Made by a program: the position numbers and the translations under genes. Shown piece by piece: positions 1-35,175 of a stretch of DNA of 35,175 bases. Origin of the DNA: Curtobacterium sp. A7_M15 (GTDB taxonomy: Bacteria > Actinomycetota > Actinomycetes > Actinomycetales > Microbacteriaceae); the NCBI RefSeq assembly GCF_030705415.1, contig NZ_JAUZED010000029.1, positions 1-35,175 on the forward strand. The letters run 5' to 3'. The first letter of the stretch is position 1, and every line of letters begins with the position of its first letter. A model generated the notes under the pieces. It was given only the letters and a program-made list of their open reading frames with translations. It did no database searches and was not told the origin of the DNA.

Positions 1-29
1 GTGCCAGCCGGCACCGCGCCTCCCGTCCG
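1..29. repeat. Extragenic GC-rich repeat, left copy (hairpin)
   Basis: These 29 bases are identical to the reverse complement of 35145-35173 at the other end of the window. They contain a small hairpin, GTGCC-agcc-GGCAC at 1-14. The 16-base part CCGCGCCTCCCGTCCG (14-29) also occurs at 5643-5658. The copy lies just downstream of the upp stop codon, so it may act as a terminator. Its full extent is cut by the window edge. Confidence 0.7.
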
Positions 30-42
30 TGGATGGTCGCGT

Positions 43-678
43 CTACTCGGCCAGGCCGTAGAGGCGGTCGCCTGCGTCGCCCAGCCCGGGCACGATGTAG
101 CCGTTCTCGTCGAGCTTCTCGTCGAGCGCGCCGAGCACGATCGACACGTTGCGGTCGCCCACGGCCGCCTCGACCGCGGCGAGCCCCTCGGGTGCGCCGA
201 GGATGCACACGCACGTCACCTCTTCCGCGCCACGGTCGAACAGGAAGTCGATCGCGGCGGCGAGGGTGCCACCGGTGGCGAGCATCGGGTCGAGCACGAA
301 GCACTGCCGCCCGGACAGGTCGTCGGGCAGGCGCTCGGCGTAGGTCTGGGGTTCGAGCGTCTCCTCGTTGCGCGCCATGCCGAGGAACCCGACCTCGGCC
401 GTGGGGACGAGCTTCACCATGCCCTCGAGCATGCCGAGCCCGGCGCGCAGGATCGGGACGACGAGCGGACGCGGCTTGGCGATCGAGACGCCCATGGTGT
501 GCGCGACCGGGGTGTCGATCGGCGTCGCGGTGACGCGGACGTTCCGGGTCGCCTCGTACGCGAGGAGCGTCACGAGCTCTTCGGTGAGGGCGCGGAACGT
601 GGGGGACGGCGTCGTACGGTCGCGGAGCACCGAGAGCTTGTGGGTGATGAGCGGGTGGTCGGCGACGTGGACTCGCAT
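43..678 (-). CDS. upp: Uracil phosphoribosyltransferase
   Basis: A 211-residue protein, the normal length for UPRTase, which converts uracil and PRPP to UMP in pyrimidine salvage. The PRPP-binding loop is visible as [11 protein letters not shown] and the uracil-binding C-terminal part as [16 protein letters not shown]. The start is the ATG that gives [15 protein letters not shown], a typical UPRTase N-terminus; the reading frame stays open further upstream but that part is not conserved-looking. A TAGGCT hexamer ends 7 nt before the ATG, so the mRNA may be leaderless. The gene is divergent from tadA, an arrangement I recall from other Microbacteriaceae. Confidence 0.97.
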
Positions 679-685
679 AGGGTCG

Positions 686-691
686 AGCCTA
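686..691 (-). promoter_or_regulatory. -10 element of upp (leaderless spacing)
   Basis: Read on the minus strand this is TAGGCT, followed by 7 nt and then the upp ATG. That spacing predicts a transcript starting at or next to the start codon. No clear -35 was seen. Confidence 0.5.
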
Positions 692-718
692 CCGTGCTGC
701 CGACCGCCAGGAGGTTCC

Positions 719-1186
719 GTGGAAGCACCCGCCGCCCGCCCGTTCGTGCCCGCGATGGAACGCGCGCTCGACGAGGCCCGCGCGTGCCTCGCGACGGGGG
801 ACGTCCCGGTCGGGGCGGTCGTCCTCGACCGGCACGGCGCGGTGGTCGCCGTGGGACGGAACGAGCGCGAGGCGCGCCAGGACCCCACGGCGCACGCCGA
901 GGTCCTCGCGCTCCGGGCGGCCGCGGAGGCGATCGGCGACTGGCACCTCGAGGAGCACACCCTCGTGGTGACGCTCGAGCCGTGCCCGATGTGCGCCGGT
1001 GCCGTCATGGCAGCCCGGGTACCGCGGATCGTGTTCGGTGCGTGGGACCCGAAGGCCGGGGCGAGCGGGAGCGTCTACGACGTCGCGCGGGACCGCCGGA
1101 TGCCGCACCGGTCCGAGGTGATCGGCGGCGTGCTCGAGGGGGAGTGCGCGGCGCTGCTCGACGCGTTCTTCGCCGAACGCCGCTGA
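719..1186 (+). CDS. tadA: tRNA(Arg) adenosine-34 deaminase TadA
   Basis: A 155-residue cytidine/deoxycytidylate deaminase-fold protein. The zinc and catalytic motif HAEVLAL is followed by [10 protein letters not shown], the signature of TadA, which makes inosine at the wobble base of tRNA-Arg(ACG). The sequence [16 protein letters not shown] also fits TadA. I chose the GTG at 719 because CAGGAGG lies 4 nt upstream; an ATG at 755 is an alternative that would trim the N-terminus. It is divergent from upp and probably monocistronic, followed by a short inverted GC-rich stretch. Confidence 0.94.
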
Positions 1187-1214
1187 CCGGCGGAACGCCG
1201 CTGACGGACGGTCG

Positions 1215-1592
1215 TCAGCTCCAGAGGACCGCGATGAACACGTTGACGATCGCGAGTGCGCCGGCGGAGTGGAAGAACGGCAGGGCGGCCTTCGCCGTCG
1301 CGGTGCCGGCGTCCGCGCGCTTCTGACGGGCCCGGGCGACGAACGCCAGGACGAGCGCGATCGCCGCGATGACGAGCTTCACGCCCAGCTTGACGTGGTT
1401 CGCGCCGCCGTCGCTCGTGGCGTCGATGACGCCCATCATCCCGAGGCCCGTCACGAGCTGCACGATGAGTCCGGTGATCGGCCAGAACGTCTGGAAGCCG
1501 CCCTTCCGGCGCACCTGCACGAGGAAGGCGCCGATGACGGCCGCGAGACCGAGGAAGTGCAGGACGAGCAGGATGTTGAAGAGCGCCGACAT
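1215..1592 (-). CDS. Small four-helix integral membrane protein
   Basis: A 125-residue protein with four hydrophobic segments, near residues 4-25, 37-55, 67-86 and 104-124, joined by short Arg/Lys-rich loops such as QVRRKGG and ARARQKR. No catalytic motif is visible and I do not recognise a characterised family; similar-sized integral membrane proteins are common in Microbacteriaceae. It is read in the same direction as the CDF transporter upstream, with a 48-bp gap, so the two may share a transcript. Function unknown. Confidence 0.8.
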   Translation of the reverse strand: MSALFNILLVLHFLGLAAVIGAFLVQVRRKGGFQTFWPITGLIVQLVTGLGMMGVIDATSDGGANHVKLGVKLVIAAIALVLAFVARARQKRADAGTATAKAALPFFHSAGALAIVNVFIAVLWS

Positions 1593-1640
1593 GTCACCAT
1601 CGTGGGTGATCGGCGAGGGTGGCCGCCAGCAAGGCTCCCC

Positions 1641-2597
1641 TTAGTCCGCGGCGCGGATCACGATCGCCTCGGTGGGTGGCCGCGGGCCCGTCCGGAGGAC
1701 GTCGGGCTCGACGTAGATGACGCGTGCGATCGGCACCGCCTGCCGCACCCGGTGCTCGACCGTGTCGATGCCGGCGGCGACGTCGCCGAGCCGCCGGTCG
1801 CCGTCCACCGCGACCTTCACGCCGACCATGAGCTCGTCGGGGCCGAGGTAGAGGGTCTTGATGTGGATGATCGAGTCGACCTCGGGGCCGTCGAGCACCG
1901 CGTGCTTGATGCGTTCGACGTCGGCCGCGGTGGCGCCCTCGCCGACGAGGAGGCTCTTCGTCTCGATGCCGAGCACGACGGCCACGGCGATGAGCAGCGC
2001 GGCGATGAGGATCGTGCCGATGGCGTCGAACACCCCGTTGCCCGTGATCGCGGTGAGGCCGACGCCGAACAGCGCGAAGACGAGGCCGAGCAGCGCGGCC
2101 GTGTCCTCGAGCATCACGACGGGGAGCTCGGGTGCCTTGGCGCGGCGGACGAACTGCACCCAGCTCTGCCGGCCCTTCTGCGGGCGCGCTTCCGAGAGGG
2201 CGGTGCGGAGGGAGAAGCCCTCGAGCCCGATCGCGATGACGAGCACCACGAGCGGCAGCCACCAGTTCTCGAGGGGGTGCGGGTGGGTGAGCTTCTCGAT
2301 GCCCTCGTACAGCGAGAAGACCCCGCCGACCGAGAACAGGATGATCGACACGACGAAGGCGTACACGTAGCGCTCACGCCCGTAGCCGAACGGGTGTTCC
2401 TCGTCGGCAGCGCGCCGAGCCCGTCGCCCGCCGAGGAGCAGGAGGAGCTGGTTGGCGGAGTCGGCGAGGGAGTGGACGCCCTCGGCCAGCATCGACGCGG
2501 ACCCACTGATCGCCGCGGCGACGAACTTGACGATCGCGATGCCGACGTTCGCACCGAGTGCGGCGAGGATCGCCTTCGTGCCTCCAGAAGCGCTCAC
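1641..2597 (-). CDS. Cation diffusion facilitator (CDF) family transporter
   Basis: A 318-residue CDF protein, expected to export Zn(II) or another divalent cation in exchange for protons. Metal-site motifs are visible in TM2 (HSLADSANQ) and TM5 (EDTAALLG), where the usual HxxxD/DxxxD pairing appears as H..D and E-D. The cytoplasmic domain (about 215-318) contains the typical HIKTLYLGPDELMVGVKV strand. The start is a GTG with a GGGAGAAGGGGA stretch about 4 nt upstream on the minus strand. It is divergent from proC. The substrate cannot be read from sequence; the ED variant of TM5 resembles the SLC30A9-like branch. Confidence 0.9.
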   Translation of the reverse strand: MSASGGTKAILAALGANVGIAIVKFVAAAISGSASMLAEGVHSLADSANQLLLLLGGRRARRAADEEHPFGYGRERYVYAFVVSIILFSVGGVFSLYEGIEKLTHPHPLENWWLPLVVLVIAIGLEGFSLRTALSEARPQKGRQSWVQFVRRAKAPELPVVMLEDTAALLGLVFALFGVGLTAITGNGVFDAIGTILIAALLIAVAVVLGIETKSLLVGEGATAADVERIKHAVLDGPEVDSIIHIKTLYLGPDELMVGVKVAVDGDRRLGDVAAGIDTVEHRVRQAVPIARVIYVEPDVLRTGPRPPTEAIVIRAAD

Positions 2598-2648
2598 TGC
2601 CGTCCCCTTCTCCCGATCTGATGGACGATCCTAGGCGAGGGTGCTCGG

Positions 2649-2654
2649 TAGGGT
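2649..2654 (+). promoter_or_regulatory. -10 element of proC (leaderless spacing)
   Basis: TAGGGT followed by 7 nt and the ATG of proC. No Shine-Dalgarno sequence is present at the usual distance, so a leaderless transcript is likely. Confidence 0.5.
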
Positions 2655-2661
2655 CTGGGGC

Positions 2662-3492
2662 ATGACGATCGAACTGCCCCGCACCGCCCTGCTCGGCGTC
2701 GGCTCCATGTCCGGCGCGGTCCTCGACGGCCTGCTCGCCGCCGGTCTCGACCCGGCGACCGTGACCCTGACGACGAAGTCGGAGCAGTCCGCGGCAGCCC
2801 ACCGGGAGCGCGGTCTGGACGCCACGGCCACCGAGACCGACCCCGACGCGAACCGGGCGGCGGTCCGCGGTGCGTCGCTCGTCGTGCTCGGGGTGAAGCC
2901 GTACGCGATCGGCGACCTGCTCGACGAGGTCCGGGCGGACCTCGAGCCGGGGACGGTCGTCGTCAGCGTGGCGGTGGGGACGACGATCGCGAGCATGGAG
3001 GCGAGGGTCCCGGTCGGTGTGCGCGTCGTCCGCGCACTGCCGAACACGCCGATCGGGGTCGGGCACGGCGTGACCGGGATCAGCGCCGGTGGCTCCGCGG
3101 ACGCCGACGCCGTCGCGCTCGCGTCGTCGGTGTTCGCCGCGTCGGGCGTCGTCATCGAGGTGCCGGAGTCCCAGCTCGACGCCCTGTCCGCCGTCTCGGG
3201 TTCCGGGCCGGCCTACGTCTTCCTCCTCGTCGAGCAGTGGCAGCGGGCCGCCGAATCCCTCGGCTTCTCCCACGACCAGGCCGAGGCGATGGTGCAGGGG
3301 ACGGTGCGCGGTGCCGTCGAGCTGCTCGCCGCCTCCGGCAAGGAGCCGACCGAGCTGCGGAAGGCCGTGACGAGTCCGAAGGGAACGACCGAGCGTGCCG
3401 TCGCGGTGCTGCAGGACGCCGACCTGGCGGGGACGTTCGAGCGGGCGTCCCGCGCGGCGATCGCCCGCGCCGAGGAGCTGGCGAAGGGCTAG
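2662..3492 (+). CDS. proC: Pyrroline-5-carboxylate reductase
   Basis: A 276-residue enzyme for the last step of proline synthesis (P5C + NAD(P)H to proline). The N-terminal Rossmann motif is LGVGSMSGAVLDGL. The family signature is split between RALPNTPIGVGHGVTGI (about 115-131) and the C-terminal dimer domain with SAVSGSGPAYVFLLVEQW and AVTSPKGTTERAV. I chose ATG 2662 over the GTG at 2641 because it starts right at the Rossmann strand and fits the TAGGGT hexamer. Its stop overlaps that of the convergent MFS gene in the palindrome CTAG (3489-3492). Confidence 0.96.
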   Translation: MTIELPRTALLGVGSMSGAVLDGLLAAGLDPATVTLTTKSEQSAAAHRERGLDATATETDPDANRAAVRGASLVVLGVKPYAIGDLLDEVRADLEPGTVVVSVAVGTTIASMEARVPVGVRVVRALPNTPIGVGHGVTGISAGGSADADAVALASSVFAASGVVIEVPESQLDALSAVSGSGPAYVFLLVEQWQRAAESLGFSHDQAEAMVQGTVRGAVELLAASGKEPTELRKAVTSPKGTTERAVAVLQDADLAGTFERASRAAIARAEELAKG

Positions 3493-4967
3493 CCGCCGGC
3501 GGGCTGGTGCTCGGCGGGCTGCCCCTCCGGACTGACGGCCTCGCGCACGCGCCCGGCCCGGACCATCGCCCAGACGACGAGCGCCCCCGCGAGCACGGTG
3601 AGCACCGAGCCGCCGATCGTCACCGCATGGTCGAACGCCAGGCGCTGGGCAGCGGACCACGGCGTCGCGGTGAGCGACCCGGTGAACACGGCACCGAGCA
3701 CCGTGCCGGCGACCGCCACGCCGACGGCCGAGGCCACTTCCGACGAGGTGTCCACGAGAGCAGCGCCGATCGTCGTCCGGTCCTCGGGCAGCCCGCGCAG
3801 CACGTTCGTCCCCGCGACCACGCCCACGACCCGCATGCCGGCGGCGACGAGCACGAGCGCCAGGGCGACCCACCCGTAGCCGAGCGGGCCGAGCAACGCG
3901 TAGACCGCGAGTCCGACGACCACCGCCGCCGCGCTCGACCAGGCGGCGTGTCCGAGCCCGACGCGTCGGACGAACGGTCCGACGAAGGCGCTGCCGGCCA
4001 CGAGCACGGCGACCTGCGGGAGCATGCCGACCGCGGCGAGGGCCGGCGGCCACCCCCAGGCGAGCTGCAGGTGCAGCGTCACGAGGTAACCCAGCCCCGC
4101 GACCGCGGTACCGGTGGCAGCCTTGTACGCGAGCCCGCTCGAGACCAGCGGCCGGGCGACGAGCGCGAGGTCGAGCAGCGGGTGCTCGGCGCGGTGCTGT
4201 CGTGACGCGAACCAGACGCCGGCGCCGATCGCTCCCGCCGTAGCGACCCAGGCCGTCCAGTCGTCGAGACCGCTGTCGGCGAACCGTGTCGGCGCGACGA
4301 GGGCGAGGACGATCGTCACGGTCCCCAGTGCCGCTCCCGCCCAGTCCACCGGGACCCGGTGCAGTCCGGCGGCGTCGTCCACGGCGACGCCGATGCGGAT
4401 CCCCACGAACGCGAGTGCGGCGATCGGGACGTTGACCAGCAGGAGCACCTGCCAGGGCGCGACCGCGAGGACCAGGCCGCCCGCGGTCGGCCCCACCGCG
4501 AGCCCGACGAGGCCGACGGTGGAGATGATCGTGATCGCCCGGACCCGACGCTCGTCGTCGTCGAAGAGCCGGAACGCGAGGGCCATCGACCCGGGGGTGG
4601 TCATCGCCGCGGCGATCCCGGTGGCGACGCGGACGGCGATCAGTTCGTCAGCCGTGGTGACGAACGCGGTCGCGAGGCTCGCGAGTCCGAGCAGCACCAG
4701 CCCGACGAGCATCACCCTTCGTCGGCCGTACCGGTCCGAGACGGCGCCCGCGGCGAGCATGAGTCCACCGAAGACCACCGAGTACGCCGTCGTGACCCAC
4801 TGCAGCCCGGTCGCGCCGACGTGCAGCTCGCGACCGATCGTGGGGAGTGCGACGTTCAGGACCGAGTTGTCGAGCATCTCGAAGAGGAAGACCGCGGCGA
4901 GCCCGGCGAGGGCGACACGCGATCCGCGCAGGGATCGGGGAGAGTGGGGGGATCGGTCGGCGCTCAT
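3489..4967 (-). CDS. MFS drug exporter, DHA2 (14-TM) family
   Basis: A 492-residue major facilitator with about 14 hydrophobic segments. The N-terminus has the DHA2 pattern FLFEMLDNSVLNVALPTI, and motif A between TM2 and TM3 is GAVSDRYGRRR. Members of this family export drugs, antiseptics or metabolites by proton antiport. The gene diverges from a TetR regulator, and a 28-bp dyad overlies its promoter, so the classical arrangement of a TetR-repressed efflux pump is likely. It is convergent with proC and shares CTAG as overlapping stop codons. The substrate is unknown. Confidence 0.93.
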   Translation of the reverse strand: MSADRSPHSPRSLRGSRVALAGLAAVFLFEMLDNSVLNVALPTIGRELHVGATGLQWVTTAYSVVFGGLMLAAGAVSDRYGRRRVMLVGLVLLGLASLATAFVTTADELIAVRVATGIAAAMTTPGSMALAFRLFDDDERRVRAITIISTVGLVGLAVGPTAGGLVLAVAPWQVLLLVNVPIAALAFVGIRIGVAVDDAAGLHRVPVDWAGAALGTVTIVLALVAPTRFADSGLDDWTAWVATAGAIGAGVWFASRQHRAEHPLLDLALVARPLVSSGLAYKAATGTAVAGLGYLVTLHLQLAWGWPPALAAVGMLPQVAVLVAGSAFVGPFVRRVGLGHAAWSSAAAVVVGLAVYALLGPLGYGWVALALVLVAAGMRVVGVVAGTNVLRGLPEDRTTIGAALVDTSSEVASAVGVAVAGTVLGAVFTGSLTATPWSAAQRLAFDHAVTIGGSVLTVLAGALVVWAMVRAGRVREAVSPEGQPAEHQPAGG

Positions 4968-4973
4968 GCGTTT

Positions 4974-5003
4974 AAGTTAAGTCAGTAAACTGAGTGAGTC
5001 AAC
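4974..5003 (-). promoter_or_regulatory. MFS promoter overlapped by TetR operator dyad
   Basis: On the minus strand TTGACT (5002-4997), a 17-bp spacer and TAACTT (4979-4974) form a near-consensus promoter whose -10 ends 6 nt before the MFS ATG. The interval 4976-5003 is an imperfect dyad beginning GTT.A.TCA and ending TGA.T.AAC, with 18 of 28 positions symmetric and a CAGT-AA-ACTG core. This is the natural binding site for the divergent TetR protein. Confidence 0.7.
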
Positions 5004-5018
5004 CAACGAGGAGTCGAC

Positions 5019-5606
5019 ATGCCGAGGAGTGCGCCCCGCGGTGGCGCGGAGACCCGAGCGCGGATCGCCGAGACCGCTTCCGGGATGTTCGCCGAGCACG
5101 GCTTCGACGACGTCACCGTCGCGCAGGTCGCGAAGGCCGCCGGAGTGTCGAGCGTGACGGTCTTCAAGCACTTCCCGCGCAAGGAGGACCTGTTCCTCGA
5201 CCGCTCCGCCGAGACGGTCGAACTGTTCCAGGCAGCCGTCGAGGGCGTCCCGCGCGACGCCGTGCTCGACGCGCTCGAGGCCCTCGTGCTGCGCCTGGTC
5301 GACGAGCGCGCACCGGTCTCCGGGCTGGCTCCGGGTGCACGAGCGTTCTTCCGGACGATCGCGGACTCGTCCACCCTGCAGTCGCGCGCGCTCGAGCTGG
5401 TGGCGGGCGCACAGCGCGCCCTCGGGGACGCCGTCGGCGACCGACTGCTCGCAGCGCTCTTCGTCGGCGGTTACGCCTCGGTGTTCGTGGAGACGGCGCG
5501 TCGCGTCCTCGACGGGGACGGCGACGACGTCGTCGTCGCGGGGCACCGCGCCGGACTGGAGCGACTGTTCCGCGCACTCCGGGACGGCGTCGCGTCCGCG
5601 ACGTGA
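5019..5606 (+). CDS. TetR/AcrR family transcriptional regulator
   Basis: A 195-residue TetR-family repressor. The N-terminal HTH is clear at about residues 10-55: RARIAETASGMFAEHGFDDV, then VAQVAKAAGVSSVTVFKHF. The C-terminal part is an all-helical ligand-binding domain that I cannot assign to a ligand. The start ATG is preceded by GAGGAG with 6 nt spacing. It is divergent from the MFS exporter and very probably represses it, and itself, by binding the dyad at 4976-5003. It converges with the KtrA gene across a long hairpin. Confidence 0.94.
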   Translation: MPRSAPRGGAETRARIAETASGMFAEHGFDDVTVAQVAKAAGVSSVTVFKHFPRKEDLFLDRSAETVELFQAAVEGVPRDAVLDALEALVLRLVDERAPVSGLAPGARAFFRTIADSSTLQSRALELVAGAQRALGDAVGDRLLAALFVGGYASVFVETARRVLDGDGDDVVVAGHRAGLERLFRALRDGVASAT

Positions 5607-5614
5607 CCGACCGA

Positions 5615-5658
5615 CGGACTGGAGGGACGGTGCGGGGCCGCCCCGCGCCTCCCGTCCG
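5615..5658. terminator. Bidirectional hairpin terminator; member of extragenic repeat family
   Basis: A long imperfect stem lies between two convergent genes: CGGAC (5615-5619) with GTCCG (5654-5658), GGAGG with CCTCC, and GCGGGG (5632-5637) with CCCCGC (5641-5646). There is no U-tract, as is usual in high-GC actinobacteria. The right arm, CCGCGCCTCCCGTCCG, is the same 16 bases found at 14-29 and, inverted, at 35145-35160. Confidence 0.7.
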
Positions 5659-5666
5659 CCTCGTCC

Positions 5667-6359
5667 TCACTCCAGGGCGGCGAACCGTTCCAACGCGCTC
5701 TCCGTCCCGGAGACGATGATCACGTCGTTCTGGCCGATCACGCTCTCCGGGGTGGCCGGCACGAAGGCCTCGCCGGGGGTCTTGATGCCGAGCACGGTCA
5801 GGCCGAACCGCGTGCGGATCACGGTCGTCGCGAGGTCCTTGCCGCGCACCGACGCCGGCGGGAACATCTTCACCACCGCGAAGTCGTCGTCGAACTCGAT
5901 GAAGTCGAGCATCCGGCCCGACACGAGGTGCGCCGTCCGCTCACCGGCCTCGCGCTCGGGGTAGACCACGTGGTTCGCGCCGATGCGCGACAGGATCGTC
6001 CCGTGGGACCGGCTGATCGCCTTCGCCCAGATCTGCGGGATGCCGAGGTCGACGAGGTTCGCGGTGATGAGCACGCTCGACTCGAGGTCGCTGCCGGTGC
6101 CGACGACGGCGATCGGGAAGTCCTGCGCGCCGATCTGCCGGAGGGCGTCGATGTCGGTCGCGTCCGCCTGCACGGCGTGCGTCACCCGGTCCGACCACTT
6201 CTGCACGAGTCCGGCGTCGGTGTCGACGACGAGGACCTCGCGGTCCTGCCGTTCGAGCTGCCCGGCGGTGGCGGCGCCGAACCGCCCGAGACCGATCACG
6301 AGGACCGGAGCGTCGTGACTGACGGCACCGAGTGGGTGCGGGCGGTTGCGGTCAGCCAA
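5667..6359 (-). CDS. Potassium uptake regulatory subunit, TrkA/KtrA family (RCK domain)
   Basis: A 230-residue cytosolic RCK protein. RCK_N (about 17-140) has the nucleotide-binding glycine motif VIGLGRFGAATAGQL and the ribose-binding acid in VVDTDAG. RCK_C (about 150-230) ends in VIGQNDVIIVSG. It gates the adjacent membrane subunit in response to bound nucleotide (ATP/ADP or NAD(H) in characterised KtrA proteins). The probable start is the TTG at 6359, with GAGGAGAGG about 7 nt upstream; it overlaps the end of the transporter gene by 8 bp, so the pair is translationally coupled. A GTG giving VSHDAPVLVIG is an alternative start. Confidence 0.94.
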   Translation of the reverse strand: MADRNRPHPLGAVSHDAPVLVIGLGRFGAATAGQLERQDREVLVVDTDAGLVQKWSDRVTHAVQADATDIDALRQIGAQDFPIAVVGTGSDLESSVLITANLVDLGIPQIWAKAISRSHGTILSRIGANHVVYPEREAGERTAHLVSGRMLDFIEFDDDFAVVKMFPPASVRGKDLATTVIRTRFGLTVLGIKTPGEAFVPATPESVIGQNDVIIVSGTESALERFAALE

Positions 6360-7785
6360 CGATCGGCCTCTCCTCGGGACGGCGGAACAGTTGCCGGCTC
6401 TGGCTCGCTGCCAGGGCTGCGGCGATGGTCACTGTACCGACACGACCCAGGAACATGGTCGCGGCGAGCACGTACTTGCCGGCCTCGGGCAGGTTCGCGG
6501 ACACCCCGGAGGACAGGCCGCTCGTCGAGAACGCGGAGATCACTTCGAACAGGACGCGGTCGAGCGAGTCGTCGGTGATCTGCAGGAGCACGACGGTCGC
6601 GACGGCGACGATCGTGGCACCCCAGAGCACGATCGCCACGGCCACCCGCAGGACGTCGCTCGGGATGCGCCGGCCGAACGCCTCCATGCTCTGGCGACCG
6701 CGCGCCTCGGCGACCGCCGCGAGGAAGAGCACGGCGAGGGTCGTCACCTTGATGCCGCCGGCGGTCGAGGCCGAGCCGCCGCCGATGAACATGAGCATGT
6801 CCGTGACGAGGAGGCTCGACCCGTTCAACTGGTCGAAGTCGACGAGGGAGAAGCCGCCGGACCGGGTCATCGTGGACAGGAAGAGGGCCTGGAACGCGGT
6901 GCGACCGGCGCCCTCCTCGCCGAAGGTGGTCGGGTTCGATGCCTCGAGCGCGATGTACACGGCCGCACCGCCCACGAGCAGGATCGCGCTCGTGGCCAGG
7001 GTGAGCTTCACGTGGATCGGCCACCGGCGCGGCGTGCGGAGCTGCTTCGTGAGGGCCCGGATCACCGGGAAGCCGATCGAGCCCGCGACCACGCCGACCA
7101 TGAGCAGCGACAGGAACCAGTAGTCGTGCGCGAACGGCGTGAGTCCGCTGGCGTTCGGTGCGAAGCCGGTGTTCGTGAACGCCATCGCGGCGTAGTAGAA
7201 GGAGTCGCCCACCGCCGTCCAGAACGGCATCCCGGCCACGAGCACGGACGGCAGCAGCAGGAGCCCGAGGACGATCTCGATCGACAGCGTGCTCACCGCG
7301 ACGGTCGCGAGCAGGGTGCCGACCTCGCCGAGGCGGACGGCCTGCCCCTCGGGGACGGCGCCGTGGTGCGTGCGCAGGGGGTTCGAGTCGCCGGCCGCCA
7401 TGAGCTTCGCGCGCAGCCCGAGCTTCCGGGTGACGAAGAGCCCGAGGATCGAGGCGAACGTCAGGACGCCCACCGCGCCGATCTGGGTGCCGATCACCAC
7501 GAGGGTCTTGCCGAACACCGACCAGTGCGTCGCCATGTCCACGGTGGCGAGTCCGGTGACGCAGACCACCGAGGCCGCGGTGAACAGGGCGTCGGCGAAG
7601 TGCGTCGAGCGACCGTCGGCAGCCGCCCACGGCGTCATGAACAACCCCGTGAAGACGAAGATCAGCGCCACGAAGACCATGATCGCCAGGCGGGACGGCG
7701 ACGAACGGAGCGCGGTACCGATCCTGGAGGGCCGGCGACGGCTGGCGCCCGCGGTGCGCGACGGCGACTCGTGTCGGTCGAGCAT
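6352..7785 (-). CDS. Potassium uptake membrane subunit, TrkH/KtrB family
   Basis: A 477-residue potassium translocating subunit. Four P-loop-like repeats carry the conserved filter glycines: VCVTGLATVD, FTNTGFAPN, TRSGGFSLVD and FSTSGLSSGV. The intervening hydrophobic pairs match the M1-P-M2 repeat of TrkH/KtrB. The ATG at 7785 follows GGAGG by 6 nt; the frame is open far upstream but that part is not membrane-like. It is the first gene of a two-gene operon with the RCK subunit and is divergent from the ArsR gene. Length fits KtrB rather than the longer TrkH. Confidence 0.94.
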   Translation of the reverse strand: MLDRHESPSRTAGASRRRPSRIGTALRSSPSRLAIMVFVALIFVFTGLFMTPWAAADGRSTHFADALFTAASVVCVTGLATVDMATHWSVFGKTLVVIGTQIGAVGVLTFASILGLFVTRKLGLRAKLMAAGDSNPLRTHHGAVPEGQAVRLGEVGTLLATVAVSTLSIEIVLGLLLLPSVLVAGMPFWTAVGDSFYYAAMAFTNTGFAPNASGLTPFAHDYWFLSLLMVGVVAGSIGFPVIRALTKQLRTPRRWPIHVKLTLATSAILLVGGAAVYIALEASNPTTFGEEGAGRTAFQALFLSTMTRSGGFSLVDFDQLNGSSLLVTDMLMFIGGGSASTAGGIKVTTLAVLFLAAVAEARGRQSMEAFGRRIPSDVLRVAVAIVLWGATIVAVATVVLLQITDDSLDRVLFEVISAFSTSGLSSGVSANLPEAGKYVLAATMFLGRVGTVTIAAALAASQSRQLFRRPEERPIVG

Positions 7786-7845
7786 CGTATGCCTCCGTGG
7801 ACATGGGCGGGACGGTTCGTCATGGTACATCCGTGGTGCCCCGGC

Positions 7846-7851
7846 TAGCCT
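7846..7851 (+). promoter_or_regulatory. -10 element of the ArsR-family gene
   Basis: TAGCCT followed by 6 nt and an ATG; no ribosome binding site lies between them, so a leaderless start is likely. Confidence 0.4.
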
Positions 7852-7857
7852 TGCACC

Positions 7858-8373
7858 ATGGCCGACATCTTCAGCGTCGTGGCGGACCCCACCAGGCGTG
7901 AACTGCTCGGGGCGCTCCTGTCCGCGTACGGCTCTGACGTCACCGGCGGCGAGCTCAGCGTCGGCCAGCTCGTCGAACGCCTCGGCGTCAGCCAGCCGAC
8001 CGTGTCCAAGCACCTGCGGGTGCTCCGCGACATCGGGCTCGTGACGAGCCGCGAAGAGGGGCAGCACCGCTACTACCGCCTCGACCCGGAGCCGCTCGTC
8101 GGCATCGAGGAGTGGGTGCTCCCGTTCACCGGGGCGGTCGACGCCGACGGCACCCCGGCCACGACCGCGTGGACGCTCGACGGGCAGCCGGTCTCGGTCC
8201 GACGCTCCGGCGCAGCCGGCAAGGCCACCGTCGAGGTGGGCACCGAGCTCGGCCGCGTGATGGCCGAGGCGTCCTACCGGGCCACCGCGGCGCTGTCCGG
8301 GGCGCAGCAGGGCTGGGAGCGGGTCGTGGACCGCAGCCGGAAGCGCTTCACACGTCGTGGCGACGAGGGCTGA
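7858..8373 (+). CDS. ArsR-family winged-helix regulator
   Basis: A 171-residue protein with an N-terminal ArsR-type winged helix (about residues 1-80): VVADPTRRELLGALLS, then VGQLVERLGVSQPTVSKHLRVL and the wing TSREEGQHRYYRLDP. No metal-binding CVC motif is present, so it is not a typical metal sensor. The C-terminal 90 residues are helical and ligand-free in appearance. It is divergent from the potassium uptake operon and upstream of a BldC-like protein. The regulated genes cannot be named from this window. Confidence 0.9.
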   Translation: MADIFSVVADPTRRELLGALLSAYGSDVTGGELSVGQLVERLGVSQPTVSKHLRVLRDIGLVTSREEGQHRYYRLDPEPLVGIEEWVLPFTGAVDADGTPATTAWTLDGQPVSVRRSGAAGKATVEVGTELGRVMAEASYRATAALSGAQQGWERVVDRSRKRFTRRGDEG

Positions 8374-8381
8374 GCGGGACC

Positions 8382-8433
8382 TGGACAGGGGGTCCCACCG
8401 GCCCCTACAGTTGCCAGTGACCACACAGGTCAC
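8382..8433 (+). promoter_or_regulatory. Promoter and palindrome upstream of the BldC-like gene
   Basis: TGGACA (8382-8387), an 18-bp spacer and TACAGT (8406-8411) make a good sigma-70-type promoter. Immediately downstream, near the expected transcription start, lies GTGACC-acaca-GGTCAC (8417-8433), a perfect 6-bp inverted repeat that could be an operator. Confidence 0.6.
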
Positions 8434-8453
8434 ACCAATCGCGAAGGCGGACC

Positions 8454-8654
8454 ATGACCGGCAGTTTCGACGACGTGCGCTTCCTCACCGTCGCTGAGGT
8501 CGCCGAGATGATGCGCGTCTCCAAGATGACCGTCTACCGCATGGTCCACGCGGGGGAGCTCCCCGCCATCCGCTTCGGCCGGTCCTTCCGCGTCCCCGAG
8601 TCCGCCGTCGCGGACGTCCTGCGCGGTGGCATCGCCGACGCCGACGTCGGCTAG
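8454..8654 (+). CDS. BldC-like helix-turn-helix protein (excisionase-family fold)
   Basis: A 66-residue protein that is almost entirely one MerR/excisionase-type winged helix: FLTVAEVAEMMRVSKMTVYRMVHAGELPAIRFGRSFRVPESAV. This is the arrangement of the actinobacterial BldC family of small developmental or housekeeping DNA-binding proteins. GCGAAGGCGG upstream is a weak ribosome binding site for the ATG. It precedes the bS22 gene, a neighbourhood I recall from other actinobacteria. No metal or ligand site is visible. Confidence 0.88.
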   Translation: MTGSFDDVRFLTVAEVAEMMRVSKMTVYRMVHAGELPAIRFGRSFRVPESAVADVLRGGIADADVG

Positions 8655-8673
8655 GCGCGTCCGAACCGGCCCG

Positions 8674-8703
8674 TTCGACATCGCGTCAGCCCTCCGCTAG
8701 ACT
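8674..8703 (+). promoter_or_regulatory. Probable promoter of the bS22 gene
   Basis: TTCGAC (8674-8679), an 18-bp spacer and TAGACT (8698-8703). The expected start would leave a leader of about 60 nt before the bS22 ATG, with GAGTGAGGT near the ribosome binding position. Confidence 0.5.
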
Positions 8704-8772
8704 CGGCGGGGTTGTTTTTCCGCGGTCTCGTTGGCCCGGTGTCCACACAACATCAGTCCGAGTGAGGTCCGT

Positions 8773-8871
8773 ATGGGTTCTGTCATCAAGAAGCGTCGCA
8801 AGCGCATGGCGAAGAAGAAGCACCGCAAGCTGCTTCGCAAGACGCGCCACCAGCGTCGCAACAAGAAGTAG
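8773..8871 (+). CDS. Small ribosomal subunit protein bS22 (AURKAIP1/COX24 domain)
   Basis: Only 32 residues, extremely basic: MGSVIKKRRKRMAKKKHRK, then LLRKTRHQRRNKK. This is the signature of the actinobacterial AURKAIP1/COX24-domain protein, seen as bS22 in mycobacterial ribosome structures, where it binds rRNA in the small subunit. The gene stands alone between a promoter with TAGACT and a clear intrinsic terminator, and is preceded by a BldC-like gene. It is easily missed because of its length. Confidence 0.92.
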   Translation: MGSVIKKRRKRMAKKKHRKLLRKTRHQRRNKK

Positions 8872-8892
8872 GCCCCGCGCCTGCAGCGTCAC

Positions 8893-8913
8893 GCCCCGGT
8901 TCGCCGGGGCTTT
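8893..8913 (+). terminator. Intrinsic terminator after bS22
   Basis: Perfect 7-bp stem GCCCCGG / CCGGGGC with a UUCG tetraloop (8893-8910), followed by TTTC. Confidence 0.85.
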
Positions 8914-8931
8914 CGCATTTCCAAGGGCGGA

Positions 8932-8937
8932 TATGGT
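8932..8937 (+). promoter_or_regulatory. -10 element of the glutaredoxin-like gene
   Basis: TATGGT followed by 6 nt and the ATG at 8944; leaderless spacing again. Confidence 0.45.
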
Positions 8938-8943
8938 GGTGCC

Positions 8944-9198
8944 ATGCCCGCCGTGACCCTGCTGACCAAACCCGGCTGCCACCTCTGCGACGACGCCCGA
9001 CCGGTCGTCGAACGTGTCGTGGCCGAGCACCCGGGGACGACCCTGCAGGAGCTGTCCATCCTCGACGACGACGCTCTCCGCGTGGAGTACGCGGAGGACA
9101 TCCCGGTCGTCCTGGTCGACGGGCGCGTCCACAGCAACTGGCACGTCGACGCCGACCGGCTCCACCGTGCACTCGAGAAGGCCGAGGCCCGCGCATGA
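8944..9198 (+). CDS. Glutaredoxin-like thiol-disulfide protein
   Basis: An 84-residue thioredoxin-fold protein of the short glutaredoxin-like family (DUF836 type). The redox motif is CHLC in LLTKPGCHLCDDA (about residues 12-15) and the cis-proline loop is EDIPVVLVDG. It probably reduces disulfides or handles mixed thiols in the cytosol; the partner is unknown. The stop overlaps the next start (ATGA), so it forms a two-gene operon with the Dabb protein. Confidence 0.9.
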   Translation: MPAVTLLTKPGCHLCDDARPVVERVVAEHPGTTLQELSILDDDALRVEYAEDIPVVLVDGRVHSNWHVDADRLHRALEKAEARA

Positions 9199-9488
9199 TC
9201 CACCACGTCGTCTCCTGGACCCTGCGTGAGGACCTCGACCGCACGCACGCCGTCGAACGGATCCGCGAGCTCCTCGTCGGGTTGATCGGCACCGTGGGCT
9301 CGATCCGTTCCCTCGAGGTCGTCGAGAACGTCGCCTACCCCGGGAAGAACCAGGACGTCGCGGTCGTGGCGACCTTCGACGACCTCGCCGGCCTCGACGA
9401 GTACCAGGTGCACCCGCAGCACCAGGCCGCGGCAGCGGAGATCCGCGGACTGGTCACGGGGCGGGCCGCCATCGACTGGGAGAGCTGA
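9195..9488 (+). CDS. Dabb (stress-responsive A/B barrel) domain protein
   Basis: A 97-residue protein that covers one Dabb domain: MIHHVVSWTL at the N-terminus, a central GSIRSLEVVENV strand and the typical VATFDDLAGLDEYQVHPQHQAAAAEI helix region. Dabb proteins form dimeric ferredoxin-like barrels; most are of unknown function. It overlaps the glutaredoxin-like gene by 4 bp and is followed by a strong bidirectional terminator. Confidence 0.9.
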   Translation: MIHHVVSWTLREDLDRTHAVERIRELLVGLIGTVGSIRSLEVVENVAYPGKNQDVAVVATFDDLAGLDEYQVHPQHQAAAAEIRGLVTGRAAIDWES

Positions 9489-9520
9489 GCCGCGCCTCCT
9501 GGCAACGCACGCGAACGCGG

Positions 9521-9550
9521 AACGGCCCCCGTCCTCGGACGGGGGCCGTT
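9521..9550. terminator. Bidirectional intrinsic terminator
   Basis: Perfect 13-bp stem (9521-9533 with 9538-9550; arms begin AACGGCCCCC and end GGGGGCCGTT) with a CTCG loop, placed between the convergent Dabb and aspS genes and flanked by AA on one side and TT on the other. Confidence 0.9.
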
Positions 9551-9566
9551 GTCGTGACCGGGGTGA

Positions 9567-10907
9567 CTACGGGGTGAGGCGCGTCGGACCGCGGAACAGG
9601 TACGTGACCTCGCGGATGGACGGCTCGTGCAGTGCGAGCATGAGGACGCGCGCGAGGCCCATGCCGAACCCGCCGTGCGGCGGCACGCCGTAGCGGAAGA
9701 AGTCGAGGTACCAGCCGAGCTCCTCGGGGTCGAGGCCCTTCTCGACGGCCTGCGCCTCGAGCGTTTCCACGCGGTGCTCGCGCTGCGCACCCGTCGAGAT
9801 CTCGGCACCGTTGAACAGCAGGTCGTAGCTGTTCGTGAGCGTCGGGTCGTCGGCGTGACGCATGTGGTAGTACGGCCGGATCGAGGCGTCGTAGTCGGTG
9901 ACGAAGACGAACTCGGAGCCGTGCGTCTCCTTCGCCCAGGCGCTCACGCGGCGCTCGCCCTCGGGGTCGAGGTCACCGTCGGCACGGACGACCTCGTAGC
10001 CGCTGTCGGCGACGATCTTCCGGGCTTCGGCCAGGGTCACGCGGGGGAAGGGTGCGGTCGGGACGACGAACTCGAAGCCGAAGACCTCTTCGATCTCCTT
10101 GCCGTACTTCTCCTTGACCGCCGTGAAGCCGGCGACGAGGAGCTCCTCGTGCATCGCCATGACGTCCTCGTGCGACTCGACCCACGAGATCTCGGCGTCG
10201 ACGCTCGTGAACTCGGTCGCGTGGCGGCTCGTGAAGGACGGGTCCGCGCGGAAGGCGTCGGCGATCTCGAACACCGCGCCGAAGCCGGCCGGCTGCGCCA
10301 TCTGCTTGAAGTTCTGCGGCGACTGCGCAAGGTACGCCGTCGTCTCGAAGTACTCGAGCTGGAAGAGCTCGGCCCGCGACTCCGACGCCGAGGCCATCAG
10401 CTTCGGCGTGTGGATCTCGATGTAGTCGCGCTCGACCCAGTACGTGCGGAACGCGTGCTCCAGCGTCGTCTGGATGCGGAAGATGAGGTTCTGCTTGCGG
10501 TTGCGCAGGTCGAGGAAGCGCCAGTCGAGGCGCTTGTCGAGCGAGGAGTCGTCCGCGATCGGGGTCTCCGGGATGGCGGCGCTGATCACCTCGAGCGAGC
10601 CGACCTTGACCTCGAGACCGCCGAGCTTGACGCGCTCGTCCTGCTTGAGGGTGCCCTGGACGTGGATGAACGTCCCGTGGGCGAGTCCCGAGATCTCGTT
10701 CGTGATGCCGAGGGCGATCTGCGCGGCGTCGTCGCCGTCCTCGGCCTCGCGCGTGGCGGGGTTGACGAGCTGTGCGGCGCCGGACTCGTCCCGGAGGACG
10801 ACGAACTGCACCTTCTTCTGGTCGCGGACGGTCTCCACCCATCCGGCGACGGAGACGGGGCCGTCTGGGCGTGCGGCGAGGTCGGCGATGCGGGTGCGTT
10901 CGATCAC
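9567..10907 (-). CDS. aspS: Aspartyl-tRNA synthetase, archaeal/eukaryotic-like (non-discriminating type)
   Basis: A 446-residue class II synthetase. It has an N-terminal OB-fold (about 1-110: VSVAGWVETVRDQKKVQFVVLRD), motif 2 around FRADPSFTSRHATEFTSVD and motif 3 at GGFGMGLARVLML. The roughly 140-residue GAD insertion of the usual 590-residue bacterial AspRS is absent, which is the archaeal-type layout; such enzymes often charge both tRNA-Asp and tRNA-Asn, the latter being amidated by GatCAB. Whether this one is non-discriminating is an inference. The GTG start follows TAGACT (10921-10916) by 8 nt, suggesting a leaderless mRNA. Confidence 0.93.
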   Translation of the reverse strand: MIERTRIADLAARPDGPVSVAGWVETVRDQKKVQFVVLRDESGAAQLVNPATREAEDGDDAAQIALGITNEISGLAHGTFIHVQGTLKQDERVKLGGLEVKVGSLEVISAAIPETPIADDSSLDKRLDWRFLDLRNRKQNLIFRIQTTLEHAFRTYWVERDYIEIHTPKLMASASESRAELFQLEYFETTAYLAQSPQNFKQMAQPAGFGAVFEIADAFRADPSFTSRHATEFTSVDAEISWVESHEDVMAMHEELLVAGFTAVKEKYGKEIEEVFGFEFVVPTAPFPRVTLAEARKIVADSGYEVVRADGDLDPEGERRVSAWAKETHGSEFVFVTDYDASIRPYYHMRHADDPTLTNSYDLLFNGAEISTGAQREHRVETLEAQAVEKGLDPEELGWYLDFFRYGVPPHGGFGMGLARVLMLALHEPSIREVTYLFRGPTRLTP

Positions 10908-11079
10908 GGTGGACGAGTCTACCGGTCTGCCTCGGGGCCCGTGGTTGGTCTGGTCGTTCCTCCACAGGCCGGCTCCGGTCCGGCATCGTCCACAGGGTGG
11001 GCCGGGAGGCGCGGGTCGACCCGGCCACCTCCGTAGCGTTCTGGACGTGGCCGGGTCGCGAGCTGGAGGGAGGCCCCGC
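10908..11079. other. Divergent intergenic region between aspS and the hypothetical operon
   Basis: 172 bp with the aspS -10 (10916-10921, minus strand). A TAGCGT hexamer on the plus strand near 11035 could serve the gene at 11080, which has GGAGGGAGG just upstream. Two TCCACAGG words are present. No RNA gene or larger structure was seen. Confidence 0.5.
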
Positions 11080-11418
11080 ATGACGGCAGGGGTCGAGGGA
11101 CTCGCGGCCTGGCCGCCTGCGGCGGTGGCGACGGTGGTCGCGGCGGCGCTGGCGGTCGCGCTGACAGCGGTCGCGGGGCTGGTCGGCGGGCTCTGGGCGG
11201 TGCTGCGGTGGCGGCGGGACGTGGCTCGGGAAGAGCGTGACCGGGCGTGGTCGCGGTTCGTGTGGACGGTTGACCAGGCGTGCGACGGAGACGTGGGACG
11301 GAACGAGGTCGGGTTCGCCAGTGCGAAGGCGATGTACAGAATGCAGATTCTTCGCGATCACGACGCCGTCCTGGGGAGGATCGTGCTGGAACTCATCATC
11401 GGAGAGGAGCAGGGATGA
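11080..11418 (+). CDS. Hypothetical single-span membrane protein
   Basis: A 112-residue protein with one long hydrophobic helix (about 13-45, rich in Ala/Val) ending in WAVLRWRRDVAREERDRAW, then a cytosolic tail. The Arg-rich boundary suggests N-out/C-in. The tail WSRFVWTVDQACDGDVGRNEVGFA is hydrophilic. GGAGGGAGG precedes the ATG. The stop overlaps the next start (ATGA), so the two genes act as a pair. I do not recognise a family. Confidence 0.7.
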   Translation: MTAGVEGLAAWPPAAVATVVAAALAVALTAVAGLVGGLWAVLRWRRDVAREERDRAWSRFVWTVDQACDGDVGRNEVGFASAKAMYRMQILRDHDAVLGRIVLELIIGEEQG

Positions 11419-11624
11419 ACGCGGAGGATCCGGTCAAGGCACTCGTCGAACGCCGACGCGAAGAGTGGCGGCAGGAGGTCCGTCAGCGCTACCGGCTGCG
11501 GCCGTGGCGAGCGCGTCGGATGATCAGTCTGCACGACGAGATCACCCGTGAGCTCGAGGAGCTGCGGGAAGCGCGCCGCGAGCGCAAGCGGCTCATCGAG
11601 TCCGGGCAGCTGTCACTGGACTGA
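11415..11624 (+). CDS. Hypothetical basic coiled-coil protein
   Basis: A 69-residue, highly charged helical protein. It is rich in Arg and Glu (LVERRREEWRQEVRQRY, then ELEELREARRERKRLIESG), suggesting a short coiled coil or nucleic-acid contact. It is translationally coupled to the membrane protein upstream (ATGA overlap), and its last 12 bases overlap the 3' end of the convergent MerR gene. Function unknown. Confidence 0.65.
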   Translation: MNAEDPVKALVERRREEWRQEVRQRYRLRPWRARRMISLHDEITRELEELREARRERKRLIESGQLSLD

Positions 11625-11999
11625 GGCGCGCAGTGTCCCGAGCGTGCCGATGAACTCCTCCGCCATGCCCGCACGCTCGACGAGCTTCGCGTGCCGAGCC
11701 CGCGCATCGACGAGGAACTCGTCGAGCCGCGCCGCCAATGCGGGAGCGTCCGCGGGGTCGTTCGCGGCGAGACCGTCGACGACCCGGAGCAGCTCGGCCA
11801 TCTCGTCCAACGTGAACCCGAGCGGCTTCATCCGGCGGATCACGAGCAGTCGCTCGAGGTCCTGCTCGGTGTAGACGCGGAAACCGCCGGTCGTCCGTCC
11901 GCTCGGCACGAGCAGCCCGACCTCGTCGTAGTGCCGGATCGTGCGGAGGGACATCCCGGCGCGGTCGGCCAGTTCCCCGATGTGCATCGTGGTGCTCAC
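11613..11999 (-). CDS. MerR-family transcriptional regulator
   Basis: A 128-residue MerR protein. The DNA-binding domain (about 5-75) is MHIGELADRAGMSLRTIRHYDEVGLL, then the wing GFRVYTEQDLERL and IRRMKPLGFTLDEMAELL. A helical dimerisation segment follows. There are no cysteines in the usual metal-sensor positions, so the signal is not a thiol-bound metal. The GTG start lies 7 nt after TAGAGT, which is one end of a 26-bp perfect palindrome shared with the divergent SulP gene. It probably controls both itself and the transporter. Confidence 0.93.
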   Translation of the reverse strand: MSTTMHIGELADRAGMSLRTIRHYDEVGLLVPSGRTTGGFRVYTEQDLERLLVIRRMKPLGFTLDEMAELLRVVDGLAANDPADAPALAARLDEFLVDARARHAKLVERAGMAEEFIGTLGTLRASVQ

Positions 12000-12006
12000 G
12001 GGGCCG

Positions 12007-12032
12007 ACTCTACCCTCACGTGAGGGTAGAGT
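12007..12032. promoter_or_regulatory. 26-bp perfect palindrome with divergent -10 elements (MerR operator)
   Basis: The half site is ACTCTACCCTCAC and the second half its exact reverse complement. Each end is a TAGAGT hexamer reading outward: one is 7 nt before the merR GTG, the other 8 nt before the SulP ATG. A dyad between or over two face-away promoters is the MerR-family layout. Confidence 0.85.
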
Positions 12033-12040
12033 TTCGAGCG

Positions 12041-13531
12041 ATGTCCGTGATCACACACGCTCCCTCCGCCCCGAGCGTCCTCGACGCCCTGCGATCGCCC
12101 CGCCTCCTCACGCGCGAGGTCCTCGCCGGGATCGTCACCGCGCTCGCCCTCATCCCCGAGGCGATCTCGTTCTCGGTCGTGGCCGGCGTCGACCCGGCGG
12201 TGGGGCTCTTCTCGAGCGTCGTCATCGCCGTCGTGATCTCGATCGTGGGCGGGCGTCCGGCGATGATCTCCGCCGCTGCCGGCTCCGTTGCCCTCGTGAT
12301 CGCCCCGCTCGTGCGCGACCACGGGATCGCGTACCTCGTGCCGACGATCGTCCTCGGCGGGCTCATCCAGATCGTGCTCGGCTTCCTCGGCGTCGCCCGG
12401 CTCATGCGGTTCATCCCACGGAGCGTGAACGTCGCCTTCGTGAACGCGCTCGCCGTCCTGATCTTCACCGCGCAGCTGCCGAACCTGTTCGGACCGGACG
12501 TGCCGGCGGTCGTCTGGGCGCTGACGGCACTCGGCGTCGCCGTCATCATCGGCTTCCCGTTCGTCACCAAGGCGGTCCCGGCGCCGCTCGTCGCCGTCGT
12601 CGTGATCACCGCGATCACGATCCTGTTCGGTGTGGCCGTGCCCACGGTGGGCGACGAGGGAGCGCTGCCGACCGCGCTGCCCGGCTTCGGCGGCATCACC
12701 ACGCCGTTCTCGCTGGGAACGCTGCAGATCATCGCGCCGTACGCGTTCGGGGTCGCGATCGTCGGGCTCATCGAGACGCTGCTCACCGCGCAGCTCGTCG
12801 ACTCCCTCACCGAGACCGGGTCGAGCGCGTGGCGCGAGTCCTGGGGTCAGGGCATCGCCAACGTCGCCTCCGCGTTCTTCGGCGGCACCGGCGGCTGCGC
12901 GATGATCGGCCAGACCGTCATCAACGTCAAGACGGCCGGGGCGCGGACACGGGTCTCCACGTTCGCCGCCGGGGCGTCGGTGCTCGTGCTCACGATCGTC
13001 CTGCACGACCTCGTCGCCGAGATCCCGATGGCCGCGCTCACCGCCGTGATGATCATGGTCTGCGTCGCCACCTTCGACTGGCACAGCATCCGCCCCCGCA
13101 CGCTCCGACGGATGCCCCTCGGCGAGACGGCGGTCATGGTCATCACGGTCGTGGTCGTCATCGCCACGGACAACCTCGCGACCGGCGTGCTCGTCGGGGT
13201 GGTCGTCGCGGCGCTCGTCTTCGCCCGGCGGGCCGCCCACGTCGTGACCGTCTCGCGTGAGGTGATCGACGAGCACACGGTCCGCTACCGGGTCCGCGGG
13301 GCGCTGTTCTTCGCGTCGTCGAACGACCTCGTCACCCGCTTCTCCTACGCTGAGGACCCCGAGCACGTCGTCATCGACATGTCCGACGCGCACGTGTTCG
13401 ACGCCAGCACGGTCGCGGCCCTCGACGGGGTCGAGCAGCGCTTCGCGAAGCACGGATCGACGGTCGAGGTGGTGCACCTCAACGCCGGGTCCACCGCGAT
13501 CCACGGGCGGCTCTCGGGCGAACTGGGCTGA
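12041..13531 (+). CDS. SulP-family anion transporter with STAS domain
   Basis: A 496-residue SLC26/SulP protein. The membrane domain (about 25-390) has the typical opening LLTREVLAGIVTALALIPEAISF, then GGRPAMISAAAGSVALVI and FFGGTGGCAMIGQTVINVKTAG. A C-terminal STAS domain (about 400-496) includes VVIDMSDAHVFDASTVAALD. Members transport sulfate, bicarbonate or dicarboxylates; the substrate here is unknown. I chose ATG 12041 because it fits the TAGAGT hexamer; a GTG further upstream lies within the palindrome. It is very likely controlled by the divergent MerR protein. Confidence 0.93.
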   Translation: MSVITHAPSAPSVLDALRSPRLLTREVLAGIVTALALIPEAISFSVVAGVDPAVGLFSSVVIAVVISIVGGRPAMISAAAGSVALVIAPLVRDHGIAYLVPTIVLGGLIQIVLGFLGVARLMRFIPRSVNVAFVNALAVLIFTAQLPNLFGPDVPAVVWALTALGVAVIIGFPFVTKAVPAPLVAVVVITAITILFGVAVPTVGDEGALPTALPGFGGITTPFSLGTLQIIAPYAFGVAIVGLIETLLTAQLVDSLTETGSSAWRESWGQGIANVASAFFGGTGGCAMIGQTVINVKTAGARTRVSTFAAGASVLVLTIVLHDLVAEIPMAALTAVMIMVCVATFDWHSIRPRTLRRMPLGETAVMVITVVVVIATDNLATGVLVGVVVAALVFARRAAHVVTVSREVIDEHTVRYRVRGALFFASSNDLVTRFSYAEDPEHVVIDMSDAHVFDASTVAALDGVEQRFAKHGSTVEVVHLNAGSTAIHGRLSGELG

Positions 13532-13586
13532 GTGGTTCCGCATCCGGTGAATCCCCTGTGCGGGCGGTGGGAACCCGTGAGCGACC

Positions 13587-13592
13587 TACACT
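13587..13592 (+). promoter_or_regulatory. -10 element of the cytochrome c maturation operon
   Basis: TACACT followed by exactly 7 nt and the ATG at 13600. It is the only promoter-like element seen ahead of the tightly packed genes 13600-17292, and so may drive resB and, before phage integration, ccsB. Confidence 0.5.
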
Positions 13593-13599
13593 GGAACCC

Positions 13600-14256
13600 A
13601 TGCCCGCGTCCCGAATCCACCTCGTCCGTCACGGCGAGGTGCACAACCCGGACCGTGTCCTCTACGGGCGGCTCCCCGGCTTCGGGCTGAGCGACCTCGG
13701 CAAGCAGATGGCCCTCGCCTCGGCGACCGCGTGGAAGGACGCCGGCGTCGACGTCCGGCGGATCGTGGCCTCGCCGCTGCAGCGCACGCAGGAGTCCGCG
13801 GCACCCTGGTCCGAGGCCTTCGGGCTGGACGTCGCCCTCGACGAGCGGCTGATCGAGCCGACCAACCGCTACGAGGGACAGCCCCCGGGTTTCACGAAGC
13901 GTTCGCTCGGGCGCCCGGCGGAGTGGCCGTGGATCGCGAACCCGTTCCGGCCGAGCTGGGGCGAGCCGTACGAGTCCATCGCGAACCGGATGCTCGCCGC
14001 GATCGCGACGGCGTGGGAGAGCGTCGACGACGGTGACGTCGTCCTCGTCAGCCACCAGCTGCCGATCTGGATGGTGCACCGCCGTCTCGCGGGCGAGCCG
14101 CTCTGGCACGATCCCCGCAAGCGGCGCTGCGACCTCTCCAGCATCACCACCGTCGAGCGTGTACCCGCCACCTCGTCCGGTCGGTTCACCGAGGTGGGGT
14201 ACGCGGACCCGGCGCAGTCCCTGCGCGCGACCGCCATCGACGAAGGAGCAGTGTGA
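13600..14256 (+). CDS. Histidine phosphatase (phosphoglycerate mutase-like) protein
   Basis: A 218-residue histidine phosphatase superfamily protein. The catalytic histidine is in LVRHGEV (about 8-14), a second Arg in ASPLQRTQES, and the distal His in VLVSHQLPIW. The family includes mutases and phosphatases; the substrate is not evident. It is the first gene of the ResA-CcdA-ResB-CcsB operon, overlapping the next gene by 4 bp (GTGA). Its constant company with this operon in actinobacteria is something I recall but cannot check here. Confidence 0.9.
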   Translation: MPASRIHLVRHGEVHNPDRVLYGRLPGFGLSDLGKQMALASATAWKDAGVDVRRIVASPLQRTQESAAPWSEAFGLDVALDERLIEPTNRYEGQPPGFTKRSLGRPAEWPWIANPFRPSWGEPYESIANRMLAAIATAWESVDDGDVVLVSHQLPIWMVHRRLAGEPLWHDPRKRRCDLSSITTVERVPATSSGRFTEVGYADPAQSLRATAIDEGAV

Positions 14257-14867
14257 TCAGCACCAGGAAGCGGCTCGCGGTCCTCGCGGCGACGGCGGTC
14301 ACGGCCGCCCTCGTCCTGACGGGGTGCTCGTCCGACAACGACTCGCTGTCGAAGCAGTACGGCAGCGGGACGACCCAGAACTACATCTCGGGTGACGGTG
14401 CGGTGACCGAGGTCGCCGCCGACAAGCGGACGGACGCGGTGCACTTCGAGGCGAAGGACATCGACGGCCAGACCCTGTCGTCGAAGGAACTCACGGGCAA
14501 GGTCGTCGTCCTCAACTTCTGGTACGCCGGCTGCCCGCCGTGCCGGGCCGAGGCGAAGTACCTCAACGAGGTCCACGACCAGTTCGCCGGCAAGGACGTC
14601 CAGTTCATCGGCGTGAACGTGCGCGACGAGCAGGGCACGGCCGAGGCCTTCGAGCGCACCTTCAAGGTCGACTACCCGACGGTGCTCGACCAGAAGACGG
14701 GTGCGATGCAGCTCGCCCTCTCGGGGCAGATCGCCCCGAACGCCGTCCCCGCCACGATCGTGCTCGACAAGCAGGGCCGGGTCGCCGCGCGCGTCCTCGG
14801 AGCCGTCGACGGCCCCGGCATCCTGAACACCCTCGTCTCGGACGAACTGTCGGGCAAGGCGTCCTGA
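14253..14867 (+). CDS. TlpA/ResA-like thioredoxin-fold lipoprotein
   Basis: A 204-residue lipoprotein. The signal peptide (1-26) ends in the lipobox LTGC. The thioredoxin domain (about 65-200) contains the redox motif CPPC within NFWYAGCPPCRAEAKYL and the cis-Pro loop NAVPATIVLD. ResA proteins reduce the CXXCH cysteines of apocytochrome c outside the membrane, taking electrons from CcdA. The GTG start overlaps the upstream stop; CcdA begins 4 nt after its stop. Confidence 0.94.
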   Translation: MISTRKRLAVLAATAVTAALVLTGCSSDNDSLSKQYGSGTTQNYISGDGAVTEVAADKRTDAVHFEAKDIDGQTLSSKELTGKVVVLNFWYAGCPPCRAEAKYLNEVHDQFAGKDVQFIGVNVRDEQGTAEAFERTFKVDYPTVLDQKTGAMQLALSGQIAPNAVPATIVLDKQGRVAARVLGAVDGPGILNTLVSDELSGKAS

Positions 14868-14870
14868 CCC

Positions 14871-15611
14871 GTGTCCAGCAACCCCTTCGCCGACGCGATC
14901 CTCAGCGGGCAGATGGCCGTGGCGCTCCCCGTCGCGGCGCTCGCCGGGCTCGTGTCGTTCCTGTCGCCGTGCGTGCTGCCCCTCGTGCCGGGCTACCTCG
15001 GCTACGTGGGCGGTGTCGCCGAGGGCGGGCAGCGCCGCGGTCGCGTGGTGCTCGGGGTGCTGCTGTTCATCCTCGGCTTCACCGCCGTGTTCGTGGCCTA
15101 CACGACGGTCTTCGGTGCGCTCGGGTTCTGGCTCGTCCGGTGGCGTGACGTCATCACGCAGATCCTCGGGGTCGTCGTCATCGCGATGGGCCTCGTCTTC
15201 GTCGGCCGCTTCACCTTCCTGCAGCGCACGATCAAGCCCGGGTGGACCCCGGCGACCGGCCTGGTCGGCGCACCTCTGCTCGGCATCGTGTTCGGGCTCG
15301 GTTGGACGCCCTGCCTCGGCCCGACCCTCGCCGCCATCAACCTGCTGAGCGTCCAGTCCGGCAGCGCCTGGCAGGGCATGTGGCTGGGCGTGGCGTACTG
15401 CCTCGGGCTCGGGGTCCCGTTCGTGCTCGTCGCGCTCGGCGCCGGCTGGGCCACGGGTGCGATCCGCGCCGTGAAGCGCCACATGCGCATCGTCAACATC
15501 ATCGGAGGAGCGATCCTGATCGTCATCGGTCTGCTCATGGTCACCGGCATCTGGTCGGCCGTCATGTCGAGCGTCGGGGCGGTGATCCAGACCTTTGTCC
15601 CCGCAGTCTGA
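14871..15611 (+). CDS. ccdA: Cytochrome c biogenesis thiol transporter CcdA
   Basis: A 246-residue membrane protein with six predicted helices. The redox cysteines lie in LSPCVLPLVPGYLGYVGG (TM1) and LGWTPCLGPTLAAI (TM4). CcdA passes reducing power from cytosolic thioredoxin to ResA. The start is GTG 14871. Its last 17 bases overlap the start of resB, so the genes are translationally coupled. Confidence 0.95.
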   Translation: MSSNPFADAILSGQMAVALPVAALAGLVSFLSPCVLPLVPGYLGYVGGVAEGGQRRGRVVLGVLLFILGFTAVFVAYTTVFGALGFWLVRWRDVITQILGVVVIAMGLVFVGRFTFLQRTIKPGWTPATGLVGAPLLGIVFGLGWTPCLGPTLAAINLLSVQSGSAWQGMWLGVAYCLGLGVPFVLVALGAGWATGAIRAVKRHMRIVNIIGGAILIVIGLLMVTGIWSAVMSSVGAVIQTFVPAV

Positions 15612-17292
15612 ACCCGACCTCGACTCCACCGACACCTCGGCGGACCCGCAGCGACCGTCGGACCACGTCGACGGGGCGGGCCCGGAGCCGGTCGCGAGCG
15701 GAGCAGGGGACTCCGGTGTCAACCAGCCGAAGCTCGGCATCGTCGGGTACCTCCGCTTCTTCTGGCGGCAGCTCACGAGCATGCGGACGGCCCTGTTCCT
15801 CCTCATGCTGCTGGCACTCGCGGCCATCCCGGGATCCCTGGTCCCGCAGCGGACGGCCGACCCGAACGGCGTCGTCCAGTACAAGGCCGACCACCCGCAG
15901 CTGTTCCCGGTCCTCGACAAGCTGCAGGTCTTCGACACCTACACCTCGGTGTGGTTCTCGGCGATCTACCTGCTGCTCTTCGTCTCCCTGATCGGCTGCA
16001 TCGTCCCGCGCACCAAGCACCACTGGCAGGCGCTGCGCACCCGACCGCCGAAGACCCCGGTCCGCCTGTCGCGGCTGGCCGGCTACCGGTCGGTCCCCGT
16101 CGACGGGGACGGCATCACCCCCGACCACGCCGTGACCCGGGCCATGGCGATCCTCAAGCGGTCCGGTTACCGCGTCGAACGGTTCGGTGACTCGGTGAGC
16201 GCCGAGCGCGGCTACCTGCGCGAGACCGGCAACCTGGTCTTCCACGCGGCGCTCGTGGGCGTCCTGCTCGCGGTCGGCGTCGGCGGCGGGTTCGGGTACA
16301 CCGGTCAGCGCCTGCTCGTCGAGGGGCAGACGTTCTCGAACGTGCTCGGGTCCTACGACTCGTTCAACCCCGGTCGCTGGTTCCGGCAGACCGACCTGCA
16401 GGGCTACAACCTGACGCTCGACAAGTTCGTCACGAAGTACGAGGAGCGCAACCTCGACGCCCTCGGCCAGGCGCTCGACTACTCCGCGACCGTGACCAGT
16501 CAGGAGAAGGGCGGCGCGAAGAAGACCAGCCGCCTCGGCGTCAACGACCCGCTGAGCGTCGGTGGCACGAACGTCTACCTCCTCGGCAACGGCTACGCGA
16601 TGAGCGTGACGGTGCGCGACGGAGACGGGAACGTGGCGTTCAAGGACACCGTTCCGTTCCTGCCCGAGGACGCGAACTACACGTCCACCGGCGTCATCAA
16701 GGTGCCCGACGCGGTACCGGACCAGCTCGGCATGGTCGGGTTCTTCTACCCGACCGCGTCGAAGCTCTCCACCGGCGCGTACGCGAGCGCCTACCCGGAC
16801 GACCAGAACCCGCTGCTGACCCTGCAGGTCTACACGGGTGACCTCGGGCTCGACGACGGCGTCCCGCAGAGCGTCTACACGCTCGACACCAGCGGCCTGC
16901 AGCAGATCGCGGGCCGGCAGTCGAAGACGGCGAGCGTCGAGCTGAAGCCCGGGCAGACGAAGACGCTGCCGGACGGCGCCGGTTCGATCACGTTCGACGG
17001 CGTGAAGCGCTACGTCTCGCTCGACGTCCACCACGACCCCTCGCAGCTGTGGGTCGGTGGTTTCGCCGTGCTCTCCGTCCTCGGGCTCCTCACGTCGCTG
17101 TTCGTCCCGCGCCGACGCGTGTGGGTCAAGGTCGTGCCGCGACGCGACGGCGACGCCGAGCCCGGCTTCGACCTCGAGTACGCGGGCCTCGCTCGCGGCG
17201 AGGACCCGAACCTCGAACGAGCCGTGGCGGACATCGCCCAGCGCCACACGTCGGACCTCGGAGTTAGGATTCAAGTCCGAGCGGGCCAGTAG
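15595..17292 (+). CDS. resB: Cytochrome c biogenesis protein ResB (3' end replaced by prophage sequence)
   Basis: A 565-residue ResB. An N-terminal extension (1-45) is followed by TM helices near 60-80, 120-140 and 212-230, a large extracytoplasmic domain, and a last helix near 483-500. With CcsB it exports heme and attaches it to apocytochrome c. The start is a TTG inside ccdA. The prophage has joined at codons GGA GTT AGG ATT, so the protein now ends GVRIQVRAGQ. Joining the attL left flank to the attR right flank gives GVRIPQ and a stop, with that stop overlapping the ccsB GTG. Function is probably intact because only the extreme cytosolic C-terminus changes. Confidence 0.95.
   Translation: MSPQSEPDLDSTDTSADPQRPSDHVDGAGPEPVASGAGDSGVNQPKLGIVGYLRFFWRQLTSMRTALFLLMLLALAAIPGSLVPQRTADPNGVVQYKADHPQLFPVLDKLQVFDTYTSVWFSAIYLLLFVSLIGCIVPRTKHHWQALRTRPPKTPVRLSRLAGYRSVPVDGDGITPDHAVTRAMAILKRSGYRVERFGDSVSAERGYLRETGNLVFHAALVGVLLAVGVGGGFGYTGQRLLVEGQTFSNVLGSYDSFNPGRWFRQTDLQGYNLTLDKFVTKYEERNLDALGQALDYSATVTSQEKGGAKKTSRLGVNDPLSVGGTNVYLLGNGYAMSVTVRDGDGNVAFKDTVPFLPEDANYTSTGVIKVPDAVPDQLGMVGFFYPTASKLSTGAYASAYPDDQNPLLTLQVYTGDLGLDDGVPQSVYTLDTSGLQQIAGRQSKTASVELKPGQTKTLPDGAGSITFDGVKRYVSLDVHHDPSQLWVGGFAVLSVLGLLTSLFVPRRRVWVKVVPRRDGDAEPGFDLEYAGLARGEDPNLERAVADIAQRHTSDLGVRIQVRAGQ
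17260..17272. repeat. attL core
   Basis: GGAGTTAGGATTC, identical to 34091-34103; flanking bases differ on both sides (c/a here, g/c at attR). It lies within the last codons of resB. Confidence 0.88.
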
Positions 17293-17303
17293 GCACGCGG
17301 TTT

Positions 17304-18413
17304 CTAGGCGGTATCAGCGCCCGGAGTCCGCGAGGAGTCCGCAGGAGCGAGCGAGGACGTCATCAGATCCGCAGCAGCGGCCCGGGTGACGTCCTCTGCC
17401 GTTCCCCACAAATGGCTGTACGTGTTGAGCGTGGTTGACGCCTTCGCGTGACCGAGCGCCCGCTGCACAGTCACCACGTCCGCGCCGTGCGCGATCAGGC
17501 CCGACGCGTAGTAGTGCCGCAGATCGTGCGGCGTGAATCCGCTGACGCCCGCCCGCTCGAGCGTCTTGTTCCAGTGCCACCGCAGCGAGTCAGGATTCGG
17601 CGGGCGACCTGGCAGCAGCCACCCCTCGTCACCGTGCACCCCGACTTTCGCGACGTGCTCCGACAGCATCGTCACGAGCGCGTCCGGCAGGTACACGACC
17701 CGCTCGCTGCCATGCTTCGGTGGAATCACCGCGAGCGTCCCGGGCTCCTTCTGCACCTGCCGTGACACCTGCAACGTCCGCTTCAGGAACGCGATGTCGC
17801 CCCGCTGCACGCCGGCGACCTCACCGATGCGGAGTCCAGCGAACGCCGCCAACGCGACGAACGGCCGGAACCACGGCTCGGCCGCGTTCACGGTCGCGCC
17901 CACCTGCTCCGGTGTGGGTATGACCATGGCAGCCTCAGCGCGGCGGGTGCGGGGGAGGCGTACGCCGACTGACGGGTCGAGCGTGAGCACGCGGTCCGCC
18001 ATCGCAGCGCGGATGATCGTCCGGATGTTCCCGACGCGTGTCTTGATCGTCCCGGGCGCGAGGCGCGACTGCATGTCCTTCACCCACGCCTCGACATGCG
18101 AGCGCCGCAGCTTCCCGACCTCGACGTTCGCGAACGTGCAGTCGTTCATCGTGATGTTGTACGAGTCGCGAGTCGACGTCACCCAGATCTGACGCGGCGA
18201 CCAGTCATCGTAGAAGCCCCGCAGAGTCGTCTTCCGCTCGGTCGGTGACGTCCACGTGCCCTGCTGCCGCTTCGAGAGCTCGTCGACGATCCACGCCTCG
18301 CCAGCCGCCTTCGTCCGGAAATGCTTGGCATGCTCGCGACGCTTCCCGTCGTCATCGAGAAAGTCGTACCGTGCGCGCCACTGCCCGCTCGGTCGGCGCT
18401 TAACGCTCGACAT
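17304..18413 (-). CDS. int: Tyrosine-recombinase integrase
   Basis: A 369-residue integrase. An N-terminal arm-binding domain (about 1-60) is followed by a core-binding domain (about 65-150) and a catalytic domain with all expected residues: Arg195 (GLRIGE), Lys233 (PPKHGSERVV), His296 and Arg299 (HDLRH), His322 (LGHAKAS) and the nucleophile Tyr332 (NTYSHL). Its stop lies 32 bp from the att core and its last codons overlap a pair of putative arm sites. The ATG overlaps the repressor stop by one base (TGATG), so int and repressor are co-transcribed. It reads towards resB, with which it converges. Confidence 0.96.
   Translation of the reverse strand: MSSVKRRPSGQWRARYDFLDDDGKRREHAKHFRTKAAGEAWIVDELSKRQQGTWTSPTERKTTLRGFYDDWSPRQIWVTSTRDSYNITMNDCTFANVEVGKLRRSHVEAWVKDMQSRLAPGTIKTRVGNIRTIIRAAMADRVLTLDPSVGVRLPRTRRAEAAMVIPTPEQVGATVNAAEPWFRPFVALAAFAGLRIGEVAGVQRGDIAFLKRTLQVSRQVQKEPGTLAVIPPKHGSERVVYLPDALVTMLSEHVAKVGVHGDEGWLLPGRPPNPDSLRWHWNKTLERAGVSGFTPHDLRHYYASGLIAHGADVVTVQRALGHAKASTTLNTYSHLWGTAEDVTRAAAADLMTSSLAPADSSRTPGADTA
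17324..17342 (+). promoter_or_regulatory. Integrase arm-type sites, attL side
   Basis: Two direct copies of GAGTCCGC (17324-17331 and 17335-17342) spaced 11 bp, inside the 3' end of int and 52 bp from the core. An identically spaced pair stands at 33969-33987 on the attR side. Paired sites flanking a core are expected for the N-terminal domain of a tyrosine integrase. Confidence 0.65.
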
Positions 18414-18880
18414 CAGACTTCCTCTCCTGCACCGACCACGCCTTCCATCGCCTTAGTGAGTTCGTTCGCACGCTCGGTCAGGTTGCTCAAAGCGACGAGG
18501 AGGTCCGGGTCGAGTGAATCCGAATCGCCTTCCGCTTCAAGCTTGCGGAACTCCCTCTCGAGATCACGCTTGTCCTTCATCACGGACCAGAAGTCGGCGC
18601 GGGTTCGCTCGAGGTTGGCCGCCGCTCGATCGATCAGCATGCGAAGTCGCGTCGACCCCTCGCTGCTGAGCAAGGCTTCGAAGTTAGGGATCTTCAAGAG
18701 CTGCATGAGGAGCACGGACTCGCTGGCGCGCAGCGGCCTCTCTCCGCGCTCGATCGAGGCGACAGTGAGGTGTGTCCACTTCAAGCCGAAGTCGCGCACC
18801 CGATTGGCGAGTTCGCGTTGCGACATGTCGCCCCGGTACCTGGCGACGTTCTTGCCGATGCGTTCATCAATCTTGGCCAC
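18413..18880 (-). CDS. XRE-family phage repressor (probable immunity repressor)
   Basis: A 155-residue protein from the GTG at 18880. An XRE/Cro-type HTH at about 15-60 reads MSQRELANRVRDFGLKWTHLTVASIERGERPLRASE. The C-terminal half is a long charged helical region (LRMLIDRAAANLERTRADFWSVMKDKRDLEREFRKLEAE), with no LexA-type peptidase domain, so induction is probably not RecA-mediated self-cleavage. A TACCGT hexamer ends 6 nt before the GTG, a leaderless layout; a longer reading from 18949 is possible but its N-terminus looks non-coding. Co-transcribed with int. Confidence 0.85.
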   Translation of the reverse strand: MAKIDERIGKNVARYRGDMSQRELANRVRDFGLKWTHLTVASIERGERPLRASESVLLMQLLKIPNFEALLSSEGSTRLRMLIDRAAANLERTRADFWSVMKDKRDLEREFRKLEAEGDSDSLDPDLLVALSNLTERANELTKAMEGVVGAGEEV

Positions 18881-19000
18881 CAGAGGACGGTATCGGGAAA
18901 ACACCACGAGTGGTAGTCCATGGTTGCCAAAGTGGGTCGGGTGGTGCACTATGGAAACCAGCGGTGGTCATCCCAGGCCACCACGGACTGAAGGGCAACG
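18881..19000. promoter_or_regulatory. Prophage divergent control region with repeated GTGGT/ACCAC sites
   Basis: The 120 bp between repressor and xis hold the repressor -10 (TACCGT, 18892-18887, minus) and a weak rightward promoter (TTGCCA 18924-18929, 17 bp, CACTAT 18947-18952). Five ACCAC/GTGGT words occur: a perfect palindrome ACCAC-GA-GTGGT at 18903-18914, single copies at 18941 and 18964, and an inverted copy at 18980-18984. One copy lies inside the rightward promoter. These are the best candidates for repressor operators. Confidence 0.55.
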
Positions 19001-19213
19001 ATGACCAACTTCACGTACGAGCCGGGCGTTCGTCTCCGGAGGCTTCTCACGCTCCCCGAGACGGCGGAGCTTCTGCGGAAGACCGAAAGCCAGCTCCGCT
19101 GGATGCTCAAGGTCAAGTCCGCACCACCCCACGCGAAGGTCGGAGGTCGCATCGTTTTCGACGCCGACGAAGTGGCTGCCTGGATCGACCAGCAGTTCGC
19201 GGTGGCCTCGTGA
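19001..19213 (+). CDS. xis: Excisionase-like HTH protein
   Basis: A 70-residue protein consisting of one excisionase-type winged helix: LLTLPETAELLRKTESQLRWMLKVKSAPPHAKVGGRIVFDADEVAAWID. It is the first rightward gene after the repressor, the usual place of a directionality factor in small actinophages, though an early regulator (Cro-like role) is also possible. A GAAGGG stretch lies about 6 nt before the ATG. Confidence 0.8.
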   Translation: MTNFTYEPGVRLRRLLTLPETAELLRKTESQLRWMLKVKSAPPHAKVGGRIVFDADEVAAWIDQQFAVAS

Positions 19214-19293
19214 CCACCATCACCAAGAACGCCCCCGACACGAGCGGCAACTCGGTCGAGGGCAACGATCACAACATCCCAGCTGGAGATCTC

Positions 19294-19677
19294 ATGAACA
19301 AGGAAGACCTTACTGTGCTCACCGTAGACCGCGCCACCGACATTGACTGGAACGAGCTCCCGAAGGACGTCGAAGTGCACGTCCCCTGCACCATCCCCGG
19401 GTGCAAGAACTACCAGGGCGAACACGTCTGGTCGTGGGGCGACTCGTTCCACCACTGCGCATTCGAGTACTGGGCCGACATCCAAGCGCAGGTGTCCGTC
19501 GACTACTACGAAGACGAGACGGGCGACGTCAACAGCCTCGAGGCAAACACGTGGTCGGTCAACGGCTTCCTCGCGGACGACGACAAGCCGCTCACGGTCG
19601 ACAGGGTCACCACGTGGATGTCGAACTACAACAGCGCAGTCTGCCTCGCAGCCGAGCTCAACGGTGAGGCCCGCTGA
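19294..19677 (+). CDS. Phage hypothetical protein with possible zinc site
   Basis: A 127-residue acidic protein (from ATG 19294, GGAG 6 nt upstream). The frame also allows a GTG at 19210 that overlaps the xis stop by 4 bp and would add 28 low-complexity residues. A Cys/His cluster, CTIPGCKNYQGEH followed by FHHC, could bind zinc; the arrangement is reminiscent of small DUF6907-like proteins of actinophages, but I am not sure. It is in a run of three genes each overlapping the next by one base (TGATG). Confidence 0.7.
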   Translation: MNKEDLTVLTVDRATDIDWNELPKDVEVHVPCTIPGCKNYQGEHVWSWGDSFHHCAFEYWADIQAQVSVDYYEDETGDVNSLEANTWSVNGFLADDDKPLTVDRVTTWMSNYNSAVCLAAELNGEAR

Positions 19678-19919
19678 TGGCCGCGCACAAGACGATCGCG
19701 GACCTCGTCCACGCCGACAAGTGGGACGACGGCCCAGTTGAGGTGTGGGTCGACCTCGAGCGCGCGAAGGAGTTCTTCACGTCGGATGGGATCGTCGTAG
19801 AGATGCCCCCTGCCCAGGCGCTCGAGTTGAGCGAAGCGCTCGCGGACAAGGCGCGCCTCGCGCTCGCTGGCAAGTACGAGCACCACTACGAGGGTGAGAA
19901 CGGCGAGGAGATCGACTGA
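19677..19919 (+). CDS. Phage hypothetical protein
   Basis: An 80-residue acidic protein (VHADKWDDGPVEVWVDLERAKEF, then PPAQALELSEALADKARLALAGKYEHHYEGE). No recognised domain. The start overlaps the previous stop and the stop overlaps the next start (TGATG), placing it in the early operon. Confidence 0.7.
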   Translation: MAAHKTIADLVHADKWDDGPVEVWVDLERAKEFFTSDGIVVEMPPAQALELSEALADKARLALAGKYEHHYEGENGEEID

Positions 19920-20302
19920 TGGCAACCAAGTACGAAGTCCTCGCGTCCCTCGTCAAGCGCGACCACGAAGCGTGGGCGTGGCAGAACCAGGACGAAGGTG
20001 ACGGCAACCACCACGTCATCATCGGCATCCTGCGCATCATGCACGACTACGCCCTGCCGCCGGCACCCAACCAGTCCTGGGACTGGGAAGACGTGGTCGA
20101 GGAGATCTACGACCGCATCGCCGAAGCGTTCTCCGTGGAGCGCTTCGACGACCAGCCGACAGAGCCGACGAACCGTGACCTGCTCGAGGTCATCGAAGAC
20201 ACGCTCGACATCGCAAAGAAGAGCACGTCGCTGGTTCTCAACGACCACCCGACCAAGGGCGACGACATGCCGCCCGAGCTCGACATCCCCGACCAGCACT
20301 GA
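19919..20302 (+). CDS. Phage hypothetical acidic protein
   Basis: A 127-residue acidic protein with several Trp and His residues near the start (RDHEAWAWQNQDEGDGNHHVIIGI) and a long Asp/Glu-rich C-terminal half. No known motif. It is the last of three coupled genes and is followed by a strong hairpin. Confidence 0.7.
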   Translation: MATKYEVLASLVKRDHEAWAWQNQDEGDGNHHVIIGILRIMHDYALPPAPNQSWDWEDVVEEIYDRIAEAFSVERFDDQPTEPTNRDLLEVIEDTLDIAKKSTSLVLNDHPTKGDDMPPELDIPDQH

Positions 20303-20310
20303 CCCACCCG

Positions 20311-20341
20311 CGAGGGGTGTCGGTACTACCGACACCCCTCG
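20311..20341. terminator. Strong hairpin ending the first early transcript
   Basis: CGAGGGGTGTCGGT (20311-20324) pairs with ACCGACACCCCTCG (20328-20341), a 14-bp stem with a 3-nt loop and no U-tract. It lies in the 59-bp gap between two rightward genes and could end or attenuate the early transcript, or bind a regulator. Confidence 0.65.
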
Positions 20342-20361
20342 CCTCCACCCGAAGGAGACGC

Positions 20362-20967
20362 ATGAGCTGGACGAAGCTCGGCGACGAGTGGTGTCAGATG
20401 ACGTTGCTCGAAGACCTCAGCCACGAGGACAGGTGGCACTACCTCTGCATGATCCAGTTCTGCTCACGCACGGACAAGCGTGACGGGATCATGCGAGGAG
20501 TCGACGCGCGTCGACAGTCCGACCACAGCGACCCAGCGACCGCGCTCGCCCACCTCGCAGACGCTGGACTCATTGCCATCGAACCCGGCGACAAGTACCG
20601 CATCGTCCGCATCGAAGAGGACGACCACCTGCCCTCCGAGTCCGTGCGCAAGCGGACCGAGAACAACAAGAACCGTCAACGTCGCAAGCGCGCACACGAC
20701 AAGGGCGACCACTCCTTGTGTCGAGACGACGCCGACTGTCACGCATCTGTCACGCGTGACGTCGGGACGGGACGGGACGGGACGGGCCGGGACAAGACCA
20801 AGAACCACACGCTCGTTCCAGCAACATCAACGTGGCCGGTCGTCCACATCAGCAAGGCCCCGGTGTGCGACGTGTGCTTGGACCCGATGCCGATGGATGC
20901 GGTGCTTACGATCTGTGAGGTTGACGACCCTGCCCATGAGGACGCTCGGATGGCGTCGGCATCGTGA
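20362..20967 (+). CDS. Replisome-organiser-like phage protein with zinc motifs
   Basis: A 201-residue protein. The N-terminal 80 residues (MSWTKLGDEWCQMTLLEDLS, HLADAGLIAIEPGDKYRI) look like the winged-helix start of actinophage replication-organiser proteins. A basic segment NNKNRQRRKRAHDKGDHSLC is followed by CRDD-type cysteines and a CDVC pair near the C-terminus, so zinc binding is likely. GAAGGAG precedes the ATG. A GGGAC pentamer run encodes a GTGRD repeat in the middle. It is the only replication-type gene seen. The end overlaps a small minus-strand gene. Confidence 0.65.
   Translation: MSWTKLGDEWCQMTLLEDLSHEDRWHYLCMIQFCSRTDKRDGIMRGVDARRQSDHSDPATALAHLADAGLIAIEPGDKYRIVRIEEDDHLPSESVRKRTENNKNRQRRKRAHDKGDHSLCRDDADCHASVTRDVGTGRDGTGRDKTKNHTLVPATSTWPVVHISKAPVCDVCLDPMPMDAVLTICEVDDPAHEDARMASAS
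20762..20793 (+). repeat. Tandem pentanucleotide (GGGAC) repeat in a coding region
   Basis: About six GGGAC units, one interrupted as GGGCC, encoding repeated Gly-Thr-Gly-Arg-Asp. A pentamer is not a multiple of three, so slippage by one unit would shift the frame and remove the C-terminal zinc motif. Confidence 0.8.
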
Positions 20968-21052
20968 CCGTTTCACTGGGCCAGTCGAGTGAGCGCAGGA
21001 ACTCGTCGCAGAACCGCGCGCACTCTTCGTCCGTCATCTCGTGCCAGCTCAT
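20906..21052 (-). CDS. Small leaderless minus-strand phage protein (putative)
   Basis: 48 residues from ATG 21052: MSWHEMTDEECARFCDEFLR, then SLDWPSETV and a Pro/Arg-rich tail. TACCGT ends exactly 7 nt before the ATG; the same hexamer precedes the repressor gene. The first 30 codons have typical host-like codon use. It runs against the surrounding rightward genes and overlaps the end of the replication-type gene by 62 bp. If real, it would be expressed in the lysogen. A longer version could start near 21115. Confidence 0.4.
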   Translation of the reverse strand: MSWHEMTDEECARFCDEFLRSLDWPSETVTMPTPSERPHGQGRQPHRS

Positions 21053-21100
21053 CTGCACGACGGTAGATCGCGGCCCGAGCCGGCCTTTCAGGATTGTCCG

Positions 21101-21385
21101 ATGAGCGCGCATCATCGCACCGCTGAGTGGTCGAAGGTGCAGCGGACCATGCGCCCCATCATCGCCGCCACCCTGCCGGCGCGGTGTGTCAACTGCCCCC
21201 ACCTCGTGATGCCTGATCAGGCGTGGGAGATCGGGCATATCGTCGACGCCGCCTTGGGTGGTACAAATGATGGTACAAACCTCGGTCCGGCTCACGTGCG
21301 TTGTAACCGATCAGCCGGCGGCAAGGCGGGACGAGCCAAGCAGATCACGAAGAGCAAGAGCGACAGGAGACTCCTCCCATGGTGA
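21101..21385 (+). CDS. HNH endonuclease
   Basis: A 94-residue HNH nuclease. CVNC pairs with a later CNR to hold zinc, and the catalytic core is EIGHIVDAALGGTNDGTNLGPAHVRCNRSAGGK. HNH proteins beside TerL are common in HK97-like phages, where they help the terminase make or resolve cos ends. This position supports cos packaging. The start ATG gives MSAHHRTAEW. The stop overlaps the next small gene by 7 bp. Confidence 0.9.
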   Translation: MSAHHRTAEWSKVQRTMRPIIAATLPARCVNCPHLVMPDQAWEIGHIVDAALGGTNDGTNLGPAHVRCNRSAGGKAGRAKQITKSKSDRRLLPW

Positions 21386-21534
21386 CCTTCACCGAGACAG
21401 GCCAGACCACGCAGGCAGTGACGTGGGACGAGGGCGTGTACGACCAGCCCGATCGCGTGCTGCTCTCATGCGACGAGTGTGGTGCGACTGTGCCGTCGAC
21501 GAGGACCGACCTGCACGCAGCGAGTCACGCGTGA
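21379..21534 (+). CDS. Small C2H2-type zinc-finger protein
   Basis: 51 residues with a compact finger: CDEC, 11 residues, then HAASH (C-x2-C-x11-H-x3-H). The start overlaps HNH by 7 bp and the stop overlaps the TerL GTG by 4 bp (GTGA), so it is clearly part of the packaging operon. It stands where a small terminase often lies, but is much too short for a normal TerS. Function unknown; DNA or terminase binding is possible. Confidence 0.7.
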   Translation: MVTFTETGQTTQAVTWDEGVYDQPDRVLLSCDECGATVPSTRTDLHAASHA

Positions 21535-23069
21535 CGACGACCGACGCTTCTTTGACAGAGGCCTTCGCTACCCCCCGCCTCGGCAGCAACGATTTTGTGT
21601 CCGACGAGTGGCAGGCCATCCGAGACTCGGGCATTCCGGCGCTGCATCAGTCGCCAGCTGTGGACGATCCGGTGGGTCGTGAGGAGTTCCTGACTGGGGC
21701 GAGGCTGCTGGGGGTTCATGGTCGCCGCAAGGAGCTCGTGGCGCAGCAGCTGCTCCTCGCGGACGTGCTGAACGCTGGCGACTCGACGGTCGCGGTGCTG
21801 ATGCCTCGTCGGTCAACGAAGTCAACGAGCCTCCTCGTGGCTGCTCTCGGTCGGTGCGCGTCCCGGGATGACTACGTGGTCGCGTACACGCAGTGCACGA
21901 CCGGCACGAAGGCGCGTGAGCGTTTCCGCAAGGACGTGATCATGGTGCTTGAGCGGCTGTACCCAGAGCCGGAGGAGTGGCGGATCTTCAAGGCTGCGGG
22001 GCAGGAGCGCATCGAGTTTAAGAACGGCTCAATCCTGCAGGTCCTCGTGCCGTCGTCGGAGGCGTTCCGCGGTGACGCGTACGACATGGTCATCTTGGAC
22101 GAGGCGGGCGAGGCGCCGCCGGAGATGTCCGAGGATCTGATGCAGGGCCTGCTACCCACGTTCGACACGCGCCCGGACGCGCAGCTCGTCGTGGCCGGCA
22201 CGGCGGCGAAGTTCCGAGACGGGAACCTGCTGTGGTCGACGCTCGAGGATGGCCGGCACGCTCGCGGTGGCACGGGCATCCTCGAGTACGCGGCACCGGA
22301 CACCACGGACGAGTCGGACCTCGACGACTGGGAGAAGGTCGAGGCACTGGTGCTCGCGGCGCACCCCGGCATCGGCAACCTGACGACGCTCAAGATCGTT
22401 CGCGAGCGCTGGGAGAAGCTGTCCCGTCGGCAGTTCGCGGAGGAGTACCTGTCGATCTTCGGCACGGTCGGTGCGGTCAACGCGTTCGTGAACATGGAGG
22501 CGTGGGCGAACAACGGTCGGCAGGACGCGTTGCCGCCGATGCCACTCGACCGCGCCGTCGGGCTCGCGGTGTCGGTGCACCCGGACCAGTCGTGCTCGGT
22601 CATCGCGGCGGCGTGGCGTGATGACCTGGGGAAGGCGTGCATCGGCGTGGTCGAGTACCGGTCAGGGTCGAACTGGATGCCGAAGCGTGCGAAGGAGCTT
22701 GCGACGAAGCTGCGGACCTCGATCCTCTACGACGATCTCTCGACGTCTACGAAGGTTGAGGTCGAGGTGATGGAGCGCATGCGCCCACGTCCGCGGCTCG
22801 CTCCTCAGGGCTGGGCTCAGGTGTCTACGGCGGCGGCGCTGTTCATGAAGGAGAACGAGGAGGGCAACCTCGTTCATTGGGATCAGCCGGAGCTGAACGA
22901 AGCGGTCGCCCTGGTGACGAAGCGTGGTACTCCGAAGTCGAGTCGGTGGGCGTTCGGCCGGAAGGACTACGGCGACTCGATCATTGCCGCGGAGGCTGCG
23001 GCGTTGGCCCTGCGATGGGTTGACGAGAACCCGCGGAAGGCTGCACTGCGACCGAAGATGGCATCCTGA
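21531..23069 (+). CDS. terL: Terminase large subunit
   Basis: A 512-residue TerL. The ATPase domain has a deviant Walker A (MPRRSTKSTS, about 91-100) and a Walker B (MVILDEAGEAPPEM, about 186-199). The nuclease domain starts near residue 340. In the first strand, GLAVSVHPDQS, the usual catalytic Asp position holds Ser348; later acidic positions (LYDD about 401, and DYGDSIIAAEAAA near the end) are kept. The GTG start overlaps the zinc-finger gene. No small terminase gene is recognisable upstream. Confidence 0.93.
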   Translation: MTTTDASLTEAFATPRLGSNDFVSDEWQAIRDSGIPALHQSPAVDDPVGREEFLTGARLLGVHGRRKELVAQQLLLADVLNAGDSTVAVLMPRRSTKSTSLLVAALGRCASRDDYVVAYTQCTTGTKARERFRKDVIMVLERLYPEPEEWRIFKAAGQERIEFKNGSILQVLVPSSEAFRGDAYDMVILDEAGEAPPEMSEDLMQGLLPTFDTRPDAQLVVAGTAAKFRDGNLLWSTLEDGRHARGGTGILEYAAPDTTDESDLDDWEKVEALVLAAHPGIGNLTTLKIVRERWEKLSRRQFAEEYLSIFGTVGAVNAFVNMEAWANNGRQDALPPMPLDRAVGLAVSVHPDQSCSVIAAAWRDDLGKACIGVVEYRSGSNWMPKRAKELATKLRTSILYDDLSTSTKVEVEVMERMRPRPRLAPQGWAQVSTAAALFMKENEEGNLVHWDQPELNEAVALVTKRGTPKSSRWAFGRKDYGDSIIAAEAAALALRWVDENPRKAALRPKMAS

Positions 23070-23071
23070 AT

Positions 23072-23116
23072 TTGTACCAACCGTTGTAGCGCTATTGGTA
23101 CAACGGTTGGTACAAT
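23072..23116 (+). promoter_or_regulatory. 17-bp inverted repeat with -10 element ahead of the structural genes
   Basis: TTGTACCAACCGTTGTA (23072-23088) is repeated exactly in inverted form at 23099-23115, with a 10-nt spacer. The right arm ends in TACAAT (23111-23116), 6 nt before the portal GTG, which fits a leaderless promoter. The element fills nearly the whole gap between TerL and portal. It could be an operator over a late promoter, or a hairpin that ends the upstream message. Confidence 0.7.
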
Positions 23117-23122
23117 GTCGAT

Positions 23123-24181
23123 GTGGGTCTTTTCGACTGGCTTGGCCTCAGCACGCGACGCGCAGACGCGCTCGCCGCCTCGCGCACCGGGGTGCTGTCG
23201 CAGTGGTCGGACACCAGCGGACTGGGCACGATCGTCGTCTCTGATGCTCTCGGCGTGCACTTGTCGAACCTGCCGATGGACCGCGGTACGGCGATGACCG
23301 TTCCGGGCGTCGCGAAGGGTCGCGCGCTGCTCGTGTCGACCATCGCGCGGTTTCCGCTCGTCGCCCTCGACCAGACCGGGCCGCTGAGCCCCGACAGGCA
23401 GCCGTCGTTCCTCTACCGAACCAACACGGCGCAGTCGCCGTACACGCGCATGGTGTGCACGGTCGATGATCTCATCTTCCACGGCGTCGCCCTGTGGCTC
23501 ACGACCCGCGGCGCGGCCGGTCAGATCCTCGACGCGGAATGGTGCCCGCGCGATCTGTGGTCGGTGAAGGAAGGCAAGTTCTACCTGCAGGGCCGGGATA
23601 CTCCGCTGCAGGACTCCGAGATGCTTCTCTTCGACGTTCCGCTGTTCGACGGCCTGCTCGTCATCGCGGCTGGAAACCTTCGCGGCGCGAAGGACGTCGA
23701 GAAGTCCTGGCAGGGTCGCGCGCGCAACCCGATCCCGGTCATGGTGCTCAAGGTCACCGACGACTCGCAGCTGACGCAGGAAGAGGTCGACGAGTACGTC
23801 GAGGCCTGGTCCGACGCCCGGAAGAGCGAGAACGGCGCAGTCGGCTTCCTGCCCAAGGGCATCGACATGGACGTGCACGGCGAGGTCAGTCCGGACCTGA
23901 TGACCGCCGGCCGGAACGCGACGAAGACCGACATCGCCAACTACCTGAACGTGCCCGCGTCCCTGCTCGACGGAACCGTCGCTGAGGCGTCGCTGACGTA
24001 CACGACGCAGGAAGGCAACCGGAACCTCTTCTACGAGCTGAGCCTGCCGTTCTGGGTCGACCCGATCACGCAGCGCCTGTCGCAGGACGATGTCGTGCCC
24101 CGAGGCCAGCGCGTCCGGTTCGACTTCTACGAGCAGTACGCACCCACACCCTCGCCGACCGGACCACTGGAGCTCGACTGA
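23123..24181 (+). CDS. HK97-type phage portal protein
   Basis: 352 residues, short for a portal. The middle region shows the family pattern: GVALWLTTRGAAGQILDAEW, then GLLVIAAGNLRGAKDVEKSW and ATKTDIANYLNVPASLLDG. Portals form the dodecameric ring through which DNA is packaged. The GTG start lies 6 nt behind TACAAT. The stop overlaps the next ATG by one base. Confidence 0.9.
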   Translation: MGLFDWLGLSTRRADALAASRTGVLSQWSDTSGLGTIVVSDALGVHLSNLPMDRGTAMTVPGVAKGRALLVSTIARFPLVALDQTGPLSPDRQPSFLYRTNTAQSPYTRMVCTVDDLIFHGVALWLTTRGAAGQILDAEWCPRDLWSVKEGKFYLQGRDTPLQDSEMLLFDVPLFDGLLVIAAGNLRGAKDVEKSWQGRARNPIPVMVLKVTDDSQLTQEEVDEYVEAWSDARKSENGAVGFLPKGIDMDVHGEVSPDLMTAGRNATKTDIANYLNVPASLLDGTVAEASLTYTTQEGNRNLFYELSLPFWVDPITQRLSQDDVVPRGQRVRFDFYEQYAPTPSPTGPLELD

Positions 24182-25824
24182 TGACCGACATTCGCATCGA
24201 CGCAGGCACCCTCGAGGCGTCCGAGGAGGACCGCACCGTCACCGGCTTGCTCGTCCCGTACGGCGAGGAGTGCCGCAGCAACCTCGGCCGCTTCTCGGTC
24301 GACTCCGGCGCGTTCTCACTGCCCGACCCGTCCGTCGTCGGCTTCAACGTCGAGCACGCACGGGAGGACTCGGTAGGCCGCGCGATCGCCCTGACCGACA
24401 CCCCGGAGGGCGTCGTCGCGACGTTCTCCGTCGCACCGGGCGAGGACGGCGACGCCGCTCTCGCCGACATCAAGTCCGGTCGCCGGAAGCACCTGTCCGC
24501 GGAGGTCGCGCACGTCGTGATCAAGGCGGGCAAGGCGGTCGGCGGAAAGCTCTTTGGAGGAGCACTCGTGGAAAAGCCCGCATTCCCCTCGGCGACGCTC
24601 CTCGCAGCAGCCGTCGATACCCCTGAGCCCGTCGAGCCGGTCAGCCCGGACGACAAGGACGGCGTGACCGAGACGAAGACCGTCGTCAACGCCGACGGCT
24701 CGTCGACCGTCACGACCACCACCACCAAGACCGAGACGGCCGCCGACGGCACCGTCACGGAGATCAAGACCGTCTCGACCGAGACGATCGCCAAGCCAGC
24801 GGACGAAGAGCCCGCGAACCCGGAGGAGCCGAACGTGCCCACTGCCACCGCCCCGAGCACGCTGACCGCAGCTGCTCCGAAGATCGCGGACACGCCCGCT
24901 GCAAGCGTGTTCGAGGCCATCCAGGCCGCGAAGTCCCACCGGTCCTCGAGCGACCAGGAGACGCTGCTCGCGGCCCTGTCCGACATCAAGACCTCCGGCA
25001 CCGGCGCACTGCCTGTCGACGGCGTCATCCAGCCCGCGTGGCTCGGTGAGGTGTGGTCCGAGCGCACCTACGAGCGGAAGTTCTGGGGCCTCGTGAAGAA
25101 CGGCCCGCTGACGAACCAGGACGAGAAGGGCTGGAAGCTCGACCAGGGCACCGCCATCGTCCAGCCGTACGCCGGCAACAAGGCCAACGTGCCATCCGGT
25201 ACCGCCTCGACGTCGCTCGTCGGCTCCGTGTTCCAGCGCTGGGCAGTCGCGGAGGACATCGCCCGCGAGTTCTACGACATCCCCGGCAACAAGGAGATCA
25301 TCGAGGCCTTCGTGCGGGGCATGTTCAACGGCTACGCGAAGGTCACCGACAAGTGGGCGCTGCAGCAGTACCTCGCCGCGGCTGGCGCTCAGGTCGACGC
25401 TGACACCTACCCGACGCAGTACAACGCGTCGATCGGCAAGGTCCTGCAGGTCCTCGACATCATCAACGACTCCGATGTCGACGCGACCGGGATCGTCGTG
25501 GCCCCGGACGTGTTCAAGGAGCTCATGTACACGCCGAAGGACCTGATCCCGGAGTACATCTCGCTGAGCTTTGGCACGAAGGGTGAGGGCACCGGCGACG
25601 GCGTCTCGATCCAGCGCGACAAGTTCGGCGTCCTCGGCGCAGGCCAGGTCCTCGGCGTCGCCCACGAGGCGGCGCACGTCAACGAGCTCGGCGGCGGAAG
25701 CCCGCTGACGGTCGACGCGATCGACATCGCCCGCGGTGGCATCGACAAGGCCGTGCACGGCTACACGCAGTACATGACCGAGTACGACGACGGCCTGGTC
25801 CTCGTCGGCAACAAGGCCTCCTAA
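24181..25824 (+). CDS. Fused prohead protease and major capsid protein (HK97 fold)
   Basis: 547 residues. The protease domain (about 1-145) has the S78-type pair His59 (NVEHARED) and Ser106 (HLSAEVAHV). A Thr/Glu/Pro-rich linker (about 146-228) may act as scaffold. The major capsid domain (about 230-547) contains VWSERTYERKFWGLVKNGPL and a C-terminal IDIARGGIDKAVHGY strand. Two in-frame GTG codons inside, at 24568 and 24835, each follow GGAGGAG by 5-6 nt and could give shorter products. A long hairpin follows the gene. Confidence 0.9.
   Translation: MTDIRIDAGTLEASEEDRTVTGLLVPYGEECRSNLGRFSVDSGAFSLPDPSVVGFNVEHAREDSVGRAIALTDTPEGVVATFSVAPGEDGDAALADIKSGRRKHLSAEVAHVVIKAGKAVGGKLFGGALVEKPAFPSATLLAAAVDTPEPVEPVSPDDKDGVTETKTVVNADGSSTVTTTTTKTETAADGTVTEIKTVSTETIAKPADEEPANPEEPNVPTATAPSTLTAAAPKIADTPAASVFEAIQAAKSHRSSSDQETLLAALSDIKTSGTGALPVDGVIQPAWLGEVWSERTYERKFWGLVKNGPLTNQDEKGWKLDQGTAIVQPYAGNKANVPSGTASTSLVGSVFQRWAVAEDIAREFYDIPGNKEIIEAFVRGMFNGYAKVTDKWALQQYLAAAGAQVDADTYPTQYNASIGKVLQVLDIINDSDVDATGIVVAPDVFKELMYTPKDLIPEYISLSFGTKGEGTGDGVSIQRDKFGVLGAGQVLGVAHEAAHVNELGGGSPLTVDAIDIARGGIDKAVHGYTQYMTEYDDGLVLVGNKAS
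24556..24570 (+). promoter_or_regulatory. Internal ribosome binding site and GTG start before the linker
   Basis: GGAGGAG (24556-24562), 5 nt, then GTG (24568) in frame, at the end of the protease domain; product would be linker plus capsid. Confidence 0.35.
24822..24837 (+). promoter_or_regulatory. Internal ribosome binding site and GTG start for free capsid protein
   Basis: GGAGGAG (24822-24828), 6 nt, then GTG (24835) in frame; translation would give a 329-residue product that starts just before the capsid domain. Confidence 0.45.
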
Positions 25825-25834
25825 CTGCAACACC

Positions 25835-25867
25835 GGCAGGGGCGGGCACCAGACGCCCGCCCCTGCC
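25835..25867 (+). terminator. Hairpin after the capsid gene
   Basis: Perfect 13-bp stem GGCAGGGGCGGGC / GCCCGCCCCTGCC with a 7-nt loop (25848-25854). No U-tract. Probably a partial terminator that lets capsid protein be made in excess over connector proteins. Confidence 0.75.
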
Positions 25868-25888
25868 GCCTAACCGAAAGGAGGCGAC

Positions 25889-26467
25889 ATGGCCTCGTTC
25901 CTCGCAAGCGACAGCCCCGTCGCCGACTTCGACTACGACGAGCCTGCAGCGGTCGACATCGTCGACGCAACCGTCGCGCTCGACGTAGCAGGACAGACCC
26001 TGCCAGCGGAGGCCGACGGGCAGGCCGTACGCGGCTCGTGGAGCACCCTCGATCTGCCCGCAGTCGGCCGATACCCCGTCTACGTCCTCGTGGCCTCAGG
26101 CGAGCGCACACAGCGCGTGCTCGTCGACTGGCTCGTCGTAGTTGATCCCGCGGACGAGTGGTACAACGCCATCACCGCACGACTCGACTGGGCAGGTGCG
26201 CCCGAGCCCGACGGCATCATCGCGCGACTGCTCGAGGTCGCCCGCGAGCAGGTGGAGGAGTACGGACCCAACCTGCCCGCAGGGACGCCGGTGCCGGAGC
26301 GCTACCGGTCCGCGCAGCTGGTGCAGGCCCGCAACACGTGGAACGCGTCTCTCACGAACGGCGATGCCCAGGTCGACGTCGGCGGCTTCGTCGTCAACGT
26401 GCGCCCCCTCGACTGGGCTGTGAAGCAGCTCATCCGACCGCTCACCGCGACGAAGGCGGTCGGCTGA
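25889..26467 (+). CDS. Head-tail connector candidate
   Basis: 192 residues, acidic. The N-terminal half is beta-rich (VDIVDATVALDVAGQTL, SWSTLDLPAVGRYPVYVLVASGERT). The second half has LLEVAREQVEEYGPNLPAG and YRSAQLVQARNTWNAS, which resemble the helical gp6-like adaptor domain. Position directly after the capsid gene supports a head-completion role. AAAGGAGG stands 4 nt before the ATG. The stop overlaps the next ATG by one base. Confidence 0.65.
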   Translation: MASFLASDSPVADFDYDEPAAVDIVDATVALDVAGQTLPAEADGQAVRGSWSTLDLPAVGRYPVYVLVASGERTQRVLVDWLVVVDPADEWYNAITARLDWAGAPEPDGIIARLLEVAREQVEEYGPNLPAGTPVPERYRSAQLVQARNTWNASLTNGDAQVDVGGFVVNVRPLDWAVKQLIRPLTATKAVG

Positions 26468-26880
26468 TGCCCCGCCGGAAGGTCGCCGAGCAGTACCGGC
26501 GATGGGTGACAGACCGCCTCAAGCCGCTTCTGCCGCGCCGGTGGACTCTGTCGCCGTACACGCGGAAGCCCGACGAGCTGTCGGGGCCGACCGTCATCGT
26601 GACGCTGCAGAAGATCCAGCGGCTCCCGGACGCACCGCTCGGCGCGCAGGTTGCCACCTACCTCGTCACGGTCGTCGATCCGGCGACGGATTGGGCGCAG
26701 GCGGACAAGAACCTCGACGACGAGATCGTCGACCTGATCGCCGGACTCGATTCCGTCCGCAACGACGACGGGCTGCCGGTGCTCCGGTGGATTACCGCCG
26801 ACCGAAACACGTGGAACGACACGTACCTGGCCTTCGACATCACCGTCGAGGTCATCATCACCGCCACACCGAAGGAGTAA
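26467..26880 (+). CDS. Head-tail joining or tail-terminator candidate
   Basis: 137 residues. It begins with a basic helix (RRKVAEQYRRWVTDRLKPLLP), then alternating beta strands (PTVIVTLQKIQRLP, VATYLVTVVDPATDW, YLAFDITVEVIITA). Length, fold pattern and the position just before the major tail protein fit a tail terminator (gpU-like). Assignment is by context. Confidence 0.6.
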   Translation: MPRRKVAEQYRRWVTDRLKPLLPRRWTLSPYTRKPDELSGPTVIVTLQKIQRLPDAPLGAQVATYLVTVVDPATDWAQADKNLDDEIVDLIAGLDSVRNDDGLPVLRWITADRNTWNDTYLAFDITVEVIITATPKE

Positions 26881-26884
26881 CACC

Positions 26885-27310
26885 ATGGCCCAGATCGGTG
26901 TTCAGCCGTTCACCCTCACCGACGTCAAGCTCAAGGTCGACGCCGACAACTACGAGAAGCACGTCTCGCAGGTCGAGTTCCAGCCGCAGGGCGGTGTGAC
27001 CACCTGGAAGGGACTGACCCCGGACGCGGCGTTCTCGTTCGCGCAGACGCCCACCTGGCAGCTCGTCCTCGCGGTCGCTCAGGACTGGACGACCCCGGAC
27101 AGCCTCTCCCGCTACCTGTTCGACAACCAGGGGAAGACCGTCTCGGCGACCTTCACCCCGGTCAATGGCGGCCCGGACATCGCCGCTGACATCATCATCA
27201 CCGCGCCGAACATCGGTGGCGCGGTGGACGCTGTCGCAGCCTCGACGGTCACTCTCGGCGTCATCGGGAAGCCGACGATCGCCGCCGCGGCCGGCGGGTC
27301 CGGGTCCTGA
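26885..27310 (+). CDS. Major tail protein candidate
   Basis: 141 residues, beta-rich, with the pattern LKVDADNYEKHVSQVEFQP, TTWKGLTPDAAF, WQLVLAVAQDW and a Gly-rich tail. This resembles short actinophage tail-tube proteins. GAAGGAG precedes the ATG. It is followed by a gene of the basic gp10-like type and then the tape measure. Confidence 0.75.
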   Translation: MAQIGVQPFTLTDVKLKVDADNYEKHVSQVEFQPQGGVTTWKGLTPDAAFSFAQTPTWQLVLAVAQDWTTPDSLSRYLFDNQGKTVSATFTPVNGGPDIAADIIITAPNIGGAVDAVAASTVTLGVIGKPTIAAAAGGSGS

Positions 27311-27313
27311 CGG

Positions 27314-27829
27314 ATGGCGGGCAGCGGTCGGATCTCGGTCCTCGTCTCTGACGAGCTCCGAACGCTGCTGTCCGCCCTCCGCGAGGTTCCGAAGGACGTG
27401 CAGGCGCAGGTCCGGAAGTACACGAAGGCAGACGCCCAGCCGATCTGGCAGGCAGAGGTGCGCTCGCGAGTCCAGACCACCGTGGACGAGCGCGTCTTCG
27501 GCAAGACCGCCCGAGTCCGGGTGTCGAACCAGAACGTCAACCTCGAGGCCGCTCGGATCGGCAAGAGCCTGTCAGGCGGAGCAAAGCCGTCGCAGGTGGC
27601 AGCCGGATACGAGTTCGGCCGCAACGGCGATCCCCGCACGACCTACATGACCACCAGTCGCAAGGGGAAGCGGTACGCCGCGACCCGACACACGAAGCGC
27701 CAGCTTCCCACCCGAAACACGAACGGCCGCGTGGTCTTCCCCTCGACCCGCTCCTCGATCCCCAGGTTCGCGTCCCTGTGGATCCAGACCGCGGCCCGCA
27801 CCCTGTACGACGCCTTCGACCGAAAGTAG
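27314..27829 (+). CDS. Basic tail-assembly/connector protein (HK97 gp10-like candidate)
   Basis: 171 residues, basic. The first part (LRTLLSALREVPKDVQAQVRK, WQAEVRSRVQ) and C-terminal helix (SLWIQTAARTLYDAFDRK) resemble HK97 gp10-like proteins. It lies after the tail-tube gene, not before it as is more usual, and occupies the place normally held by the frameshifted tail chaperones. It starts 4 nt after the previous stop. Confidence 0.5.
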   Translation: MAGSGRISVLVSDELRTLLSALREVPKDVQAQVRKYTKADAQPIWQAEVRSRVQTTVDERVFGKTARVRVSNQNVNLEAARIGKSLSGGAKPSQVAAGYEFGRNGDPRTTYMTTSRKGKRYAATRHTKRQLPTRNTNGRVVFPSTRSSIPRFASLWIQTAARTLYDAFDRK

Positions 27830-27836
27830 GTGACCC

Positions 27837-29603
27837 ATGGCCGGCGGCTTCTCCGTCAGCATCGGCTCTGACACGCGCCTGTTCGAGCAGGGCGTGAAGG
27901 TCGGCGTCATCGCGCCCGTCGAGGATGCCCAGGACGCGCTGCAGGACCTCGCGAACACCAGCACCTCTCGGCTCGACCGCGGGCTCGACGACCTCAGCAA
28001 GGCCGGAAAGGACGTCGGCGACGACATTCGGGACGGCTCGAAGAAGGCCGAGCGTGCGCTCGATGACCTCGGCGACGCGGGGAAGGACGCCGGCAACGAC
28101 CTCGAGGCCGGACTCAAGGACGCGCAGTCCGAAACGTCGAAGACGACGGCCGACTACAAGGAGATGGCCGAGAAGATCCGCGCCGAGACGGCGAAGATCA
28201 AGGCGCAGTCGAAGGAGGACTTCAACGGCGCTGGCGGGGCGACCGGCGAGTTCAAGGAAGAAGCCCTCTCCAACTTCTCCGAGGTCACGTCCTCATTCAC
28301 CGGCGACATGCAGTCGATCACGGACCTGGCACAGGGCACCTTCGGCGGCCTCGCGTCGTTGGGCGGTCCGGCCTCGCTCGTCTTCGGCGGCATCGCGGTC
28401 GCGGTTGGCCTGATCGGTCAGGCGTTCGCGACGTCCGGCGAAGAATCGGACGAGTTCAAGGAAAAGATCCAGGACCTTGCTCAGACGAAGCTCGAGGATC
28501 TGTTCGGCCAGTACGAGGACAGCGGTGACGACCTCGCACGCGGCCTGCGGAAGTGGGCCACTGACGCAGACTCGTTCGGTGGTTCCCTGACCGACCTGCA
28601 GAAGAACGCGCGCAAGGCGGGCCTCGGCGTCGGCGAACTGACCGCGGCGATCGGATCCCAGTCCGTGTCGAAGATGCGGGCTCTGCGGACGGAGGTCGAC
28701 AAGCAGATCGACTCGCTGCAGAAGCAGGCGGCGACCCTGTCCGACGGCACGGCGAAGGGTCGGATTGCTGCCAAGGGTGCCCAGGAGCAGGCTGACGCGG
28801 CTCGTGAGGTGAGGAAGCAGCTCGATCAGAACCTCAAGGTGAACGACGCCTACGAGGAGAGCGTGCGAGCGGTCGCGAAGGCACAGGGACAGACCGTCAA
28901 GCAGTACCTCGCGACCGTCGATGCTCAGGCGAAGGCTGAGGAGGCGAACCAGAAGCTCGAGGACTCGATGAAGTCCCTCGCCGAGCAGAGCGGCGAGTCC
29001 ACCGCCGAGCTCGTTGACAACTCGTCCCTCGGCGCGAACAACTACATCGCTGGCATGGAGAAGCGCCAAGCCGCCGACGACCAGTACTACTCGAATCTGC
29101 AGGCCGTCGGGAAGGCCGTCCCAGACAGCGTCTACCAGTACCTGCAGGGCCAGGGTGAGGCGTTCAGCCAGGAGCTCGCGACGTACCTCTCCGCGACGCC
29201 CGAGCAGCAGGCCCGCATCCTCGACGGTTGGAAGAAGGCCGCGGGCTCCGGCACCGACATCGACGGCCCGACGGTCAAGGCGAAGGGCGACACGTCCGAC
29301 GTCGACCGCAAGACCGCCGAGAAGGGCAAGGAGAAGAAGGCCGGTCCGACATCGAAGCTGCAGCCCGACACGAAGGACCTCGACGCGAAGGTCCGCGAGA
29401 AGGGCGGGCAGAAGTCCAAGGGGCCGACGATGGCGTTCCAGTCGGATACGTCCGACGTTGACCGCGCGATCTCGTCCCTCAAGAAGAAGACGTTCAGCGG
29501 CCCGACCGCCGTGTTCCAGGTCGACCGGTCGTCGGTCAACAACACGATCGCGAACCTGCGGAACACGACGATCACGGTCAAGGTGAAGGCGGTGGACGGC
29601 TGA
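27837..29603 (+). CDS. Tape measure protein
   Basis: 588 residues. Helical, coiled-coil-rich N-terminus (SKAGKDVGDDIRDGSKKAER, LEAGLKDAQSETSKTTADYK), a hydrophobic patch near 185-200 (GPASLVFGGIAVAVGLIGQAF) and long heptad regions. The C-terminal part carries four 26-residue repeats starting GPT at residues 477, 503, 529 and 555, with the consensus GPT-x5-D-T-x-D-V-D. At roughly 1.5 angstrom per residue the tail would be near 90 nm. Short compared with most siphophage tape measures. Confidence 0.93.
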   Translation: MAGGFSVSIGSDTRLFEQGVKVGVIAPVEDAQDALQDLANTSTSRLDRGLDDLSKAGKDVGDDIRDGSKKAERALDDLGDAGKDAGNDLEAGLKDAQSETSKTTADYKEMAEKIRAETAKIKAQSKEDFNGAGGATGEFKEEALSNFSEVTSSFTGDMQSITDLAQGTFGGLASLGGPASLVFGGIAVAVGLIGQAFATSGEESDEFKEKIQDLAQTKLEDLFGQYEDSGDDLARGLRKWATDADSFGGSLTDLQKNARKAGLGVGELTAAIGSQSVSKMRALRTEVDKQIDSLQKQAATLSDGTAKGRIAAKGAQEQADAAREVRKQLDQNLKVNDAYEESVRAVAKAQGQTVKQYLATVDAQAKAEEANQKLEDSMKSLAEQSGESTAELVDNSSLGANNYIAGMEKRQAADDQYYSNLQAVGKAVPDSVYQYLQGQGEAFSQELATYLSATPEQQARILDGWKKAAGSGTDIDGPTVKAKGDTSDVDRKTAEKGKEKKAGPTSKLQPDTKDLDAKVREKGGQKSKGPTMAFQSDTSDVDRAISSLKKKTFSGPTAVFQVDRSSVNNTIANLRNTTITVKVKAVDG

Positions 29604-29974
29604 TGTCGGCCTCATTCTCAGTCGGGTCGCGTGCGATCCTCCCGTTCGCGGTCACGGACCAGGCGTTCGAGCGCGCGGTGAACACCATCTTCAACCCGGT
29701 CGTCGGTGGCGGCGTCGTCGCGACCGCGTTCCCGGCGTCGCTTCGCAGCGGGTCGATGACGGCCGTCTTCACCGACCTCGCAGCTGCGCTCGACTTCGAC
29801 AACATGCTCGCCGGCACCGCGCCGATCACCTGGTCGGACACGTCGACCTCGCTGACGATCCGGTTCCTCGCCGACCAGACGATCAGCCTCACGCAGAGCG
29901 ACGACGAGATCACCCTGTCGGATGGCACGGACGTCTACGTGTGGGGCGTCTCGTTCAGCTACCAGGAGGTGTGA
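29603..29974 (+). CDS. Minor tail protein (distal-tail-like candidate)
   Basis: 123 residues of mostly beta structure (MTAVFTDLAAALDFDNMLAG, LTIRFLADQTISLT, YVWGVSFSYQEV). It directly follows the tape measure with a one-base overlap (TGATG), so it is the likely distal tail or tail-tip protein. No motif beyond that. Confidence 0.6.
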   Translation: MSASFSVGSRAILPFAVTDQAFERAVNTIFNPVVGGGVVATAFPASLRSGSMTAVFTDLAAALDFDNMLAGTAPITWSDTSTSLTIRFLADQTISLTQSDDEITLSDGTDVYVWGVSFSYQEV

Positions 29975-29977
29975 CCG

Positions 29978-31768
29978 ATGGCCGTCGTGCAGAACATCGT
30001 CATCACCGTGCAACTGGTGAGCCCGACCGGCTCGACCGTCGCAACCCTGAACCCCACCGAGCTCTCCTGGACGCAGGACGAGTCCGGATCGCCGATGTTC
30101 ACCGGCCGGACCACCGTCGCCATGCCGACCGCGGCGCAGTTCGCGATGCTCCGACCCGGCGCTGGCTACTTCCTCCGCGTCGGCGGCTGGCTCGCCGAGC
30201 AGGACACGCAGACGTACCTGTTCAAGATCACCGACCGCACCCGCACGCCGCTCGGCCTCGTGGAGCTCCAGTTCGGTGGCCCGGAGATCGACCTGCAGGC
30301 GTACACGCCGACCGCTGTCGATCGCGGGCCGTGGGCGCAGCAGTGGGCCGTCGACGCCATCATCGCCTACGTCCTCGACGCCGTGTGGGGCACCCGGTGG
30401 GGCAAGTACTCGTACGGCGACAAGACGTTCGGTGAGTCCGACCCGAGCGTCATAGTCCCGTTCCCGACGTACGCGCCGGCAACGAACCTCATCGCGAACG
30501 GCGGCTTCGAGAGTGGCACGACGACCGGCTGGACCGCGATGGCGTGCACCGCGTCGGCAGTGTCAGGGAGCTGGACCTCGAGCGGTGCCTACGCCATCCG
30601 CCTGTTTCCCAACTCCAACAGCGCCAACTCGTACGTCTACACGACGGTCAACGTCGAGCCGAACACGACCTACACCGTCTCGGCGACAATCCGAGTCGGC
30701 CAACCCATGACCGGCACGGTCGCAGACACGGCACGCCGCATCCTGATCACCGGGTCGGTGAACGGACAGGGCTACGAGCTCGCACGTAGCGCGCAGGGGC
30801 CGAGCAGCACGAACGGCACGCAGCGGCTCTCCCGCACGTTCACGACGCCGGCCATGCTCGACAGCAACCAGGTCGCCATCCGCCTCTACCACGGGCAGAC
30901 ATCGACCGGATTCGTCGGCATCCTCTGGGACGACGTCCTCATGGTCGAGGGCGACGGCCTCGACACGGACAGTGTTACCCCGATCCCGTACTTCGATGGC
31001 GACACCGTGGATGGCACGGCCGGCTACAACTACGACTGGCAGGGCAGCGCGAAGGCGAGCACGGCGACTCGCACCCCGATCATCGACCGCAGCCCCGACA
31101 TGCTCACCTGGTCGCCCGGACAGTCGGCGTGGGACTTCCTGCAGCCAATCCTGCAGTCGGTCGGCCTGCACCTCTGGTGCGATAGCTACGACATCGACTT
31201 CAGGCCCGGTTCGGTCAGCACGCGGGTGTTCTGGGCCACCAACCAGTTCGGCTTCAAGTCCACGGCGCGGCGGACCCTGCAGGGCTTCAACCTGCTCGAC
31301 ATCAGCCAGGTCGACTCGTGGTCCGCGGAGTTCAGCGACGGCACGCCGATGTACGCCGACCAGGTGATCCTCCACTACACGTGGAACGACTCCCTCAACC
31401 AGCCTCGCGAGGCGTACGACGTGTACCCGGCGACCGGCAAGAAGCCGTACTTCATGGAGCTCGAGGACACGCCCTTCGCTGGCAAGGGGCGCGCACAGGG
31501 CATCTACAACCGGATCAGCTCCCGCGCCACGATGCTGCAGGGCATCACCTGGTTCGAGCGCGGCACGTTCCCGGGCCAGCAGATCGCCGTCACGGCCGAC
31601 GCGATCGGCGGATCGGCAGTCGGGTACGTCGAGGCGACCACGCACGATCCGTTCCGCGGAACGACCGAGTTCCGCACGAAGCAGACCATCGCCTACACGT
31701 CGAAGTCGTGGTTCGCCGCGACCGGCACGTGGGCCTCTCAGACCGGCACCTGGGCCGACGAAGCATAG
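29978..31768 (+). CDS. Minor tail protein with carbohydrate-binding insert
   Basis: 596 residues. A tail-hub-like N-terminal region (about 1-160) and a C-terminal region (about 375-590; LTWSPGQSAWDFLQPILQ, ITWFERGTFPGQQ) flank an insert at about 168-345. The insert has the CBM-like opening NLIANGGFESGTTTGW and the later YHGQTSTGFVGILWDDVLMVEG, typical of jelly-roll carbohydrate-binding modules. It is probably the tail-tip protein that contacts cell-wall sugars. Confidence 0.82.
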   Translation: MAVVQNIVITVQLVSPTGSTVATLNPTELSWTQDESGSPMFTGRTTVAMPTAAQFAMLRPGAGYFLRVGGWLAEQDTQTYLFKITDRTRTPLGLVELQFGGPEIDLQAYTPTAVDRGPWAQQWAVDAIIAYVLDAVWGTRWGKYSYGDKTFGESDPSVIVPFPTYAPATNLIANGGFESGTTTGWTAMACTASAVSGSWTSSGAYAIRLFPNSNSANSYVYTTVNVEPNTTYTVSATIRVGQPMTGTVADTARRILITGSVNGQGYELARSAQGPSSTNGTQRLSRTFTTPAMLDSNQVAIRLYHGQTSTGFVGILWDDVLMVEGDGLDTDSVTPIPYFDGDTVDGTAGYNYDWQGSAKASTATRTPIIDRSPDMLTWSPGQSAWDFLQPILQSVGLHLWCDSYDIDFRPGSVSTRVFWATNQFGFKSTARRTLQGFNLLDISQVDSWSAEFSDGTPMYADQVILHYTWNDSLNQPREAYDVYPATGKKPYFMELEDTPFAGKGRAQGIYNRISSRATMLQGITWFERGTFPGQQIAVTADAIGGSAVGYVEATTHDPFRGTTEFRTKQTIAYTSKSWFAATGTWASQTGTWADEA

Positions 31769-31777
31769 GAGACACTC

Positions 31778-32332
31778 GTGGCAAACGGAGACATTGCAAG
31801 CGCTCGCGGGTGGACCACTTACGCGTCCACCCAGCAGCGGTCGCAGGGCTGGGACAACGACAACTACGTCCTCGACCGCGCCGCCGAGCAGGCGAACCGC
31901 CTCGACGTCGTGGAGGCGGCGGTCAACCAGCCGATCTTCAAGGTCGGCCGGTCCACTGTCACCGCCGACCTCGACGACGGGCAGATCTACACCGTCGTCG
32001 GCAACTGGTTCGCCGCCCCGACGATCAACACCGGATTCACCCGATGGAACGCCGGCCAACTGACCGTCGCGAAGGCCGGCATCTACCGGCTTACCGCGCA
32101 CGTCAACTTCATCAACGACCGCGACACCGTCGAGGTCTACGTGATGCAGAACGGCAACTACGTCGTGAAGCAGACGAACGCCGGCCGCGGCGCGACGGGG
32201 ACCGAGCTCGTTCGCCTCGCAGCCGGTGACGTGCTCGCCATGCGCGTCCTCTGCATCGGTGCGGGCTTCCACAACCTGATCAACACCAACCCCTACGACA
32301 TGTCGTTCTCGGCCGAGTGGGTGCGCGCATGA
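31778..32332 (+). CDS. Receptor-binding / tail fibre candidate (jelly-roll)
   Basis: 184 residues. The C-terminal 130 residues have a repeated beta pattern resembling C1q/TNF-like domains: NTGFTRWNAGQLTVAKAGIY, RLTAHVNFINDRDTVEV, LRLAAGDVLAMRV. The N-terminal piece (WDNDNYVLDRAAEQANRLDVVE) is a short helix that may attach to the tail. GTG start with AGGAGA upstream. Stop overlaps the next start (ATGA). Confidence 0.65.
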   Translation: MANGDIASARGWTTYASTQQRSQGWDNDNYVLDRAAEQANRLDVVEAAVNQPIFKVGRSTVTADLDDGQIYTVVGNWFAAPTINTGFTRWNAGQLTVAKAGIYRLTAHVNFINDRDTVEVYVMQNGNYVVKQTNAGRGATGTELVRLAAGDVLAMRVLCIGAGFHNLINTNPYDMSFSAEWVRA

Positions 32333-32682
32333 TCGTCGCCGCGACCGCACCCAACCCAGCGGAGGTGTCGAACGACCACTTCGGCATCATCGTCGGCGGC
32401 ATCGTCGCAGTGCTCGTTGCCCTCTGCACGCTCGGCGGCATCGTCCTGCCGCTCCTGATCAAGGCGCGCAACGACGCGGCCGTGGCGCGTGACCAGACCG
32501 CGAACAACCACGAAAGCAACCTCCGAGACGACATGGACGGCAAGCACGAGGACCAGGCGGTCCGCATCGACTGGATCGTCGCCGCGGTCACCTACCTCCT
32601 CGATCGCGACCAGACCGGCGGCGCTGACGCACGGAAGCGCGCCGAGCTCATGAACACCCGACCCGAAAGCAGGCACCCGTGA
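32329..32682 (+). CDS. Single-span membrane protein, lysis cassette (DUF2746-like)
   Basis: 117 residues. One TM helix (about 20-45: GIIVGGIVAVLVALCTLGGIVLPLL) is followed by a charged coiled-coil tail (ARNDAAVARDQTANNHESNLRDD). Such proteins sit next to holins in actinophages and may tune lysis. ATGA overlap upstream and GTGA overlap downstream place it in the lysis operon. Confidence 0.72.
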   Translation: MIVAATAPNPAEVSNDHFGIIVGGIVAVLVALCTLGGIVLPLLIKARNDAAVARDQTANNHESNLRDDMDGKHEDQAVRIDWIVAAVTYLLDRDQTGGADARKRAELMNTRPESRHP

Positions 32683-32936
32683 ACATCACTCCAGCAGTCA
32701 AGGACGCCTTCGAGCGAGCCGTGTCCACCGCCGCACAGACCGCGATCGGCGTCATCGGCATCGACGCCGTCACAGTGCTCGACGTCGACTGGCAGACGGT
32801 TGCCGGAGCAGCAGCCCTCGCGGCCATCGCGAGCGTCCTCAAGACGCTCGCAGCCCTCGGGACGACCGGAACAACGTCGCTCGCGATCCGGAGCCCAGAG
32901 AAGGTCAAGCAGCGGGGAGAGCACGTTGCCGACTAA
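32679..32936 (+). CDS. Holin candidate (r1t-like)
   Basis: 85 residues with two hydrophobic stretches (AAQTAIGVIGIDAVTVL and TVAGAAALAAIASVLKTLAAL) and a basic tail, as in phage r1t-type holins that open the membrane for the endolysin. The GTG start overlaps the previous gene by 4 bp; the endolysin start lies inside its end. Confidence 0.78.
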   Translation: MNITPAVKDAFERAVSTAAQTAIGVIGIDAVTVLDVDWQTVAGAAALAAIASVLKTLAALGTTGTTSLAIRSPEKVKQRGEHVAD

Positions 32937-33555
32937 CGGACTCCTCAACACGTCGGCCCTCGTCACTGGCCTCGGCTTCCGACCGATCGAAGACGGCGCG
33001 GGCGGTCTGCTCCGTCCCGACGTCGCGCGGCAGCACAACCTCATGGCCGCGCAGTTCGAGCGTGACCTCGGCGAGCCGCTGCTCTACTCCGAGGGCTACC
33101 GGTCGCTCGCGAGGCAGAACCTCAAGTGGTCGCAGTACCAGCACGGCGGGACGCTTGCCGCTTTCCCCGGCACGTCCACGCACGGCCTCGCCGTCACGAT
33201 CGACTACGCGTCCGGCGTCGGCTACCCAACCACCGAGGCGTCCCGCTGGATGGACGAGCACGGACCCGCATACGGCTTCATCGCTGACGTCCCGTCCGAG
33301 CGCTGGCACCGTCACTTCGCTGTCACACCCACCATCACCGCAGTGCCGCACACCGCGGCACTGCACGACGAACAGGAAGAACCCGACATGATCATCCTCA
33401 GCAACGGCAAGGGGCAGGGCCTGCTCACCGGCAAGACCCTCACCGGCATCCCGTCCACTGCCGACGTGCAGGCGCTCGTCAAGGCAGGCGTGCCCTCTGC
33501 GACCGTCTCGCGGGAGTTCTACGCGAAGCTGCAGCGCGAGCTCGGCAGCGCCTAG
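32926..33555 (+). CDS. Endolysin, M15 (VanY-type) D-Ala-D-Ala carboxypeptidase-like
   Basis: 209 residues from the TTG at 32926 (GGGGAGA upstream). The metallopeptidase domain (about 35-131) shows the zinc residues His86 and Asp93 (STHGLAVTID) and the pair Glu125/His128 (SERWHRHF), with GYRSLARQ near 57-65. The C-terminal 70 residues may bind cell wall. An ATG start would lose the catalytic region's upstream helix, so the TTG is preferred. Stop shares CTAG with the convergent gene. Confidence 0.88.
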   Translation: MPTNGLLNTSALVTGLGFRPIEDGAGGLLRPDVARQHNLMAAQFERDLGEPLLYSEGYRSLARQNLKWSQYQHGGTLAAFPGTSTHGLAVTIDYASGVGYPTTEASRWMDEHGPAYGFIADVPSERWHRHFAVTPTITAVPHTAALHDEQEEPDMIILSNGKGQGLLTGKTLTGIPSTADVQALVKAGVPSATVSREFYAKLQRELGSA

Positions 33556-33785
33556 CGAATGCCGTAGACGCGCCGGTCGTCGCGTTCCTGCTGCAGTTCC
33601 TGCGACGACTTCGGCGCGCGGCCCTCAGCTTCGGCGGCGTCTTGCTCGTCGAGCCAGTCCTTCAACACCTCGGCGTTCTCGGTGATGCGGTTCACGTGCT
33701 GGTTCCACGTGATCGCGAGCCCGCCCTTCGGGGTGTGACTCACGGCCGATGCCGCCGCGATGAGTGCTGCCTGACGATTATTCAT
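33552..33785 (-). CDS. Prophage accessory protein (moron candidate), minus strand
   Basis: 77 residues: MNNRQAALIAAASAVSHTPK, a central WNQHVNRITENAEVLKDWLDE helix and a charged tail. No known domain. ATG 33785 follows TATGCT by 6 nt, so it has its own leaderless promoter and runs against the late genes, the usual pattern of a gene expressed in the lysogen. Its stop overlaps the endolysin stop in CTAG. Confidence 0.65.
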   Translation of the reverse strand: MNNRQAALIAAASAVSHTPKGGLAITWNQHVNRITENAEVLKDWLDEQDAAEAEGRAPKSSQELQQERDDRRVYGIR

Positions 33786-33791
33786 GACGAG

Positions 33792-33799
33792 AGCATACT
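33792..33799. promoter_or_regulatory. Overlapping divergent -10 elements
   Basis: AGCATACT reads TATGCT on the minus strand (33797-33792, 6 nt before the 33785 ATG) and CATACT on the plus strand (33794-33799, 6 nt before the 33806 ATG). The two promoters cannot be occupied at once. Confidence 0.55.
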
Positions 33800-33805
33800 T
33801 TTCCC

Positions 33806-33967
33806 ATGAAGATTGACTGTCCCACCCCAGGATGCAAAGCGGAGGCCGAAGTGACTTTCCCCGACCCGCGGGATCGCCGCCTGTCACTAGGTCCGCGGTA
33901 CACGTGCGCAAACGGTCATCGTGGCCCGGCTCGCATCACGCCGCCGAACGACCCGCGGCTGCCCTGA
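33806..33967 (+). CDS. Small zinc-ribbon-like accessory protein
   Basis: 53 residues, with CPTPGC near the start and CANGH near residue 34, a pattern compatible with a zinc ribbon. The remainder is basic and Pro-rich. ATG 33806 lies 6 nt after CATACT. It is divergent from the minus-strand accessory gene and sits next to attR. Function unknown; its independent promoter suggests expression in the lysogen. Confidence 0.55.
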   Translation: MKIDCPTPGCKAEAEVTFPDPRDRRLSLGPRYTCANGHRGPARITPPNDPRLP

Positions 33968-34090
33968 CGAGTCCGCAGCGAGTCCGCAAAAGCCCCACAA
34001 GTGGCCTCATGTCAGCAACACGTGACACCATGAAGAGCCGCGCAGAATCAACGATCACACCGCCCCACAGCACCTGGCACCCATGCTGGG
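33968..34090. other. attP left-arm DNA / non-coding stretch before ccsB
   Basis: About 120 bp without a convincing gene. It holds the arm-site pair at the start and phage-derived sequence up to the core. Its right end CTGGGG (34086-34091) can pair with the host CCCCAG (34103-34108) across the core, so the junction can form a hairpin that exists only in the lysogen. Confidence 0.55.
33969..33987 (+). promoter_or_regulatory. Integrase arm-type sites, attR side
   Basis: Two direct copies of GAGTCCGC (33969-33976 and 33980-33987) spaced 11 bp, the same word, orientation and spacing as at 17324-17342; 103 bp from the core. Confidence 0.65.
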
Positions 34091-34103
34091 GGAGTTAGGA
34101 TTC
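34091..34103. repeat. attR core
   Basis: GGAGTTAGGATTC, identical to 17260-17272. It contains TAGGAT (34096-34101), 6 nt before the ccsB GTG, and a GGAG 13 nt before it. Confidence 0.88.
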
Positions 34104-34107
34104 CCCA

Positions 34108-35103
34108 GTGAACGACATGACGACGAACCTCGCGACCTACTCGGTCGTGCTGACGTACTCCGCGATGGCGGTCTACGTCATCGCGTTCATCGCGTTCGCC
34201 CTCGACATGGCCAAGCGCGCCGGCAACGTCGCTGCTGCATCCGGCTCCGCCGCCGCACCGACGACCGCCGCGGAACGCGCGGTGGCGACCGTCCAGGGCG
34301 GCACCGTCGTCCTCGAGAAGGTGGCGGCCGACGACGACCGCGCGGGTCGTCGCGGCACGAAGTTCGAGCGCGTCGGCATGGCCATGACGATCCTCGCGCT
34401 CGTGCTGCACGTCGCCTCCGTCGTCCTGCGCGGCATCGCAGCCGACCGTGTGCCGTGGGGCAACATGTTCGAGTTCTCGCTGACCGGCACGGCGCTGATC
34501 ACCCTGATCTTCCTGCTCGTCCAGTTCTGGCAGAACCTGAAGTTCCTCGGCGTCTTCATCACCGGGCTGACGATCATCCTGCTCGGCATCGCGACCGTGA
34601 ACTACTGGGTGCCCGTCGTGCCGCTGCAGCCCGCGCTGCAGTCCTACTGGCTCGTCATCCACGTCTTCGTGGCGATCGCGGGGACGGGCTTCTTCGCCCT
34701 GGGCGCCGGACTCGCCGTGGCGCAGCTCGTGCAGACCTACCGCCAGGGCCGCACCGCGTCCGGCAAGCTCCGTTTCATGGAGACGCTGCCGGACGCCGAC
34801 CGACTCGAGGTCCTCACCTACCGCGTCCTCCTCGTCGGCTTCGTCCTCTGGACCTTCACGCTCATCGCCGGCGCGATCTGGGCCGAGCGCGCCTGGGGCC
34901 GGTACTGGGGGTGGGACACGAAGGAGGTCTGGACCTTCATCATCTGGGTGGTCTACGCCGGGTACATCCACGCGCGTGCGACCCGCGGGTGGCGTGGCGC
35001 GCGGTCGTCCTGGCTCGCCCTCATCGGCTTCGCCGCGGTGATGTTCAACTTCTCCGTCGTGAACGTGTTCTTCAAGGGCCTGCACAGCTACTCCGGACTG
35101 TGA
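34108..35103 (+). CDS. ccsB: Cytochrome c biogenesis protein CcsB/ResC (heme transporter), separated from resB by the prophage
   Basis: 331 residues with about eight hydrophobic segments. The Trp-rich heme-handling motif WGRYWGWDTKEVWTFIIW is near residue 270, and conserved His residues lie in LHVASV, VIHVF and YIHARAT. CcsB and ResB form the System II heme-export and cytochrome c synthetase complex. I chose GTG 34108, which overlaps the reconstructed resB stop; ATG 34117 is an alternative. The region upstream is now phage DNA, so expression in the lysogen must rely on a local promoter or read-through. Confidence 0.94.
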   Translation: MNDMTTNLATYSVVLTYSAMAVYVIAFIAFALDMAKRAGNVAAASGSAAAPTTAAERAVATVQGGTVVLEKVAADDDRAGRRGTKFERVGMAMTILALVLHVASVVLRGIAADRVPWGNMFEFSLTGTALITLIFLLVQFWQNLKFLGVFITGLTIILLGIATVNYWVPVVPLQPALQSYWLVIHVFVAIAGTGFFALGAGLAVAQLVQTYRQGRTASGKLRFMETLPDADRLEVLTYRVLLVGFVLWTFTLIAGAIWAERAWGRYWGWDTKEVWTFIIWVVYAGYIHARATRGWRGARSSWLALIGFAAVMFNFSVVNVFFKGLHSYSGL

Positions 35104-35144
35104 GCCCCACGGGTCGCTGACGCGGCCCCGGTCGCGACCACGAC

Positions 35145-35175
35145 CGGACGGGAGGCGCGGTGCCGGCTGGCACCG
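35145..35175. terminator. Extragenic repeat, right copy; hairpin after ccsB
   Basis: CGGTGCC-ggct-GGCACCG (35158-35175) follows CGGACGGGAGGCG. Bases 35145-35173 are the exact inverse of window positions 1-29. Probably a terminator or boundary element after ccsB. Confidence 0.7.

Follow-up and report, generated by a model that had tools for sequence, protein, structure and literature searches.

A prophage of 16.8 kb lies exactly between resB and ccsB in the Curtobacterium-type chromosome sampled by the 35,175 nucleotides of DNA analysed here (the window). We hypothesize, at odds of roughly two to one, that this prophage uses a site in the 3' end of resB whose recombination core holds the −10 element of a leaderless ccsB promoter, and that integration spares this core promoter. 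On this reading of the sequence ccsB probably stays on in the lysogen instead of being silenced, at a level that we infer to be little changed.

Both junctions can be read directly. Exactly two copies of GGAGTTAGGATTC occur on the + strand of the window, the attL core at 17260-17272 and the attR core at 34091-34103, 16,831 bp apart, with none on the − strand. The upstream gene, resB (cytochrome c maturation; 15595..17292, + strand, in its lysogen form), is host-coded up to 17272, while its final residues and stop codon are supplied by the phage, giving the C-terminus GVRIQVRAGQ*; this tail falls outside the matched PF05140 domain, which covers residues 63-543 of 565. Downstream, ccsB (ResC; 34108..35103, + strand; PF01578 Cytochrom_C_asm) begins with a GTG, at whose first base transcription is also predicted to start. 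Both genes remain open frames in the lysogen. When the flanks are rejoined in silico, resB ends in SDLGVRIPQ* and its TGA overlaps the ccsB GTG as GTGA. The first-pass annotation had described this perfect 13-bp repeat, the gene identities, the lysogen end of resB and the rejoined junction, and all of these are borne out; its interval of 17260..34108 stands for the prophage and its ends, except that 34108 is the ccsB GTG and the repeat stops at 34103.

The repeat was rejected as sufficient proof of attachment sites, since the window contains 116 maximal direct repeats of at least 13 bp and one such repeat alone is not beyond chance. We consider the boundaries real because 60 of the 64 other ccsB loci of the genus have resB at most 100 nt upstream, because three other elements end at the same place, and because GAGTCCGC repeats are paired near both prophage ends. 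These repeats, two on the attL side (starting at 17324 and 17335, spanning 17324..17342, + strand) and two on the attR side (starting at 33969 and 33980, spanning 33969..33987, + strand), are candidate arm-type integrase sites. Around the attL core, TCGGACCT...AAGTCCGA form an inverted repeat (17251..17280) that offers candidate core-type integrase sites; its two arms are unchanged across the four attL sites. The alignments of these, of the four attR sites and of five arms were judged by eye and without statistics. A Phage_integrase domain beside one end, identical cores and an uninterrupted site in relatives are all found, as for a tyrosine-integrase prophage.

The uninterrupted resB-ccsB junction that the earlier reading proposed to seek in related genomes is present in the 60 loci just mentioned; an element occupies the site in two of the 64, and in two more a gap of 912 nt parts the genes and contains two small frames but no prophage. 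Among empty sites with a TTAGGAT core, the overlap is GTGA in 55 of 59 and GTGG in 4 of 59. Use of the site is recurrent: three further elements are bounded there, two of them sharing little cargo with the window phage, and all four attR sites preserve GAGTTAGGAT and a 6-nt spacing to the ccsB start. A search of viral_contigs with the attR-arm pattern gave no match, the pattern being too strict, as one of its fixed bases does not agree with the IMG/VR record; a DNA search then recovered the attR of that record. The attL pattern, with up to two mismatches allowed, gave four matches in 398 family genomes (a set with only a few other genus members, and with G015 and G001 left out): the window and three with two mismatches each.

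The attR repeat includes TAGGAT (34096..34101, + strand), 6 nt ahead of the ccsB start, which we take as the −10 element of the putative leaderless promoter. In 63 of the 64 genus loci (0.11 expected) and in 47 of 47 further loci (L038-L084, within the best 80 of 587 relatives; 0.05 expected), a ccsB start is preceded by a TANNNT hexamer at a distance of 6 nt, or of 7 nt in four loci; the loci are related, not independent. The hexamer varies (TAGGAT, TAGGCT, TAAGAT, TACCAT and others) and its position is constant, which appears to be the signature of a leaderless promoter. The core codons GTT-AGG are invariant in 61 of 61 TAGGAT loci and the residues that follow vary; in codon usage, GTT accounts for 1.0% of Val codons and AGG for 2.9% of Arg codons. 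Against this, one junction type has no −10; it is seen in L013 and in a second copy that G017 carries (L131, identical with L014).

Similar signals occur elsewhere in a sampled relative. Over 1.2 Mb of genome G029, TANNNT is most frequent at 12 and 13 nt ahead of candidate starts, where 79 and 62 of 3162 starts have it; at other codons the frequency is 0.0004-0.0005. Of the called genes, 140 of 674 (about 21%) have the leaderless-type TANNNT; a clear −35 was not found in these upstream regions. The signal has been described in PMC3160421, and PMC3898074 reports dominance of the −10 with no −35 motif in a mycobacterium. The latter also reports that leaderless mRNAs are almost absent from respiration genes in M. 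tuberculosis, which counts against a leaderless ccsB. The window has an in-frame ATG 9 nt after the ccsB GTG, so a short ccsB leader is possible; several relatives have no such ATG.

In the mechanism that we propose, the recombination core would carry TAGGAT as the −10 of a leaderless promoter, with ccsB transcription starting at its own GTG, and recombination would duplicate the −10, one copy for each prophage end. The second copy of the hexamer, with the host upstream sequence attached, lies at attL (17265..17270, + strand; putative function). Because integration copies the −10 to both ends, ccsB keeps at attR its −10, spacing, predicted start point and start codon, with phage DNA farther upstream; at attL, resB stays in frame and gains its short phage-coded tail. 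Integration would thus sever read-through from ccdA-resB into ccsB, which is almost certainly cut in the lysogen, and leave the core promoter. With that promoter spared, we expect basal production of CcsB to continue in the lysogen. Everything farther out than 4-5 nt upstream of the −10 is exchanged, and such sequence can matter even where there is no −35 consensus.

The first-pass annotation had proposed otherwise, namely that lost translational coupling of ccsB to resB could lower ccsB and cytochrome c assembly, or leave ccsB under a phage-side promoter, and that excision would restore the operon, as at comK, whose prophages are of the regulatory-switch type of active lysogeny. It is true that ccsB is severed from the upstream operon, that the GTGA overlap suggests some coupling of resB and ccsB in non-lysogens, and that the genome has a cytochrome bd oxidase gene, so that reduced cytochrome c could be survivable. 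However, all four elements re-form the −10, its spacing and the start codon at attR; ccsB is intact and is the sole match in the genome, which also retains a two-domain cytochrome c gene; and the two prophage-free genomes in which resB and ccsB are 912 nt apart still have TACCAT-N6-GTG at ccsB. An off-switch by lost translational coupling is not supported, being weakened by this conserved TANNNT, and we regard a regulatory switch as rather improbable.

A promoter swap of the HK022-torS type, in which ccsB would be driven from phage sequence upstream of attR and its level would change, perhaps rising, is also unlikely, if somewhat easier to entertain. Phage DNA is now the immediate upstream neighbour, there is a precedent in PMC6814406, and in all four elements CTGGCA, which matches TTGACA at four of six positions, lies 16 bp before TAGGAT; the best host-side hexamer in the 59 empty sites matches at three positions in 51, at two in 5 and at four in 3. 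Chance matches at four or more of the six positions are, however, not rare (shuffled sequences gave 13.7 of 141, the real upstream regions 20 of 141), and a consensus scan of 33400-34300 gave no sigma-70-type match. In addition, genome G058 has a related element, inserted in another gene, whose arm shows a GGCAC block at the corresponding place, so that the block may serve integration. For these reasons, the frequency of 4/6 matches in shuffles and the partial recurrence of the block, we rejected CTGGCA as a phage-borne −35 selected for ccsB.

Overlap of the core with a conserved TANNNT that does not work as a promoter, leaving ccsB weakly expressed or dependent on phage read-through, seems very improbable. 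It would fit the integrase family, whose other members seem to target gene 3' ends as well. Yet in the two main sets, whose loci are related, the element keeps a near-fixed place before a start codon at 110 of 111 loci. We retain a spared leaderless promoter as the preferred reading. A bolder extension of it, which we regard as doubtful, is that mobile elements of one family have taken a live promoter element for their attachment core: the −10 would be rebuilt at both ends, the attR copy keeping ccsB on and the attL copy, with its full native upstream sequence, driving transcription into the phage on the strand opposite to the integrase gene, and perhaps helping to keep the integrase quiet. 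In the open-licence literature we found no relevant paper on an attachment core lying within a promoter.

Judged by its genes, the inserted element is a small siphophage-type prophage with a tyrosine integrase, placed in the 3' end of resB. The integrase (17304..18413, − strand; PF00589 Phage_integrase, E=4.4e-21; phrog_1) is followed on the + strand by PHROGs matches to a terminase large subunit (21258-23069), a portal (23123-24181), a major head protein (24181-25824) and a major tail protein (26885..27310; phrog_4574), and by an r1t-type holin (32679..32936; PF16945) and a VanY-type peptidase, the likely endolysin (32800..33555; PF02557, E=8.3e-7), whose true start is probably inside the ORF. 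In tblastn searches with the terminase, the best matches were Microbacterium phage PensacolaC28 (16.7 kb) and Arthrobacter phages of 15-16 kb, at 32-37% identity, and no record covered 80% of its length; these phages are similar in genome size to the window phage, but distant. Also comparable are the Curtobacterium prophage groups 13 and 15 (15-18 kb) described in PMC9862828, which share the genus, size and siphophage-like gene set, with possible membership judged from size and GC. A text search of the main article gave no mention of 'integration site', 'cytochrome' or 'UCD-AKU'.

These observations suggest a concrete rule, framed for bacteria rich in leaderless genes: an attachment core containing a −10 carries the core promoter along, so that a phage insertion within an operon need not silence the next gene. 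Interruption of an operon would then, on its own, be a poor ground for inferring a regulatory switch in actinobacteria. The prediction can be tested on four elements, two of which have cargo that is for the most part unlike that of the window phage.

One of the closest comparisons is with HK022 at torS-torT of E. coli, where, as reported in PMC6814406, a prophage likewise lies between two respiratory-control genes and cuts off the downstream gene from the DNA that normally precedes it; a prophage sits at this boundary in about 5% of the complete genomes of E. coli. The likeness extends to a native start near a predicted GTG start, but that GTG start had no fusion activity, which counts against a start at the ccsB GTG. 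HK022 integration at least partly destroys one native torS promoter, and the sole torS transcript comes from a mapped phage promoter. Integration of the window prophage, by contrast, re-forms the native −10, spacing and start codon at attR, since all three lie inside or just beside the core; they are kept in 4 of 4 attR sites, and only sequence farther upstream is replaced, so that promoter destruction of the HK022 type is not seen. The SpyCI islands of Streptococcus pyogenes, as described in PMC3430984 and PMC4689407, are also mobile elements that split an operon between two genes, mutS and mutL; they insert at the 5' end of mutL and block its transcription, with excision tied to growth, whereas the gene downstream of the window prophage, ccsB, keeps its predicted core promoter.

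The repeat GGAGTTAGGATTC occurs at 17260-17272 and 34091-34103 and nowhere else in the window. Between its two copies, profile matches place a tyrosine integrase on the minus strand, and profile and PHROGs matches place a series of phage genes reading rightward (terminase, portal, major head, major tail, an r1t-type holin and a VanY-type peptidase); domain matches place a DsbD_TM (ccdA-like) gene and resB outside, on the left flank, and ccsB outside, on the right. GC content is 0.63-0.69 over 18001-34000, against 0.68-0.76 left of 17000 (1-kb steps), and the top terminase matches, at 32-37% identity, are to a 16.7-kb Microbacterium phage and to 15-16-kb Arthrobacter phages. The window's genome assembly comprises 231 contigs and is of Curtobacterium type, the best-matching named relatives of its ccsB being Curtobacterium. 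Between the lysis genes and the right junction, attR, lies a small cysteine-containing frame (MKIDCPTPGC..., 33806-33967) that reads rightward, toward ccsB; no terminator match follows it. Since the window holds 116 maximal direct repeats of at least 13 bp, a 13-bp repeat is unremarkable there, and relatives are therefore needed to judge the junction.

A ccsB match was found in 64 of 66 genomes of the genus Curtobacterium, the two without any match being fragmented assemblies. With the window excluded, we compared 64 ccsB loci from 63 genomes, one of which contributes two. In 60 loci the resB end is no more than 100 nt from the start of ccsB; an element separates the genes in two (G015 and G001), a count that represents one genome per species and is not a within-species frequency; and in two more (G043 and G044) the gap is 912 nt. 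Of the 64 loci, 61 carry the TTAGGAT core, two of these being the attR of lysogens, and the 61 junctions read GTGA in 57 cases and GTGG in four. The first-pass annotation had predicted a GTGA junction in uninterrupted relatives, and this is borne out at 55 of the 59 empty core-bearing sites. The three loci without the core are those of G043 and G044 (L174 and L175), which carry TACCAT, and L131, a second copy in G017. This last is the second resB-ccsB copy of C. pusillum ATCC 19096, on a 37-kb contig (G017:C64; also L014); its junction lacks both the core and a -10, with AGGAG preceding an ATG, and the same junction is seen in L013, from another assembly.

The position of the core relative to ccsB is nearly constant. 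A TANNNT hexamer, the class of -10 element to which TAGGAT belongs, stands 6 nt (7 in four loci) before a start codon in 63 of the 64 genus loci (expected 0.11), and at the same spacing in 47 of 47 further loci (L038-L084; expected 0.05), which are part of the best 80 of 587 relatives and nearly all named Microbacteriaceae; in this test an in-frame start counted if it stood no more than about 30 nt from the aligned one, and the loci are related rather than independent. In an overlapping named set it is found in 31 of 33, the misses being L013 and L014, with their L131-type junction. The sequence upstream of ccsB differs between genera, yet the TANNNT position does not. The clearest natural control is provided by G043 and G044, in which the resB end is different, yet TACCAT-N6-GTG is kept at ccsB. 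There, two small frames (one with MGHLTYGAMRLGMEIEDRTLAHLQ...) fill the 912 nt between the genes, with no prophage. In all 61 TAGGAT loci the hexamer falls on the codons GTT-AGG, which are rare (GTT makes up 1.0% of Val codons, and AGG 2.9% of those for Arg, among 220 called genes sampled from a relative, G029); that these are fixed while the resB residues after them vary among loci points to constraint on the DNA.

A 1.2-Mb sample of G029 shows TANNNT peaking at 12 and 13 nt upstream of candidate starts (79 and 62 of the 3162), where the background at other codons is 0.0004-0.0005. Of 674 called genes, 140 carry it at that position; these figures are approximate, since gene calling followed a simple rule on length and GC3, with any start within the first 80 codons counted. 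No clear -35 was seen, 20 of 141 upstream regions reaching 4/6 against 13.7 in shuffles. The accessible portions of two papers report, for actinobacteria, a TANNNT-type signal some 12 bp upstream of starts (PMC3160421) and, in a mycobacterium, a dominant -10 with no -35 motif (PMC3898074). The latter also describes the respiration genes of that mycobacterium as nearly devoid of leaderless mRNAs, which argues mildly against a leaderless ccsB.

An IMG/VR contig carries both junctions, the left one (attL) in L178 and attR in L245, so that with G015, G001 and the window four elements share one site. In all four, attR keeps GAGTTAGGAT and the GTG, with a spacer still 6 nt long, and at attL resB remains open, with the tails GVRIQVRAGQ, GVRMQVRAEQESSGI, GVRIEVRGE and GVRMQVRADQ; the ResB domain match in the window stops at residue 543 of 565. 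The window's genome has a single ccsB match; a cytochrome bd oxidase gene is also present, as is a frame that contains two cytochrome c domains. Taken with the preserved junctions, these suggest that CcsB is probably still needed and made in the lysogen. The first-pass annotation had instead proposed a switch in which integration could lower ccsB, through lost coupling to resB, and excision would restore the operon; we regard this as unlikely, a simpler expectation being given by the sequence. The window attR (34086-34108) is almost palindromic (CTGGGG...CCCCAG), a feature that G001 lacks and that may therefore be chance. The attR arm also contains a 22-residue frame (MKSRAESTITPPHSTWHPCWGS, 34030-34098) whose TAG stop lies within the core; close versions with the same stop occur in G015 and the IMG/VR element, and a shorter one in G001. 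It is probably arm sequence and possibly a leader.

The cargo of the four elements is far less uniform. The IMG/VR element shares structural genes with the window phage (73-93% identity from the terminase through a 588-residue gene, with one small gene at 66%). Among 20 window phage proteins, the 14.9-kb G015 element (L140:2273-17170) matches only the integrase, and the 9.1-kb G001 element (L150:2902-11988) the integrase plus two more proteins, these at 34-37% over some 100 residues. At the DNA level, both elements share the integrase end with the window, together with part of the opposite attachment arm (some 117 bp in G015 and some 113 bp in G001); G015 has a further stretch of 334 bp in common with it, at 72%. 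The G015 element has tape-measure, scaffold(-like), lipase-type, replication-initiation and excisionase-type matches; a PHROGs scan of ten of its ORFs gave just a weak small-terminase-type match and none to a large terminase, portal or major head protein. The G001 element has integrase, replication initiator, capsid protein and weak helix-turn-helix matches, with no terminase, portal or tail match among ten ORFs scanned with PHROGs, and is a candidate capsid-carrying satellite or remnant. Since the integrase and arms are common and the cargo mostly is not, the integration module appears to move with different cargo.

We also read the flanks of 11 other integrase loci (47-69% identity). By eye, nine seem to sit at the ends of genes, of which only about four are different (the one that ends VEFRFNN was met four times); L089 and L093 are ambiguous. 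In G058, the one locus examined further, the end of a gene reading FVIKGEYP holds a repeat of 14 bases, and the opposite arm can be aligned with the arms of the ccsB-site elements, GGCAC block included. The plain reading is that this integrase family uses gene 3' ends and that the resB 3' end holds the ccsB -10. In an 18-row integrase tree the four ccsB-site sequences and L179 form one five-row group (support 95/94); the attachment site of L179 falls off its contig, and because L179 is thus unlabelled the formal label count is two changes.

The main text of a Curtobacterium prophage survey (PMC9862828), when searched, turned up neither 'integration site' nor 'cytochrome', and in the open-licence literature, judged mostly from listings, we recognised no report of an attachment core holding a -10. 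With HK022 at torS, a promoter mapped to the phage takes the place of the native ones (PMC6814406), and SpyCI blocks transcription of mutL (PMC3430984); the window element differs from both in that the predicted -10 lies inside the core itself.
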